Positions 1 to 58,446 of a DNA stretch of 58,446 nucleotides are shown here, piece after piece. The notes below the pieces were generated by a model, which was not told the origin of the DNA, did no database searches, and saw only the letters and a program-made list of their open reading frames with translations. Within the stretch, counting starts at the first letter, position 1. The number at the start of each line of letters is the position of its first letter. This DNA is from Kineosporia babensis. Lineage in GTDB: Bacteria > Actinomycetota > Actinomycetes > Actinomycetales > Kineosporiaceae. Location of the stretch: NCBI RefSeq assembly GCF_021129305.1, contig NZ_JAJOMB010000036.1:1-58446 (forward strand), read 5' to 3'. The position numbers were made by a program, and so were the translations under genes.

Positions 1-140
1 GTCACCGATTCCTCGCCTCCAGCGCCGCGCGATGGGGCTGATCCGCAGTCCCTGTTCAGCAAGCCGGTGAGACTTGTTAGCTCCCTGTAGTGCAGCCCGG
101 ATAGGACGACGCCGGCGGATGACGGGTCAGGCCCACTGAG
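1..140. other. Left flank, no gene seen
   Basis: Sequence left of the insertion element. No open frame with a plausible start and ribosome binding site is visible, and I see no obvious repeat. It may be the remainder of a locus interrupted by the insertion sequence. Confidence 0.4.
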
Positions 141-1536
141 GTGGTGTAACGGTCGTGTCGCGTGATTCTTCTTGGCTGGTCAGGCGGTGATTGCCTGGAT
201 GTCGGGTGTGTCCTCCTTCGTGGTTGCGGGGGTAGTGCGGGCCTGGGCGAGGATTTCGGTGCCGAGGTAGCGGCGGCCCTCGATCCATTCGTCGTGCTGT
301 TCGGCCAGGACGGCCCCGACCAACCGGATCAGCGCGGCCCGGTTGGGGAAGATCCCGACGACGTCGGTGCGGCGGCGGATTTCACGGTTGAGTCGTTCCT
401 GGGGGTTGTTTGACCAGATTTGCCGCCAGAGGGATTTCGGGAACGCGGTGAAGGCCAGGACGTCGGCGCGGGCGTCTTCGAGGTGCTCGGCCACGTGCGG
501 GAGTTTGTCGTGCAGGGTGTCGACGACCCGGTCGAACTGGGCGTGCACGGAGTCGGCGTCGGGCTGGTCGAAGACCGAGTGCAGGAGCGTTTTCACCGAG
601 GGCCACGAGGTTTTCGGGGTAGCAGCCATCAGGTTTGCCGCGTAGTGCGTGCGGCAGCGCTGCCAGGACGCGCCCGGCAGGGTCGCGCCGATCGCGGCGA
701 CCAGACCGGCATGGGCGTCCGAGGTCACGAGCTTCACGCCGCTCAGGCCGCGGGCTGTGAGGTCCCGGAAGAACGACAGCCAGCCCGCGCCGTCCTCAGC
801 GGATGTGACTTTCAGGCCGAGGATCTCGCGGTGCCCGTCGCGGTTGACCCCGACCGCGATCAGGGCGTGCACGTTCGCCACGCGTCCGTCCTCGCGGACC
901 TTCAGCACCAGCGCATCCGCGGCCACGAACGTGTACGGGCCGGCATCCAAGGGCCGGGTCCGGAACGCCTCGACCTGCCCGTCCAGATCCGCGGCCATCG
1001 CGCTGACCTGTGACTTCGACAAGCGGGTGATCCCCAGGGACTCCACGAGCTTCTCCATCCGACGGGTCGAGACGCCCAGCAGGTAGCAGGTCGCCACCAC
1101 GCTCGTCAGGGCAGCCTCCGCCCGCTTGCGGCGCTCCAGCAGCCAGTCCGGGAAATACGTGCCCGCACGGACTTTCGGGATCGCCACGTCGATCGTGCCG
1201 ACCCGGGTGTCGAAGTCCCGGTGCCGGTACCCGTTGCGGGAATTCACCCGATCCGAGGACGGGACGCCGTAGCCGGCGCCGCACAGCGCATCGACCTCGG
1301 CACCCATCAGCGTCGAGATGAACGTGGCCATCATCTGCCGCAGCAGATCCGGCGACGCGGACTCGAGCTGGTCGTTAAGGAACTGGGCAGGATCGATCTG
1401 GGTACTCTGGGTCTTGGCCATCGCGTGTCTCCTACGAGTCGACTCTGGAAGGTCTCTCGAAGAATCACGCGATGGCCGCCCTACACTCGGGTACGCCACG
1501 CCCGCTGCTCAGCGGGCTCCGTGGCCGTTACACCAC
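141..1536 (-). mobile_element. IS256-family insertion sequence
   Basis: A 1.4-kb element whose ends carry matching inverted repeats: GTGGTGTAACGG at 141-152 and its complement at 1525-1536. A second, subterminal 13-nt inverted repeat, CGCGTGATTCTTC, lies at 159-171 with its complement at 1459-1471. A short GC hairpin at 1501-1516 sits between the right end and the transposase start, where it could block read-through transcription from outside. The single gene is a mutator-type transposase. I could not find a convincing direct target duplication, so the exact outer bases may be off by a few nucleotides. Confidence 0.75.
180..1421 (-). CDS. IS256-family (mutator-type) DDE transposase
   Basis: A transposase of 413 residues that would cut and join the ends of the surrounding insertion sequence. 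The sequence shows the IS256 signature: an Asp in the block AADALVLKVR (about D169), the block VTSDAHAGL with the second Asp (about D235), the WQRCRTH segment, and the C-terminal NNPQERLNREIRRRT block with the Glu (about E342). The length matches the family (about 400 residues), so it looks intact. A frame 26 codons longer exists, but the ATG at 1421 has AGGAG 9 nt upstream and matches the family N terminus, so I chose it. Its C terminus reaches nearly to the left inverted repeat. Confidence 0.93.
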   Translation of the reverse strand: MAKTQSTQIDPAQFLNDQLESASPDLLRQMMATFISTLMGAEVDALCGAGYGVPSSDRVNSRNGYRHRDFDTRVGTIDVAIPKVRAGTYFPDWLLERRKRAEAALTSVVATCYLLGVSTRRMEKLVESLGITRLSKSQVSAMAADLDGQVEAFRTRPLDAGPYTFVAADALVLKVREDGRVANVHALIAVGVNRDGHREILGLKVTSAEDGAGWLSFFRDLTARGLSGVKLVTSDAHAGLVAAIGATLPGASWQRCRTHYAANLMAATPKTSWPSVKTLLHSVFDQPDADSVHAQFDRVVDTLHDKLPHVAEHLEDARADVLAFTAFPKSLWRQIWSNNPQERLNREIRRRTDVVGIFPNRAALIRLVGAVLAEQHDEWIEGRRYLGTEILAQARTTPATTKEDTPDIQAITA

Positions 1537-1829
1537 TCTCGTGGACTCCACTGGATGACGTGCCTGATAGCCACCGCCAGCAGGATGATCAAGCTCACAG
1601 CACTGGCGATGACCAAAAGATCAAGCAAGGCTTCTCCAAGTGATGAGTCGCGTTGGGTTCAGGGGGCAGCAGCAATGGCCAGATTCCCTGCCGTACAGAA
1701 AGATCCAGAGGATGGATGGACTGGTGCTGTGGGATGTGCGGGAGGACCGAGCCCAGCACATCTCGCCACCTGGATCGGCCCGAGCGAGCGCCGGGCCGAT
1801 CCAGGGTCGCCTTCAGCTCGGAGCAGGCG
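1537..1829. other. Intergenic, possible disrupted small membrane ORF
   Basis: Between the insertion sequence and the first accessory gene. On the minus strand a TTG at 1628, preceded by GGAGA, opens a short frame encoding a hydrophobic helix (core LVIASAVSLIILLAVAI). It runs into the insertion sequence and stops at 1509. It could be the start of a small membrane protein gene cut by the element, but the evidence is thin. Confidence 0.25.
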
Positions 1830-2144
1830 TCACAGGTACTTGTCGAGTCCCTCTTCTCCGGCGAGCTCTTCGGCCATCCCCCACTCTCCGGCCTCGAGCA
1901 ATGCGTGGATCTGAGTGCGGGTGCGCTGAGGATCCGGTTTTGGTTTCTCGCCGATGATGAGCCGTTGCCCTTTACCGGTGCCCAGTCCGATTCCCCATTC
2001 GGAGAAGCAGGATTCGCACAGGTAGGCCCAGAATCCTTGGACGGTGCGTGCGTCGTAGGCGGCGTTGACGGCCGGACCGTCGGGGTGCTTCACGGGGTGG
2101 GTGTCGCAGTGGACGGGGCTGGATATGTAGGTCTCGTCGGCCAT
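1830..2144 (-). CDS. Small hypothetical protein with Cys/His pairs
   Basis: A 104-residue protein that I do not recognise. The ATG at 2144 has AGGAG about 8 nt upstream. The N-terminal half has HCDTH and, about 30 residues later, CESC, a spacing that could bind a zinc ion; this is inference only. No signal peptide or membrane segment is visible. It is the last of a series of single-gene units on the minus strand, preceded by a terminator and a long hairpin in the upstream intergenic region. Confidence 0.65.
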   Translation of the reverse strand: MADETYISSPVHCDTHPVKHPDGPAVNAAYDARTVQGFWAYLCESCFSEWGIGLGTGKGQRLIIGEKPKPDPQRTRTQIHALLEAGEWGMAEELAGEEGLDKYL

Positions 2145-2230
2145 GGTTGCTCCTGGGGTTGATGGCAGGTTCGAAAGGCCTTTCAGGCATGGAGATCGCA
2201 GCGGCTGATGAGGCGCTGCGGTGTGGGGAC

Positions 2231-2277
2231 ATGCCTGCAGGTCGGTTCCACCGATTGCAGAACCGACCTGCAGGCAT
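2231..2277 (-). repeat. 17-bp perfect hairpin with GCAGGTCG arms
   Basis: Arms 2231-2247 and 2261-2277 are perfectly complementary around a 13-nt loop. The arms contain GCAGGTCG and CGACCTGC, also found in the hairpin at 9297-9335. It sits about 90 nt upstream of the start at 2144, so it may act as an operator or attenuator. Confidence 0.6.
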
Positions 2278-2309
2278 AAGAAAACGCTCCGGCCGATGGC
2301 GGGAGCGTT
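2278..2309 (-). terminator. Rho-independent terminator, minus strand
   Basis: Read on the minus strand, ACGCTCC and GGAGCGT (2284-2290, 2302-2308) form a stem followed by TTTTCTT. It lies downstream of the gene ending at 2462. Confidence 0.7.
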
Positions 2310-2461
2310 GGGTAGACGGCGCTGTATTCGAGTTCCTGGTGCGCCCTGTCGCGGATCGCTGGCCAGCCTCAGGATGACGGGTGGCCCCGTGACGTCGCTG
2401 TGTCGCTGCGGCCGGTCACCACATGTCTGCAGGAATTTTCAGACGAGTGGCTCCTGCGGCG

Positions 2462-3070
2462 TCACGACTGGTCTGGGGAGTCGGACGGTTCCGGATGGAC
2501 GGCTACGGCGCGCACGTCCTTGGCCAGTCTCCACCGTTGGAGCAGGTCCAGACCCCAGAGGTGGGCTGCGGTGAAGGTGGGAAAGGTCGTGTCGTTGCCG
2601 TTCCAGGTGTCGGGGTCGCTGTGGGTGCTGACCTGGATGGCGAAGGGTCCGGGATGCGTCAGCACATCCTGGAATTCTTTCGGTGCGGACGTATCCCAGC
2701 CGTCGGTGGTGCGAGGGCCCATCACCAGGGCTGGGCCGAAGACGAGTGGGGCGTCCGGGGTCGGCATGGATGTTGCATCGCCGATGGCGGTGGCGCGGTG
2801 GACCTGGGCCAGGTGGCTGGCCCGCATGTTGAGTTTGATCCCTGGCCCGGCCGTTTCCTCTCGGACGGCCAGGATGCTGTCGGGGTGGCTGAGTCTCCAG
2901 GCCGCTACGGTCCCCCACAGCAGACGCTGTTGGGCAGCGATCGGCCCATCGCTGAGCCGCACGATGCGCACGGGGCTCAGGAAGGTCTGCGGGATGAGGA
3001 CGGCCGTGATGATTTCACGGCGCGGGGCCACCTGCGGGGCGGGCAGCTGCGGAGGTAGAGGGTGAGACAT
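2462..3070 (-). CDS. DUF3846-like hypothetical protein
   Basis: A 202-residue protein. The ATG at 3070 has AAGGAG at a good distance. The middle carries a pattern resembling DUF3846 proteins: an N-x-RA motif (LNMRASHLAQ), then a hydrophobic segment LVFGPALVMGPRT, a DG turn and a PKEF segment. The protein at 12133-12621 has the same order (FNERATALWW, IVGPAVLHGP, DGES, PEEL) and a similar C-terminal tail, so I treat the two as paralogues. DUF3846 proteins are common on actinobacterial mobile elements and have no established function. Assignment by eye only. Confidence 0.6.
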   Translation of the reverse strand: MSHPLPPQLPAPQVAPRREIITAVLIPQTFLSPVRIVRLSDGPIAAQQRLLWGTVAAWRLSHPDSILAVREETAGPGIKLNMRASHLAQVHRATAIGDATSMPTPDAPLVFGPALVMGPRTTDGWDTSAPKEFQDVLTHPGPFAIQVSTHSDPDTWNGNDTTFPTFTAAHLWGLDLLQRWRLAKDVRAVAVHPEPSDSPDQS

Positions 3071-3309
3071 GTTGCGCTCCTTCGTGGTGGGTGGCGCGGT
3101 CCGGTGAATGACGACGATCCAGCGTTCTCCCTAAGCCAGGCGCACGATGGGAAGCATCACGAAATACCCTTTTCCTTAAGCTTTTTCGGGATGCCGGATT
3201 CGCTCTTGTCGTTGGTACGTGCAGCCCGGCGCCCGGGCGTGTATCCCGGGCAGTCAAGGGCTTTCGCTGCGCTCCTGGGCCGGGCAGGCCGCCGGCGTTC
3301 AGGGCGACC

Positions 3310-3828
3310 TCACGGGTTGAAGGTGGTGCCCTCAGCCCGGCGAACGCTCGTGTCGACGTCACCGGTGTGCTGCTGCACGGGAGCATGGTGCGCCGTGACC
3401 AGAGGCAGGCTCGAGATGTGCTGAACCGCGACGATGTACGCCTGTCCCTGTGGCGTAGCAGCGAACAGGTGGACGACCGTGATCGGCGATCCGTGCTCGG
3501 CCGCCGCGGCCCGAAGGTCAGCCTCCGTCTTGTTCCACGAGGTCCGGACCCTGGCGGCGTAGGTACCCTCCAGGGACGACAGCTCGGGCAACTGGATCGG
3601 CAGCACGTAATGGCCGCCCGCGAGGACAGTGACGGCGAAAATCTTTTCGGGGCGGGCGTTGGCGTGATGGACCGCATTCAGCATGTTCACCAGCGAGGCT
3701 CGATCCTGCGGATTCAGCGAGTGCTCGGTCGGGTCAGTCGGGCCGGTGGCGGGACCGGTGCCCGGAGCATCACCGCTCGAGGTCTGGCCCGTGGATTCCT
3801 CGTGGGAACGGTCGGGATGAGGCTGCAT
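3310..3828 (-). CDS. Hypothetical protein, shares domain with 5146 and 9465 genes
   Basis: A 172-residue protein of unknown function. A longer frame exists, but the ATG at 3828 has GAAGGAG about 5 nt upstream and is the likely start. After a polar, Pro/Thr/Gly-rich N terminus of about 60 residues comes a domain (PEKIFAVTVLAGGHYVLPIQLPELSSLEG onwards, as two or three strands) that parallels the N-terminal domains of the proteins at 5146-6102 (HPDQVFVVSVLG) and 9465-10949 (SPDRLFVVDVTG, then EIALPELTVFTG). These look like one small family multiplied within this region. A terminator lies just upstream, so it is probably transcribed alone. Confidence 0.65.
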   Translation of the reverse strand: MQPHPDRSHEESTGQTSSGDAPGTGPATGPTDPTEHSLNPQDRASLVNMLNAVHHANARPEKIFAVTVLAGGHYVLPIQLPELSSLEGTYAARVRTSWNKTEADLRAAAAEHGSPITVVHLFAATPQGQAYIVAVQHISSLPLVTAHHAPVQQHTGDVDTSVRRAEGTTFNP

Positions 3829-3852
3829 GGTTCTCCTTCGGTGGGCACGGCC

Positions 3853-3888
3853 GCAAAAGGCCTGCGACCCTGAGCGGATCGCAGGCCG
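3853..3888 (-). terminator. Rho-independent terminator, minus strand
   Basis: A 9-bp perfect stem (3859-3867 and 3879-3887, GGCCTGCGA and TCGCAGGCC) followed on the minus strand by TTTT. It sits 25 nt upstream of the gene starting at 3828. Confidence 0.7.
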
Positions 3889-4018
3889 TTGCGGTGTGCG
3901 CGGATGGGGGTTGGTGCTCATCAGGCAGGGCCTGACATGCTGGTGGCCGGTTCGTCGTACCGGATGCATCAGCGTCCGGTACCGATCACCGAGCCCGGCC
4001 CCAGGCGACTCTGCGCAC

Positions 4019-4051
4019 AAGAAAAGCCGCCCAGGCAGCGCATGGGCGGCT
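4019..4051 (-). terminator. Rho-independent terminator, minus strand
   Basis: A 9-bp perfect stem (4025-4033 and 4043-4051) followed on the minus strand by TTTTCTT. It lies downstream of the gene ending at 4131, so two terminators stand in tandem between 4131 and 3828. Confidence 0.7.
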
Positions 4052-4130
4052 ATCTGTTCGTGAAAGACGATTCCGGCGAATGCTTCCCACAGTGAGGACT
4101 GGACGCTAGCCAGAGCTTTCGTGCTCTAGA

Positions 4131-4472
4131 TCAACGATCCGGTTGCGTGTCCTGGATCAAGCGGCCGTACACGTCGCCCTCGATGTAGGTGACGACGCCC
4201 TCTCCCTCGGGCTCACGCATCGCCCAGTGGTAGTGAGCGCGGTACCAGACGATCGACCAGCCAGCCTCGCTCAGAGCCTCGTACACGGTGGCATCCCCGC
4301 CTGATCCGGCGAAGAAACCGTCGCCGCTCATGCCCGGCGGTTCTACCAGCGGCAAGGCTTGCGTCGCTTGGCGGGACAGGATGTGCAGGACGTCCTGCAC
4401 GGTGCGGGCTTTGCACAGAGCATCGATCTGCGCGTTGATGACGTCCCAAAAGGAGTCACGGTGATGACTCAT
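4131..4472 (-). CDS. Small hypothetical protein
   Basis: 113 residues, not recognised. The ATG at 4472 has AAAGGGA upstream. The sequence is acidic and Gly/Tyr-containing, with an N-terminal helix-like stretch (FWDVINAQIDALCKARTVQDVLH, split here as two turns of one helix) and a C-terminal half rich in aromatic residues. No membrane segment or signal peptide. The terminator at 4019-4051 follows it, so it is likely monocistronic or the end of a short unit with the gene at 4578. Confidence 0.6.
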   Translation of the reverse strand: MSHHRDSFWDVINAQIDALCKARTVQDVLHILSRQATQALPLVEPPGMSGDGFFAGSGGDATVYEALSEAGWSIVWYRAHYHWAMREPEGEGVVTYIEGDVYGRLIQDTQPDR

Positions 4473-4577
4473 GTCGAAATCCCTTTCGCTGAGATGAAGA
4501 ACATCTGATGATCAGGACGGAAGTCCCGGCACAAGCGGGTCTTTCGCCCCGATGCCTGTCGGCACGTTGCCGGAGGG

Positions 4578-4958
4578 CTACTGCAACTGGTCCAGGTAGA
4601 AGCGGACGGTGCGCGCATACTCCGCGCGGTAGGCAGCGTCATGGTCGAACTGCAGGTACGTCAGGTCTGACTCGCAGTACGTGAGAATGATGCGCTCCCG
4701 GGAGGAGGCCCACGCCCTCCGATAACGGTTCGAGCAGAACTCCAGCTCTCGGAATCCGTCGGGTGGGAACAGGTCGTAGGCGGATTCCAGGTCCGCGAAC
4801 GAGCGGTGCACCGGAACGCCGTGCGGTGCCTGCGTTGGGCTCCTGTCGGTTGTCCAGACGTACCGTTGTCTCCACTGCGGCCAGGGGACCGGGTCGTCCC
4901 CGGCAGCCGGCTGACTCTCAGCCTCGGTGGCACGGCTGGAGGGTTGCTGGTCGTTCAT
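4578..4958 (-). CDS. Small hypothetical protein
   Basis: 126 residues, not recognised. The ATG at 4958 has AGGAG 7 nt upstream. The N terminus is polar and low-complexity; the C-terminal two thirds contain a compact, aromatic-rich domain with RSFADLESAYDLFPPDG and a Tyr/Asp-rich end. No membrane segments. Separated by about 100 nt from the gene at 4131, so it may share a transcript with it. Confidence 0.6.
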   Translation of the reverse strand: MNDQQPSSRATEAESQPAAGDDPVPWPQWRQRYVWTTDRSPTQAPHGVPVHRSFADLESAYDLFPPDGFRELEFCSNRYRRAWASSRERIILTYCESDLTYLQFDHDAAYRAEYARTVRFYLDQLQ

Positions 4959-5145
4959 GTGAACTCCTGTTCTTGGCTTGGGCCGGGCGTTCCACCGCGG
5001 CCATGAGTGGTGTCTTGTTCCGGAGCGGTTCTGCGGATGCTGCGCCGCACCGCTGTGACCGTGTGCCTGCTGTGCCGGCAGTTCCCGCGTCTGGCTCAGG
5101 GAACCTCGACGTCTGCTGCTGGACGCTCGGCCCGATGGCTGGTGG

Positions 5146-6102
5146 TCAGTCGTCCGGGCTCATCTCTCGCTCCGGGAGGAGGGCATCCAGGACCTGGGCA
5201 CAGCGATCCGCGAGGTGGGTGGCCTCCGCCGGTCCCAGGTTCTCGGCGACCATCACGTCGACCATGGTCATGATCATCGACAGGTTCGTCAGGCACGGAT
5301 CCGCCGGAGGATCAGAAGGGCTCATCAGGGCCTGCGGCCACCGATCACTCCACCCCATCACCGGCTGGCTGATGCGGCAGGCACGATCGAGGGCCTGGCG
5401 AGCGCGGGTCGGTTCGCCACGCTGCTGGTGGATGCCGGCCAGCACAGAGCCTGCCAGGGCGTCCAGGGGTCCGGTCGCGGTGATGGACAGGTTCCGCCAG
5501 AACCGCACCGAGTCCTCATCCAGGTCGGCCAGGCAGGCGAAGGCCAGCATCCGGTCCCTCAGCGCGTCCAGGCAGGCGTCCTGCACGGAGCGAGGGAGCT
5601 TGCTGCGCGGCTCGGCGCGCAGGATGTGGCGGGCATGCTGCAGCGCAAGGCGGCGTTGTTCGCGCACCGTGCAGGCGATCGGGTCGATGTCCTCGGCCTG
5701 GTCACGGTTGTGGTGCTGGGTGAGAGGTGCGTTCACCTGACGGCTGCCGGTGACGTCGGCGTGAACGATGGTCCATCCCATGCTTTCGATCTGGCTGCGG
5801 GCGGCCTCGGCGAAATGTCGGGCTTGCGGGGAGTAGGCGAACACGTAGACGTGGTGGATACGGCGTCCTAGTTCAGCCGAGGTCAATTGGATCTTGAAGT
5901 TCAGAAATTTCCACCTCTGCTCGCTCGGGTTCTCGATCGGCTCGACCTCGATGTGGGCCTGCGTCCCGAGGACCGAGACCACGAAGACCTGATCAGGATG
6001 CGACAGCGCCTCGTACCAGGACATCAGTGCGAGATGAAGGTCTTCGACCTCGACCCTGGTGTGGCGCGGGCGGGGATCTGGATGGTGCGGAGAACGATTC
6101 AT
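5146..6102 (-). CDS. DUF4192-like hypothetical protein
   Basis: 318 residues. The ATG at 6102 with AGAGGA upstream is a better start than the longer frame. The N-terminal domain (HPDQVFVVSVLG, then a conserved ESMGWTIVHADVTG block) and the C-terminal half (DALRDRMLAFACLADLD, RFWRNLSI, then LAGSVLAGIHQQRGEPTRAR) have the layout of DUF4192-type actinobacterial proteins, whose role is unknown. The protein at 9465-10949 has the same blocks, including IVHADVTG, and is a clear paralogue. No signal peptide or membrane helix is seen. Confidence 0.6.
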   Translation of the reverse strand: MNRSPHHPDPRPRHTRVEVEDLHLALMSWYEALSHPDQVFVVSVLGTQAHIEVEPIENPSEQRWKFLNFKIQLTSAELGRRIHHVYVFAYSPQARHFAEAARSQIESMGWTIVHADVTGSRQVNAPLTQHHNRDQAEDIDPIACTVREQRRLALQHARHILRAEPRSKLPRSVQDACLDALRDRMLAFACLADLDEDSVRFWRNLSITATGPLDALAGSVLAGIHQQRGEPTRARQALDRACRISQPVMGWSDRWPQALMSPSDPPADPCLTNLSMIMTMVDVMVAENLGPAEATHLADRCAQVLDALLPEREMSPDD

Positions 6103-6425
6103 GGCATCCTCTTTCGCTGATGGACAGCTGGTCGGTGAGGTGAGGAACGGCGAGTAGATCCGCCGACCGTTTGAAAAAGAGCCCAGGTGCGCAAGGAACA
6201 CACCGGCCCCGGGAAGGAGGCCACCGTGCGTTTCGTGGTGCTGTCCGTTCGTCCGTCACTAGAACGTCAGCGACGGGTGGCGTGCTCTCGCCGCTCTAGG
6301 GCCGGGTGCCGTCCGGCAAACCGTTGCGCATCAAGTGTTCTCATCACCCTCGACGAGCCGGCTGCCTTGACGATCCCTGCACCGGATTCAGAACAGCGCT
6401 GCACGCCCGGATATCGCCCTCCGTG
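6103..6425. other. Intergenic, nothing clear
   Basis: 323 bases between two minus-strand genes. I see no gene, no strong hairpin with a T-run and no obvious direct repeat; presumably it holds the promoter of the gene starting at 6102. Confidence 0.4.
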
Positions 6426-6908
6426 TCACCCGACCAGGAGGCGCCCTAAGGGCGTATCGCGCTGCACGGCGTACCCGAGCCCTGTGAGCAGATTTTCCAT
6501 TTCGGTCAGACGGGCATCCCGTTCGTTGGTCAGGCCGCGGACGGTGATCCAGTCGATGGAGACCGCCTTACCGGACTTGCCACGGACCACGAACCCTGAC
6601 CTGCTGAGCGACTCGCTCAGGCGCGGGATCCCGCGCCTGGACAGTTCACCCGACACGCCGGAGGGGGTGGTCTGCTGTCCCCACCGGGCTGCGCCTGGCC
6701 GGCCCACTCGGCTCACCGGGGCCCTCATCACCGTGACCCGCAGGGTCGTTCCGTCGCTGAGGGCCGCGACCAGCGTGGATGCCCCGATCTGTTCGACCTC
6801 CTGCACCCGCAGGCCGGAAGGCAACTGAGCGCCGCTGGTGAGGCCTTGCCGGACAAACTCCATTCCTTCCTGATGTGAGGTGGTGTGCTGGTCGGGTGGG
6901 TGGCTCAT
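6426..6908 (-). CDS. Hypothetical protein
   Basis: 160 residues, not recognised. The ATG at 6908 has AAGGAG 9 nt upstream. The middle has alternating hydrophobic strands (STLVAALSDGTTLRVTVM), followed by a Gly/Pro/Arg linker and a C-terminal segment with SIDWITVRGLTNERDARLTEMENLL, shown in part, that looks like a strand then a helix. No membrane segment. It follows the hairpin at 7093-7130. Confidence 0.6.
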   Translation of the reverse strand: MSHPPDQHTTSHQEGMEFVRQGLTSGAQLPSGLRVQEVEQIGASTLVAALSDGTTLRVTVMRAPVSRVGRPGAARWGQQTTPSGVSGELSRRGIPRLSESLSRSGFVVRGKSGKAVSIDWITVRGLTNERDARLTEMENLLTGLGYAVQRDTPLGRLLVG

Positions 6909-7052
6909 GGATGGTCTTCTCCTTTGCCGGATGGATGTTCGTGTTCGGAGGTCAGGACAGCCGGCCCCATCGGACCCATCGACCTATGTCCGGTGCCGGT
7001 GCTGCCGTCGAGGAACGGGCACCCTCGACATCTGTGACGCGACGCTCTGCTG

Positions 7053-7079
7053 AGGCCCGGTAGGCCCGGTAGGCCCGGA
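7053..7079. repeat. Short 9-nt tandem repeat
   Basis: Nearly three copies of the unit GGCCCGGTA in the intergenic region upstream of the gene at 6908. Function unknown; probably replication slippage in GC-rich DNA. Confidence 0.5.
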
Positions 7080-7092
7080 TCAGGCAGCCGGT

Positions 7093-7130
7093 GCAGCCCG
7101 TCCCAGGCGTAGGAAGCTGGGACGGGCTGC
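7093..7130 (-). terminator. 14-bp hairpin, probable terminator
   Basis: Perfect arms at 7093-7106 and 7117-7130 around a 10-nt loop, located 46 nt past the stop of the gene at 7176. There is no T-run, so termination is inferred from position and stem strength. Confidence 0.55.
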
Positions 7131-7175
7131 CGCGGTCCTCGCCGGCCAGGCGATCGAACCTGACAGGTGGCCTGG

Positions 7176-8540
7176 TTACGTTCGGGGGTGGGCGCTGGTG
7201 TCGGCGTGCTGCGCCGCGTGTTGGCCTCTGTCCCATCCCCATCGGTCGTGGATGGTCAGGCTGGCTCCTGGCCTGGTGTGCGGGAACAGGAGGTCGACGT
7301 GGTGGTCGACGGCCTGCTGACGACTGGCCAGGACGGGTAGGAGCCGTTCCTGTCCAACCTGTTTCCCGGCGGCTTCGGTCTGCTCATCGGTGATCTGGCT
7401 GAGCCGCTGCTTAATGCGCACCGCATAGGCGGTCAGGAACGATCGGCGAAAGTGCAGGCTTCTGGTGCGCTGACGCACCTCGGCAGGCTGCTCGCTGTCC
7501 CCGAGGCGGGCCAAGGCACTGGTGGCTTGCTCCAGGAGCGAGTCGAACAGCATCTCCACGACGTCCAGATCGTGACCGAACCCCATGACCGTGCAGTAAC
7601 TCAGTTGCCGGTTGTACACACCCCGGCAGCCGTTGGCGCCGGCGATGCCGTGAAGCAGCAGAGTTTGAGCCGCCACGTACGGAGGTTCCAGCCAGATCCT
7701 GCGTGCCTGAGGCTTCTCGGCCCCGACCCAGGACTGTCCTGCCCTGGTGTGTGAGGCCGATGTTGCCTGCAGCATCGCGTGATCGATGCGGTGACGGGCC
7801 ATGCGCTCGTGGGCCCCGGCGCTGAAAGCCTCCGCCTCGGCCGTGGATGTGCATGCCTCGGCCTTCGCCAGTAACCCCTTGATCCTGCGCAGCACCCGGG
7901 GGTCGACCGCGGACGCCCCCGAGCCCTCACCGGACGGGATCGGCTGGTACTGCCCCGGCAGCGGGCCCAAGCGTTCCAGCGGTGGCAGTTCCAGGATCAC
8001 GGCCACCAGGATCAGCAGCCGGGGCACGAACGTCGTCCATCCCTGGCGCTGCACGTACGCCTGGGGCAGGCTCGTACCTGGCGGCCACCATGGGGGTGCG
8101 TCGGCCTTGGCGACCTGCGCGTGCCAGCGGGGGTCCACCGTGCTGGCAGCGAAGGCGTGCAGGTGATCGGTGACGGCCTCGGCGGCCAAGGCCGCATACT
8201 TGGCTCCCTGGCGACGCCGGACACACCAGATAAGGTCAGCGGGCTGCCAGCCATGGTTCCAGGCGAGCTGCAGCGCCGCGCTCAAGTGCATCGTCAGGTC
8301 CTCGAGCAGAAACGCACGCCAGCCGCCCCGGTCAGGACGCTCCTGCACGTCCAGGATCGTCGCCTTCACACGCCCCCGGTCTCCGTCGCGCAGAGCCCTC
8401 CGTGTCGCGTCCAGCAGGATGTCGCTCACGACGTCGAACGGCGTCTCGGCGTCGAGTCCCGCGAGCGAGCCGCTCCCCTCGGGCGCACCGGGACTCGACG
8501 ATCGACGGGCGCTCGTGTGGGGTCGCTGCCTCTGGGTCAC
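7176..8540 (-). CDS. DUF2786 domain protein
   Basis: 454 residues. The central segment (RIKGLLAKAE, EAEAFSAGAHERMARHRID; about residues 215-255) matches the DUF2786 pattern of a helical hairpin found in many actinobacterial and phage proteins of unknown function. Upstream is an Ala/Trp-rich helical domain with WNHGWQPADLIW; downstream a domain with a Cys/Tyr-rich core (GCRGVYNRQLSYCTVMGFG) followed by long helices. The GTG start at 8540 overlaps the stop of the upstream frame by 4 nt and has GGGAGGG upstream, so translation is probably coupled to that gene. Confidence 0.75.
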   Translation of the reverse strand: MTQRQRPHTSARRSSSPGAPEGSGSLAGLDAETPFDVVSDILLDATRRALRDGDRGRVKATILDVQERPDRGGWRAFLLEDLTMHLSAALQLAWNHGWQPADLIWCVRRRQGAKYAALAAEAVTDHLHAFAASTVDPRWHAQVAKADAPPWWPPGTSLPQAYVQRQGWTTFVPRLLILVAVILELPPLERLGPLPGQYQPIPSGEGSGASAVDPRVLRRIKGLLAKAEACTSTAEAEAFSAGAHERMARHRIDHAMLQATSASHTRAGQSWVGAEKPQARRIWLEPPYVAAQTLLLHGIAGANGCRGVYNRQLSYCTVMGFGHDLDVVEMLFDSLLEQATSALARLGDSEQPAEVRQRTRSLHFRRSFLTAYAVRIKQRLSQITDEQTEAAGKQVGQERLLPVLASRQQAVDHHVDLLFPHTRPGASLTIHDRWGWDRGQHAAQHADTSAHPRT

Positions 8541-8824
8541 AGAGTCCCTCCCCAGCGACCACGTCCGTTGCCGAGGCGAGCAGCCGGGGCGACCCTCAGC
8601 CCGCCCCCGAGGTCATCCCCGGGTGTGCTGGCGGGTGTACGGCCAGGTGTGCTGGCGGGGGTGGGGACCACCCGCAGGTTGGCGCTCCGGCGCCACCCGT
8701 GTGGCCGTTGCAGGGCCCATGCCACGGCGGCAAACGGATCACCGAACTGCTCGTCGTCGCCCGGCCACGGGCGGGCCCCTCCGTTCTCGTCGTACGTGTG
8801 AACGACGAACGGCCCGTCCTGCAC
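8537..8824 (-). CDS. Small hypothetical protein, start uncertain
   Basis: 95 residues from a GTG at 8824, ending in a GTGA overlap with the DUF2786 gene. The coding pattern clearly extends upstream of 8824 in the same frame (through the residues SAPPSFLHLVQDGPF), back to the TGA at 8972-8974 that ends the preceding gene. There is no in-frame ATG or GTG in that stretch, and no ribosome binding site before 8824. Either it starts at a CTG, or the two frames were one gene now split by a stop codon, or translation reads through. Function not recognised. Low-complexity TP/GR repeats occur near the C terminus. Confidence 0.5.
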   Translation of the reverse strand: MQDGPFVVHTYDENGGARPWPGDDEQFGDPFAAVAWALQRPHGWRRSANLRVVPTPASTPGRTPASTPGDDLGGGLRVAPAARLGNGRGRWGGTL

Positions 8825-8971
8825 CAGATGGAGGAAGGAGGGCGGGGCACTCTCAAGGAGGTGGCCTGGCCCAGGCCTGCCCAGAAGAACGGCCGGGCCC
8901 GTGATGTCGCCCGGTGCCGAGGTCCCCTGAGACTCGCGGTCCCGGTGCAGCCGGGCCAGGAGACTCGCCCG

Positions 8972-9229
8972 TCAGTTGAGCTTTTGCCTCTGGCATCGCT
9001 TCTCGTGGTCCACGTACATGATCGCGGCCGGAGCACGCAGGACAACGGCGCCGATGCGCTCCCGAGCCAGGCGCTCAAGATCCGTGATCTGTGTCCCGGA
9101 CACGGGTGCCACCCACAACCGTGTCTGCATGTCCTGGGGAATGATCAGTGCCTGGACCTGCCGACCGCGGGGCGAGAGGTGGTCCTCGCCTTCGGTTCCG
9201 TCCGTCCGCGCAGACGGTGAATGGTGCAT
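8972..9229 (-). CDS. Small hypothetical protein
   Basis: 85 residues from an ATG at 9229 with AGGAGG upstream. The end is a compact domain with MQTRLWVAPVSG and APAAIMYVDHEKR. Its TGA stop is in frame with the following 8537-8824 frame and no other stop intervenes, so the two may be halves of one original protein. Function not recognised. Upstream lie a terminator and a GCAGGTCG hairpin like those in front of the gene at 2144. Confidence 0.55.
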   Translation of the reverse strand: MHHSPSARTDGTEGEDHLSPRGRQVQALIIPQDMQTRLWVAPVSGTQITDLERLARERIGAVVLRAPAAIMYVDHEKRCQRQKLN

Positions 9230-9296
9230 CGAATCCTCCTGGGGAAGGGCTTGTCCGGACGGCATCCGTGGATGGACGCCGACTCGGGTGAAGGGG

Positions 9297-9335
9297 GTCC
9301 GCAGGTCGTTCCCGCTGCAGGAGCGACCTGCGGAC
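9297..9335 (-). repeat. 12-bp perfect hairpin with GCAGGTCG arms
   Basis: Arms 9297-9308 and 9324-9335 around a 15-nt loop, about 70 nt upstream of the start at 9229. Shares GCAGGTCG and CGACCTGC with the hairpin at 2231-2277, and both follow a terminator of nearly identical sequence. Confidence 0.6.
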
Positions 9336-9338
9336 ATG

Positions 9339-9370
9339 ACAAAGCGCTCCGGCCGGTGGCGGGAGCGCTG
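9339..9370 (-). terminator. Probable rho-independent terminator, minus strand
   Basis: AGCGCTCC and GGAGCGCT (9343-9350, 9362-9369) form an 8-bp stem followed by CTTTG on the minus strand. Its stem and loop closely resemble the terminator at 2278-2309. Confidence 0.6.
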
Positions 9371-9464
9371 GTCTTCGTCGAGCGTGTGAGGATGTGCCGG
9401 GCCCGAGGGAACGGGCTCGGGTCCTGGGGATCGGGTGGTGCACGCGAGGGTGCGGTTCGCCCGT

Positions 9465-10949
9465 TCACATGCTGTCGTGTGGGTCGGGAGCCCAGGTGGC
9501 GCAGCCATGCTGGTCTTCGCCGACCAGGGCATCCCAGTCCAGGCTTTCCAGGAACACCGTGATCTGCTGCCAGATCTCCTGCTCGTCCTGCGGACTCAGC
9601 CCCTGGTGGAGGGACCGACCGTCGGCAGCGGTGACGTCGTGCAGGACGAAGCCGTGGCCGTAGTTCTGGTCGCTGGTGTGCAAGACCACCTGGGCGAGAT
9701 CGGGCCAGCGACGGTGCGCCCCGTTCAGGACATGCGCGAGGTTCACCCGGTCCAGCGCTGCCTTCTGCGGATCTGCCGGGGGACGTGGGGGAACGCCCGT
9801 CACCAGGTGCCAGCCGGCAACGACGCCTGCGGATACCTCACCGGCCGGATCCTGCGGATGCGAGTCTCGCGTGGCGGCTTTTCCTTTCGGCCTCCTGGTC
9901 TGGGCGTCCACCGCCGCGTCGTCGGACCCGGCCTGCACAGCGCGGCCAGCCTCCGTCAGCTCGAAAGGGCTGTTGCCCACGGACGAGTCCGCCTGGGCGA
10001 ACGGGCCCGACTCAGACAGTTCGCACACGGTGGTGAAGAGACTGGCCGTCGTGACCGGCCCGAGACAGAAGTCGACGAGGTCCTTCACCTCCACCGGTGC
10101 AAGGTCCCAGTTGATGATCTGATCCACGATCGCCAGAACGATGTCCTCCTCGACGCGAACTGCGTCCTGCCGCCCGAGAGTCCTTTCCTCGACGGCAACA
10201 GGAGTCTGGAACCTCTGCTCGCGACGCATGTGGATCTGGGCGAGCGTGACCTGCGCCTGCGCATGCTGCTCGAGTTGCTGCTGGGCCGCGGCGAGCAGCG
10301 CACCGGCGATAATGTTCTCCGGCGCGCACGAAGACAGGTGCTGCCAGAGCGTCAGTGCGCGCTGGCTCGCCCACGTCAGGCAATGCAGGGCGATATCCGG
10401 CTCGCGCAGGGCGTCGAGGCACTCCCGCAGGCAGGCCTGCGGCAGCGGCCGGTGCGGCTCCTCGCCCAGCCAGTGCCAGGCCTTCAGCAGGGCGCCGACA
10501 CGCCGCTCCCGGATCGTGGAACCCAGCCACTGAGCGTTCCTTTCGAAACCACCTGGCTCACCTGGAGCGCACGGTGGGACTGCGGCCTGAGCACCTGTGA
10601 CATCGGCGTGCACGATGTTCCACTGCAGTGCCTCGAGACGGGGCCGCAGAGTCTCGGCGTACTGGCGTGCCCGGAGGGAGTACGCGCACAGATACGTAGA
10701 GCCCCTGCCGTGCTCGAGGCGTGCCGCCACGGCGCTGATCCGATGGTGCAGATACCTCCCGGTGAAGACAGTGAGCTCGGGGAGGGCGATTTCCTCGACG
10801 CTCAGGTGATCACCGGTCACGTCCACGACGAACAGCCGGTCAGGCGACTCCAGAGCCCGGTGCAACCTGACCAGGAACGTGTGCGCCACCTCAATGTCAG
10901 AATGGGCATGGAGGCGCGGGGCACGGCAATGCTCAGATCTCTTCATCAT
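9465..10949 (-). CDS. DUF4192-like protein with extra C-terminal domain
   Basis: 494 residues. The start is one of two adjacent ATGs (10949 or 10946) preceded by AGGAG; longer frames lack this signal. Residues 1 to about 330 parallel the protein at 5146-6102: SPDRLFVVDVTG, a Tyr-rich strand pair, LEALQWNIVHADVTG, then the helical half with CLDALREPDIALHCLTWA and IIAGALLAAAQQQLEQHAQAQ. This fits a DUF4192-like fold. The C-terminal 150 residues, after a Pro/Lys-rich linker, form a further small domain with ALDRVNLAHVLNGAHR that resembles the protein at 3310-3828 (ASLVNMLNAVHHANAR), suggesting internal domain duplication. Function unknown; no membrane segment. Confidence 0.65.
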   Translation of the reverse strand: MMKRSEHCRAPRLHAHSDIEVAHTFLVRLHRALESPDRLFVVDVTGDHLSVEEIALPELTVFTGRYLHHRISAVAARLEHGRGSTYLCAYSLRARQYAETLRPRLEALQWNIVHADVTGAQAAVPPCAPGEPGGFERNAQWLGSTIRERRVGALLKAWHWLGEEPHRPLPQACLRECLDALREPDIALHCLTWASQRALTLWQHLSSCAPENIIAGALLAAAQQQLEQHAQAQVTLAQIHMRREQRFQTPVAVEERTLGRQDAVRVEEDIVLAIVDQIINWDLAPVEVKDLVDFCLGPVTTASLFTTVCELSESGPFAQADSSVGNSPFELTEAGRAVQAGSDDAAVDAQTRRPKGKAATRDSHPQDPAGEVSAGVVAGWHLVTGVPPRPPADPQKAALDRVNLAHVLNGAHRRWPDLAQVVLHTSDQNYGHGFVLHDVTAADGRSLHQGLSPQDEQEIWQQITVFLESLDWDALVGEDQHGCATWAPDPHDSM

Positions 10950-11123
10950 GACCTTCTCTCCTGGTGAGTGTGTGAAAGGCACCGGCAGACCGAGGGCGGC
11001 CTGCCGGAGGACGCGCTTGCCAGCCAGCGGCGGCTCGCGGACCCGGGCGGATTCCCGCTGCACGCCAACAGCGCCCAGGAATGGGATCCGCCCCGGCCCG
11101 TGCGAACGCAGGACCTGCACGCA

Positions 11124-11157
11124 CAGCAAAAAGCCCGCGCATAGATGTGCACGGGCT
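11124..11157 (-). terminator. Rho-independent terminator, minus strand
   Basis: Read on the minus strand, AGCCCG and CGGGCT form the base of an imperfect stem (11132-11157) followed by TTTTT. It lies about 70 nt after the GGDEF gene that ends at 11225. Confidence 0.75.
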
Positions 11158-11224
11158 CACGAAGACGTGTTACGGCGTTGCTAGTCCGATCCAGGCACGG
11201 GCCGGTGTGACGAAACGGGTCGTC

Positions 11225-12028
11225 TCAGCGCTGGATACCCAGACGGGCCAACAGGAACATCCGCTCGAAGACGTTTCTGGCGGTCTCGTCCTGAGTGCTG
11301 TCCGGGACGTCGCCGGCGCGCCAGCCCAGCCGACGTTCGGTACCGCTCAGATCGTTCATGCTCCGGACATGAACCGAGTCTCCTCCCTGCTGCGACTGCT
11401 GCTTGGCCACATACATGGCCTGATCCGCCTCGTGCAGCGCCTGGGCGCCCTGCCCCGGTCCCCAGGAAGCCGTGATCACGACACCCAGGCTGCCGCCGAC
11501 CGGCACACGTGTTCCGTCCAGGGTGACAGCCCGATCGGCCATCATGGTGATGACCCGCTGAGCCTCACTCTCCGCGGTGGCCGCACTGATCCGCTCCGTG
11601 GCCGGAAGGCCCGGGAGGCTGTGCCACACCACAGCGAACTCATCGCCTCCCAGGCGCGCGACGACACCGCAGCCGTGCATGGCCTGTTGCAGCCGCACGG
11701 CGACCGCGACCAGCAGCAGGTCCCCGCACGCGTGCCCGTACGTGTCGTTGACCTGTTTGAAACGGTTGAGATCGAGCAGGCCGACCATGACCGGCCGTTG
11801 CCGGACACGACTGGCGGACAGGACATGCTCCAGGTGGCGACGGTTGGGCAGGCCGGTCAGCATGTCCGTGTCCCGGGCTTTTTCGGCATGCTGGAGCGAG
11901 CGGCGCATACGGGCCCCGGCCAGGGCCTGCCAGATCGCGATCATGCCGGTCGCCCACCACAACAGGACAACCAGCCGATGGTGAGCGCGATGTTGCGATG
12001 ACATCCTTTGCAGATCGTGCGCTTTCAT
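11225..12028 (-). CDS. Membrane-anchored diguanylate cyclase (GGDEF)
   Basis: 267 residues. The ATG at 12028 has GAGAGGA upstream. One membrane-spanning helix near the N terminus (LVVLLWWATGMIAIWQALAG) is followed by a full GGDEF domain: DMLTGLPNRR, DLNRFKQVNDTYGHACGD and the active-site loop ARLGGDEFAVVW. The catalytic Asp residues are present, so it should make cyclic di-GMP from GTP. No RxxD inhibitory site precedes the GGDEF loop. There is no long periplasmic sensor. The gene follows the DUF3846 gene, and a decayed paralogue of the GGDEF domain lies two genes upstream (12684-14051). A role in controlling transfer or attachment is conceivable but only inferred. Confidence 0.88.
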   Translation of the reverse strand: MKAHDLQRMSSQHRAHHRLVVLLWWATGMIAIWQALAGARMRRSLQHAEKARDTDMLTGLPNRRHLEHVLSASRVRQRPVMVGLLDLNRFKQVNDTYGHACGDLLLVAVAVRLQQAMHGCGVVARLGGDEFAVVWHSLPGLPATERISAATAESEAQRVITMMADRAVTLDGTRVPVGGSLGVVITASWGPGQGAQALHEADQAMYVAKQQSQQGGDSVHVRSMNDLSGTERRLGWRAGDVPDSTQDETARNVFERMFLLARLGIQR

Positions 12029-12132
12029 GCGAGTCCTCTCATCGGGGAACGAGCCGCGGACGGATGAGCGCGCCGGCACGGGGTGCTCCCGGCCGGGAAA
12101 GCTGCGGTGCCTGTGCAGCGAGTCGGGCTTCA

Positions 12133-12621
12133 CTACTGCGCCGGGAGCACACGGAAGCGCTGATGCGGCGAGAGCGGATCGCTCAGGCGCAGCCCGTGCA
12201 GGTACGCGATGAACCAGTCGTCGTAGCGCCCGGCCTGAGGGTCGAAGGGACCGTCCGGGGCGGTGGCCGTCTCGATCCTGAAGGTTCGGGTGTGCAGCAG
12301 CAGGGCAGCCAGTTCTTCCGGCACTGACGTTGATTCACCGTCCTGGCCGACCGGACCGTGCAGGACCGCGGGCCCGACAATCCAGTCCTGGTCGCGCGCG
12401 GCACTGTTGTGCGCCCACCACAAGGCGGTGGCCCGCTCATTAAACGGCATGCGCCGCAGCTTGCCCTCCTCGTTGATGTAGAAGCTGGCCTCCGGGTGGT
12501 ACAGGTCGATCGCTTCGATCATGCCGTCCACCAGGTTCTCGTAGGCATCCAGGTTCTTCGTGTCCAGGTGGACCTCCTGCAGCGGTTCGCTGATCCTCGC
12601 GGGGATGACGATCACGTTCAT
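12133..12621 (-). CDS. DUF3846 domain protein
   Basis: 162 residues from an ATG at 12621 with GGAG upstream. The N terminus (MNVIVIPARISEPLQEV), the block NLVDGMIEAIDLY, the segment YINEEGKLRRMPFNERAT and the strand IVGPAVLHGP are the order expected in DUF3846 proteins, which are common on plasmids and phages and lack a known activity. It is followed at about 100 nt by the GGDEF gene. The next gene upstream fuses a similar N-terminal domain to a decayed GGDEF domain, so the two functions may be linked. Confidence 0.75.
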   Translation of the reverse strand: MNVIVIPARISEPLQEVHLDTKNLDAYENLVDGMIEAIDLYHPEASFYINEEGKLRRMPFNERATALWWAHNSAARDQDWIVGPAVLHGPVGQDGESTSVPEELAALLLHTRTFRIETATAPDGPFDPQAGRYDDWFIAYLHGLRLSDPLSPHQRFRVLPAQ

Positions 12622-12683
12622 GACTGCTCCGTTCTCATTTCGTGGTTGAACTTTTCGCGATGACCGGTGGATGGCTGCGGTCG

Positions 12684-14051
12684 TCATCCGGTGGCGTCGC
12701 GCTGGTGTTCGGGCTCCGCCACGTTGGTGGCGGTCACGACGTACAGCGGCTCCTGTCCCTCCTCGGCCTGGCTGCGCGCCACGCCCGCCGCCCGGTCTGC
12801 CATCCGCAGGAACCGCGAGCCCTGCCACGGGGTGCAGGCCTGGGTGATGGCTATCCCTAGATGCCCCGTGCCGTACGGGGTGTCATCGCTGCCGTATCCG
12901 GGCTGTTCGCTGATCAGCGCCAGGATGCGCTGGGCTTCACGCTGGGCGGCTGCGGGCGTGATCGGGGTGCCGGGTGCCAGGCCCGGCAACGAATGCCAGA
13001 CCAAGGCGGCTTCACCACCGCTCAGGTTCTTCAGCCGGGCAACCAGGCCGTGACGACGCATGGCCTGCCGCAGCGGGCCGGCCAGCTTCGCGAGCTCACG
13101 GTCACGGTCATCGGCGCCCATGACGTAGCGAGTCCTGCGCTGCACCGACCACCAGAACTTCCACGGAATCACCATCTCCAACGACAGCAGGCCCACCATG
13201 ACCGGCGGGCGGCCACTGCGCTGACCTGCCAGCTCTCGTTCCAAGAGCCAGCGGTTGGCCAGGCCGGTCAACGGGTCAGTGCCCTGGTTCTTTTCGTCCT
13301 GTGACATCCACTGCCGCTGAAAAACTCGACCCAGAGGGCTCCCCAGCGCTGCTACCTTCTCGAACAGCCACGAGCGCCGCAGCGCTTGCAGCGCCCAGGC
13401 CGCCCGCGAGTGGTGCCAGGAGTGTGCGGGAGCCTGCGCGCGATCAGGGCCCGTCGTGGATTCCTCGCCGCACCAACGATCGAGGGTCTGCGCCTGGTGC
13501 CGGGCGTGCAGCTCCAACGGCTGCGGTGGCGTCGGCCAGAAATCGGCCACGACACGCGCGTTGGCATCGAGCATGCCTCGCCGGCGAGGTTCCTGGCGCC
13601 AGCGATCCCGATCACGCCAGGCGCTCGCGTGGTCGGCGTAACAGGGGCCCACCCACACGTAGGGTTCGCCCGCGGACAGGCGCGCCTCGACCCAGAACGT
13701 GTTGGCCTGGACGAGCTCGGCGATCACGCGTGAAGGCACGCCCGTCCAGTGTCCCTGCTTGTCGCGCAGACCGACGATGGCGATCGTTCCGCGCACCGGC
13801 CAGCCCCCGCCCGGTGTCATGAAACTCTCCGGCAGGAGCTCCAGCGCGGTATTGTTAATGGGCTCGCCACGGTGAGCCGCACTCTCGTCGTACAGCAGCA
13901 CCGCCCGGTGGTACTCCAGGCCGCAAGTACCCTCGAGGAACTGCTCGCCGGCGGCGCCGGAGTACTCGCGCAGGACATGGACGCTGTCTGCGGCGTCGAC
14001 GTTGATCACGAAAGCCTCGTCAGTCGAGGCATGCACAATGATGGCTTGCAT
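12684..14051 (-). CDS. DUF3846-like / degenerate GGDEF fusion protein
   Basis: 455 residues from an ATG at 14051 with AAGGAG upstream. The N-terminal 120 residues (MQAIIVHASTDEAFVINVDA, then NNTALELLPESF and VRGTIAIVGLRDKQG) resemble a DUF3846 domain. The C-terminal 170 residues align by eye with the GGDEF domain of 11225-12028: DPLTGLANR, PVMVGLLSLEM and ALVWHSLPGL. The catalytic residues are lost: the first metal Asp region DLNRFKQ is SLEMVIP, and GGDEF has become SGGEAAL. No membrane helix is present. It therefore probably cannot make cyclic di-GMP; it may bind a nucleotide or act as a partner of the active paralogue (inference). Confidence 0.7.
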   Translation of the reverse strand: MQAIIVHASTDEAFVINVDAADSVHVLREYSGAAGEQFLEGTCGLEYHRAVLLYDESAAHRGEPINNTALELLPESFMTPGGGWPVRGTIAIVGLRDKQGHWTGVPSRVIAELVQANTFWVEARLSAGEPYVWVGPCYADHASAWRDRDRWRQEPRRRGMLDANARVVADFWPTPPQPLELHARHQAQTLDRWCGEESTTGPDRAQAPAHSWHHSRAAWALQALRRSWLFEKVAALGSPLGRVFQRQWMSQDEKNQGTDPLTGLANRWLLERELAGQRSGRPPVMVGLLSLEMVIPWKFWWSVQRRTRYVMGADDRDRELAKLAGPLRQAMRRHGLVARLKNLSGGEAALVWHSLPGLAPGTPITPAAAQREAQRILALISEQPGYGSDDTPYGTGHLGIAITQACTPWQGSRFLRMADRAAGVARSQAEEGQEPLYVVTATNVAEPEHQRDATG

Positions 14052-14905
14052 GTCGTTCTCCTTCTGATGGGTGGTTGTCCCTGCGGTGCGGACGCATCGA
14101 GGGCATGGGCCGCCGGACCCGATCACGATCGGGCCAGGCGGTGGCTGAGAAGCTTCTGGGGGTCGCTCACTTCTGCGGCTCGAGAGACGCACGCATCACC
14201 GGCCCAGCGGTCCTTCCTGATGCTGGCCGCGGAGTCTCGGCAGGCTCACGCATCAGTGCCGGACCTCACCCTGCAGGCGAGCACATCGATCAAACGTTGT
14301 GCGTGCGTGTCCCATCCGCAGGAAGCGGTGGATCCGGTGCGCGATCAGGTCGTGCGTTCGGCACTGACGCCGACGAGGAGCACAACGCTCGTAGCCGGAG
14401 ATCGGGCAGATGTGTCGGGAGTCCCGTGGAACGGGAATGCCCGGCTACCGCCGTGGCTGTGCCGCGTGCGGGAGAGGCCGCTGTCAGCGTGTCATCAGGT
14501 CAGGTGCGACCTGTGTGTACTGGCTGACGGGAGCCGTCTCGGGTGGCGATGACCGGCAACGGCCGTGCAGTGGATCAGGGTGGTGCCGGGTGAAGCGTTG
14601 GCCCAGGTGCGTGATCGGGGTGCTCCGGTGCCGACCGTGTCGGTGGGCTGGCCGGGCACCGGCCGATGGAACCGAGGACCGGTCGTACGAGGTGATACTG
14701 AGTAAAAGAGATTTCAGCATCGGCGACGACGCCGGTCACCGGCAAGAGCCCCGTGGGCCTGAGTCAGTCACGGTGGGTCCTGTTGACGCGGTTGCTTCTC
14801 ACCAACGCCACCGGTCTCTGCGTACACCCGGTCCGGGCCCGGTGCTGACGGAAGGCGTTGCTCGCGGGCGGGAGTGCGCCCGTAGTCGACGTGATCGGCA
14901 GCGTC
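14052..14905. other. 854-nt gene-free stretch
   Basis: No frame on either strand has both a credible start and a coding character that I trust. It holds one copy of the GGTCCTGTTGACG motif (14776-14788) found in several intergenic regions of the transfer module. A minus-strand frame of 78 codons at 14484-14720 has no ribosome binding site and looks like noise. Confidence 0.4.
14776..14788 (+). repeat. GGTCCTGTTGACG intergenic motif
   Basis: One of three exact copies of this 13-mer (others at 18950-18962 and 22187-22199), with related inverted copies at 17002-17014 and 29799-29812. All lie in intergenic regions upstream of minus-strand genes. Confidence 0.5.
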
Positions 14906-16036
14906 TCAGCCGGTTTGGGCAGGCCGGGTGGCGCCCAGGAGGCTGTCCCACCGGTGGTCCTCGATGCGGACGACAGCGCCGGTGTGCGGGGCGTCGATCA
15001 TCCGGTTCTCGCCGAGGTAGAGACCGACATGTGTGACGTGGGCGGTGTCGGTGCCGAAGAAGACCAGGTCCCCCGGCTGCAGGCTGTGCAGCGGAACGCG
15101 GGGCCCGTGCTCGTACTGCAGTTGCGCGGTGCGGGGCAGCGTGATGCCGGCGGCCTGGTAGGCGGCCACGGTCAGGCCTGAGCAGTCGAACCCGTTGTCG
15201 CCGTGCTCGGGTCCGTTGCCGCCCCACTGGTACGGCAGCCCGAGCTGGGCGCGGGCGAAGTCCAGGGCTGCGCGGACGCTCGTGCTCTGCCCGGGGGGAC
15301 TCTGGCAGTTCGTGCTCGTCCAGGCCCGCGCTGATGTGCTCGCGCTGGCCTGTCCTGCGTGTGGTTGCGGAGGCCGGGACAGGTCGTTGCTCCGTGCGTA
15401 GGCCGCGACGAACGCCAGCGCCTCTTCCATGTGCCTGGCATAGGCGTCCGGGTGCGCCGATCTCTGCACCTGCTGGGCAGCCCTGCCCGCCTGGGTAGGA
15501 CTGATCAGGGCCGAGTTCTGCCACCCGGGCACGTCCATCAATCCCGGCTGACCGCCGTGACCGCCGTGGATAAACAGCGCGGTGGCCGCGGCCGGGTCCA
15601 TCCGCTCCTTCTCACCGGCCCAGGGCGAGCGCTGCTGGAAGAGCCCCCGCGAGTCCGGGCCGACGGCATCCCCGTGCCCGACATTGCGCAGACTGGACTC
15701 CTGGATCGCCGTGGCCACAGCGATGACCCAGGCTCGCGGCGGAGCACCCACCCGGCGAGCGCTGTCGATGATCGCACCAGCATTGGCCTGCTGCCCGTCA
15801 TCGAAAACCTCAACCAGAAGCGCCAGGTCGTTCGAGTCGTTCGTGCCATCCGAGAAACCCGTCAGGTCCAGGCACGACTGCTCGCTGCTGCCCCCGAGCA
15901 GGGACCCGAGCAGATGCTGGGGTGCTGCGGCCAGCATGGTGGCGGCGGACTGGGCCAGGGCACCGAGCAGCAGCAGGCCCGTGAGGGTAGCCACTGCCAC
16001 AGCACCCAGTGCCACCGTCTGTGAGCGTTCGTCCAT
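14906..16036 (-). CDS. Transglycosylase-like and NlpC/P60 cell-wall hydrolase
   Basis: 376 residues from the ATG at 16036 (GGAAGG upstream). An N-terminal hydrophobic helix (VALGAVAVATLTGLLLLGAL) anchors or exports it. A lytic-transglycosylase-like domain follows, with AWVIAVATAIQESSLRNVGHG and GLFQQRSPWAG. After a Ser/Pro linker comes a C-terminal NlpC/P60 domain with FDCSG (C285), HVTHVG (H336) and APHTG (H351) as the Cys-His-His set. Two-domain hydrolases of this kind open peptidoglycan during Gram-positive conjugation, fitting the adjacent transfer genes. All key residues seem present. Confidence 0.88.
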   Translation of the reverse strand: MDERSQTVALGAVAVATLTGLLLLGALAQSAATMLAAAPQHLLGSLLGGSSEQSCLDLTGFSDGTNDSNDLALLVEVFDDGQQANAGAIIDSARRVGAPPRAWVIAVATAIQESSLRNVGHGDAVGPDSRGLFQQRSPWAGEKERMDPAAATALFIHGGHGGQPGLMDVPGWQNSALISPTQAGRAAQQVQRSAHPDAYARHMEEALAFVAAYARSNDLSRPPQPHAGQASASTSARAWTSTNCQSPPGQSTSVRAALDFARAQLGLPYQWGGNGPEHGDNGFDCSGLTVAAYQAAGITLPRTAQLQYEHGPRVPLHSLQPGDLVFFGTDTAHVTHVGLYLGENRMIDAPHTGAVVRIEDHRWDSLLGATRPAQTG

Positions 16037-16150
16037 CGTCGGCCTTCCGGGGAGGCGCTGAGGTGAGCGGCCAGGGCTTGCGGGCGGTCCCGGCCGATTG
16101 CCGGTTGGGACTGTCCGCGCGGCGGGTAGCGGGGCACGGTGCGCAGGCAA

Positions 16151-16198
16151 ACGACACGCCCCTGCGGCGCGGGACGGCGGGCCGCAGGGGCGTGTCGT
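16151..16198 (-). terminator. 18-bp perfect hairpin, probable terminator
   Basis: Arms 16151-16168 and 16181-16198 are perfectly complementary with a 12-nt loop, between the gene ending at 16222 and the hydrolase start at 16036. There is no T-run; termination is inferred from position. Confidence 0.6.
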
Positions 16199-16221
16199 GG
16201 AGTGGGGTGGCGCAACGGGTC

Positions 16222-16833
16222 TCAGCTGGAGCTCGTCTCCCCCATGCTGGTGCTGATCTCGCTGATGCTGGTGAGGTCCGGCAGGTTGGCCTCGGCGGGG
16301 ATCGCATCGACCCGGTAGTAGCGGACGCTGCTCGACAGGAGGGCGCGGTCCCAGGCCGGTGTGCCGTGGTGCAGGAATCCGCGGTGGGCGTTCTGCCAAC
16401 CGTCCGGGCCGGTCGCCCGGGCGGCACGGCCGTCGGCGAGCACCGGATGGACACCGAAGACGCCCAGGCCGCCGTCCAGGCGAGCGCAGCTGCGCGAGTA
16501 CGCGGCCTCCAGAGCGGTGGCCGGGCGCAGGAACTGACCCTGGCGGGCGCTGTTCGGGGAGAGATAGGTGTCGTAACGGAACAGGTCTCCGTACGTGCTC
16601 GAGCCCTCACCCGCCGGGATCTGGGCGGCGATCAGGTCCGAGATGTCGTGGCGCACGATCTTGGTGCGCACCCCCTGCGTGTTCAGGACGTGCACGAGTT
16701 CTTCGTCGGGTACCGAGGTCGATACCGACGGGAACTGCTCCCGAAGCCGGGCCAGCACCTCGCCCTCGTCGGCGAGCAGGTAGGTGCTCAGCGGCCGTCC
16801 GGGAGCATCGAGCATCAGGCTGGTCAGGTGCAT
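16222..16833 (-). CDS. Hypothetical protein of the transfer region
   Basis: 203 residues, not recognised. I use the ATG at 16833, which has only a weak GGGGAA upstream; the open frame extends further but through a 10-nt tandem repeat (16846-16873). The sequence has SVPDEELVHVLNTQGVRTKIV, a Tyr-rich middle (GDLFRYDTYLSPNSARQGQF) and ends in an acidic Ser/Thr-rich tail. No membrane segment. Position between the wall hydrolase and the replication-relaxation gene suggests a transfer- or plasmid-related role. Confidence 0.55.
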   Translation of the reverse strand: MHLTSLMLDAPGRPLSTYLLADEGEVLARLREQFPSVSTSVPDEELVHVLNTQGVRTKIVRHDISDLIAAQIPAGEGSSTYGDLFRYDTYLSPNSARQGQFLRPATALEAAYSRSCARLDGGLGVFGVHPVLADGRAARATGPDGWQNAHRGFLHHGTPAWDRALLSSSVRYYRVDAIPAEANLPDLTSISEISTSMGETSSS

Positions 16834-17198
16834 GGGTTCCCCATTCCGTCGAGATCCGTCGAGATCCGTCGATGACGTGGCGCAGTGGGTGCGATGTGTT
16901 GGGTCCATCGGGGCTGGCGTCCTGCGCCCACGTCGCTGCTGCCTGCCAGCGTGCGACCTGCTCAGCCTTTCGAGGGGGTTCTCGTTGAAGGGTTCCGGTC
17001 CACAGGACCAACAGCGTCCACTCAGCAAGACCAACGGCGTTCACCGGCGCGCGCTGGCGCCGCTGGTTGGCCACGTGGGTGAAACCTGTTCTCCGCTCAG
17101 CGGCTCGGGCTTCCCGGGGCCAGAAACGAGCCTCACCACCAGACCTACGCCGGTCTACCAGCAAAAACGCCGTGGCTAGCGCTGTGGGTCTCCGGCGA
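16834..17198. other. Intergenic with repeats
   Basis: 365 bases with no gene. Next to the 16833 start lies a tandem repeat of CCGTCGAGAT (16846-16873). Further out, 17002-17014 carries an inverted copy of the GTTGGTCCTGT motif seen in other intergenic regions of this module. Confidence 0.45.
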
Positions 17199-18614
17199 TC
17201 AGGGACGCGGCGGGCTGCCCATGCGGTGGGCTTGCTCCCGCAAAGGGCGCAGAGGGTCGTCAGCTGGTGTGGGCGCTCCGGGGTCCAGATACCAGTGCAG
17301 GTCCCGCCCGGCGGGGAGTTGAGCCAGCCGTAGGCGCGGGTGTGGCGGGCTGAACGAGCCCGGCGGCTCCTGAGGAGGGGTGAGCGGCCACCAGACAGCT
17401 GCAGCGGGCCCCAGGAGCTGCTGGGCATCGATCTCGTGCTGGTTCGTGGTGAAGACCGGCAGATCGCCCCGCGGGATGCTGGGGGCCGGGGTGGCTGGGC
17501 CACCGAAGACGGTGAGCCCGTGCAGGGCACGGTGCACGTTGCTCTCGCGCCTCAGGGTGGGCAGCACGAACAGCAGCACCCAGTCGGGGCCGAACCGTTC
17601 GGTGCGCATCCGCTGGTAGGGCCCGATCTTGGCGACGAGCCGTTCCAGGGTCTCGGTGCCCCGGTCGTATTCGAGGTAGAACCCCACCTGATGGGCCCTG
17701 GGGACAGCCGGTGATGTCGCGCCTTCGGTCTCCGAGCCCTCCGCAGCCGTCGTCTCCGGCGCAGGCAGGCGCGTGCCGTTCTGATCCGCGCAGACCTCCA
17801 CCGGTTCATCACTGCAGGAGGGCGCATCCGGGCTCGGAACGGCTTCGACGGCCTGGAATTCCCATACGCCGTGACCGTCGGGCCGGACCATCATGTTGAG
17901 CCGGTTGCCGACATGGGCGGAGGACCACCACCGGGCCAGCCGGTACCGGCCCGGTGGATGGGCTCGCAGTGGTTCAGCTTCGGCCTCGGTCGGGTCCTGG
18001 GGCGCTAACAGGGTTCGGCGGCCGGGCGAGGCGGGTGCTCCTGCGTGCGACGGCAGGTCCAGTGGCTCGTTGTCCGGGCTGCTCAGGATCCGTGCAGCTC
18101 GGACGAGGCCGACGAAGAAGTCGTGGATGCCATCGGTGTGGGCCAGTTGGGTGCCGGCGGCCACAGCCTCGGTGCGCACCCGCAACTGCCGGGCGGTCAG
18201 GGGCTGTTCGTGTTCGTGGAAGGCTGCCCACCGGTGTCCGGCCTCGGCCAGGACCCAGTGCTGGGGCAGCAGGAGCCCGGACCGGCGGGTCCAGAAGCTG
18301 TCGATCCAGCCCTGCCGGCGCAGAATACCCAGCCGCCTGCGGGTGGAGTTCACCGAGGCGCCCACCAGGTCACGGATCTGCCCGCTGGTCAGGGTCGTGT
18401 GGCGATACAGGTGCACGAGGACGACCTCGTCACGAGCTTGCAGGTGGTGCGCTCGTTTCAGCCACGACGACGGCGACGGCGCCCGCCGGGCGCGGCCGGG
18501 CGCCGGTGCGCGGGGACGGCGCACGCCGCCCTGCCGCTGCGGTGCTGACCCGGGCGCCGCGTCAGCGTCCGGGCTCGGGATGGAGGTCAGCGGCTGGGGG
18601 TGTTCGTCTTTCAT
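17199..18614 (-). CDS. Replication-relaxation family protein
   Basis: 471 residues. About residues 60-110 form a winged-helix domain (LYRHTTLTSGQIRDLVG, STRRRLGILRRQGWID), and about 310-345 carry the family hallmark YLEYDRGTETLERLVAKI. Together these identify the replication-relaxation proteins found on actinobacterial plasmids and conjugative elements, thought to bind plasmid DNA. N- and C-terminal regions are basic and Pro-rich. Start chosen at the ATG at 18614 with a G-rich stretch upstream. It follows the VirD4-like gene after a 466-nt gap containing the shared intergenic motif. Confidence 0.75.
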   Translation of the reverse strand: MKDEHPQPLTSIPSPDADAAPGSAPQRQGGVRRPRAPAPGRARRAPSPSSWLKRAHHLQARDEVVLVHLYRHTTLTSGQIRDLVGASVNSTRRRLGILRRQGWIDSFWTRRSGLLLPQHWVLAEAGHRWAAFHEHEQPLTARQLRVRTEAVAAGTQLAHTDGIHDFFVGLVRAARILSSPDNEPLDLPSHAGAPASPGRRTLLAPQDPTEAEAEPLRAHPPGRYRLARWWSSAHVGNRLNMMVRPDGHGVWEFQAVEAVPSPDAPSCSDEPVEVCADQNGTRLPAPETTAAEGSETEGATSPAVPRAHQVGFYLEYDRGTETLERLVAKIGPYQRMRTERFGPDWVLLFVLPTLRRESNVHRALHGLTVFGGPATPAPSIPRGDLPVFTTNQHEIDAQQLLGPAAAVWWPLTPPQEPPGSFSPPHPRLRLAQLPAGRDLHWYLDPGAPTPADDPLRPLREQAHRMGSPPRP

Positions 18615-19080
18615 GCTGTTCCCCCGACCGCGAACCTCTCACCGGCCGGCCTGGCCGCCCCGATGCCATCCGTGCCGCGTCGTGGCGGCCCTGACAGCCC
18701 TGACAGCCCAGCGCACCGATGAGACATCAGCGCACTTCCTTCACGCCGTCCGGACGCCCAACAGGCTGCGGCAGGCCACTGCCAGAGCACGGAGGGCCCG
18801 CGGGAGTGAGCGCAGCAGAGAACCCAGCCCGGCGATGTCAGGTGCGGCCGTACGGGGGCCGCCCCCTCCAGGGGTATCTCCCCCAGAGATAGTCGGACCT
18901 GCACCCGCTGACGAACAGACCACGTAAAGGGCCCGTGACCTGCCCTGTTGGTCCTGTTGACGTGGCGCCGGGCGAAGCGGGCGTGCGCACCCCCGCGCCC
19001 AGGAAGCGGCGTAGGGGTACAGGCAGGAGTAGCGCTAGGGGTGTGGACCCACCGGGGAGCACGGCCCCGTGCCCGCGCGA
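18615..19080. other. 466-nt intergenic region
   Basis: No convincing gene. It contains CTGTTGGTCCTGTTGACG at 18945-18962, the fullest version of the motif repeated across this module, and a 10-nt direct repeat around 18688-18709. Confidence 0.45.
18945..18962 (+). repeat. GTTGGTCCTGTTGACG intergenic motif
   Basis: Longest copy of the shared motif. The core GTTGGTCCTGTTGA also occurs, inverted, at 29799-29812. Confidence 0.5.
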
Positions 19081-21951
19081 TCACGACCGGCCCTCCGTCC
19101 CGGCGTCTTTCACCGTGCCGCTGCCACCGGGCCGTTCAGGCCGTTCAGGCCGCTGGTGGGTACCCGGGTCCGGGCGGGTGGACTGGGGTTCCGGGGCGTG
19201 CTGGGCCACCTGGCTGCGCCAGGAGCGCCGGGTGCCTCGGGGCGCCTCGGACAGGGGGACGGTACTCATGGTGAACGGCTGCGCGACCTTGTTGCTGATC
19301 AGAGGCCGCACCGCCGCGGTGTACGCGGGAAGCCGGGTCAGATCGCGCTCGCTCAGGTACGGCTCGGTGTGCTGGGCCATCTGCCGGGCATCACGCGGTG
19401 AGGCGGTGAAGAAGATCTTGGTCCGGGCGTTGGCGTCCAACGCCTGCTGGGCGGCGGGGTCGAACTGGTCGAGGTTCTGGTGGGCCAGGACCATCGACAG
19501 ATGGAAAGCCCTCGCCTGGGGCAGCATGTCCTCCAGGCTGGTGTCCAGGTTCAGCATGGTGTGCGCCTCATCGACGTACAGGGCCGCATCACGCCGGCGG
19601 CTCTCCGGCAGGGCCGCCCGGGCGGTGGCCGCCTGCCAGACCAGCGCCACCAGCAGCGATCCCATCAGGCGGGAGGTATCGGCGCCCATCTCCCCCGAGG
19701 GCAGGCGGGCGATGAGAACGCCCCCGTTGAGCACGTCGGTCATGTCGAACGTGGACACGCCACCGGCGAACGTGTCGGTCGCGAACGGGCGCATCAGCAC
19801 CTGCCGCAGCCGGGCCCGGGCCGCGCCGGTCAGCTGCTCGACCTGGCCCTGCAGCATCCACGTCTCGTACCGGGACCAGAAGTCGTGCAGGCCAGGGTTG
19901 TCGGCCACGCTCGCGGCCAGTTCCCGGCGCAAGGTCGTGTCGCTGAGCAGCCGTGGGATCAGGTCGAGCCGGTTGTGTTCCGAGCGCATCAGGGTCAGGC
20001 AGCAGGCCCGCAGGACCTCGTCCATGCGCGGGCCCCAGTACTCGCGGAAAATGTTGCGGAAGATGGACACCACCGTGTCGACGACCACCTCGGGGCTGCT
20101 GTGTCCCACCTCCAGGGGGTTGAAGCGGGCCGATCCACCGCCGAACTGGCCCTGAGCAGGATCGATCAGCGTCAGCCGGGGTACGGCCTGGGCGGGTAGC
20201 CGGTCCAGGATGTCCAGCGCCAGGTCACCTTTGGGATCGATGACGATCACCCCGCGCCCGGCGTGCACGTCGGACAGGACCATTCGCGCGATCAGGGTGC
20301 TCTTGCCGACACCGGTGGAACCCACGATGTGCACGTGCTGACGGGCATCGGCCACCGCCAGGCCCACCGCCCGCTCCCCCAGGCTGGCGCGGCCCAGCGC
20401 CTTGAGCGAGCGGCCCCCGGCCAGGATCTCGGCCGGCGGCGGCACCATCCGCGCCCCGGCCCGTTCCAGCCCCATCACCGCCATGTCCGTGGGCACCGCC
20501 GCCACGGCAGCCAATTCCGCCAGCCCCAGCACGAACGGACGTGCCAGACGCCGACGATTCATCACCGCCACCGGTTGCGGCACCGCCCGGTGCACGAACC
20601 GGTTGGCCGCCTGATGCACCCCCAGAGCGTCGGCCAGCGCCCATGCCTTACGTCGCACCGCCACCTGCCCAGCCGGCTCCATCGTCTGCCGTCCTCGCGG
20701 CAGCACCGCCCGCCACCTGCGCCCTCTCCCACCTGACCGGGACGCCGTACTCCGCTCTTTCGGCGCAGCCGTAGGACGAGGCAGACGGGTCACCCCGACC
20801 CGCACCCCCACCTCGAACAACGGCCCGGAGAGCGCCTTCTCCACCCCCTCACGCCGCTGGCGTGTCTGAATCGGATCCAGGGACGCCGCGCCGCCCCTGC
20901 CGGCCCCCGGTCCGTACCCCACGCCCGAACCCGTCGGGGACGAACCGAACCGGGACGCCGAACGCGTCCCGGAGCCAGCGCGTGCACCCCCGTAAGGGCC
21001 CGAGAAGATCGCCGACAGCAGACCGGAGGCCGCCCCCAGCACGAACGCCGCCCCACGCATCAACCCGATCGCCGCGGACTCCACCACGCGCGCCCCACCG
21101 GGCAGTCCGCTGCTGGTCCCAGCAGCGCCGGCCCGCAGACGATGCTCGGCCCGCCGCCCGACGGGCCGCACACATACCTGCACGCACGCGCTCTCGTGAC
21201 GTTCCAGCCGCGCTCCCTGCTCCAACAGGGCCCGCACCGGCTCCACCGGCAGAGTGCCCACAGCAGCGAACGGCAGCCAGTCCACGCGCGCAGACTGCAG
21301 CGCAAGACCTGCACTGGCGAGCGCAGGCACCTCTTGCTGAACGTCGTGCGTCCGGCCGCCCTGCGCAGATGGAGCGACCGGCGCGAACCCGGAACGGGCA
21401 TCCCGGATGATGGTCTCGCTGCCGGGCCAGGCCGCCTTCGCGGCGGCCGCGAACGCCTGCACGTCGCAGGCGCCCGGCACCCATACCGCCAGCGTCAATT
21501 GGATACCGGTCCAACGGAATTCGAAGGCCACATGAGCCGGCGCCCGCCAGGGCCGCCAGGGCCGCCAGGGCCGCCAGGGCCGCCAGGGCCGCCAGCGAGG
21601 TGCGCGCCGCAGATGAGCAAATACCTGCGTCCACCACAGCTGCACGCCGCCCGGGTCCACCTCCAGGGGCAGGTACAGGACGATCTCCTGGGCGCCGTCC
21701 ATCAGCCACCGGTGGGATCGTTCCTGCCACCACCGGTACAGCAGCGCCGCACCGATGCTCGCACCGGCCGCCGCCATCCCGGCCAGCACCGACAGCAGCA
21801 GGCCCCGGCCGGGTTCGGCCTGCAGCCAGGTCATGATCCGGGCGAGGCGATCACCCCACCCGCTCAGACGCTCGCCCACCGGGTTCGAGGGCGAAGGCAC
21901 CTCTATCTCGAACGGGCGGGACAGGAGCAGGAGCAACGCTCGAACGGTCAC
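19081..21951 (-). CDS. VirD4/TraG-like conjugative coupling ATPase
   Basis: About 956 residues. AAGGAG touches the ATG at 21957 directly, so I prefer the in-frame GTG at 21951. An N-terminal region with a membrane helix (LLLSVLAGMAAAGASIGAALL) precedes the ATPase: Walker A GSTGVGKST around residue 547 and Walker B YVDEAHTML around 794. The C-terminal half has the TraG/VirD4 (TraM-recognition) layout with MVLAHQNLDQFD. Such proteins recruit DNA and pump it into the transfer channel. Odd: six in-frame copies of a 9-nt unit give a run of Arg-Pro-Trp tripeptides near residue 125. It follows the VirB4-like gene after a 298-nt gap. Confidence 0.88.
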   Translation of the reverse strand: MTVRALLLLLSRPFEIEVPSPSNPVGERLSGWGDRLARIMTWLQAEPGRGLLLSVLAGMAAAGASIGAALLYRWWQERSHRWLMDGAQEIVLYLPLEVDPGGVQLWWTQVFAHLRRAPRWRPWRPWRPWRPWRPWRAPAHVAFEFRWTGIQLTLAVWVPGACDVQAFAAAAKAAWPGSETIIRDARSGFAPVAPSAQGGRTHDVQQEVPALASAGLALQSARVDWLPFAAVGTLPVEPVRALLEQGARLERHESACVQVCVRPVGRRAEHRLRAGAAGTSSGLPGGARVVESAAIGLMRGAAFVLGAASGLLSAIFSGPYGGARAGSGTRSASRFGSSPTGSGVGYGPGAGRGGAASLDPIQTRQRREGVEKALSGPLFEVGVRVGVTRLPRPTAAPKERSTASRSGGRGRRWRAVLPRGRQTMEPAGQVAVRRKAWALADALGVHQAANRFVHRAVPQPVAVMNRRRLARPFVLGLAELAAVAAVPTDMAVMGLERAGARMVPPPAEILAGGRSLKALGRASLGERAVGLAVADARQHVHIVGSTGVGKSTLIARMVLSDVHAGRGVIVIDPKGDLALDILDRLPAQAVPRLTLIDPAQGQFGGGSARFNPLEVGHSSPEVVVDTVVSIFRNIFREYWGPRMDEVLRACCLTLMRSEHNRLDLIPRLLSDTTLRRELAASVADNPGLHDFWSRYETWMLQGQVEQLTGAARARLRQVLMRPFATDTFAGGVSTFDMTDVLNGGVLIARLPSGEMGADTSRLMGSLLVALVWQAATARAALPESRRRDAALYVDEAHTMLNLDTSLEDMLPQARAFHLSMVLAHQNLDQFDPAAQQALDANARTKIFFTASPRDARQMAQHTEPYLSERDLTRLPAYTAAVRPLISNKVAQPFTMSTVPLSEAPRGTRRSWRSQVAQHAPEPQSTRPDPGTHQRPERPERPGGSGTVKDAGTEGRS
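21544..21597 (-). repeat. 9-nt tandem repeat coding for Arg-Pro-Trp units
   Basis: About six copies of the unit CCGCCAGGG inside the VirD4-like gene, in frame, giving consecutive RPW tripeptides. Copy number could vary between strains without breaking the frame. Confidence 0.8.
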
Positions 21952-22249
21952 GATCATCTCCTTCGACGGTAAGGGCAGGAGCAGGTGGGAGGTGCTGCGG
22001 GCGATCTCGTGGCCCTGGCACACGGGCTGTCGCGGTTCCAGGCCGGTGAGCGCTGTTGACCTGGTGAACGTGGTTGACCCGGTGGATCTGTTGATCCGGG
22101 GACGCTGTTGGTCCCGTGGACGCTGTTGACTGCGCAAGCCTGTGGGTCGTGGTGACCGGCGGGCCCTGTGGACCTTCGGGTCTGTGGGTCCTGTTGACGT
22201 TGGAGACTGGCGGGGCTTGTCGATCACTGACGTAGGGGCGGTTACGGCC
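21952..22249. other. Intergenic GTTGACC-rich repeat region
   Basis: About 300 bases between the VirB4-like and VirD4-like genes. The part 22050-22200 is a run of imperfect 9 to 12-nt units built from TGTTGACC, TGGTGAAC, GGTTGACC, TGTTGATCC and TGTTGGTCC, ending with the exact GGTCCTGTTGACG at 22187-22199. It resembles an iterated binding site. Confidence 0.5.
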
Positions 22250-24508
22250 TCAGGTCCGGTGGTGGGCTGGTTCGTGCAGATCCCGGGGTGGGGCGGCGGC
22301 GATCTGGTGTTCCAGGGCGGAGGCGACGATCTCGAGGGGGACACGTCCTTCGGCCAGCAGCAGTGCCTGGCCGCGGCGAGCGGTGGTGAGGAACTGGGCC
22401 TCACCGGGGCTGAGGGCGCAGGCCCGGGTGAGGTCACCGATCGCCTGCGGGGACTGATGCAGCAGCAGGACGCTCGCGGCGTTGGCCAGGATGACCTGCC
22501 CCAGGTCGCTGCCCAGCAGGTCCAGGACGTCCGGAGTGATGAGCGTCAGCCCCGCGACCCTCTTGCGGGAGGTCTTGGCCAACCGCGCCAGGAACCGTGC
22601 CCCGGCCGGCTCGGACAGCAACAGCGACGCCTCGTCCACCACCACGAGCCGCCGCGGACGAGTACCGCCCCGTGCGTCCTGCTCGTGCCCGTCCAGGGGC
22701 ACCATCTCCGGAGCGCCGGTGCCCCCATGAGCGGTGCCCTGGTGCCCCTCACGCAGGTGCCCCTCGGCCATGTGGGCGTCCGCCCGGGTCGTGGGTGCAC
22801 GCTCGCCCGCAGGCGCGCCGCGGTCCACGCTCCGCCAGATCGCATCGATCGCCAGGAGCATCCCGGCCGGGCGCAACTCCTCGGCCAGCAGGCGCGTGGA
22901 CCACACCACCAAGTGCCCTTCCTCTGGGCGCGACGGGGCGCCCTGAGGCGCCCCGAAGGGCGTCTCAGCCGGTAGGACGGGACGCCCCTCACCGGGTGAG
23001 GCCGCCCCGGGAGCAGGGGCGTCGAACAGACGACTGAACGACCCGGTGACCCAGGGAGCGAGCCGGGCGGCTAGGGCCGCGGCCGCCTCCGGTGCCCCTG
23101 CGGTGTTGAGGCGGTCAGCGCCCGGTGAGGGCGCCGGACGCGGCGCCCCTGCCCCTGTCCCTGCCTCTGCCCCGGGCTGTGTCTGCCCTGGTGTCTCACC
23201 GACAGGTGCCCTGGGGAAGGACACTGCGGCAGGGGACGCGACGCCGTCGGTGCCCTCCGCCAGGTCATGCAGAGCGGTCACGAGGTCACGCATGCTGGGG
23301 GCACCTCGGGACCACGTGCGAGGCTCAGCCGTGATCCCGGCGCGGGCGTACGTGAGCCGGACCGCCACATCCAGGACGGCCTTCTCGTGCGGGGACATCA
23401 CCTCACCGAGCAGGACGTCGATGAGCGTGTGGACGAACAGGCAGCGACGCACGTACGCGTCAGGGTCACCGGCCGCCAGGGTCAACGGGTTCACCTGGAC
23501 GCCCGGGGCACCCAGTTCGATGACCCGTCCGCCGACCTGCTCGGCCAGTTCCAGGTACTCGCGCTCAGGGTCGATGACCGACACCTGGGTGCCCCGGTAC
23601 AGCTCGCGCAGGATGGACACCTTGACCGCGTACGACTTACCGGCGCCCGATCGGGCCAGGACAACCATGTTGTGGTTGTCCAGGCTCCAGCGATCCAGCC
23701 CGACGACCGCCCCCGAGACCAGGTTCAGTCCCATCAGGACACCACCGGTGCCGACATGGGCGACCGCTGGTTCTCCCGGAAGCGGGCCGGGAAGGTCAGC
23801 GCTGGACAGCGGCGAGGCCGCCGCCAGAGCGTCGGTGTCCATGATCCGACGCGAGCCACTCCGGTTGGCCCCGACCGGCAGGGAACTGACCCAGCCCTGT
23901 TCCTGGCGCCAGGTCAGCACGTGCGTGTTCAGCAGCATCGCCGCCGCGGCCGCCCGCAGGTCCTCCAGGTCCTCCTGCAGCCCCTCACGGGACCGGGCGT
24001 GCACCGTCAGCACCAGCGAGGTGAAGAACAACCGGGACACACCACGGGCGACCTTGTCGGCTAGTTCCCCGGCGTCCTGGCTGGCCGCCTCGGTCAACGG
24101 GTCCTCCAGGGCGCCCTTGTCGGCCTCCAGCCGGCGGGTGGACTCCATCCGCACCCTCCGACGCCGGATCCGGGACATGGCCGTGGCCGTGGGAATGGGC
24201 TCCACGTGCAGGCTCACGTCCACCACACCCGGCCACGACGTCAACGGGCTCAGCCAGGCCATCGACACCTCCGGCGGGAAACCGTCCACTACCAGCGATG
24301 CCGACCACGTACCTCGCACCCGCAGACAGGTCGCGGTCACGAGGACCTCGCCTTCGGCCAGATCATCACCATCGAGCACCTCGTCGTCGAAACCACCAGC
24401 CGTGACGTCTTCCCGCCGATCGGGCGCAGCCGCACTCGACGGGTCCGAGGGGGCCGGCAGCGACTCGGTGAGCGTGGACGCCGGCGCGCCCCTCAGATGC
24501 CGCTTCAT
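22250..24508 (-). CDS. VirB4-like conjugation ATPase
   Basis: 752 residues. The start codon overlaps the stop of the upstream PrgI gene (ATGA), so translation is coupled. Walker A is ARSGAGKSY at about residue 285, followed by VIDPEREYLELAEQVGG typical of VirB4/TraC ATPases; Walker B is LVVVDEASLLLS at about 620. A low-complexity Gly/Pro/Ala-rich insert separates the two halves. VirB4 proteins energise assembly of the type IV secretion channel at the inner membrane face. The pairing with a PrgI protein is standard for Gram-positive elements. Confidence 0.9.
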   Translation of the reverse strand: MKRHLRGAPASTLTESLPAPSDPSSAAAPDRREDVTAGGFDDEVLDGDDLAEGEVLVTATCLRVRGTWSASLVVDGFPPEVSMAWLSPLTSWPGVVDVSLHVEPIPTATAMSRIRRRRVRMESTRRLEADKGALEDPLTEAASQDAGELADKVARGVSRLFFTSLVLTVHARSREGLQEDLEDLRAAAAAMLLNTHVLTWRQEQGWVSSLPVGANRSGSRRIMDTDALAAASPLSSADLPGPLPGEPAVAHVGTGGVLMGLNLVSGAVVGLDRWSLDNHNMVVLARSGAGKSYAVKVSILRELYRGTQVSVIDPEREYLELAEQVGGRVIELGAPGVQVNPLTLAAGDPDAYVRRCLFVHTLIDVLLGEVMSPHEKAVLDVAVRLTYARAGITAEPRTWSRGAPSMRDLVTALHDLAEGTDGVASPAAVSFPRAPVGETPGQTQPGAEAGTGAGAPRPAPSPGADRLNTAGAPEAAAALAARLAPWVTGSFSRLFDAPAPGAASPGEGRPVLPAETPFGAPQGAPSRPEEGHLVVWSTRLLAEELRPAGMLLAIDAIWRSVDRGAPAGERAPTTRADAHMAEGHLREGHQGTAHGGTGAPEMVPLDGHEQDARGGTRPRRLVVVDEASLLLSEPAGARFLARLAKTSRKRVAGLTLITPDVLDLLGSDLGQVILANAASVLLLHQSPQAIGDLTRACALSPGEAQFLTTARRGQALLLAEGRVPLEIVASALEHQIAAAPPRDLHEPAHHRT

Positions 24509-25623
24509 CGGCGCTCACCCCACCCGTCCCCCAGCGCAGGGGAATCTGGCACTGCGGGCCCGGTATGCCGGGCCGGGCTGCGGAACTCGCTGAGGGTCTC
24601 GCGGTCGCTGAGGTGCGGATCGTCGAGGTTCCGGTCCTCGAGCGGCTCCGTCGCGAAGGGGTCCCAGACCGTGTCCAGCACGTCGAGAACCTCATCGCTG
24701 GTCAGGATCCTGGCGCGCGCCCCGATAGCTTCGAGGTGCTCCAGCGTGCGACTGGCGTTGGCCAGAGCCTGGGAACCCGCGGCTGTCGTGGCCCGGGAGA
24801 AGACCGGCCCGCCATGCGATGGCACCGGGTGCGGTGACCACAGCCCGCGCAGCCGGGCGAAAACGTCTCCGCCGGAGAACGGGGTGAACGTGTTCCCGCC
24901 GCAGGCGATCAGGACGTCACGGCGCAGCGGCTGCTCGTACTCGTTGATGTCCAGCAAGAACTCGGCATGATCCAGAGCTGCACGGGCCAGGTCAGGATGC
25001 GCCAGTCCAGCGGCCGCGCCGGCCAGGTCCAGGGCCGCAGCGGTCAGGTCGGTAGGACGGCTCTGCAGCAGGACCTGCACCGGCCCGGACAGAGAGTTCA
25101 GCCACTGGGCGTTCCTGGCGGCCAGGACCGCGTCATCGGCGTGCGTGCTGAGCGTCGTGGGCACGCTTGTACAGGCCACCAGCGCGACACATCGACCATC
25201 GTCGGTGACGATCACACCCCGCTCGTCGACCCCCTGGACCGGACCGGGCAGGAAAAGACCCTCCACATAGTCATTTTCGGAACCAGGATCGTCCGAAAGT
25301 TCGTAGGCGCGACCGTAACGCCGGCGGGGCCGCAGCCGGTAGCGCACCGCAGCCAGCACCCATCCGTCCAGGCTCAACCCGTCCCGGGAGCCGAGCGACG
25401 CCACGAAAGCCAGGCACATCGCCATCAGGCTCCCGCCCAGCAGCACCTGCCACGGAGCCTGGTCCCCCAGGTGCCGCCAGGCCAGCAGGACCGGCGCACC
25501 CGCCAGCGACAGCACCAGCAGCTGCCGGGCGCTGAGCCCGGCCAGGATCCGGTCCGGGGCATCCAGATCCGCGCTGATCCGCGCGCGCACCGGCTCCTCG
25601 TCCTGACTATCGTTCTGAGACAC
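24505..25623 (-). CDS. PrgI family / VirB3-like transfer protein
   Basis: 372 residues from a GTG at 25623 with GGGAG upstream. The N terminus (ARISADLDAPDRILAGLSARQ) is the PrgI-family signature and is followed by two membrane helices (LLVLSLAGAPVLLAW and LLGGSLMAMCLAFVASL). The rest is a cytoplasmic domain. In Gram-positive transfer systems such proteins occupy the VirB3 position next to VirB4, and the order here, with a 4-nt overlap into the VirB4-like gene, agrees. Confidence 0.8.
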   Translation of the reverse strand: MSQNDSQDEEPVRARISADLDAPDRILAGLSARQLLVLSLAGAPVLLAWRHLGDQAPWQVLLGGSLMAMCLAFVASLGSRDGLSLDGWVLAAVRYRLRPRRRYGRAYELSDDPGSENDYVEGLFLPGPVQGVDERGVIVTDDGRCVALVACTSVPTTLSTHADDAVLAARNAQWLNSLSGPVQVLLQSRPTDLTAAALDLAGAAAGLAHPDLARAALDHAEFLLDINEYEQPLRRDVLIACGGNTFTPFSGGDVFARLRGLWSPHPVPSHGGPVFSRATTAAGSQALANASRTLEHLEAIGARARILTSDEVLDVLDTVWDPFATEPLEDRNLDDPHLSDRETLSEFRSPARHTGPAVPDSPALGDGWGERR

Positions 25624-25774
25624 ACCTATCTCCCTCGCTCGTGATCACTACTGCCCCAACACCTCTGCCGTGAAAGCACCAGACCGCAGGGCCCGTCTCC
25701 GGTGCGGTGCGTCGGGGTGATGGCACGTGCACCGCTGGAACAGCCGGGTGTGAACGCATGACCCGTTCGCCCAT

Positions 25775-25808
25775 CTGTTCCTGCCGAGCACGTGCTCGGC
25801 AGGAACAG
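25775..25808 (-). terminator. 34-nt perfect palindrome, probable terminator
   Basis: 17-nt arms (25775-25791 and 25792-25808) with no unpaired bases, starting 6 nt after the stop of the TrbL-like gene. A strong hairpin at this position suggests a terminator; a perfect palindrome could equally be a protein binding site. Confidence 0.6.
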
Positions 25809-25814
25809 GGGGTG

Positions 25815-27452
25815 TCAGGAATCGGGCTTGTCGTTCTTCCTGCGCCGCCGTGAGAACGGCGGTATGAGGCCTGACCACGGTCCTGACGGCCGGGACCGCG
25901 GTGAGGCAGGCTTACGGTTCCCGGCCCGAGCGCCACCGGTTGAGCGACCTTCTCCGCGCGAGCCTGCGGGATCCTGCGCTCCGGCCCGCCAGGCCTGCAG
26001 AGACGGTGAGTCCAGGGGTGGACGACTTTTCCCCCGCTTGGCCAGCCGCTTGTCCGCTTCTATGCGCCGACCGATCTCGGCGTTACGCAGACGGTTGCGT
26101 CGCTTGGTCGCCCTTGCGCGCTGCCCAGCGCGCCTTCTGACCTGCTGAGCGGCAAGCCTTTGAGCTCTTTCCTCAGCTGTTTCCGGATTGCGGCGGCGCC
26201 GCCGACCGGATCCCGGCGGATTCTGAGCGCCCTGGCCCGTCGCCTCGCCCCGTTCTTGCCGGCCACCAGCGTTCGGGGCTCCCGAGCGCCGTCCCGATGA
26301 TGCGGTGCGGGCGGTACGGGATTCCTTCACCGCCGACTGCGCCGGAGCAGCGATGCCGAACGTCGCGCTCCGGCCCGTCAGCGACCGTCGGCCCGATCGG
26401 CCACGGGAAGGCAAGCGCGAGCCGGCACGAGCGCCGTCGGGAACGCTGCGCGCCCGCAGGCCGAAGCGCCGCCCACCCGGGATCCGACGCAGCAGACCGA
26501 CCCCATCCAGGCCGTCCAGACCACGCAGACGACCTGGATTCAGTTTCCGTGCCATCAAGGCGACCCCTGCCGCCGTGACCTGGCGAGCCAGGCCGACCCG
26601 CACGACAGCACCCAAGACGCTGAATCCGCGCCCACCCCCACCGAAACCACCGGCCGGCAACGCCCGAGCCACCACAGCAGGCACTCGCAGCACCATGATC
26701 AGCAGGCACAGGGTCAGCAGCAGATTGATCAGGTTGTCGGTGCCGCTGAAGGCGGCCAGGTCCGTGCCCTGCGGACCCGGATCCATGAACAGCAGAATGC
26801 CCAGATGCATGGTCAGCGCCTGCCCCAAGACAGTGAGCATGACCGCACTGACATCACGCCACCACGCCTGCGCGATCGGATCCAGCCACGGCACCGCATG
26901 ACAGGCCAGCGCCAACGGCCCCAGCCCGACCGCAATCGACAGCCCGGCGAACCGGACCAGCCAGCTGACGACCAGCCATAACAGCAGGAACAGAATGAGC
27001 GCAAACAGGACCGTGCTCAGAATCAGATGGCTGGGTAGAACGTCGTCCACCGAGATCTCGCTGACTCCCAGATCACCCAGCGTCTCCAGACCGCTCGGAG
27101 CCAGTCCGGTGATCAGCGCGTTGGTCACGTCCGTGAACTGCCGCACGATCCAGGTGGATTCGTGGGCCGCCACGAATCCCAGCACCATCCGCTGCAGGAC
27201 ATCCTTGGCCGAGAACGTTCCGCTCAAACCGCCGTGCCCCAGGGCCAGCACCGCCGCGATCATGGCCAGAACCACATACCCGGCCTGCACCATCTGCAGC
27301 GAACGCGCAGCCAGATCCATGACCGGCTGCTGCGTGGTCACCGCCGGCACCCGCAGAATCAGGTCCTTCACCCACAGCAGGACAACGTTCAGCGGCCCGG
27401 CAAAACCCTTCCAGAAGAACCCGAACAGATCCTGCATCACGAAATCGGGCAC
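25815..27452 (-). CDS. TrbL/VirB6-like membrane protein
   Basis: About 545 residues. Several membrane helices occupy the first 320 residues, for example VVLAMIAAVLALG, LILSTVLFALILFLLLWLVV, GLSIAVGLGPLALACHAVPW and LINLLLTLCLLIMVLRVP; the last 220 residues are a highly basic, Arg/Ser/Gly-rich cytoplasmic tail. This is the layout of TrbL/VirB6-type inner-membrane channel components of actinobacterial transfer systems. The GTG at 27452 and the ATG at 27437 are both possible; neither has a strong ribosome binding site, consistent with coupling to the upstream gene whose stop is at 27457. Confidence 0.75.
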   Translation of the reverse strand: MPDFVMQDLFGFFWKGFAGPLNVVLLWVKDLILRVPAVTTQQPVMDLAARSLQMVQAGYVVLAMIAAVLALGHGGLSGTFSAKDVLQRMVLGFVAAHESTWIVRQFTDVTNALITGLAPSGLETLGDLGVSEISVDDVLPSHLILSTVLFALILFLLLWLVVSWLVRFAGLSIAVGLGPLALACHAVPWLDPIAQAWWRDVSAVMLTVLGQALTMHLGILLFMDPGPQGTDLAAFSGTDNLINLLLTLCLLIMVLRVPAVVARALPAGGFGGGGRGFSVLGAVVRVGLARQVTAAGVALMARKLNPGRLRGLDGLDGVGLLRRIPGGRRFGLRARSVPDGARAGSRLPSRGRSGRRSLTGRSATFGIAAPAQSAVKESRTARTASSGRRSGAPNAGGRQERGEATGQGAQNPPGSGRRRRRNPETAEERAQRLAAQQVRRRAGQRARATKRRNRLRNAEIGRRIEADKRLAKRGKSRPPLDSPSLQAWRAGAQDPAGSRGEGRSTGGARAGNRKPASPRSRPSGPWSGLIPPFSRRRRKNDKPDS

Positions 27453-27456
27453 CAGA

Positions 27457-28404
27457 TCACCCCACCCCAAGGATCGACTGAACGATCGCCAGGATCTGCG
27501 GGGCCAGCAACGCCAGCGCATACCCCAGAACAGCCGCCGAGGCGAAACCCTTGGCCCGGTCGACCGACTGCGGATCACGCGCCACTAGATAGAACAGGCC
27601 CGCCAATGTCAGCGCACAGGTGGCTACCACCAGGGCGATCTGACGCAGCCAGTCCGTCGCGTTGTTGATGACGACTGGCAGATCAGCAGCCTGCCCCGGA
27701 TCCTGCGGCGCCGGCAACTGCTGAGAGCGCACCAATACCCCAGCCCCACCCGATGTCGCTGCAGCAGGGACCGCATTCCACGGCCTCGAAGCCGCAACAA
27801 CAAGATTCGCCGTCAACACCCGACTCGATGACGCTGACGCTCTGCCCGGGGCAGCCAGCACGAGCAGGACATACACCAGCAGCGCCACCATGATCGTCAT
27901 CAGCAGCAACCCCCGGGCTCTGCGTCCCCACCACCATCGCGCAGACCGAAGCCCAAGCACGCATCCCCGGCGAGCCCCTCCGCGCCAGTACCCTTTCACG
28001 GGACGTTCCGTCGCCCTCCCGGTGACGGGGCGAAGCCGGGCAGCCACCCATTCTTGCGCCCACCACAGGGCGATCCGTCCATCCCACAGCAGGCCCATCC
28101 AGCGCTTGCGCACGGCAGCCATCCTTCTCGCACAGCGCAGCCACCCGTCCCGATGGCGCCGATGCTCGGTCCTCCAGCAACGGCCCCGGCGGGCCACCCA
28201 GAACCCACGCGAGAGAACATCGTTGCGGTGCACCGGGCCAGGACGCCGAGGACCAAGTCCACGCTCCGCCCGACCACAGGAGCGAAACTGTGGGGCGCGG
28301 TGCCGGCTCCGCTGACCGACTGCTGGGCCATGGAGCGGCACCCGCCGCAGGAACCAGCGCGAACACACTGGTGGAACGGGGTAGGGGTCGGACGGCTGTG
28401 TCAT
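27457..28404 (-). CDS. Small membrane protein, pilin/VirB2-like C terminus
   Basis: 315 residues from the ATG at 28404 with GGAGGAG upstream. The first 165 residues are basic and Arg/Trp-rich. Then comes a hydrophobic helix (GLLLMTIMVALLVYVLLVLAAPG) with a possible signal cleavage site (APGRASA). The last 70 residues hold two helices (QIALVVATCALTLAGLFYLVA and AVLGYALALLAPQILAIVQSIL) like VirB2/TrbC-type pilins. The order pilin, VirB6, PrgI, VirB4 and VirD4 makes a transfer role likely. The long basic N terminus is unusual. Confidence 0.6.
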   Translation of the reverse strand: MTQPSDPYPVPPVCSRWFLRRVPLHGPAVGQRSRHRAPQFRSCGRAERGLGPRRPGPVHRNDVLSRGFWVARRGRCWRTEHRRHRDGWLRCARRMAAVRKRWMGLLWDGRIALWWAQEWVAARLRPVTGRATERPVKGYWRGGARRGCVLGLRSARWWWGRRARGLLLMTIMVALLVYVLLVLAAPGRASASSSRVLTANLVVAASRPWNAVPAAATSGGAGVLVRSQQLPAPQDPGQAADLPVVINNATDWLRQIALVVATCALTLAGLFYLVARDPQSVDRAKGFASAAVLGYALALLAPQILAIVQSILGVG

Positions 28405-28927
28405 GGGCTCCTCCAGCCCCCGCTCCAGCACTTAAAGCGTCAGCGGGGACACGGTCATGGCCGGCCCGCCGCTCTCTGCATCAGAGAAGGACGCAACCGG
28501 CCGGACAGGACGGACGGGCTCTGCCGGCCCGAACCGACAGAACATGAGACGCCGCGACTCCCCGAACCTTCGAACAGTGCTTTTCAGGGATGCCTTTCCG
28601 CGAGCGGCTTCATCTGTCCAAAGCCCGCTGGTTGGCATGTGCACGCCTCACCGGCGTACAAACCGATCAACCAGCCCCATCCACCACGTCAACCGTTGGT
28701 AACAAGCACCGGCCACGAGCTTTCTCCGGGCGCTGCTGCAGAACCAATCGTCTGCTGGGTCACGGTGTCGCCGAACCCTTCAGCGACGCCCGTCAAAGAC
28801 GATCGATGCCGGTTGCATGATGACCGTTTCCTGCGCAGACCCCAGAAGACTGCTAGCGAAATCCGTCTTCCAGCAACCAAGTTAGTGACGTGTCCATGAG
28901 GTGGACGCGATCGGGTAGCCGATTTGC
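28405..28927. other. 523-nt intergenic region
   Basis: No frame that I trust; a 70-codon minus-strand frame at 28432-28644 lacks a ribosome binding site. It presumably holds the promoter of the transfer operon that starts at 28404. It is less GC-rich near 28690-28890. Confidence 0.4.
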
Positions 28928-29719
28928 TCAGATGCTGTCGATGCGCAGAGCTTCGAGCAGCTGAGTCTCAGCCTGACGCCGACGGGTCCACGCCGTTCGC
29001 AGGCCCACCTCCTGACGAACCGCCTCCGCGCTCAAAGTGCGACCCTCAAGACGGGTGCGAGCGATCAGTTCGCTCTCCTCCGGCGCCATCACCCCGGCCC
29101 TGACCGCACGCCACAACACCGTCTCCGGGTGCCCCGATGCCGCGGCCAGACTCACACAAGCGTCCAAGTCGTCCCGGGCTTCAGCATCCGCCAACCGCAC
29201 GGCACGCCGGGCCCTGCGCACACCCGCATCAACCAGACGCCCGCACACTCGCCGAACCGCAAGATCGTCAATGTCCAGCGTCCCGATCCGCTCCAGAAAT
29301 CCCACGACCACCTCGGCCTCAAGGTCATCCAGACCAACCACAGCGCTAGCCGAGCAACCAGCCGCCAAATGGCTAACCTGCCGCGACAACGCAGGAGCCG
29401 CCACTGCCACGCAGACAGGCTTCCCGTCGCTGCCGACCTCGCGTGCCCACCGAATCAGGCGTCGCCACACCTCGTCCTGCAGATCCCCCGAGGTATTGGG
29501 CGACATCAGCACCTTGCGCAGAACCGCGGGAGTCACGGGTCTGTGCTCTTCACCCGATGCAGTCGCTTCCGGCATCACCATTCCGGACGGCCAGAGCACC
29601 GGAAGAACAGGGCTGGCCTCGACAGCACGTTCAACACCCGCAAGAAGCCCACCACCGGGCCTCCATCCCGAACGCGAGCACACCGCTCGCTCTTGATGCG
29701 GCAGCGAGGCACCAGCCAC
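28928..29719 (-). CDS. Sigma-like helix-turn-helix protein
   Basis: About 263 residues. GGAGG lies 6 nt before the GTG at 29719, which I prefer to the upstream TTG. The middle is helical (DEVWRRLIRWAREVG, VVVGFLERIGTLD, RRVCGRLVDAGVRRARR). The C-terminal 55 residues (PEESELIARTRLEGRTL, RQEVGLRTAWTRRRQAETQL) have the form of a sigma region 4 / HTH domain. It lacks a full region 2, so it is more likely a regulator than a true sigma factor. As the first gene in front of the transfer cluster it could control it, perhaps at the repeated intergenic motifs (inference). Confidence 0.6.
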   Translation of the reverse strand: MAGASLPHQERAVCSRSGWRPGGGLLAGVERAVEASPVLPVLWPSGMVMPEATASGEEHRPVTPAVLRKVLMSPNTSGDLQDEVWRRLIRWAREVGSDGKPVCVAVAAPALSRQVSHLAAGCSASAVVGLDDLEAEVVVGFLERIGTLDIDDLAVRRVCGRLVDAGVRRARRAVRLADAEARDDLDACVSLAAASGHPETVLWRAVRAGVMAPEESELIARTRLEGRTLSAEAVRQEVGLRTAWTRRRQAETQLLEALRIDSI

Positions 29720-29963
29720 AACGAACCTCCACAACTCGAAGACACCGGCTCGCCCGGCTACCCGCTATCCAGCCTTCTCCGTTTCCTTGTTGACCAGATC
29801 AACAGGACCAACGGCGAAGCCAACTCGGCCAACTGCGTCACACGACCGACCGTCCCAGTCGAAGCACCACGGTCAACCAGGCCAACGGATCTACAGGACC
29901 CCTGACCGGGACAGTCCCTGACCAGGAACGGGCATCGCGAATGGACGACCCCGTTCCCCTCAA
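29720..29963. other. Region between regulator gene and array 1
   Basis: Contains an inverted copy of the shared motif (TCAACAGGACCAAC, 29799-29812) and further related pieces such as GGTCAACCAGGCCAAC near 29870. No gene seen. Confidence 0.45.
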
Positions 29964-32711
29964 GTCGCTATGGGGCCCGGCCGAGGGGCCGGGAACGGGT
30001 CGGTTCGTCGGCGGTCCGCTGCCGGATCGCGTTCCGGTCGTTATGGAGGCCCGGCCGGATGGCCGGGAACGGTGGCGAGACCGGATGCCCGCCGAGCAAT
30101 GGCTCGCGATGTCGCTATGGAGGCCCGGCCGGGTGGCCGGGAACGGGCGACGAGTAACCGACCACCGCACAGTCCATGTGCGTCGCTATGGAGGCCCGGC
30201 CGGGTGGCCGGGAACGGACTCCAAGGTCCAGGCCACCGCCCGCGGCTGCACCGTCGTCGCTATGGAGGCCCGGCCGGGTGGCCGGGAACGGTGGTCGATG
30301 CGGCAGGACGGCAGGACCCACAGGTCGTCGTCGCTATGGAGGCCCGGCCGGGTGGCCGGGAACGGTCCCCTGCATCCGAGGTGGGATGCGTTGTTCCCGT
30401 ACTGGGTCGCTATGGAGGCCCGGCCGGGTGGCCGGGAACGGCCCGCGTCTCAGCGGCGGTCGCCGCCGACGAATGGCGGTCGCTATGGAGGCCCGGCCGG
30501 GTGGCCGGGAACGGCGTTGGTGCCGGCGATCTCGACGTAGGCCAGCGGGCTTGTCGCTATGGAGGCCCGGCCGGGTGGCCGGGAACGGAAGGTTGCCCAT
30601 CATCCGGTGCTCGAGCGCTTCTGGTGTCGCTATGGAGGCCCGGCCGGGTGGCCGGGAACGGCCCGCCCCCGTAGCCCCGGCGAAGATCATGTGAGGGTGT
30701 CGCTATGGAGGCCCGGCCGGGTGGCCGGGAACGGGCGGTCCTCGTGGACGCCAGCCTGGCGAACCCAGTAGTCGCTATGGAGGCCCGGCCGGGTGGCCGG
30801 GAACGGCGGCGGGGGTGTGGTTCTAGACGATTCGCAGACGAGAGTCGCTATGGAGGCCCGGCCGGGTGGCCGGGAACGGTCGTTCACCGAATCAGCCTCG
30901 GTCGTACAAGCCGAGTCGCTATGGAGGCCCGGCCGGGTGGCCGGGAACGGGGTACACCAATGGCGCTCACCCGGGCGGGACTCTCCGGTCGCTATGGAGG
31001 CCCGGCCGGGTGGCCGGGAACGGCGCCACAACATCGGGCCTGGACCCGCCGCACCACCAGGTCGCTATGGAGGCCCGGCCGGGTGGCCGGGAACGGGGCC
31101 AGCCATGCCACGCCGACGTGCTGCTCGAGGTGGCGTCGCTATGGAGGCCCGGCCGGGTGGCCGGGAACGGGCCGGCGGCTTCGGCCTGCATGTCGCCGAG
31201 GTGGGCGTCGTCGCTATGGAGGCCCGGCCGGGTGGCCGGGAACGGCTGACCGCCGTCTCGTGGAGGACGACGTACATGACGTCGCTATGGAGGCCCGGCC
31301 GGGTGGCCGGGAACGGCTCATGCCGCTGCGTCTCGAAGAGGACGACCTAGCGGTCGCTATGGAGGCCCGGCCGGGTGGCCGGGAACGGACCGCCGACGGC
31401 ACCTTCATCACCTTCGGGCCCGACAAGTCGCTATGGAGGCCCGGCCGGGTGGCCGGGAACGGTGTCCGTGCCGCTCTTGATCAGGGCGCCGATGTCGACG
31501 TCGCTATGGAGGCCCGGCCGGGTGGCCGGGAACGGTCGCCGGATGCTGTTGCGGTACAAGCTCTCACGCACCGGTCGCTATGGAGGCCCGGCCGGGTGGC
31601 CGGGAACGGTCGCCGGATGCTGTTGCGGTACAAGCTCTCACGCACCGGTCGCTATGGAGGCCCGGCCGGGTGGCCGGGAACGGGAAGTACGGGAAGCGGA
31701 CGTACTACTGGCGGCTACTGGTCGCTATGGAGGCCCGGCCGGGTGGCCGGGAACGGATCGTTCACCCCTGTAACTGCAGGCCCGGCAAGGTGACGTCGCT
31801 ATGGAGGCCCGGCCGGGTGGCCGGGAACGGCTCGACGCGGGTTACTTCCATCGCATTGGATATGCAGGTTGTCGCTATGGAGGCCCGGCCGGGTGGCCGG
31901 GAACGGACGCAGCTCGTGCGACACGGCGACCTCCGCCCCGACGTGTCGCTATGGAGGCCCGGCCGGGTGGCCGGGAACGGCGCCAGCGAGGACCCGGAGA
32001 AGTACGCGGAGGCGTTGTCGCTATGGAGGCCCGGCCGGGTGGCCGGGAACGGCGCCTACCTACAAGGCGCCCGAGGAACTGCTGGAGGCGTCGCTATGGA
32101 GGCCCGGCCGGGTGGCCGGGAACGGAGGCAGGACTGGGTGTACGGAGACGCCGGGTCATACATGTCGCTATGGAGGCCCGGCCGGGTGGCCGGGAACGGA
32201 GTGGTGCATCACCACTGTTAGGGACTCGATGCTCACAGGTCGCTATGGAGGCCCGGCCGGGTGGCCGGGAACGGCCGAGGTCAACCGGGTCGTCCGGACG
32301 CTCGCCGAGCGGTCGCTATGGAGGCCCGGCCGGGTGGCCGGGAACGGTTCGGGGTTTCGTAGACGATCCAGGAGCCGCCGCCGGTCGCTATGGAGGCCCG
32401 GCCGGGTGGCCGGGAACGGGTGGGCCAGGCCCGGGGGTTGCAGCAGCGCGGCAGACGTCGCTATGGAGGCCCGGCCGGGTGGCCGGGAACGGGGGCCTGG
32501 ACCGGCGCCCGTTCTTCCACAACCCGCACGTCGCTATGGAGGCCCGGCCGGGTGGCCGGGAACGGGACCGACGTGATCGACCGTCTGACCACGGAACTCG
32601 GCGTCGCTATGGAGGCCCGGCCGGGTGGCCGGGAACGGCCGAGTGTGCTGTGCTCGGGTCGATGATGCTGTCCCCGTCGCTATGGAGGCCCGGCCGGGTG
32701 GCCGGGAACGG
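29964..32711 (-). CRISPR. CRISPR array 1 (38 repeats, 37 spacers)
   Basis: 36-nt repeats at a period of about 73 nt with spacers of about 35-41 nt. On the plus strand the repeat begins GTCGCTATGG and ends GGGAACGG; read on the minus strand (crRNA sense) it contains the stem CCCGGCC and GGCCGGG around an ACCC loop and ends in ATAGCGAC. The first repeat at 29964 has a deletion and substitutions, the second at 30037 has two changes, and the other repeats I read look uniform. Hence the leader is at the right, next to cas2, and transcription is leftward. Two neighbouring spacers are identical (31536-31573 and 31610-31647). Confidence 0.97.
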
Positions 32712-32883
32712 GGCTCGCCATATTTGGCGTAGCTGACCTGCATCTTTACAGCAACTTGCGAGCGCTCACAATCCGTGACTGGGTTTCTGCAGTGAGCTCC
32801 GCAGGCTTCCTTGATCATCATGCCTCTGACCTGCATGCGAGCGCTCAAGCGTGCGCGGGCGGTCATTGGACCGCTCGCAGGCT
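32712..32883 (-). promoter_or_regulatory. Leader of CRISPR array 1
   Basis: The stretch between cas2 and the first repeat is less GC-rich and homologous to the leader of array 2. AGCGCT cores at 32761-32766 and 32840-32845 lie 49 and 128 nt from the array. GCTGTAAAGAT just inside the proximal box could be a -10 region for array transcription. A small palindrome GCCATATTTGGC is present at about 32717-32728 in this leader only. Confidence 0.8.
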
Positions 32884-33168
32884 TCACAGGATCCGTACCC
32901 CGTTGCTCGGTAGCTTCAGGGGTTGTCCTACGAAGGTGAATTGCTGGCCGTTCAGGCTGCCGATGTCGACGATGATTACAGAGTCTTCGGTGAGGTGCAT
33001 CTGTTCTTCGACCGCGGCTCTGCAGTGGATGAGTTCGGTTCGGCTGAGGTCGCAGACGAAGACCGAGTACTGGAGTCGCTCGCCATACTCCTCCATTGTC
33101 TTGGCCACTCGCCTGAGGCGGGTGGGGTCGCGGATGTCGTAGGCGATCAGGTGGCGGCGGCGGGCCAT
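32884..33168 (-). CDS. cas2: Cas2
   Basis: 94 residues, the normal length. It has the Cas2 start RRHLIAYDIRDPTRLRRVAK with the conserved first-strand Asp, and YSVFVCDLSRTEL in the second strand. Cas2 pairs with Cas1 to integrate new spacers. The ATG at 33168 has GGAGG 6 nt upstream. It is the last gene of the leftward operon, 21 nt after cas4-cas1, and its stop lies just before the array 1 leader. It is the only cas2 in the window, so it presumably serves both arrays. Confidence 0.96.
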   Translation of the reverse strand: MARRRHLIAYDIRDPTRLRRVAKTMEEYGERLQYSVFVCDLSRTELIHCRAAVEEQMHLTEDSVIIVDIGSLNGQQFTFVGQPLKLPSNGVRIL

Positions 33169-33189
33169 GTTTCCTCCCGGCGTTGGGGG

Positions 33190-34926
33190 TCAGCGGGTGG
33201 TGAGTGGTGTGTATTCGGGAAGTTCGCCGACAAGGTGTGCCGCGAGGAGCCGGCACTGGACTTCGATGGCCCGCCGGTAGCTGACTCGGTATCCGAAGAC
33301 GGGGTGGCGGATCTCGTGGTTGAGGCGGCGTTCGTAGGCGCCGATGACGGCTGTTCTGCCCTCGCGTTCGAGTTGGCATCCGCCGCCGCGTTGGGTGAAG
33401 TGGTGCTGGCGGATCTCGCCGTTGTTGATCAGTTGGATGACGGTGCTATCGGCGATGATGGGACGGAACTCTTCAGCGACGTCGAGGGCCAGGGCAGGGC
33501 GTCCGAATCGGGGACGGTGGTAGACGCCCAGGTACGGGTCGAGTCCGACGAGGTGGATGGCTGCGGTGATGTCTTTGACCAGGAGCGCGTAGGTGAAGGA
33601 GAGAAGAGCGTTGACGGGGTCCGGGGGCGGGCGTCGGGCTCGGCCGTTGCTGTCGAAGCTGGTGATGTCGACATCGGTGGAAGGCTTCAGCATGCCGGTG
33701 AAGGCTGCGAAGTAAAGCCGGGCTGCGGTTCCTTCCACACCGAGGAGCGAGGGAAACCCTTCTACCTGCATGGTTCTCTCGGCCAGGTGCCCCAGTTGTT
33801 CAATGATCCGCTGGGTGTCTGGGCGACTGTTTCTTCGGGTGAGCGTCCTGCAGTTTCGGATCTTTCCGTTGATCATGCGGCTCGCGATGGCCAGGGTGAC
33901 CTCGGTACTTGCCGTGTATTGGGCGCGGCGCATGTCGACATGCTTGCTGGGCAAGCCAGCGGCCATGCCGGTGAGCCAGCCTCCGTAGGAGAACCAGGCC
34001 ACGGGGATTTCCCGGTCGAAGAGCTCGCGCATGGCCTGGGACGAGATGGTGATGTTGCCGTACACGTTGACCTGGTTGACGTCGATGAGCCGGTAGCTTC
34101 CGAGTTTCTCTTTCTCTCGGTAAATTTCGAGCCTTCCACGGCGGACCGCAACGAGAGCACCCTGTTCACTGACGTAGACGGGGCGGCTGTCGGGATCGGC
34201 CACCATGACGCGACGAGGCGCTGGGGACGTGCGTGTTCGGAGGGTGTTGATCTCGTCCGGCATGCAGATCGACACCAGTGAGCATGCAGGGCATTTGGGG
34301 CTGTCTTTCAAGGGTGGGGGCGGCTTGTCGGACGCGGCGACTTCCTTGAGGTCGGCCAGAACCGCCCTGACACGCTCGCGGTGCTTCTCAGTGATTTCGA
34401 TGGTCACCCGTCGGCGCGTTTCGGCGTACCAGATTTCAGCGTGGCGAACCGTGTGGCCGGCGTCGCTGAGCAGGAGCGCCTGAATGATGGACTGGATCTC
34501 GTCGCTCGGCCACGGACGGCCTCGCGGGTCGGGGGATCCTTTCTTGTAGTCGATCGGGGTCACGGTGCCATCGTTTGCGATAGTGATGACGTCCGTCTTG
34601 GCTGTGACGCCCAGGTCCGGGGATGAGAGCCAGTAGGAACGCACCGTACGTCCGGCGGCGTGCTCCGGGTCGTGCTGGCCAGGTTCGGGAAGGTCGCCTC
34701 CCGGTTGATCGACAACCCTGTGGACGTAGAGCCCTTCTTCGACATCGTCGCTGGTGACGAAGCGCTGTTGGACCCATTCAAGATGGAACAGTCGTGGGCA
34801 GTAGACGAATTCGTTGACCATCCGAGCCGGGACCAGATCTGGCAGCGACTCCAAGTTGGACGTCATGTTCTGGTCCGGGTCACCTTCTTGTGGCTCAGTC
34901 GGCTTGTCCTGGAATTCGTGGTTCAT
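33190..34926 (-). CDS. cas4-cas1: Cas4-Cas1 fusion, type I-G
   Basis: 578 residues. Residues 1 to about 228 are Cas4: C43 (VYCPRLF) and the C-terminal Cys set C212, C215, C221 should hold an iron-sulfur cluster, and TD112 and PID126YKKG belong to the nuclease site. Residues from about 238 are Cas1, with the metal ligands E398 (GVEGTAARLYF), H470 (GVYHRPRFG) and the DVAEEFRP block (about 482-489). Cas4-Cas1 fusions are a hallmark of type I-G, where Cas4 trims prespacers and checks the PAM. The start codon overlaps the csb3-like stop by 4 nt (ATGA). It is the only integrase in the island. Confidence 0.96.
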   Translation of the reverse strand: MNHEFQDKPTEPQEGDPDQNMTSNLESLPDLVPARMVNEFVYCPRLFHLEWVQQRFVTSDDVEEGLYVHRVVDQPGGDLPEPGQHDPEHAAGRTVRSYWLSSPDLGVTAKTDVITIANDGTVTPIDYKKGSPDPRGRPWPSDEIQSIIQALLLSDAGHTVRHAEIWYAETRRRVTIEITEKHRERVRAVLADLKEVAASDKPPPPLKDSPKCPACSLVSICMPDEINTLRTRTSPAPRRVMVADPDSRPVYVSEQGALVAVRRGRLEIYREKEKLGSYRLIDVNQVNVYGNITISSQAMRELFDREIPVAWFSYGGWLTGMAAGLPSKHVDMRRAQYTASTEVTLAIASRMINGKIRNCRTLTRRNSRPDTQRIIEQLGHLAERTMQVEGFPSLLGVEGTAARLYFAAFTGMLKPSTDVDITSFDSNGRARRPPPDPVNALLSFTYALLVKDITAAIHLVGLDPYLGVYHRPRFGRPALALDVAEEFRPIIADSTVIQLINNGEIRQHHFTQRGGGCQLEREGRTAVIGAYERRLNHEIRHPVFGYRVSYRRAIEVQCRLLAAHLVGELPEYTPLTTR

Positions 34927-35981
34927 CGGGGTCCGCGCCGATGAACGCGCCGCGACGGCCTGGATGTGGGCATCTGTGTGGTCGGGGCAAGCACACCCGC
35001 GAACTGCCGGTCGGGGACAAGTCGCCGTTCGGCGTGGTTGATCCAGAAGATGGAGAGTTTCTCCAGAGCTGCGGCGCGGGGTTCTTCAGGGCGGCCCGGG
35101 GCAACCCCCTCCAGGAGTGGGTGTTCCAGCAGCGTCACAGCAGCGCTGTTGTCCAAGGGACGGCTCCAGAGCGGCCAGACAAGTCGATGGTCGGCCTGCG
35201 TCGGGCCCAGTGGCTGCCATCCGCTGCTGGTGGGGTGTTGTCGCGTCACGGTGGTGCGCAGGAGGGGATAGGACATCAGGGCGAGCCAGGTCGCGCCGGG
35301 AACACCTCGCTCGGCGGATGTGCCATCAGGGGCGTCTGCAGCATCGAACAGCACTCGGTGATCGAGGTATTCACCGCTGACGCCTGGTACCCGGCGCCAG
35401 GATGTGAACGCCTCGAACAGGAATTGCGGGTTCTCCCGCACCAGCGCCAACGGCTTCTCGAGCATCGTGCGGGATGACTGTTTTCCCGAGGTGGCGGTGA
35501 AGACACCGAACTGAACAAGGTTATCGCGGTCAGTGCTCAGGTCCGTGATCAGGCAGGAGAGCCACCGTTCACCAGCATCACCGGTTGCCTCAAAAACGCT
35601 TTCGGCATAGAACCGCCAGTCCGCTCGAGGTAAGCGCAACCGGTCGGGTGCTTCACCGCGGGGTGGAAGGTCCGCTGGGAGCCCTGGCAGGACACCGCCC
35701 TCAGGAATGCTCAGGACGATTCCGTACAGCATGTCCACGACGGCGTCCAGGTCGGGCAGCGGCGAGTGCAGCAGCGCGCTGGCATTCTCCCTGGACCAGG
35801 AGAGACGGATTCGACTGGTGGGCAGAACGGTCCGAAGGAGCCGGGATGTTCCCAGAGCTGCCAGGAAACCGAGAACGGTGCGCCCGTCGAGAGCAGGGAG
35901 GGAGAGAACGCTTTCGCCGGTGGTAGTGGTGTCTGGGTGCTCGATCGGCAGTTCGGATGGTGGTGTGGCTTTCCTGGTCAT
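34923..35981 (-). CDS. Csb3-like type I-G effector subunit
   Basis: 352 residues in the slot of the type I-G Csb3/Cas8-like subunit, between cas3 and cas4-cas1. The N terminus (LPALDGRTVLGFLAALGTSRLL) has the GFLAALG segment typical of this group, followed by RIRLSW and acidic helices. Such proteins are thought to be the large or accessory subunit that helps the complex recognise DNA and recruit Cas3. ATGA overlaps at both ends show tight coupling. A Csx17-type large subunit is not present. The family name is from memory of the N-terminal motif and gene order, so moderately sure. Confidence 0.65.
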   Translation of the reverse strand: MTRKATPPSELPIEHPDTTTTGESVLSLPALDGRTVLGFLAALGTSRLLRTVLPTSRIRLSWSRENASALLHSPLPDLDAVVDMLYGIVLSIPEGGVLPGLPADLPPRGEAPDRLRLPRADWRFYAESVFEATGDAGERWLSCLITDLSTDRDNLVQFGVFTATSGKQSSRTMLEKPLALVRENPQFLFEAFTSWRRVPGVSGEYLDHRVLFDAADAPDGTSAERGVPGATWLALMSYPLLRTTVTRQHPTSSGWQPLGPTQADHRLVWPLWSRPLDNSAAVTLLEHPLLEGVAPGRPEEPRAAALEKLSIFWINHAERRLVPDRQFAGVLAPTTQMPTSRPSRRVHRRGPR

Positions 35982-38900
35982 GATCCCTCCGCCGAGACAG
36001 TCATGTCAGCGCACCGGACGATCGTCTCCAGCAGGGCCAAGCCCCATCGTCCGTACCTGTGGTTGAGGTCGTCGAATCGGCCGGGATGTGTGAGATCGAC
36101 GGTGTCCTCGGAGGAGACGGAGACCGTCGAGCCGGCGATGTCGGCCTTGATGAGCCGGGGTCTGGGGTCGACGACGGCGGGCAGCAGAGGGCGGGCATGG
36201 CCGTGATGGCTGGCGACGAGGTGGATGAGGAGGTCAGTGTCACCCGGGTAGGCTGCTTCGCGGGTCGCGAGATGGGCTTGGACCAAGGCTGATGACCATG
36301 CCTCGTGGCGGGCACCGGCCGGCAGTCCGGACTGTGCTCGTGATCGCCGCCAGATCAGGGGGTCGGCAGGGTCCATCCCGGACTTGGCCAGTGGTTCGTC
36401 GGCAAGAAGCGCCTGAGTCTCGTCACCTGCGTGAAGCATGACCTGGAATCGGTGCTCCGTCTTGCCCAGGTCGTGCCAGCCGGCAGCATCCTCGACGACG
36501 GTCCTGAGTTCGTCCGGCAGGCCCAGCGCTGAGGCGATCTGACCAGCCCGGGCCCGGACGGCCTGATGGTGATCCTGAAGAGTGACTTGTCGAGCAGCGC
36601 CAGTAAGGTTCCTTCTCGGTCTGGCCACCGACGTTGCGACTTCGTCGTTCTCGTCCCAGTCGGGCATGTCGGTGCCGCTGAGTATCGGTTCGCTCGGGAT
36701 GCGCCCGCTGAGCAGAATCCCGAGCCGGTGGTAGCCCATTCCGTGAACGTCGCTGCGAGCCAGTACCTCCACGGCATGGGGAGGTGAGTCCAACCAGCGA
36801 CGCAGTCGTCGCCAGCTGTCTCTTGTCCAACCACGCCCAGGAGGAGGCATCGCCGGTAGTACCTCCGCGAGTTCGGACGTCAGGGCAGTGACATCGGCGA
36901 AGTCGTCGTAGGCGGCCAGGAAATCCGAGATGGTCTCATGGATCCTGCCGGGTGCGTCATGCTCTGGTCCGTCAGTCTGCGCACCGGACAGTTCTTGCCC
37001 CTGGCCAGGGTTCGATGATGCCGGGGCGATTCCCAGGCGTTCAATCAGGGTAGTGTCCAAGCTCAGGCTTCCTCGGGCATGCGCCGAGCGAGTTGGGGCG
37101 AACGTGGTTGCCTCGCTGACGTCCTGGACCGGCTGGGTGCTGCTGGGGTGCCAGCCGTACGGGTCAAGGCCACCGAACTCGACAGGGACCACGATCTCGT
37201 CGGCGGGGCGCAGTTGGTCGGCGCCGATCCATTGCCAGCCGACTTCGCCGTCCTCTTGACCGGCATCGTCACGTACTCGTCTTGCCAGAACATTGAAGGC
37301 GGGACGTTCAGTTTTGAAACGCTTTTCGGTTTCACCGCCGATGTCCACGTCCCCGATCGGGACAGAGACGAGCCCTGCGATCCAGTTGCGGGCAGCAATG
37401 AACGGGACTTCGACCTGTTCGGAGGATCGGATCGGAACTTCGGTCAGCCAGGCCGCCGCGAGACGAGCGTTCTGGCCGACCGGCCCGAAGTCGTCATCAA
37501 ACGGATCCGTGTCCCTGTACTCCTGTTTCGCCGGGGCGCCCTCGTCGAGCAGGCGGCTCCTCCAGGCGATCAGAACCGGTGGGGTGCCTCCGTCCATCCC
37601 GTGCAGGAAGGGGTGAACCGGCGGGTCGTTGAGTGGAACGGGGGCGGTGCGGGCCCAGGCATCGAGGGTCGGGCTCTGCAGAACAGGAATCTCCGGCAGC
37701 GCTACCTTGCAGGTTCCGTCGGCGAAATGCGTGTTCAGTTCCCGGCATTGCAAGGGTGAGACCGGCAGCCCTTCCGGATGTTCGCGCCTGAGGTCGAGCA
37801 GACGTTGCCAGGTAGCCACGGCGGAGCCCCCGTAGACCGGGACTCGCTCGCTGCCATCGTGTATCACGACAGCTCGGGCCGTGCCGCCGGGGAAACGCTC
37901 GTTCATGGTTCCCATGCGGTTGAGGCGTCCCAGCCGTTGCACGAGGGCGTCCCAGGGCGCGGTCTGGGTGACGAGAAGATCTGTGTCCAGATTTACTCCG
38001 ACCTCCACGGTCTGGGTAGCCACCAGAACTGCTGCCCGGGTGCGTGGTTTCCGCGTGGTCCCGAACAGCTGTAGAACCTGTTCCTGGATCCGAGCGCGGT
38101 CGGCCGGACGGGAGCGTCCGATGAGAAGGAGGACGTCAGCTGCGTTCGGTGCTGACTCTGGACGGTTGTGGGTCTCGATCTCGTGCAGGAGTTGGGTGTG
38201 GACCGCCCTGGCGTCGTCGACCGTGTTCATGACGACCAGGGCGACCGGCGCCCAGCCGTCCGGCGACGTTCCCTCCAGCATGCTCAGATGATCCGTGACC
38301 GCGGAGACAGCGGCTTTGACGACGCGGTTCTTGGCGGCCGGCAGCAGATCGAGCTTCTTGACGGCGGTCAGCCTCTTCCCAGCAACAGGGTGCTCCTGAT
38401 GGGTGAGAACGTCGAGGGTAAAGGTCGTCTCCCCCGCTTGCTCCGTCCAGGTCCGGTCGGTTGCGGACAGGCAGACTATCGACAGGCCGGGAAGAGGCAG
38501 GGTTGTCCGGTCCCGGCGGGCGGCAGCTCGTAGGCTCGTCGTCAGCGGCACCGCCAGATGGGCCTCATCGACCAGGAGCAGCGCGTCGGTCCCGACCAGG
38601 GCAGCGTCGATGGACCGACGACGGGGCGCAACACCGTAGCCGCGGAAGAAGTATCGGCTGCCGACCTGGTCCACGGTTGCCAGGACCACGGCGACCCGGT
38701 CAGGTCGGTCTGCCCACGACGCGTCCCAGGTCGTCCCTCCTCTCATCCGGGTAAGGGTGAACGGCATCGTCGTGATGTCCGGAGCATCTGGCGCGTAGCG
38801 GGCCAGGCCGGCGCGCACGCGATTCAGGACCGGCGAGGCGTTCCCTTGCTCAGGGTCGCTCAGGACCTTCAGGACTGAGCTGGCGTGCTCGAATGCCTCA

Positions 38901-39175
38901 TCGACGACGAGACGACGATCGACGACGAACAGGATCCGCCGTCGCCCTGCCCGGGCACGTGCTCCTGGGTCGGTTTCGGCCGCGGTGACGAACAGGACGA
39001 TGTCCAACAGCGAGGTCTTGCCCAGACCGGTGGGGACATCAACGAGCGCGGGCCAGGTCCCTTCGCGCAGGATCTGCGCTGTGAGTTCTTCTTGCCAGGG
39101 AAACGGGTCAACGGTGTGCACCGCCCGATAGAACGCACCGAAATCCTCAGCCCGCAGACGCCCAGCTCCGCTCAC
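35978..39175 (-). CDS. cas3: Cas3 helicase-nuclease, type I-G (C-terminal HD)
   Basis: 1065 residues. The helicase part carries Walker A VPTGLGKTS (about 47-55) and the DEAH box LVDEAHLAV (203-206), later helicase motifs such as VLVATQTVEVGVNLD and QRLGRLNRMG. The HD nuclease is at the C terminus (DHHQAV, then AGWHDLGKTEHRF near residue 900, and LVASHHGHARP), the domain order seen in type I-G Cas3. It would unwind and degrade DNA bound by the I-G complex. A GTG start overlaps the csb2 stop by 4 nt, and its own stop overlaps the csb3-like start. All key motifs look intact. Confidence 0.95.
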   Translation of the reverse strand: MSGAGRLRAEDFGAFYRAVHTVDPFPWQEELTAQILREGTWPALVDVPTGLGKTSLLDIVLFVTAAETDPGARARAGRRRILFVVDRRLVVDEAFEHASSVLKVLSDPEQGNASPVLNRVRAGLARYAPDAPDITTMPFTLTRMRGGTTWDASWADRPDRVAVVLATVDQVGSRYFFRGYGVAPRRRSIDAALVGTDALLLVDEAHLAVPLTTSLRAAARRDRTTLPLPGLSIVCLSATDRTWTEQAGETTFTLDVLTHQEHPVAGKRLTAVKKLDLLPAAKNRVVKAAVSAVTDHLSMLEGTSPDGWAPVALVVMNTVDDARAVHTQLLHEIETHNRPESAPNAADVLLLIGRSRPADRARIQEQVLQLFGTTRKPRTRAAVLVATQTVEVGVNLDTDLLVTQTAPWDALVQRLGRLNRMGTMNERFPGGTARAVVIHDGSERVPVYGGSAVATWQRLLDLRREHPEGLPVSPLQCRELNTHFADGTCKVALPEIPVLQSPTLDAWARTAPVPLNDPPVHPFLHGMDGGTPPVLIAWRSRLLDEGAPAKQEYRDTDPFDDDFGPVGQNARLAAAWLTEVPIRSSEQVEVPFIAARNWIAGLVSVPIGDVDIGGETEKRFKTERPAFNVLARRVRDDAGQEDGEVGWQWIGADQLRPADEIVVPVEFGGLDPYGWHPSSTQPVQDVSEATTFAPTRSAHARGSLSLDTTLIERLGIAPASSNPGQGQELSGAQTDGPEHDAPGRIHETISDFLAAYDDFADVTALTSELAEVLPAMPPPGRGWTRDSWRRLRRWLDSPPHAVEVLARSDVHGMGYHRLGILLSGRIPSEPILSGTDMPDWDENDEVATSVARPRRNLTGAARQVTLQDHHQAVRARAGQIASALGLPDELRTVVEDAAGWHDLGKTEHRFQVMLHAGDETQALLADEPLAKSGMDPADPLIWRRSRAQSGLPAGARHEAWSSALVQAHLATREAAYPGDTDLLIHLVASHHGHARPLLPAVVDPRPRLIKADIAGSTVSVSSEDTVDLTHPGRFDDLNHRYGRWGLALLETIVRCADMTVSAEGS

Positions 39176-40629
39176 GCCGACGTCACCATCGAGGGGGACA
39201 CACCGTGGCCAGCGTCCTTGTCCACGTTTTCGGGCGCCGGCGCGAAAAGGCCGACTCCCAGGTAGCGCCCTGCTCCCAGCAGCAGCGGTCCTGCCACGAC
39301 CTCCTCGAAGCGAAGCTCGACGTGACCGTAGGAACGCCCCAGAGACCGCCGAGGAAGATCCTGCGGGCGGAGCCGGACCGCGCCTCGCTGGAGCGGATCG
39401 CGGCTGAAGATCACCTCGGCCGGTTCCGGTAGGCCCATCATCCGCACCGAGCGGCGGATGCGGGCCAGGTCTCGAGGCCGTCTCGGCTCGTAGTCATACA
39501 CGAACGGTGTGGCGGTGATCCAGCGACGGCTGCCCTGACGCCATTTCTCGGGTGTTCCGCCCCAGGGATGCACAAGTCCGGGCTGGTGCAGCAGGTCGAC
39601 CGACCCCAGGTCACGCACCTTCAGCTGTATCAGCCCTCGGTCGTTCTGACGCAGCCCGAGAACCGCTGCCAGGATCTGGCGGCGTTCCGGCTCGGGCAGA
39701 TCAGGAACCGCAACCGCCAGGCCGAGCAGGTGGCCGTCAGCATACTGATGCCCGACATCCGGCAACGCCAGAAACGCCACGTGCGGGCGCCCGGAACGAC
39801 TATGGGTGCCGTCCGCCTCATGGCCGTGCAAAGCCTCGGGTGCCTCGCCACGGCAGTTGCGCAGGACGGCGCTGCGCAGCGCCTGGGTGTAACGCACAGC
39901 AAGGCGGCCGTCCGGGGCACTCCCCGAGAATCCTAGGATCACGATGTCGGAGTACACGGAAGGACGAACCGGATGACTGGTGGGCGGGACGACGGCTGGG
40001 CGGCGCCAGCGGTATCCGCTGTAGCGAGCAGTTTCCCAGGACGATCGGCCGAAGTCGTGGCTCTCACGCAACTCATCGAGGAACCCGGGGTACGGCACGC
40101 GCACCATCTGGTCGCAGTCGATCAGGTCGCAGCGGGAAAACACCGACTCCCCCGCGCTGACAAGGGGTTCCTTCGTTTCCGCCTGGGCACCCAGCAGGGC
40201 GATTCCGCTTGATCGACCCAGATACGGTACCCGTCGTGCCATGTCGTCGATGCTCTGCGCTACGTGCGGAGGGCAGTCGTTACCCCAGACCATCCGTACC
40301 CGCGGTGATTCCGGAACTGCGCCGGCCCGGGTCCTCAGGCCATTGGTCCGGCCCAGGTGCGTCTGGCTTCCGCCCTTGGTGACGACCTTGTTCGTGACCA
40401 CGTAACCGGTCCGGGAGAAGCCCTGTGCCCGCTCAGTCGCAATGATCAAGGGTTCGAGCTGCTGTTCCAGCCAGGTCAGGGCCTCGTCGTCAGCGCTGCT
40501 ACGGGCAGCGTCAACGAGTGCGCAGAACACGCGAGCCGGATGTGGCGGCCACTCCGGATGTGCGGGGTCCTCGACCTGGGCGGCCTCGTACGTCCCGGTG
40601 AGCAAGTCGATGGTCAGGGTCAGAGGCAT
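39172..40629 (-). CDS. csb2: Csb2 (Cas5-Cas6 fusion), type I-G
   Basis: 485 residues of the GSU0054/Csb2 family. The N terminus (LTIDLLTGTYEAAQ, then HPEWPPHPARVFCALVDAA) is the family signature. In type I-G, Csb2 combines the Cas5 role of capping the crRNA 5' handle with the Cas6 role of cutting the repeat hairpin. No stand-alone cas6 is visible anywhere in the island, so this is the best candidate to process both arrays, whose repeats share the same stem. It starts 4 nt after the csb1 stop. Confidence 0.9.
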   Translation of the reverse strand: MPLTLTIDLLTGTYEAAQVEDPAHPEWPPHPARVFCALVDAARSSADDEALTWLEQQLEPLIIATERAQGFSRTGYVVTNKVVTKGGSQTHLGRTNGLRTRAGAVPESPRVRMVWGNDCPPHVAQSIDDMARRVPYLGRSSGIALLGAQAETKEPLVSAGESVFSRCDLIDCDQMVRVPYPGFLDELRESHDFGRSSWETARYSGYRWRRPAVVPPTSHPVRPSVYSDIVILGFSGSAPDGRLAVRYTQALRSAVLRNCRGEAPEALHGHEADGTHSRSGRPHVAFLALPDVGHQYADGHLLGLAVAVPDLPEPERRQILAAVLGLRQNDRGLIQLKVRDLGSVDLLHQPGLVHPWGGTPEKWRQGSRRWITATPFVYDYEPRRPRDLARIRRSVRMMGLPEPAEVIFSRDPLQRGAVRLRPQDLPRRSLGRSYGHVELRFEEVVAGPLLLGAGRYLGVGLFAPAPENVDKDAGHGVSPSMVTSA

Positions 40630-40633
40630 GAGT

Positions 40634-41803
40634 TCAGTCCTGCCCGTCCGTCGCCTTGAGCAAGGCGAAATCGATGGCCTTGGCCAGGTTGGCCGCAGGG
40701 GTGAGCTGGACGGTCTCCGTGCTCATCGGCAGTCCTAGCTTCCCGGCCTCGGCAACAGAGCGCTGGAACAGCTCGAGGGCTTGATCGAGGCGCAGGTCGA
40801 ACGGTTCCACCTCGTCTCCTCTGAGCACCCATTCGATGCTCTCGGTCACGGTGACCAGTTCGCATCCGCTGCGGAGCCACACCGAGGGACGGCCGAACGC
40901 CAGGCGATCTGCCAGCAGCGCATAGGCCGCCAGTGAAGCCCGCGCGGCAACCGCCGCCTCGGCGCTGACCGGGCCGAAGCCAATCCGATCCAGTCCAGCC
41001 AGAGAGATCGTCGCGATCCGCTCAGCGCCGCTGACCGTCATCCCTCCGTGCGAGTCCTGCGGAGCGATGTTGCCGTGCCCGATCTCGCTGAGCTTCTCCC
41101 CCTTGGCCTTGGTGGGCACCGGCCCGTAGGTCCAGGGGCCGCCGTTCTTGCCTGGTTTCGCCGCACCGGTGAGGTTGTACGGATCCATCCGGCCGGCTGC
41201 CCGTACTCCCGGGACCGGGTCCCACCCGAGGATCTCGCTGGCGTAGGTGCGGGCGAACTTGGCCTGACGGCCCTTACGGTGAGAGTTCCAGGCCCCGTAG
41301 ACCAGTGACCCTGGATCATGCTTGTACAAGGCGCTGGCGTCGTCCCGGCTGCTGCCGATGACGCTTCGTCCCAGCGGCGATCGGTCGAAGGACACCCCGT
41401 CCAACTCGCTGTCCCGCAAGTAGGCGTCCGCGTAGCGGTGTGGGAACTCCAGTGACGTCAGAACGCTCTCGCTCTCCCCGTCATGACGAAGCTCCAGGAG
41501 CGGTATCTGGAAAGCCCCGGCGCGCTGCCCCTGCAGAAGAGCGTCCTCGCACCGGTTGGCCTGAGCGGGAATCTGGTCGAGGACGACGGCGCTACGCTCG
41601 GAACCGGCGTGGAATCGTGGTTCGACCAGGTACCGGTTGGGGTTCGTCCGGACAGGATCGGGAAATGACGGCGGATAGACCTTCGTCCCTGTCCCTCCAG
41701 CCGGCTGGTAGGTGGTCCTGATCCTCAGGAGCGCGCGGGGGCCACGACATGAGGCAGCCTCGACCAGCTCGTCGTACAAGTCTTCCGTGTCCTTCATCAT
41801 CAT
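40634..41803 (-). CDS. csb1: Csb1 (Cas7-type backbone), type I-G
   Basis: 389 residues of the GSU0053/Csb1 family, recognised from the N-terminal RGPRALLRIRTTYQPAGG, the segment DQIPAQANRCEDALL and the central SLVYGAWNSHRKG. Csb1 forms the Cas7-like filament that coats the crRNA in the type I-G complex. Three ATGs in a row (41803, 41800, 41797) follow GAAGG; the third has the better spacing. The first overlaps the stop of the CARF/HEPN gene, so the type I-G core genes are translationally coupled to that gene. Confidence 0.9.
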   Translation of the reverse strand: MMMKDTEDLYDELVEAASCRGPRALLRIRTTYQPAGGTGTKVYPPSFPDPVRTNPNRYLVEPRFHAGSERSAVVLDQIPAQANRCEDALLQGQRAGAFQIPLLELRHDGESESVLTSLEFPHRYADAYLRDSELDGVSFDRSPLGRSVIGSSRDDASALYKHDPGSLVYGAWNSHRKGRQAKFARTYASEILGWDPVPGVRAAGRMDPYNLTGAAKPGKNGGPWTYGPVPTKAKGEKLSEIGHGNIAPQDSHGGMTVSGAERIATISLAGLDRIGFGPVSAEAAVAARASLAAYALLADRLAFGRPSVWLRSGCELVTVTESIEWVLRGDEVEPFDLRLDQALELFQRSVAEAGKLGLPMSTETVQLTPAANLAKAIDFALLKATDGQD

Positions 41804-44397
41804 CCTTCGTCGGAGGTGCGGCGACCGGAACGACCGAGAGCAGAATCAATTTCTGCCAGGAGTTTTCGATAACGGTCGCTGAGGGTGGGCAGTGGCGAGG
41901 GCACGGCGGCGATCCCCTCGATGAATTCAAGGACCAGACCCAGAAGTTCGTCGAAGGTCTGTGGACGGGGGAACTCCTGAACCGGCACGGTGCAGTAGTT
42001 ACGAGCTGCTTCTTGCAGTGCGTCGATGGCACCGGTCAGGACCTGGGACAGGTCAGGGTCCGAGCCGTGAGTGATGGGTAGGGTGTTCCGGAAAGTGAAC
42101 AGCACCTCGACCGTGAGTAGCGCCTGGAAGTCCGCTCGCGCGTGGAGCTTCCACAGTCCCTCGTCGGCCTTTGGTCGAGCTGCTTTCCGGATGACCGGTT
42201 TCCCGGGATGTTTGTTCTTGTAGATGTCGATCAGCGAGCACGCGAGCACCACCAGCCGAGAGGCCGCGGTCTCAGGGATTTCGCCGGCCTTTTCCTTCAC
42301 CAACTGGAGACGTTCGTGCAGTCGGCGTACCGCGGCCGCCCGCTGCGACGAAGGATCACCGCTCCCGTCCGGCTCGCGCCGTGCAGCGAACTCATCGGCC
42401 AGCTCTCGGGCCTGATCGGCGAGTTCGGTGTGTGCGGAAGCCGAGAGGATCCGCGCCGCGGTATCGAGTTCCAGCCTCTGCAGGGCATGCCAGGCGGACG
42501 CCAGCATCGTCCCGTTCCCGCCGGTGAGAATGGGCCATTGATGAACGCCGAACGGCAGACGATCAGCATCGGGCCCGGTCGGGATCCTTGCTTCGAGATC
42601 CGCCACGAACAGGGGCAGCGAGCGCTGCGCGGCAAAGCGTTCAGCCGCGATGGCGAGGTCGAACAGCAAGGTCTTCGGTCCAGTCGGCATGACCAGGACG
42701 GCAGCGAATCCAGCTTGTTCGGGGCCGCCCAGGGTCATTTCCATCGCGGTCATCGCCTCGTTGATGCAGTGGGCCTGAGCCATCGGATCGCTGCGGTCGG
42801 CGTCCAGGCTCACAGTCAGCAGTTCTGTTCCGTCGATCGTCACGGGCGCCTCGTCATCGGTGCGCATCAGCAGGCGCGCGGCCTGGGATTCCGCCTGTCC
42901 ACCGCTCTGCGACGTGTGCAGGAGAAGAACGGACACCTGGACCGGATCGCGGGCATCGATACCGACGAAACCACGAATCTGCGAAGGCACCCCGGACTCC
43001 ATCAGCTTCTGACTCAGGGGAACCCTGCCAATGTCCCGGTTTCCGACTGGCCAGGCCACGAGAACTCGCTGTGCCGGAACAAGTCCGACAGGACCGATCC
43101 CCTCCACAGCAGCGGGAAGCCCTTGGTCGCGGGCCTCTCCTGGCAGCCAACGAGCCACCTGGTCACGGTCGTCAGCCCCCTGGGCACGCAGCTCGTGGCC
43201 TCCTTTACCGATGGTGTTCAGGGATGTGACCTCGTCCGAGAGCAGCCAGGTCAAGGTGGCCGTATCGACCTCCCGCAGCGCGGGGGAACCCTGGTCCTGC
43301 AGCGACGTCAGTTTCCCCAGCCGCGCCCCCAGAGTGAAATGACTGTCCTCGGCGACACCGCACAGATGCCGGTTCTCGTTGATCCAGGCCAGCGGATCCG
43401 CATGCCCCCCGGCATCACCTCGCGCAGCGGTGCGGCTCATCTGCTCGGACCGAACTTCCACGTAGCGCCTCATCCCGAACACCGTGGTGCCGTCCTGCCG
43501 GACCAAGGCATCGGCAACCGATGAGAGCAGCCCGGCTGGTGTTGCTCCTTGTGCTCCTTCCTCGTGGAGTTGAGCCAGCCGGCGAATGCTCTGCCGTTGC
43601 TGGGCGTCCAGATGGGAGACAACCGGATCACCAGCCAGGAGCAGTTTCTCGATCTCGCTGAAGAGTCTCCAGCGCAGCATGAAGGGCAGCAGATGGTCGC
43701 CAGCCTCACGAAGTCGGGGAAACTCCAGAAGCGAGGTCTCAATGTGCAGCCCGGCGAGCGCCACCCAGGTCGATAGCTCAGTCTTCATGGCCGTGGTCAG
43801 TAGTCCCATGCATACGGCCGTTGCTCCGCTGCCCCAGGACACCAACAGGCGATCCCCCAACTGAGGAGAGAACTGCGGGTGGTGGCGAGTCATGGCTGCG
43901 ACGACATTGTCTTCGCCCGTGCTGAGGGCCTCGACTCGGAGCACCGAGTCGATCGGGCCGGCAACACCTCCCAGCTTCACAAAGGCATCGGCGAGCAGCC
44001 CACCTGCCTCGGACATCAGACTCGGGTCCAAGGTCGTGACCACGCTCGCCGGGTCCTTCGTCTCGGGCGTGACCTCGGAAGCTGCATGTACCAGTACCAG
44101 CGTGGTCGGTGATCTCCCCCAGTCGCTGTCGGCCAGGGCTGTCAGCACCTTGCTCAGTGGGGGCAGCCTGCCCTCGTTGCACAATTCGTCGCTGCGCAGC
44201 AGATGTTTCCAGCGGCCCTCGAGCAGGGCCCTCTCGACGGCCCGTACATCGTTGGCAGCGAGACTGTGCCGGATGGCGGCGTGACGTGAGCGCAGCAGGG
44301 CCGTACGGTCCTCCCGGAAGTAGTCGACCCCGAAGTCGCCCTCCCCCGCAGGATGCAGGATCCAGGTCCGTGGCGCAGGGGCATCGATGGCGTCCAT
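41800..44397 (-). CDS. Double-CARF plus HEPN protein, putative signal-activated RNase
   Basis: 865 residues. Two Rossmann-like regions have the CARF layout: residues about 96-225 (TTLVLVHAAS, then LLVSWGSGATAVCMGLLTTA) and about 440-605 (RVLVAWPVGNRDIG, VSVLLLHTSQSGG, then VLVMPTGPKTLLFDLAIAAE). The C terminus is helical with FTFRN770TLPITH777G, an R-N-x5-H arrangement as in HEPN ribonucleases such as Csm6/Csx1. I infer a cyclic-oligoadenylate-sensing RNase, about twice the length of Csm6, possibly a fused dimer in which the first half kept only the sensor. AAGGA precedes the ATG. It sits in the type I-G operon but would need the Cas10 signal from the divergent operon. Confidence 0.6.
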   Translation of the reverse strand: MDAIDAPAPRTWILHPAGEGDFGVDYFREDRTALLRSRHAAIRHSLAANDVRAVERALLEGRWKHLLRSDELCNEGRLPPLSKVLTALADSDWGRSPTTLVLVHAASEVTPETKDPASVVTTLDPSLMSEAGGLLADAFVKLGGVAGPIDSVLRVEALSTGEDNVVAAMTRHHPQFSPQLGDRLLVSWGSGATAVCMGLLTTAMKTELSTWVALAGLHIETSLLEFPRLREAGDHLLPFMLRWRLFSEIEKLLLAGDPVVSHLDAQQRQSIRRLAQLHEEGAQGATPAGLLSSVADALVRQDGTTVFGMRRYVEVRSEQMSRTAARGDAGGHADPLAWINENRHLCGVAEDSHFTLGARLGKLTSLQDQGSPALREVDTATLTWLLSDEVTSLNTIGKGGHELRAQGADDRDQVARWLPGEARDQGLPAAVEGIGPVGLVPAQRVLVAWPVGNRDIGRVPLSQKLMESGVPSQIRGFVGIDARDPVQVSVLLLHTSQSGGQAESQAARLLMRTDDEAPVTIDGTELLTVSLDADRSDPMAQAHCINEAMTAMEMTLGGPEQAGFAAVLVMPTGPKTLLFDLAIAAERFAAQRSLPLFVADLEARIPTGPDADRLPFGVHQWPILTGGNGTMLASAWHALQRLELDTAARILSASAHTELADQARELADEFAARREPDGSGDPSSQRAAAVRRLHERLQLVKEKAGEIPETAASRLVVLACSLIDIYKNKHPGKPVIRKAARPKADEGLWKLHARADFQALLTVEVLFTFRNTLPITHGSDPDLSQVLTGAIDALQEAARNYCTVPVQEFPRPQTFDELLGLVLEFIEGIAAVPSPLPTLSDRYRKLLAEIDSALGRSGRRTSDEG

Positions 44398-44429
44398 GTG
44401 CGTCCTTGCCTCTCCAGGTAGGTATGGCT

Positions 44430-46490
44430 TCAGATTCCGGCCAGTCGGCGGCTGATCTCTGCCACGAGGTCGTCTAGGGAATCCCTGGTGGCCCTGCTGG
44501 CCGGCTGCTCGGGCCGCTCATCGGCCTCCGCGACGGCAGTTGCTCCAGCGGCCCGGTCGAAAAGGCGCTGGGCCCGGGCGCGCCGATCGCCGGTGATTGT
44601 GTGCGGCTGTTCGTTCAGGACGAGGTCCATCGCGGGTGCCAGACGCCGAGCGATGCGGGTCAGCAGCGGGTCCCTGCTGCTCCTGTTCAGTAGGTCGACC
44701 GTTGATCGGTCGTCGATGACCGCCAGGGCATGCTGAACTGCACGATCCTGTGTCGCAGCCCGTTCTGTGCGCTCCCGTGCGGGGAGCAGCGGAAGCAGGC
44801 GTGCTGCGGTGCTGGCGATGTTCAGGTGGACGTCACGGACCGCGGCGTGCGAGGCAACTGGTGCCGTTGACTCGGCGGTGATGGCCGGGGAACGGACCGC
44901 CAGCACCGCCAAGTTGAGGTTCATCGACTTGCGCAGGTCCGCTGTGGTGCCTCTGAGAGCCAGGTAGTTGGCATAGCTGGCGATGTGGAAGCGCTGGGCC
45001 GGGTTCAGGCTCTCGGCATCGGCCGACAGCGCAGCCGTGGCCGCCCGGGCGTTCAAGGTCTCTCGCCAGGCCCGCGCCAGGAGCCTCGGTAGATCGGGAA
45101 TCTCGGCCTGCAGTTCCTGATATCTCTCGGCGAGGGCCACGCTGGTGATCTCCAGCAGGTAGCTGGCTGTTCCTGGATCGAGGTTGGCCGACTTCAGGGC
45201 AGCGCTGGTGCGGCGCTGGCCTGCCAGCGCTTGCCTGGCCAGCGACGTGAGCTTCTGCTCTGCGGTGTCCCCGTCGTGGACCAGGTCCCACAGCTGGAGA
45301 TATTCGCTGTACCCCTGGACCAGCAGGGTGGCCGGATCCGATGGCCCGAGCCGGTCGGCGGCCCCCTGAGCCGCCTGGTGGATGAGTGCTCGGCTGTCGC
45401 GATGCGCCTGCATCCTGCTCTTCTCGTGCCCTCGCACGAAGCGCAGATAGTTGACGGCGGTGAACGCTGCCAGCACATGGGCTCGCGCCTGGAACGTGCT
45501 GAGGGAGGAGAACTCTCCGGCGCTGGGCCAGGGAGGGAGCATCGGCTTCGATGCCTGTGGTGTTCCCGTCTGCGGGAGGACTTCTTCGATCAACGGCGCT
45601 ACGACGGCCCCCACCCGCTGGTAGGTATGGGCCGTGCGGTTGCCGTCCGTGTCCTCCTGAATCCAGATCACTCCGGCTCCGGGACGGCCGACCCGCAGGA
45701 GCCGGCGGCACCAGGCGTCGGCGATCCCGTCCAGACGCTCGCTGCCGGTCTCGCCCTCGCTCTCCTCAAGCCCGAGCTCCTTGAGAGTCCGGTCGACCAG
45801 ATCGAGCTGATCGGGACGCCACGGATCAGCGGTAGCGGTGCTCTCCCCGGCCCCGACCTCGCATCGCGCATAGGTGACGATCGATCCGGCTTTGGCGATG
45901 TCGGAGGCCCAGCGCGAGCTCATCGATCGCTGGATGGCCCGGGCCTGGATCGCCGCCACCACCAGAGCCGGCTGAGCATGGAAGACCTCCAGCACCAGGC
46001 CTGCCCAGATGGCAAGCCGGAGCCGGGGCGGGACACCCGCAGCACGAAGGTACTGGCTCACCGCGCAGATCGCCTGGGTCGCCTCCTGCAGCAGACGGTT
46101 TGCAGCAACCAGGACGACCGCGGCCTTGGTGTGCGGCCCGAACCGGTTCAGCGTGGCGTTGGCCAGGCTCAGGGAGGGGTTGGCCCGGTCAGAGATCCAC
46201 ACCGATCGCCCACTCCAGCACCACTCCGGGACGGGGGCACCCCGCACGGGATCACCGGCCTCCTGGTACTCCTGTTCAAGGCGCGCAGCGTCCTCCCGGG
46301 ACGGCTGAGGCGCGCCCCGCGCGATCTCGCCCAACGTCAGCGCCTCGAAGTCACAGACCCAGGTTCTTCCGAAAATGTTTCCTCTCCAGGGAATTCCGAA
46401 AAGGACCGCGATCTTGCGTGCTAGCCGCACGGCCACGATCTCGGCGCGAGGGAATTCTCCGTCCGGCACGCCGGCAGGCAAGGGATGCAC
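44430..46490 (-). CDS. Large helical protein of unknown function, CRISPR-associated by position
   Basis: 686 residues, not recognised. The start is a GTG at 46490 with AGAGG about 11 nt upstream. The sequence is almost entirely helical; residues 90-180 are hydrophobic (AAVVLVAANRLLQ, LAIWAGLVLEVF), and residues 430-560 look like tetratricopeptide-type repeats (FHIASYANYLALRGTTADL). The N terminus has a Trp/Cys-containing segment (IFGRTWVCDFEAL). No nuclease or nucleotide-binding motif is evident. As first gene of the leftward operon, 32 nt before the CARF/HEPN gene and facing cas10 across 228 nt, it may be an accessory or partner of that effector. Confidence 0.6.
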   Translation of the reverse strand: MHPLPAGVPDGEFPRAEIVAVRLARKIAVLFGIPWRGNIFGRTWVCDFEALTLGEIARGAPQPSREDAARLEQEYQEAGDPVRGAPVPEWCWSGRSVWISDRANPSLSLANATLNRFGPHTKAAVVLVAANRLLQEATQAICAVSQYLRAAGVPPRLRLAIWAGLVLEVFHAQPALVVAAIQARAIQRSMSSRWASDIAKAGSIVTYARCEVGAGESTATADPWRPDQLDLVDRTLKELGLEESEGETGSERLDGIADAWCRRLLRVGRPGAGVIWIQEDTDGNRTAHTYQRVGAVVAPLIEEVLPQTGTPQASKPMLPPWPSAGEFSSLSTFQARAHVLAAFTAVNYLRFVRGHEKSRMQAHRDSRALIHQAAQGAADRLGPSDPATLLVQGYSEYLQLWDLVHDGDTAEQKLTSLARQALAGQRRTSAALKSANLDPGTASYLLEITSVALAERYQELQAEIPDLPRLLARAWRETLNARAATAALSADAESLNPAQRFHIASYANYLALRGTTADLRKSMNLNLAVLAVRSPAITAESTAPVASHAAVRDVHLNIASTAARLLPLLPARERTERAATQDRAVQHALAVIDDRSTVDLLNRSSRDPLLTRIARRLAPAMDLVLNEQPHTITGDRRARAQRLFDRAAGATAVAEADERPEQPASRATRDSLDDLVAEISRRLAGI

Positions 46491-46718
46491 GATATGGAAG
46501 CTACCTCTTCAGACCGCCGTCGGCCATAAGAATCCACAACAGAATGTAGTTCGGAGAAAAAAGTATCTCTATTGCCGCCGCCTTCGATGTAGAGTCCCTG
46601 GCGAAAGGTCACTCAGAACAACACCTGTCAAGGACTGGGCGTGCAAGGCCGTCGCAGCAGCCTGCCCAGCCGTCATGAGGTGCAGTCTTCAGCGCCACTT
46701 CGGACCGGGAAGGCATCC
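46491..46718. promoter_or_regulatory. Divergent promoter region of the two cas operons
   Basis: 228 nt between the divergent starts, distinctly richer in A and T than its surroundings (for example GAGAAAAAAGTATCTCTATT near 46554). It must drive both the leftward CARF/I-G operon and the rightward III-D operon. I cannot assign -10 or -35 boxes with confidence. The ribosome binding site GGGAAGG at 46707-46713 belongs to cas10. Confidence 0.6.
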
Positions 46719-48422
46719 ATGCCACCGAAGCTCCACTGGGTCGTCCTCGAGACCGGTGCAACACAGCAGTACGTGTTCTCCAGCAATCGGATCCGGCACA
46801 TCGTGGGTGCCTCGCAGCTGATTCACGATTCAGGCACGGCCTGGGTCCAGGAGGCCCTGAGGTCCGGCACTCTCGCCCGGCCGGTCCGCGCCGTTCAGTT
46901 GATCTCCGGCAAGGCACTTCTGCTGGCCGAGTCGTTCGAGGACGGAAAGCGCCTGATCCGCAGCATCAGTCGGCGAGCTCTGGTCCAGGCCCCCGGCCTT
47001 CAGGTCACCGGCGCGATCAGCGAGCCGTTCGACCCAACCGAGGCCTACCGCCCGGGCGCAACCACCGACTTCACTCACGTCCAGGCTCTCCGGCAGGTCT
47101 TCACCCGCCAGCGTCACGCCCGCGCGAACCGAGACCCTCACGAATTGCGATTCCGGACCCTTCCCTGGCACGAATTGTGCCGGGAGACGGGCCTGCCGGC
47201 CCGTGCTCTGGAACCTTTCGGCAGACGCGCCGAGCAGAGCCGGGCAGACCTCGGGCACCACCCGGCGAATGACACTCTCCTTGCTCAGTGGTCGGCCCGT
47301 GAGCAGCCATCCACTCGCCACCGCCTGGAGAGTCTCGTCGGATCCCAGGCCCCCTCCATCGTCGACGAGATCACCCAGGACGCATGGATCTCGGTGGTCC
47401 ACGCCGACGGCAACGGAGTCGGCTCGTTGTTCCACCAATTCGCCGACCTCGTCCTCGCGGCCACGGGACAGGCCTCCTTGCCGCTGCAGGCCTATGAGGA
47501 GTATCTGGCCCGGTTCTCCGAGGAGCTGGACCAAGCCACCCGGCAGGCTTTTTCCCGGGCTGTGGCCGAGATCAGCGAAACCGCGCCGCTGGCCCGTGCT
47601 CGGATCATTCCCATCGTGGTAGGCGGAGATGACGTCACGTTCTTGTGTCACGCAGACCTTGCGCTACCCCTGACCAGGGCCTACCTGCGCCATTTCCACC
47701 ACCAGAGCTCCCTGGGGCACACCGTGAAGGTTCTGGTGGAAACCGCAGCGTCTCTTCCTGCCGCAGCGCAGGAACCCGCCACGGCCCCAGCTTCGCAAAA
47801 GGAGCCTGGCGGGCTCACTGCCGCTGCTGGGATCGCCTTCGTCCGGCGCCATCATCCCTTCTCCTACGCCTACCGCCTGGCCGAGGAACTCACGGCCTCG
47901 GCCAAGCAACCCGTCCCTGGGCTGCAGCAGAGCAGATCACTCTCGACCTACGACTTTCACATCGCCCAGGACTCCACCCTCGGCGCGCTCAGCGCCGTAC
48001 GCAGTCGCCGGCGCCGTACCGCCACCTCAGGGCGAACCGTCGAAGGGCACTGCGGCCCGGTGACCCTCACCCCGGAAATGACTTCAGATCTGAAGGCTAC
48101 GACCGATCAGCCGCGTAACCGCCCGGAGGCTCCTCTGTTCCGCTTGGTCGAGGCGCTGGTGTCCGGGCGGATCTCCTCCGCCCGGGCCCACGACCTCCGT
48201 CACGCATGGGGACGGGGAGTCGAGGAATACCAGCAGCAGCTCCAGCTCGCCCTCGCACGGTGCCGCAACGAGGGTGACCCTGACATCACCGGACTGGAGG
48301 CGCTGCTGCAGGTGCAGGACGACCCCGGCACGGGGGAAGCTCACGTCCTCCTGCCCGATGCCCTGATGCTCAGCGGCATCACCACGCATCGCCGCGATGA
48401 TCAGGAGGTTCAGACCCGATGA
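46719..48422 (+). CDS. cas10: Cas10 (Cmr2-like), cyclase type, no HD domain
   Basis: 567 residues from the ATG at 46719, which has GGGAAGG 5 nt upstream; a start 26 codons earlier has no such signal. Two palm domains are visible: the first with SVVHADGNGVGSLF (about 226-237), the second with IIPIVVGGDDVTFL, whose GGDD (302-305) is the cyclic-oligoadenylate synthase site. GLTAAAGIAFVRRHHPFSYAY follows as usual in Cas10. There is no N-terminal HD nuclease domain, so single-stranded DNA cleavage is not expected; signalling is. First gene of the rightward operon, overlapping the next gene by 4 nt. Confidence 0.92.
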   Translation: MPPKLHWVVLETGATQQYVFSSNRIRHIVGASQLIHDSGTAWVQEALRSGTLARPVRAVQLISGKALLLAESFEDGKRLIRSISRRALVQAPGLQVTGAISEPFDPTEAYRPGATTDFTHVQALRQVFTRQRHARANRDPHELRFRTLPWHELCRETGLPARALEPFGRRAEQSRADLGHHPANDTLLAQWSAREQPSTRHRLESLVGSQAPSIVDEITQDAWISVVHADGNGVGSLFHQFADLVLAATGQASLPLQAYEEYLARFSEELDQATRQAFSRAVAEISETAPLARARIIPIVVGGDDVTFLCHADLALPLTRAYLRHFHHQSSLGHTVKVLVETAASLPAAAQEPATAPASQKEPGGLTAAAGIAFVRRHHPFSYAYRLAEELTASAKQPVPGLQQSRSLSTYDFHIAQDSTLGALSAVRSRRRRTATSGRTVEGHCGPVTLTPEMTSDLKATTDQPRNRPEAPLFRLVEALVSGRISSARAHDLRHAWGRGVEEYQQQLQLALARCRNEGDPDITGLEALLQVQDDPGTGEAHVLLPDALMLSGITTHRRDDQEVQTR

Positions 48423-51001
48423 CTGCATCGTCATCCGCTGCCCCAGATCTCGCGAGGCCTCTAACTCTGCCGTTCCGGGTGAATATCCGCTTCGTCAGTG
48501 ACTGGCATGTGGGCACGGGCGACGGCCGCGCCGGCGTCGTGGACGCGGCCGTGCATCGCGATCCGGCAGGCCTTCCCTACGTGCCCGGCAAGAGCCTGAC
48601 CGGGCACTGGCGTGATGCCTGCGCGACTGTCGCAGATGCCCTTGACACCACCAGCGCCACCACCACGAACACACGATCGTGGGCGCAGTGGGCCGAATGG
48701 CTTTTCGGCACCGACAACCAGGGCGGTCCCGAAGGCACCGGAAGTCGGTTGCCGGGGGAAACACCTGATGCCAGCACCGCTCTGGACAGCTGGGTGCCCC
48801 TGCCTGCATCGGTAGGGATCGGCCCAGGCGTACTCCCTGATCGCTGGCGCGAAACTCTCAGTGGCAAGCCTGCCCTGATCGAAGGGCTCTTCTGTCTACG
48901 CCCGGGCGTGGCCCTTGACCCGGTCAGCGGCACTGCACGCGAGGAACACCTCCGCCTGGAGGAACGTGTCATGGCTGGGCTCCCCTTGAGCGCAGAGGTC
49001 CGCGCCACAGTCTCCGGCGGCGAAACGCAACTGCCCGAGCCGGCCGAGCTGCTGCTGCGGGCAGGTGCCCGTCTGGTCGATGGGCTGGGCGGCAAACGCA
49101 ACCGCGGGGCCGGGCGCGTCCATCTGATCCTGCCTGGGGTCGAGATGGCTGACGACCTCGCCGCCACCCTGACCGAGGCCACGGCCGACGGCAGCATCAC
49201 CGGCTGGGACCCGGCTGAACCACAGGACCTACGCCTGCAGGAGCTCCTGGCTGACACGGACCTGCTCGATGCGCCTGGACCGACACCCCCACCACCGCAA
49301 CGGCCACCCGCGCTGCCTCTGGGCAGCGGATCCGCTGCCTCACCCGTCCCCGGGAACGTCCAGGACGCCTGGACCTACCGAGTCGTGTTTCGGGTTCAGA
49401 CTCCTGTGCTGGCGGCAGTCCGCCGGCAGGGCAACGTGCAAGAAAGTTCCACCGAGATCCCGGGCACCACGTTGTTTCCTGCTGTCCTGGAACGCCTGAC
49501 CTCGAATGATCAAGTGGGCCTGTCCGAGATCAGCGTGGGCAACGCCGTACCAGCGGTCCAGGTCCCGGACGGCACTGTCGCTGCGGCACACCTGGCTCCC
49601 TTGACCTGGTTCAACCCGGACAAGGGTCGCAGCCCGCTGATCATCAACCGTTCCTGCACGGGTGAGGACCGATCCCGCCGGGCGAAGCCGGCACGTGGTC
49701 GATACGCCCGCTCGCAGGATGTCTCGTGGCAGGCTGTTGCTGTTGAGTTCACCGACAGCACCCATCCGGTGATCGACGACCGGCTGCGACGACCGGTCGA
49801 GTCGGCCGGAGGAGGACTGTTCACCTACCTCGGTATCGCCGCGGGAACGCTCCTGGTGAGCGAAATCCGTCTGCCTCAGCGAGCCGGTCTGCGCCTGAAG
49901 TCTGGAGACGTCCTACGGATAGGCCGCTCTCGCAAGGACGACTTCGGTCAGCTCCGTGTGGAATCGGTGACCGGCTCACCGGACTCCGTGCACCCGTCGT
50001 CCCAGGCCCTGGACCGCTCCCGCCTCCAGGTGTGGTGCATCAGTGACGTCCTGTTGCGCGGTGAACGGCTCCAGCCGGACCCGACGCCACGTGGGCTGGC
50101 TCGCGAGGTCGGTCGCCGACTCAACAAGAACCTGCAGGTGCTCATGGATGAGACCTTCTCGGACGGTTCGGGGTCGCGCCTGCTGACAGCCACAGCGGTG
50201 AGGAGAACGGAGGGTTTCCGGCCCCGCTGGCATCGCCCTCGGCCTGCCTACACTGCCCTCAGCGCCGGATCTGTGGTGACGCTCGCGACCATCGACGGCA
50301 GCATGATCGATGGTGATCTGATCGCCGAACTCGAACGGACAGGCGTCGGGGAACGGGTCGCCGAGGGCTACGGTCAGGTCCGCATCGATCCGCTGGAGCT
50401 CACCACTGAGTCACCCGCGATCGTCGAGCCGATCAGCTCCGCCCCCGGTCCGTCCCTTCACACGCCCCTGGATGATCTCCCCATCAGCAGACCGACCCCC
50501 GTCGAACAGGCCTGCTGGCTAGAGATCGTACGGCGCCGTACAGCCCAACTGGTTCTTTCGCCGCCGTCATCGCTACTGCCTCTGGAGTTTTCCCCTGGAC
50601 GTTCGCAGTTAGGTGCGCTGCGCACCCAACTGTCTCGCCTGCCGCTGGACGCCACCATGCCGCAGACCGAGGTCCATGAGTGGTTCCGAGGGCTGCAAGC
50701 GTCTCTGGCCCGGTTGTCCTGGTCCCCACAGACCTACGAGGCAGCCCGAGCCCTGCTGCTGGGTGTCTCGCCCCACCACGGTCGCCTCGGCGGTGACGAG
50801 CCGCTGCACGACCGCTGGGAACGGCACCCGGTTTGGGACTATCTCGGTCTGAGCGGCGCTCAGCCGGACCTCGTCCTGGCTGCTGGCCGGGAACCTCTTC
50901 TGCGTCGCGCACTCTTGCGTGACGCCCAGTCGACCGTCCTGCTCGGTCTGCTGCGTCACCACCAGGCCCAGACTTCAGCTGCCGGGGAGGCACCATCGTG
51001 A
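48419..51001 (+). CDS. Fused Cas7-Cas5-Cas11-like RAMP protein (Csx10-like)
   Basis: 860 residues. The first RAMP unit starts FVSDWHVGTGDGRAG, has Asp 42 at the position of the Csm3 cleavage residue, then GLPYVPGKSLTGHWRDA and a Gly-rich loop GLGGKRNRGAGRV. A second RAMP unit begins near residue 315 (TYRVVFRVQTPVLAA) and ends with GERVAEGYGQVRI. The last 170 residues are helical and could be a small-subunit (Cas11-like) domain. This order, Cas7 then Cas5 then Cas11, matches the fusion protein of type III-Dv complexes. It would bind the crRNA 5' region and, through Asp 42, cut target RNA. ATGA overlap with cas10; GTGA overlap with the next gene. Confidence 0.75.
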   Translation: MTASSSAAPDLARPLTLPFRVNIRFVSDWHVGTGDGRAGVVDAAVHRDPAGLPYVPGKSLTGHWRDACATVADALDTTSATTTNTRSWAQWAEWLFGTDNQGGPEGTGSRLPGETPDASTALDSWVPLPASVGIGPGVLPDRWRETLSGKPALIEGLFCLRPGVALDPVSGTAREEHLRLEERVMAGLPLSAEVRATVSGGETQLPEPAELLLRAGARLVDGLGGKRNRGAGRVHLILPGVEMADDLAATLTEATADGSITGWDPAEPQDLRLQELLADTDLLDAPGPTPPPPQRPPALPLGSGSAASPVPGNVQDAWTYRVVFRVQTPVLAAVRRQGNVQESSTEIPGTTLFPAVLERLTSNDQVGLSEISVGNAVPAVQVPDGTVAAAHLAPLTWFNPDKGRSPLIINRSCTGEDRSRRAKPARGRYARSQDVSWQAVAVEFTDSTHPVIDDRLRRPVESAGGGLFTYLGIAAGTLLVSEIRLPQRAGLRLKSGDVLRIGRSRKDDFGQLRVESVTGSPDSVHPSSQALDRSRLQVWCISDVLLRGERLQPDPTPRGLAREVGRRLNKNLQVLMDETFSDGSGSRLLTATAVRRTEGFRPRWHRPRPAYTALSAGSVVTLATIDGSMIDGDLIAELERTGVGERVAEGYGQVRIDPLELTTESPAIVEPISSAPGPSLHTPLDDLPISRPTPVEQACWLEIVRRRTAQLVLSPPSSLLPLEFSPGRSQLGALRTQLSRLPLDATMPQTEVHEWFRGLQASLARLSWSPQTYEAARALLLGVSPHHGRLGGDEPLHDRWERHPVWDYLGLSGAQPDLVLAAGREPLLRRALLRDAQSTVLLGLLRHHQAQTSAAGEAPS

Positions 51002-52836
51002 GCGTGGGCGTCCATCATCGCTACGAGGTCAGCGGCATTCTGGTGTGCGAATCGCCGTTGAGCGTCGGTGGGTGGGGTGAGAGTCCTACCGCTGATCTTC
51101 CTCTGGCCCGAAACGCCACCGGTCAACTTCTCATCCCGGGAACTGCCCTGGCGGGCGTCCTGCGCCACGCGCTGCAACGCTGGTACACCGTTCTCGGGCA
51201 CGACTCCCAGCCCATCGATGATCTGTTCGGCTTCGTGGAACCACGCACCCAGCACGGAACAGCCTCACGCATCCGTTTCGACGACGCGGTGTTCCTCGGC
51301 CCGGGCGCAGCCGTACCCACGATTCGCACCGGAGTGGGGATCGACCGTGTCACCGGATCGGCTGCCTCCGGATACCTCTACACCCAGGAAATGGTGCCGT
51401 CTGGAGGCTGTTTCCGGTTCCGGATGATTGGTGAAGAACCCCTTTCCCGGGCTCGATTGGATACGCCAGACCAGCAGGCCCTCCGACCGGCACAGGACAC
51501 GGCCGAGGCCATCGAAGCGATACTGCACATGCTCTCGCGCGCAGAGCTGTCCATCGGCGCCGGTCAGAGCAAGGGGCTGGGACGAATCCGTCTGACGGGA
51601 GTAAGGACTCGGCAGATCGACCTGTCCTCCCGCAAGGAACTGCTGTCCTGGCTCAGCGGGACCCGCCCCTGGCAGCCCTACCAGGCTCCGGCCGCCGGCG
51701 GTGGCGCGAGCGGAGCGACCTCAGAAACCGGATCCCGACCAGGATGGTTGACCGTGAGCATCAACTGGAAACCCCTGTCTCCGGTCATGGTTCGCGAGTC
51801 CTATCCCGGACTGGTGGTGAAGACTCTCCCGCTGACCAGGCACGAGTACGCGCCCAACGGATACGGCCGGGTCCGGCTAGTGCTGCCGGGTAGCTCCCTG
51901 AAAGGATCCCTTCGAACGACCGCGGAGAAGATCGTCCGAACCCTTCTCGAGCGCGACGTCCCGGCTGACGCCGCCGGATCATCGGCAGGCCTGGGAGCTG
52001 CCTTGGAAGAGGATCTTCCAGGAATTGGACCGCTCTTCGGCCGCCCACCGGCCCGCAACCCAGGCGACAAGACCAACGAATCAGGCTGGCGGGGCGTCCT
52101 ACAGATCGAGGACTGCCTCAGCCATGGCCATGTCGGCCTCCTGGACTGGCAGCGACTCACCGAGGCTCTGACCAAGGCGCCGATCTCGGAGTCGCAACCA
52201 TCGCCCCGCGCACCGGTCAGTTCACCGGCGTCCGGCGGGCGTTCCCCACGGCCCGGCCCGCGTCCTGGACCGCGCCCTCGAGGTAAGGAGCCACGCTCCA
52301 GCGCAGCGGCGGCCAGAGACCAGCGCAGCATCGAACGACTTGACGACCGTTATGTCCTCAACAGCGTTCTCAACGGTCTTGGAGGTAAGGACGGTCTGCA
52401 GCTTCGGGTCAGCGACCACAACTCCATCGACCGATGGACGGGTGGCGCGGCCGACGCGCGACTGTTCTCCGTCCTCGAACCGGTGGCCACCCGATGGTCG
52501 CCCTTGATCTTGGCCCTGGACACCTACCGTCTGTCGCTGGCGCCAGGTGAGCACCAAGCCGACATCTGTCTGATTCTTCTGATCAACGTCCTACGTGAAA
52601 TCGTCGAGGGACGAGTGGACATCGGCACGAACACCACTCGCGGCTTCGGCCAGATCACAGCCGCAGCCAAGGACATCCATTTCACTGGAAGCGACCTGCC
52701 TGCACCCTGGTCCGCGCTGACCGGTCTGACCCTCGAAGACATCCTCGGCGAACTGCCCAAGCCGGTCGTGACTGCTCTCGAGCACTGGAGCGATCTCCTC
52801 ACCACCGAATCCTCACTCTCAGGAGAGACCCCGTGA
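50998..52836 (+). CDS. Double Cas7 RAMP protein (Cas7-2x-like)
   Basis: 612 residues with two Cas7 units. Unit 1: PLSVGGWGESPTAD33LPLAR, LIPGTALAGVLRHAL, a finger with RTGVGIDRVTG and the Gly-rich loop GAGQSKGLGRI. Unit 2: SPVMVRESYPGLVVK275TLPL, LVLPGSSLKGSLR, and NTTRGFGQI. The presumed RNA-cleaving Asp is present in unit 1 (D33) and replaced by Lys in unit 2 (K275). A basic Pro/Arg/Gly-rich insert lies in unit 2 (about 405-440). The arrangement equals the Cas7-2x subunit of type III-Dv. GTG start in a GTGA overlap; GTGA overlap with the next gene as well. Confidence 0.8.
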   Translation: MSVGVHHRYEVSGILVCESPLSVGGWGESPTADLPLARNATGQLLIPGTALAGVLRHALQRWYTVLGHDSQPIDDLFGFVEPRTQHGTASRIRFDDAVFLGPGAAVPTIRTGVGIDRVTGSAASGYLYTQEMVPSGGCFRFRMIGEEPLSRARLDTPDQQALRPAQDTAEAIEAILHMLSRAELSIGAGQSKGLGRIRLTGVRTRQIDLSSRKELLSWLSGTRPWQPYQAPAAGGGASGATSETGSRPGWLTVSINWKPLSPVMVRESYPGLVVKTLPLTRHEYAPNGYGRVRLVLPGSSLKGSLRTTAEKIVRTLLERDVPADAAGSSAGLGAALEEDLPGIGPLFGRPPARNPGDKTNESGWRGVLQIEDCLSHGHVGLLDWQRLTEALTKAPISESQPSPRAPVSSPASGGRSPRPGPRPGPRPRGKEPRSSAAAARDQRSIERLDDRYVLNSVLNGLGGKDGLQLRVSDHNSIDRWTGGAADARLFSVLEPVATRWSPLILALDTYRLSLAPGEHQADICLILLINVLREIVEGRVDIGTNTTRGFGQITAAAKDIHFTGSDLPAPWSALTGLTLEDILGELPKPVVTALEHWSDLLTTESSLSGETP

Positions 52837-53549
52837 GCTACGCACCAGTCGCCTCTGCGGTTACTGATAAGCCCATGGCACGCCCGGCCGGGCAGAACCT
52901 CACGAGCCACCTGTTACGGGCCGTCGAGAGCCAGGAATTGTGCACTGTTGCCGAGGCACTCGCCTGGTGCTGGCCCGACCCGGTCACATCCGATGCTGTC
53001 GTGGGGTTCAGTTACGCCACCGATCAGGCCCTCTGGTGGCGATACACAACCGATGGCCCACACACTGCCCAGGGACTTCTTTCGCTCGACGATGCCTATG
53101 AAGTGGTCGCCTTCGACGGCGTCTGTGAACTTCGGTGGCTCCAGGAGCATCATGGGCGAGGGCGTGCTGTCGTACTCGGCGAAGAACCAGACCATCTGCC
53201 CAGAGGGCCTCAACTGACGGGCTGTGAAAGGTCTCGTGAGTACGAACCCCTCGGAGATCGTCACCATCTGCTCGCGGGCCTTCCCGTCCCGACGGCACCT
53301 GGATGGACTCGACTGCAGGCTCGCCGCCAGCGGTACCGATCGGCAGACATCCCGATCGACTGGAGCAGTGCATCGGCACCACCGGCAGGTATCGCCCTTC
53401 GAAGCCGTGAGTACATCAGCGAGGATGAATATGGCAACGTCTCAGTCACCGAAACACGACTGATCTCATTACTTTTCCTCTCCGAGGAGGCAATGCTCCT
53501 TGGCGATCCGCCCTGGGACCCGACGAATCACGCGGAAGGCGAGCGATGA
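52833..53549 (+). CDS. csx19: Csx19-like type III-D protein
   Basis: 238 residues. ALWWRYTTDG, then LRWLQEHHGRGRAVVLGEE, corresponds to the pattern of Csx19 (TIGR03984) proteins found next to Cas7-type genes in type III-D loci. The position, fourth after cas10, is where Csx19 stands in III-Dv systems; there it sits on the effector complex. The GTG start overlaps the previous stop by 4 nt, and its own stop overlaps the next ATG. The assignment rests on a weak motif plus gene order. Confidence 0.6.
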   Translation: MSYAPVASAVTDKPMARPAGQNLTSHLLRAVESQELCTVAEALAWCWPDPVTSDAVVGFSYATDQALWWRYTTDGPHTAQGLLSLDDAYEVVAFDGVCELRWLQEHHGRGRAVVLGEEPDHLPRGPQLTGCERSREYEPLGDRHHLLAGLPVPTAPGWTRLQARRQRYRSADIPIDWSSASAPPAGIALRSREYISEDEYGNVSVTETRLISLLFLSEEAMLLGDPPWDPTNHAEGER

Positions 53550-56020
53550 TCGACAAGAACATGCCACCACGGGTCGCAACAGCCGTCCACCAGGGACACC
53601 ATCTAACAGCCGCATTCTCGGTCTCGCCCGACCCAGCAACCAACATCAAAGAACGCAAGCTGCCTCAGCCGAAGTTCAGCCGCCCCCTGGCAGAATGGTT
53701 CGCCAACGCCGAACCCGGCGCGCAGGTTCAGATCAGCGTGAAGCTGCAGATCAGCGGGAACATCGAGCAGGTCCGACTCCTGGCCGAAACCATCCTTCCC
53801 GAGATCCCGAACGACCCACAGCGCATGAAGGCTCTTGATGCACCGGGGCCTGACGGAACCCGGGAAGGTTTCGTCAACCCTTACACCTTCGTCCCCACGC
53901 CCGAACGAACCTCGCTGCAGGACTCGCCTGCCACGGCAGCGTTCGCCGATCGAGCGCCCAACAGCCACGCCCGAATCACCTCCGGGCAGTGGAATGGCAC
54001 CATCACGGTGACCTTCACCTGTCGAACCCCGCTCCTCCTGCCTGATACCGCCAATTCTCTGCAGGATTCTTGCAAGCGCACCACCTACCGGACCTTGACC
54101 GACCATCAGGGCCGCCCTCTGCTGGCTCCGACTTCGGTCAAGGGCGCAATACGGTCCGCTTACGAAACCATCACCGCCAGCCGCTACGGCGTGTTCACCG
54201 AGCCGGCCCTGCCCTATGCCTACCGGATGCCCCCGGGAGCCGCTCTTGATCTCGTCCCCGCCGTTGTCCAGGGCGAGGGAGACCAGCGCTACTTTCACCT
54301 CTGCCCGTGGCCGGACCGGAAGCCGAGAACCGCAAGCATCACAGGCAGCGTTCTGAACGCCGTCTGGGTTCCGGCCTACAGGGACCGCAAGCAACAGCTT
54401 CGACTGCTGAACGGCCTTTCCGGCCAGGTGCTCTCAGACTTGCACGGGCGAAAGGTCACCGCACGAATCCGTCTCATGTCGCGCGGAAAAGGATCCCATT
54501 TTCTCCTCTGGCAGGCAACACACCTGTCCGACAGTTCACCGCAGGCCCTTCAACGGATCCTCTCCCAGGAGAGCGACGACCATCTCTCCAAAGGCAAGTA
54601 CCAACTGGAGAACACCGAACCGCCACGCTTCGTCGAAGGGATCCTGTCTGTCACCGGCGCTTCCATCAGGACCAAGCACGACGAACGCCTGTTCGTCCTC
54701 CCCTCCGAAGGCCCCCCCGAGATCCCCCTTCAGCCGGTGACCTCCGAGCACCAAGACTTCTGGAACGCCATTCTTCACGCCTACCGCCAAGCGGCCACCT
54801 ATAACACGGTCCCACAAGGGCTCGCCCGCTCCCGGCACATTGACCAGGCCGAGCAACTCATGAACCTGCCATCAGGAACGCCGCTCTACGTCACCATGAA
54901 CAGCAACAAAATCACCGGTGTTTACCCCGTCATGATCGGAAGGATCCCTTACGACAACACACCCGCCGACATCCTCCATCCCTCGCTACGCCCCGCCCGA
55001 CTTCTCAGCGAACTGTCCGCCGCCGACCGCGTCTTCGGCTGGGTTCCCACCAAAGGTCCCGACCGAAGCAGCAAATCCTCCGGATATCGTGGCCGCCTGA
55101 TCGTGCGCAGCATCGTGCCCAACACCGACTGCACGATCACCGAACTCAACCACTCCACCAGCAAGAGCGATCAGGTAACCGCAGAGCCCAACGAACCTGG
55201 AATCGTCCTCAGCCCTCTCAGCTCGCCCAAGCCAACCCAGTTCCGCTTCTACACCGGCGCCACGAGCGGCCGGCCGACGGCCAAGGCAGCCCCCAAGGCG
55301 ACCGGCTACCAGAACGACAGCTCGCTGCGCGGACGCAAGCACTACCGCTGGTCCAGCAATCTCCCCGACAACCACTGGGACCCGACGACCGAAACCACCG
55401 AAACACGCGAGTACCTCGACCGGACCAGCACCGACGACGAAACCTCCAGCACGCAGACGACGAGATACCTTTCCTGGGTTGCACCGCAAAGCAGCTTTAC
55501 CGTGCAGTTGCGGGTAGACGGCATCGGCACCGACGAACTCGGTGCTCTCATATGGCTCCTCAATCAAGGCTCGAACGCCCCGTTACGCCTCGGGCCAGGC
55601 AAACCTCTCGGCTTCGGCGTCGTCGAAACCCAGATCGACTGGAGCACCGACCAGACACAACTCTGGGAGGTGAACGCCATCAAGGAGAGCTGGCGCACCC
55701 TCGGCCGACCCCAACCCGCTCTCCCCGAGAAACTCAAGATCCTCGCCAACCGGTTCGAAACTCAAGCCCGCAGCCACCCGGTCCTCGCCGAAGCCGTCGA
55801 ATCCTACTGCCGTGCAGTCGCACCCACCGACGCAGCCATCCACTACCCACGCCCCAGCCCAGACCGTACCAACAAGATCTACGAATGGTTTGCCACCAAC
55901 GAAAAGACCACGGGCGGCTCGAAGAACAACCCCATCAAAGTCGTTCACGGATGGCCACTCCCCCACGTCAGGGAACCAGACCAACGGCTCCCTTACCACC
56001 CATTCCAAGACCGGAAGTGA
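53546..56020 (+). CDS. TIGR03986-type RAMP protein (Cas7-insertion-like)
   Basis: 824 residues. FVNPYTFVPTPER (about 109-121), the strand TITVTFTCRTPLLLPDT, then LLAPTSVKGAIRSAYETITASRYGVF and YAYRMPP are the hallmarks of the TIGR03986 family of type III-D RAMP proteins. The long middle and a second RAMP-like part with the Gly-rich turn RLGPGKPLGFGVVE near residue 690 fit the Cas7 subunit with a large insertion seen in type III-Dv. It would form the part of the complex at the crRNA 3' side. Last gene of the rightward operon, overlapping csx19 by 4 nt. Its codon choice is a little less extreme in G/C than its neighbours. Confidence 0.8.
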   Translation: MIDKNMPPRVATAVHQGHHLTAAFSVSPDPATNIKERKLPQPKFSRPLAEWFANAEPGAQVQISVKLQISGNIEQVRLLAETILPEIPNDPQRMKALDAPGPDGTREGFVNPYTFVPTPERTSLQDSPATAAFADRAPNSHARITSGQWNGTITVTFTCRTPLLLPDTANSLQDSCKRTTYRTLTDHQGRPLLAPTSVKGAIRSAYETITASRYGVFTEPALPYAYRMPPGAALDLVPAVVQGEGDQRYFHLCPWPDRKPRTASITGSVLNAVWVPAYRDRKQQLRLLNGLSGQVLSDLHGRKVTARIRLMSRGKGSHFLLWQATHLSDSSPQALQRILSQESDDHLSKGKYQLENTEPPRFVEGILSVTGASIRTKHDERLFVLPSEGPPEIPLQPVTSEHQDFWNAILHAYRQAATYNTVPQGLARSRHIDQAEQLMNLPSGTPLYVTMNSNKITGVYPVMIGRIPYDNTPADILHPSLRPARLLSELSAADRVFGWVPTKGPDRSSKSSGYRGRLIVRSIVPNTDCTITELNHSTSKSDQVTAEPNEPGIVLSPLSSPKPTQFRFYTGATSGRPTAKAAPKATGYQNDSSLRGRKHYRWSSNLPDNHWDPTTETTETREYLDRTSTDDETSSTQTTRYLSWVAPQSSFTVQLRVDGIGTDELGALIWLLNQGSNAPLRLGPGKPLGFGVVETQIDWSTDQTQLWEVNAIKESWRTLGRPQPALPEKLKILANRFETQARSHPVLAEAVESYCRAVAPTDAAIHYPRPSPDRTNKIYEWFATNEKTTGGSKNNPIKVVHGWPLPHVREPDQRLPYHPFQDRK

Positions 56021-56384
56021 ACGAGGCCTGGCCACCTGAACGCCTGCTCGCCTGTAGCCGACCGATACTCAAGGCCCCTTCCCATCCCCCAACCAGGATG
56101 AGCGGCCATGAAAGTGTCCTCCGAAAGGCCCCACCGGAACTTGTGTCCGGATGAAATCCGCTACAACGAGAAAGGCCACGGCAGCCATGTCACAGCCGTG
56201 CTGAGCACGCCCTTACTCCGAGATGCTGCCCACCACATCAACCTGAAGCTACGGCGAACCTGCCAGCTCCGTTCGATTAAACCTCGCCCTCCTTCTGATG
56301 CTCTGTACCTAGTTAGCGCGGGTATGAATGAGGCGCTTGAAAGGTTTCAGAATCGAGCGAACCGCAACCGATGCCCTCATGGCT
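56021..56384. other. Region between last cas gene and leader 2
   Basis: 364 bases. No gene that I trust and no clear terminator with a T-run. It is moderately AT-richer towards 56270-56340. Confidence 0.4.
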
Positions 56385-56555
56385 TCACCGCGAGCGCTCC
56401 GATACCGTCGCCCTCACGCTTGAGCGCTCGCACGCAGGTCAGACCCCAGATGATCAAGGAATTCAGCCGCAGGAGACCTTGAACCCCGTGACTTACCGTG
56501 AGCGCTCGCAATCGGCTGTAAAATCGCAGCTCAGGGCCCGTGTAACGCGCGAGCC
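56385..56555 (+). promoter_or_regulatory. Leader of CRISPR array 2
   Basis: Homologous to the array 1 leader. Boxes with an AGCGCT core lie at 56393-56398, 56423-56428 and 56501-56506; the last two are 127 and 49 nt from the first repeat, the same spacing as in leader 1. Shared blocks include CACGCTTGAGCGCTCGCA, ATGATCAAGGAA and GTGAGCGCTCGCAA. GGCTGTAAAAT at 56514-56524 could be a -10 element. Confidence 0.8.
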
Positions 56556-58446
56556 CTGTTCCCGGCCTACCGGCCGGGCCTCCATAGCGACTCGTGCCAC
56601 GCCGGAACCATCAGCTCGGAACTGGCAACCTGTTCCCGGCCTACCGGCCGGGCCTCCATAGCGACAGGAGGTACACAGACGCCTTGCAGCCGCTCTGATC
56701 CTGTTCCCGGCCTACCGGCCGGGCCTCCATAGCGACGACGAGCTGACCATCATCGGAGTGATCACGGTGGAGGACTGTTCCCGGCCTACCGGCCGGGCCT
56801 CCATAGCGACAGGGCCGTGAGGCCCTTCAGCGCGTTCGTGAGGGGAACTGTTCCCGGCCTACCGGCCGGGCCTCCATAGCGACCTGGTGGACGTTGTGGC
56901 GCTGCTCATCGCGCGGCCCGCTGTTCCCGGCCTACCGGCCGGGCCTCCATAGCGACCATCCTCGTCGCAGGATGGGAAAAGGCAGGCAAGTCATCTGTTC
57001 CCGGCCTACCGGCCGGGCCTCCATAGCGACAAGTACAACCGCGGCTTCGACCGGCACCCGAACTGCGCTGTTCCCGGCCTACCGGCCGGGCCTCCATAGC
57101 GACCTGGTTGGCCGGCTTGTCGACCGGACGACTGGTGCCTGTTCCCGGCCTACCGGCCGGGCCTCCATAGCGACGCCGCCACCGTGGCCGCCTTGGCCGC
57201 CATCAGACGGCCTGTTCCCGGCCTACCGGCCGGGCCTCCATAGCGACGCCGCGAACGGCGAGCCAGTGATGCTGTCCACCAGCTGTTCCCGGCCTACCGG
57301 CCGGGCCTCCATAGCGACCTGGCTCACCGACCCACCACCCGACGAACCCGCGCCCACCTGTTCCCGGCCTACCGGCCGGGCCTCCATAGCGACGAGACAT
57401 CCGCGACGAGCCGGGCGAATCCCGCCAGCTGTTCCCGGCCTACCGGCCGGGCCTCCATAGCGACATCGCCTCGACGTCCCCGGCCTCGGTAGCGGACCGC
57501 CTGTTCCCGGCCTACCGGCCGGGCCTCCATAGCGACAGTCGGCTCGCCCGCAAGAAGCTGCAGTCGCACTACTCTGTTCCCGGCCTACCGGCCGGGCCTC
57601 CATAGCGACGGTCACGCGCTTCAGTCCCTCCATGGCTTCGTCCATGCTGTTCCCGGCCTACCGGCCGGGCCTCCATAGCGACTTGGCCTGCACCCTGACG
57701 TGCGGAAGTATCCGGGTGTCTGTTCCCGGCCTACCGGCCGGGCCTCCATAGCGACAGCTCGGCGGCCGAATCCTCAGACTGCGCGATCCGCGCCTGTTCC
57801 CGGCCTACCGGCCGGGCCTCCATAGCGACTGGGTCTCGGCGATCTCGGCCAGCAGATCCGGCCCCGCCTGTTCCCGGCCTACCGGCCGGGCCTCCATAGC
57901 GACGCGAAGGGTGGTGTCGTGGACTTGGCCAAGCGCGTGCCTGTTCCCGGCCTACCGGCCGGGCCTCCATAGCGACTCCTCACGCATGATCCGATCGACC
58001 GACCAGCCGCCACCCCTGTTCCCGGCCTACCGGCCGGGCCTCCATAGCGACACCGAAAAGGTCTTGCAGGATGAGGTATTGGCTGCGCCTGTTCCCGGCC
58101 TACCGGCCGGGCCTCCATAGCGACCCGCCCGGTTGCGGCAAGGGGCGGCACGTCGGGGTCGTCTGTTCCCGGCCCACCGGCCGGGCCTCCATAGCGACGC
58201 GCTCATCCGCTCGATGGACTCTCGCTTCGCGGCCGGCTGTTCCCGGCATACCGGCCGGGCCTCCATAGCGACGCCGTCACCTGGCTCAGCCTGCGCGGCG
58301 CATCCACGCTCCTGTTCCCGGCCTACCGGCCGGGCCTCCATAGCGACGGGTGAGCTCCCGCCGATCTCGCGGAAGATCCTGCTGCTGTTCCCGGCCTACC
58401 GGCCGGGCCTCCATAGCAACGCGACAGTGGTTGATCAGGCGGGTCA
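56556..58446 (+). CRISPR. CRISPR array 2 (26 repeats, runs to window end)
   Basis: 36-nt repeats beginning CTGTTCCCGG and ending ATAGCGAC, period about 73 nt, spacers about 34-39 nt. The stem CCCGGCC and GGCCGGG is the same as in array 1; the loop is TACC instead of ACCC. Repeats at 58163, 58237 and 58385 each have one substitution, so the distal end is at the right, the leader at the left, and transcription is rightward. After the last repeat (58385-58420) 26 nt remain before the window ends, so I cannot tell whether the array is complete. Confidence 0.97.

What the first reader, a model, noticed from the sequence alone, without database searches (positions are those of the whole stretch)
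32884..56020. Composite type I-G plus type III-Dv CRISPR-Cas island with a single adaptation module
Seen: a leftward operon with csb1, csb2, cas3, csb3-like, cas4-cas1 and cas2, and a rightward operon with cas10, fused RAMP, double Cas7, csx19-like and TIGR03986-type genes, divergent from one 228-nt region. Known: the first set is type I-G; the second matches the gene order of type III-D variant complexes (Cas10, Cas7-5-11, Cas7-2x, Csx19, Cas7-insertion) known best from cyanobacteria. Inference: a DNA-targeting and an RNA-targeting, signalling complex share spacer acquisition and crRNAs. I do not know of a described hybrid of these two subtypes.
Basis: partly seen in the sequence, partly recalled or inferred. 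Interest (0 to 1): 0.92.

Follow-up and report, generated by a model that had tools for sequence, protein, structure and literature searches.

The report
Paired DNA- and RNA-targeting CRISPR island
One bacterial immune locus joins a DNA-cutting CRISPR system to an RNA-sensing, alarm-signalling one that has no spacer-acquisition genes of its own and sits beside the first system's kind of memory bank; sharing of this sort is known for other pairs, but this pair and layout seem undescribed.

Summary
Window 29963-58446 carries a complete type I-G locus (csb1-csb2-cas3g-short cas8g-cas4/1-cas2) and a complete type III-Dv operon (cas10, cas7-5-11, cas7-2x, csx19, cas7-insertion). The four III proteins searched against PDB all have the Synechocystis III-Dv complex as best match. 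Each end carries an array. The two repeats differ at 3 of 36 positions and the leaders are homologous. Both resemble those of I-G relatives in the same family; the repeats are no closer than chance to arrays beside eight other actinobacterial III-D loci. The genome has one Cas1 match, and Csb2 is the only Cas6-type enzyme in the locus. A second genus has the combination in contig fragments; a third has I-G plus the accessory pair, but no Cas10 was found. Most likely the III-Dv effector and its nuclease are wired onto I-G acquisition and Csb2 processing. Type I/III sharing is a known kind; I-G with III-Dv was not found in print in ten searches. New variant of a known kind; crRNA loading is untested.

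The parts
30037..32711 (-). CRISPR array 1: 37 repeats CCGTTCCCGGCCACCCGGCCGGGCCTCCATAGCGAC, 36 spacers (35 distinct), transcribed leftward by inference; a further degenerate repeat lies at about 29963-29999
   Evidence: degenerate repeats at the outer (left) end set the direction
32712..32883 (-). Leader of array 1
   Evidence: 74% identical over 148 nt to the array-2 leader; blocks shared with I-G relatives
32884..33168 (-). cas2
   Evidence: TIGR01573, 43.8 bits
33190..34926 (-). cas4/cas1 fusion of type I-G (only Cas1 match in the genome)
   Evidence: NF049935, 764 bits
34923..35981 (-). short cas8g / csb3-like protein next to cas3
   Evidence: NF049934, 288 bits; PADLOC Cas8g, 71 bits
35978..39175 (-). 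cas3g helicase-nuclease
   Evidence: TIGR02621, 709 bits
39172..40629 (-). csb2 (Cas5-Cas6 fusion); His436 is the one invariant His in the C-terminal domain of the four sequences aligned (window, G001, two of G008)
   Evidence: TIGR02165, 259 bits
40634..41803 (-). csb1 (cas7g)
   Evidence: TIGR02570, 65 bits
41800..44397 (-). Csm6-2-like CARF-HEPN ribonuclease with RNTLPITH (R-X6-H) at 770-777; overlaps csb1 by 4 nt
   Evidence: PADLOC PDLC01161, 148.6 bits; motif
44430..46490 (-). uncharacterised 686-aa protein (L8); a relative lies next to cas10 in G008 and next to the CARF gene in G009
46491..46718 (.). 228-nt divergent intergenic region, presumed promoters for both operons
   Evidence: gene boundaries; promoter activity not tested
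46719..48422 (+). cas10, GGDD kept (328-331 of the 593-aa ORF starting at GTG 46641), no HD domain match
48419..51001 (+). cas7-cas5-cas11 fusion; Asp42 aligns with catalytic Asp26 of Synechocystis
   Evidence: 8s9t_A, E 1.4e-65
50998..52836 (+). cas7-2x; Asp33 kept, second catalytic Asp replaced by Lys275
   Evidence: 8s9t_D, E 7.3e-57
52833..53549 (+). csx19
   Evidence: TIGR03984, 68.6 bits
53546..56020 (+). cas7-insertion (TIGR03986)
   Evidence: 210 bits; 8s9t_E, E 1.3e-66
56384..56555 (+). Leader of array 2 (approximate start)
   Evidence: homologous to the array-1 leader
56556..58446 (+). CRISPR array 2: 26 repeats CTGTTCCCGGCCTACCGGCCGGGCCTCCATAGCGAC, 25 complete distinct spacers, transcribed rightward by inference, reaches the contig end

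Best explanation
A composite CRISPR-Cas island in which one I-G acquisition module (Cas4/1-Cas2) fills two sister arrays, one enzyme (the Cas6-type domain of Csb2) cuts both pre-crRNAs at the same hairpin to give the 8-nt tag AUAGCGAC, and the crRNAs arm two effectors. The I-G Cascade/Cas3 destroys DNA. The III-Dv complex binds and cuts phage mRNA and makes cyclic oligoadenylate with Cas10. The Csm6-2-like CARF-HEPN nuclease encoded near the head of the I-G operon is the signal's effector. Shown here: gene content, single Cas1, shared repeat and leader class, operon coupling, recurrence in a second genus. Inferred from known families: Csb2 processing, PAM use, RNA cleavage, cOA synthesis and nuclease activation. 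Not shown: that III-Dv actually loads these crRNAs, or that the array-2 repeat variant is not reserved for one effector.
For: Both halves complete and family-assigned. One Cas1 match in the genome. Repeat core found 63 times, all on this contig. The two repeats differ at 3 of 36 positions, none in the stem or 8-nt tag. Leaders 74% identical over 148 nt; score 104, maximum 28 in 500 shuffles. Window repeats score 25-27 of 36 against G001, G009 and G008 repeats, reached by 0 of 300 shuffles each. Against the nine repeat consensuses from the eight other III-D loci where my script found arrays they score 9.5-17, reached by 10 to 237 of 300 shuffles. In the locus only Csb2 has a Cas6-type domain; Csb2 of Thioalkalivibrio makes an 8-nt handle (PMC9638904, passages). 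The CARF-HEPN gene overlaps csb1 by 4 nt. Relatives of it were found beside III-D operons in 7 of 19 other genomes, divergent from cas10 in 4 (two confirmed by profile). In G008 one contig has cas3g-csb2, a two-repeat array and cas7-insertion, another csb2-CARF, another L8-cas10. G009 has the L8-CARF pair and I-G. One spacer matches actinophage DUF4326 genes at 33-35 of 38 nt with 5' flank TTG or TTC, fitting the TTN PAM of I-G; its crRNA is complementary to the mRNA, with 0 of 8 tag positions pairing in the two flanks compared.
Against: No expression or crRNA data. G001 (same genus) and G010 have I-G without detected Cas10, so the halves are separable; in G009 no Cas10 was found although L8-CARF is present. 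The two arrays have distinct repeat variants next to different operons, which could mean separate use. Other Cas6 genes elsewhere in the genome were not searched. G008 evidence is split over short contigs, and no csb1 was seen on them. One of three RNA-cutting sites has lost its Asp. 12 of 19 other III-D loci showed no CARF-HEPN relative in the stretches read.
Confidence: 0.7

Rival explanations
1. Two systems that are only neighbours: array 1 serves I-G and array 2 serves III-Dv, sharing the acquisition enzymes and processing but not crRNAs.
For: Each array lies at the 3' end of its operon and has its own repeat variant, differing at positions 2, 13 and 14. No spacer is shared between arrays.
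Against: Stem and 8-nt tag, the parts that Cas6-type domains and effector 5' ends are known to read (general knowledge), are identical. In PMC8482600 type I/III pairs with shared repeats and acquisition are the largest class of compatible arrays (n=85; passage). The CARF effector gene is in the I-G operon.
Confidence: 0.2
2. The III-Dv half is a passenger losing function: kept by linkage to the I-G operon but not an active effector.
For: Cas7-2x second active-site Asp is Lys275 while 12 of 16 other sequences compared keep Asp. Relatives with I-G live without detected Cas10.
Against: All five genes are open over the full profile-matched length and overlap by 4 nt. Cas10 GGDD and two of three catalytic Asp are kept. 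CARF-HEPN keeps R-X6-H in G000 and G008. Cas10 is 49% identical between the two genera with frames open.
Confidence: 0.07
3. Assembly artefact joining two unrelated loci.
For: Draft genome of 89 contigs.
Against: Overlapping genes within each operon, a homologous leader and array at both ends, and a second genus with csb2/cas3g, two repeats and cas7-insertion on one contig.
Confidence: 0.02

Closest known systems
Type III-Dv of Synechocystis PCC 6803 (PDB 8s9t; PMC11026444, passages)
   Same: Same five-gene order and fusions; GGDD kept; Csx19 present; accessory CARF-type nucleases (Csm6, Csx1) upstream.
   Different: Synechocystis has cas6-2a, adaptation genes and an array downstream. Here acquisition, and by inference processing, come from I-G. 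The second Cas7-2x active site is lost here.
Type I-G (Thioalkalivibrio, PMC9638904, passages)
   Same: cas3g, csb1, csb2, cas4/1, 36-nt hairpin repeat, TTN-type flank on the one matched protospacer; Csb2 there makes an 8-nt handle.
   Different: Short Cas3-adjacent large-subunit protein (NF049934) instead of the long Csx17 type; preceded in the operon by a CARF-HEPN gene and L8.
Type I/type III pairs with compatible arrays (PMC8482600, passages: I-B, I-A, I-C and I-E with type III)
   Same: Type III half without cas1/cas2, arrays of type-I kind, one acquisition module. In my sample III-Dv lies beside I-B-type genes in 3 of 19 genomes.
   Different: The passages I saw do not list an I-G/III pair and do not describe a single divergent island with an array at each end.
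Pyrococcus furiosus I-A, 'I-G' and III-B complexes sharing crRNAs of all seven arrays (Majumdar 2015 as cited in PMC12814883, passage)
   Same: Type I and type III complexes, one called I-G there, loaded from a common crRNA pool.
   Different: The type III partner is III-B, not III-Dv. From recall, untested: the 'I-G' of that older naming is the Cst-type system, not the csb1/csb2 system now called I-G. No word in the passage of a single divergent locus.
Csm6-2 of Actinomyces procaprae (PMC11229360, section 22 read)
   Same: CARF/HEPN protein of similar size (~795 aa there, 865 here) in type III-D loci with one R-X4-6-H motif in the C-terminal HEPN.
   Different: Located in the I-G operon; direct sequence comparison with the A. 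procaprae protein was not made.

Membership tests
Type I-G | cas3g | tested here: met
   TIGR02621, 709 bits over cut-off 400
Type I-G | csb1 and csb2 (Cas5-Cas6 fusion) | tested here: met
   TIGR02570 and TIGR02165 over cut-off
Type I-G | cas4/1 fusion and cas2 | tested here: met
   NF049935, 764 bits; TIGR01573
Type I-G | large subunit Cas8g (Csx17 or csb3-like) | tested here: met
   short form: NF049934, 288 bits; PADLOC Cas8g, 71 bits; no gene of the long Csx17 form in the operon
Type I-G | TTN PAM | tested here: inconclusive
   a single spacer: flank TTG in 3 and TTC in 1 of 4 phage records looked at
Type III-Dv | Cas10 with cyclase motif GGDD | tested here: met
Type III-Dv | cas7-cas5-cas11 fusion | tested here: met
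   two aligned stretches to 8s9t_A, query 20-240 and 320-741; the Cas11 tail is only partly aligned
Type III-Dv | cas7-2x, csx19, cas7-insertion in this order | tested here: met
Type III-Dv | three RNA-cutting Asp residues | tested here: not met
   two of three kept (Asp42, Asp33); third is Lys275. The third site is also not Asp in 4 of 16 other loci, so this bears on a mechanistic detail rather than on membership by gene content
Type III-Dv | own cas6 and adaptation genes (as in Synechocystis; not universal) | tested here: not met
   none in the locus; one Cas1 match in the genome, in the I-G half; Cas6 elsewhere not searched
Csm6-2 | CARF plus HEPN with R-X4-6-H, about 800 aa, in a type III-D locus | tested here: met
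   PADLOC CARF-HEPN, 149 bits; RNTLPITH at 770
Csm6-2 | sequence relationship to the A. procaprae protein | not tested
   that protein was not fetched
Csm6-2 | cA6-activated RNase | not testable with these tools
   shown for A. procaprae Csm6-2 (PMC11229360)
Shared-array type I/III pair | type III half without own acquisition genes, arrays of type-I repeat and leader class | tested here: met
Shared-array type I/III pair | same crRNAs found in both complexes | not testable with these tools
   needs RNA from purified complexes

The most novel reading that the evidence does not exclude
A heritable two-effector subtype of one actinobacterial family: the III-Dv complex has given up its own Cas6, acquisition and repeats and runs on Csb2-made I-G crRNAs, while the I-G operon is translationally coupled to the III-Dv alarm nuclease (Csm6-2-like), with L8 as a new accessory protein. 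DNA interference and cOA signalling would then be co-expressed from one promoter region and guided by one memory.
Probability: 0.35. Interest if true: 0.75.

Novelty: new variant of a known kind. Interest (0 to 1): 0.56.

Why it matters
If both effectors use one crRNA pool, a phage escaping DNA targeting by PAM or seed mutation would still be met by RNA sensing and cOA signalling. Such backup is reported for I-F/III-B in Marinomonas (PMC5576922; title and start of abstract seen). Here the partner is I-G, whose Cas6-type enzyme is fused to Cas5, so the island makes testable whether a Cas5-Cas6 fusion can hand crRNAs to a foreign effector. In the sampled actinobacteria III-D operons lie beside I-B-type genes (3 of 19), beside a Cas1-like gene of other kind (G267, G350, G919), beside I-G (this family), or with no type I or acquisition gene seen in the stretch read, which suggests that III-Dv is a plug-in module.

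Tried and rejected
Structure predictions of L8 (two-sequence alignment) and of the CARF-HEPN protein (single sequence) gave mean pLDDT 40.6 and 37.4, so no fold search was made on them. Plasmid records gave 10 distant Cas10 matches, 8 of them cyanobacterial, and none for the CARF or L8 proteins. Array 2 spacers matched no phage record at E 0.1 and no plasmid record at E 0.01. Of 60 distinct spacers one gave clear phage matches; it also matches a DUF4326 gene on a Streptomyces anulatus plasmid record at 86%. A second spacer (31171-31209) lies under weak matches to phage SV1 (E 0.07, partly repeat) and to two unannotated Sinorhizobium plasmids (E 5e-3); these were not followed and not counted.

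The idea that L8 is part of III-Dv in general was dropped: it was not seen in the stretches around the 19 other III-D Cas10 genes, and four other actinobacterial genomes carry L8 relatives with no other window-protein homologue in the stretch fetched. Weak cas3g matches beside III-Dv were not counted as I-G: in L095/L055, L099/L061 and L094/L057 the neighbouring profiles fit I-B better (some below cut-off). The default cas3g threshold was too loose to use: at E 0.001 it rang in 13 of 14 control genomes and in 10 of 13 family genomes, so I counted only E below 1e-200; G001 and G004 also have second, weaker cas3g matches (E about 1e-75 and 1e-80). G873 has cas4/1, csb2 and cas3g matches on a contig other than its III-Dv one; the G826 and G668 matches were not followed. 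Genome searches with the Cas10 alignment scored at most 3 candidates a genome, so misses are possible.

The first repeat comparison used four III-D-adjacent arrays, two as partial repeats; one search repeated it with all nine consensuses from eight loci, with the same outcome. Chimeric assembly and mere adjacency were considered; see rivals.
Full report
What is there. The window is the whole of contig C30 (58,446 bases) of a 9.4-Mb, 89-contig genome whose same-family relative G008 is titled Actinomycetota. From 29963 to the contig end it holds one continuous CRISPR-Cas island: array 1, leader, cas2, cas4/1, a short cas8g, cas3g, csb2, csb1, a CARF-HEPN gene, an uncharacterised gene (L8), a 228-nt divergent gap, cas10, cas7-5-11, cas7-2x, csx19, cas7-insertion, leader, array 2. 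The six left-hand cas genes meet the NCBIfam cut-offs for their families. In the right operon csx19 and TIGR03986 meet theirs, while Cas10 and the two RAMP fusions fall below the curated cut-offs but match PADLOC Cas10 and III-D models. The best solved relative of R1, R2, R3 and R5 is the Synechocystis III-Dv complex 8s9t; csx19 was not searched against PDB. Eight of 11 same-strand neighbours overlap by 4 nt.

Two genes lie between csb1 and the divergent gap. The 865-aa one matches PADLOC 'CARF fused to a diverged HEPN' (148.6 bits) and has an R-X6-H motif, RNTLPITH at 770, whose R-N-X5-H form is also present in G008 and in two CARF proteins beside other III-Dv operons (L062, L102). Size, motif and context fit Csm6-2, a cA6-activated RNase of type III-D loci (PMC11229360, section 22 read). 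I did not compare it directly with that protein. CARF-HEPN relatives were found beside III-D operons in 7 of 19 other genomes (phmmer at E 1e-5; two of the seven also by PADLOC), divergent from cas10 in four (L056, L058, L062, L064; the L056 matches are weak, 25 and 45 bits). In the window this III-Dv-type effector gene sits in the I-G operon, overlapping csb1 by 4 nt.

Arrays. Array 1 has 37 repeats, array 2 has 26 and runs off the contig. Degenerate repeats lie at the outer ends, so both arrays are inferred to be read outward, away from the cas genes. The repeats differ at positions 2, 13 and 14 only and fold with the same 7-bp stem. Leaders are 74% identical over 148 nt; local score 104, maximum 28 in 500 dinucleotide shuffles. 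Leaders of I-G relatives G001 and G009 and of G008 carry the same blocks. Window repeats score 25-27 against the repeats of those three (0 of 300 shuffles as good in each comparison). Against nine consensuses from the eight other III-D loci where my script found arrays they score 9.5-17, and 10 to 237 of 300 shuffles do as well (the two L054 consensuses are only 20-21 nt). Hence array 2, next to the III-Dv operon, is an I-G-type array.

One acquisition module, one processing enzyme. PF01867 finds a single Cas1 in the genome, in the I-G fusion; the repeat core (up to 2 mismatches) occurs 63 times, all on this contig. Among the 13 genes of the locus only Csb2 has a Cas6-type domain. Csb2 of Thioalkalivibrio makes an 8-nt handle by a C-terminal histidine (PMC9638904, passages). 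Here four His are invariant in the four sequences aligned, of which one, His436, is in the C-terminal domain; that it is the catalytic residue is inferred. Cas6 genes elsewhere in the genome were not searched.

Distribution. In the family (13 genomes) Cas10 was found in 2 (G000, G008) and a full-strength cas3g (E below 1e-200) in 5 (G000, G001, G008, G009, G010; the default threshold was unspecific, see Tried and rejected). III-D-type Cas10 (E 1e-15) was found in 7 of 396 order, 12 of 394 class and 4 of 396 phylum genomes, the window's own genome counted in each: 21 distinct genomes. Around the 19 others (several stretches cut by contig ends, L052 holding only a Cas10 fragment; some, such as L049 and L066, only loosely III-Dv-like) no convincing I-G gene was seen. 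Three lie beside I-B-type genes (G545 and G702 with Cas6 and Cst2 profile matches, G616 with a Cas1b match; the Cas6 matches and the G616 Cas1b match are just below cut-off). G267, G350 and G919 have a Cas1-like gene nearby. cas3g at E 1e-30 was found in 4 of 20 genomes asked (the 19 plus G008): G008, G873 (other contig), and weaker in G826 and G668.

Recurrence. In G008, of another genus, contig C154 has cas3g-csb2, two repeats and cas7-insertion; C80 has an L8 relative next to cas10; C403 has a second csb2 (81% identical protein over 282 aa) followed directly by the CARF-HEPN gene. No csb1 was seen on the G008 contigs read. G009 has the L8-CARF pair on one contig and I-G on another, but no Cas10 match. 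The CARF-HEPN protein was found in 3 of 376 relatives: G000, G008, G009. So the association is not an accident of one assembly, though its genes have been rearranged.

Function details. Cas10 keeps GGDD and shows no HD match. The RNA-cutting Asp of Cas7-5-11 and the first Cas7-2x site are kept; the second Cas7-2x site is Lys275, where 12 of 16 other loci keep Asp (site numbers from PMC11026444, passages). Of 60 distinct spacers one clearly matches known phage genes (DUF4326; 62 records matched array 1, and 38 of the 40 listed do so at this spacer). In 4 records examined, identity is 33-35 of 38, the 5' flank TTG or TTC, and the gene runs so that the crRNA pairs with the mRNA. In the two flanks compared, 0 of 8 tag positions pair. 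This spacer therefore suits both effectors. One spacer is no statistic.

Mechanism, shown and inferred. Shown: gene content, operon coupling, single Cas1, leader and repeat class, partial recurrence. Inferred from families: acquisition by Cas4/1-Cas2 into both arrays, Csb2 processing, I-G DNA destruction, III-Dv RNA cutting, cOA signalling to the CARF-HEPN nuclease. Open: crRNA loading, promoter use, role of L8. L8 relatives also occur in 4 other class genomes (5 of 369 with the window's own) with no other window-protein homologue in the fetched stretch, in one near a CHAT-domain protein, in one near a kinase and an Hsp70-like ORF (by eye). My weak guess is an accessory regulator or partner.

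Known or new. Arrays usable by both a type I and a type III effector are described bioinformatically for I-B, I-A, I-C and I-E (PMC8482600, passages). That text mentions I-G once, in a PAM table. Against novelty: a 2026 paper cites Majumdar 2015 for crRNAs of all seven Pyrococcus furiosus arrays in I-A, 'I-G' and III-B complexes (PMC12814883, passage). From recall, that 'I-G' is the older Cst naming, not the csb1/csb2 type; I could not check this. A 2025 classification (PMC12669027, passages) does not hold the term I-G in its main text. A survey of type III loci notes that hybrid loci exist and filed them under their type III subtype (PMC11229360, passage). A myxobacterial survey reports seven hybrid systems in a supplement I could not read (PMC11237760, passages), so an earlier I-G/III-D hybrid in a table cannot be excluded. 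Ten literature searches listed no paper that describes this pair.

Noticed in passing
window 180-28431: Minus-strand genes with Mutator transposase, NlpC/P60, Replic_Relax, TrwB-like coupling protein and TraG-like ATPase profile matches (10 proteins scanned): a conjugative or integrative element next to the CRISPR island, a possible vehicle.
   Followed up: partly
window 44430-46490; L079, L080, L081, L082: L8 is a protein family without Pfam, NCBIfam or PADLOC match, also found in four other actinobacterial genomes with no other window-protein homologue in the fetched stretch, in one near a CHAT-domain protein and in one near a kinase.
   Followed up: partly
L007 3069-4847 and L085 2-1036: G008 carries two csb2 genes, 81% identical as proteins over 282 aa: one beside cas3g, one directly before the CARF-HEPN gene.
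   Followed up: partly
L099, L094, L095: III-Dv operons beside type I-B-type genes in three other actinobacterial genomes.
   Followed up: partly
window 50998-52836: Cas7-2x second catalytic Asp replaced by Lys275; also not Asp in 4 of 16 other loci compared (Gly, Lys, Asn, Gly).
   Followed up: yes
window 31536-31647: Two neighbouring identical spacers in array 1, a local repeat-spacer duplication.
   Followed up: no
L089 6027-8528: G001 has a second locus with a weaker cas3g match and an 833-aa ORF beside it that might be the long Cas8g/Csx17 form (by position only; no profile run), besides its short-Cas8g I-G locus.
   Followed up: no
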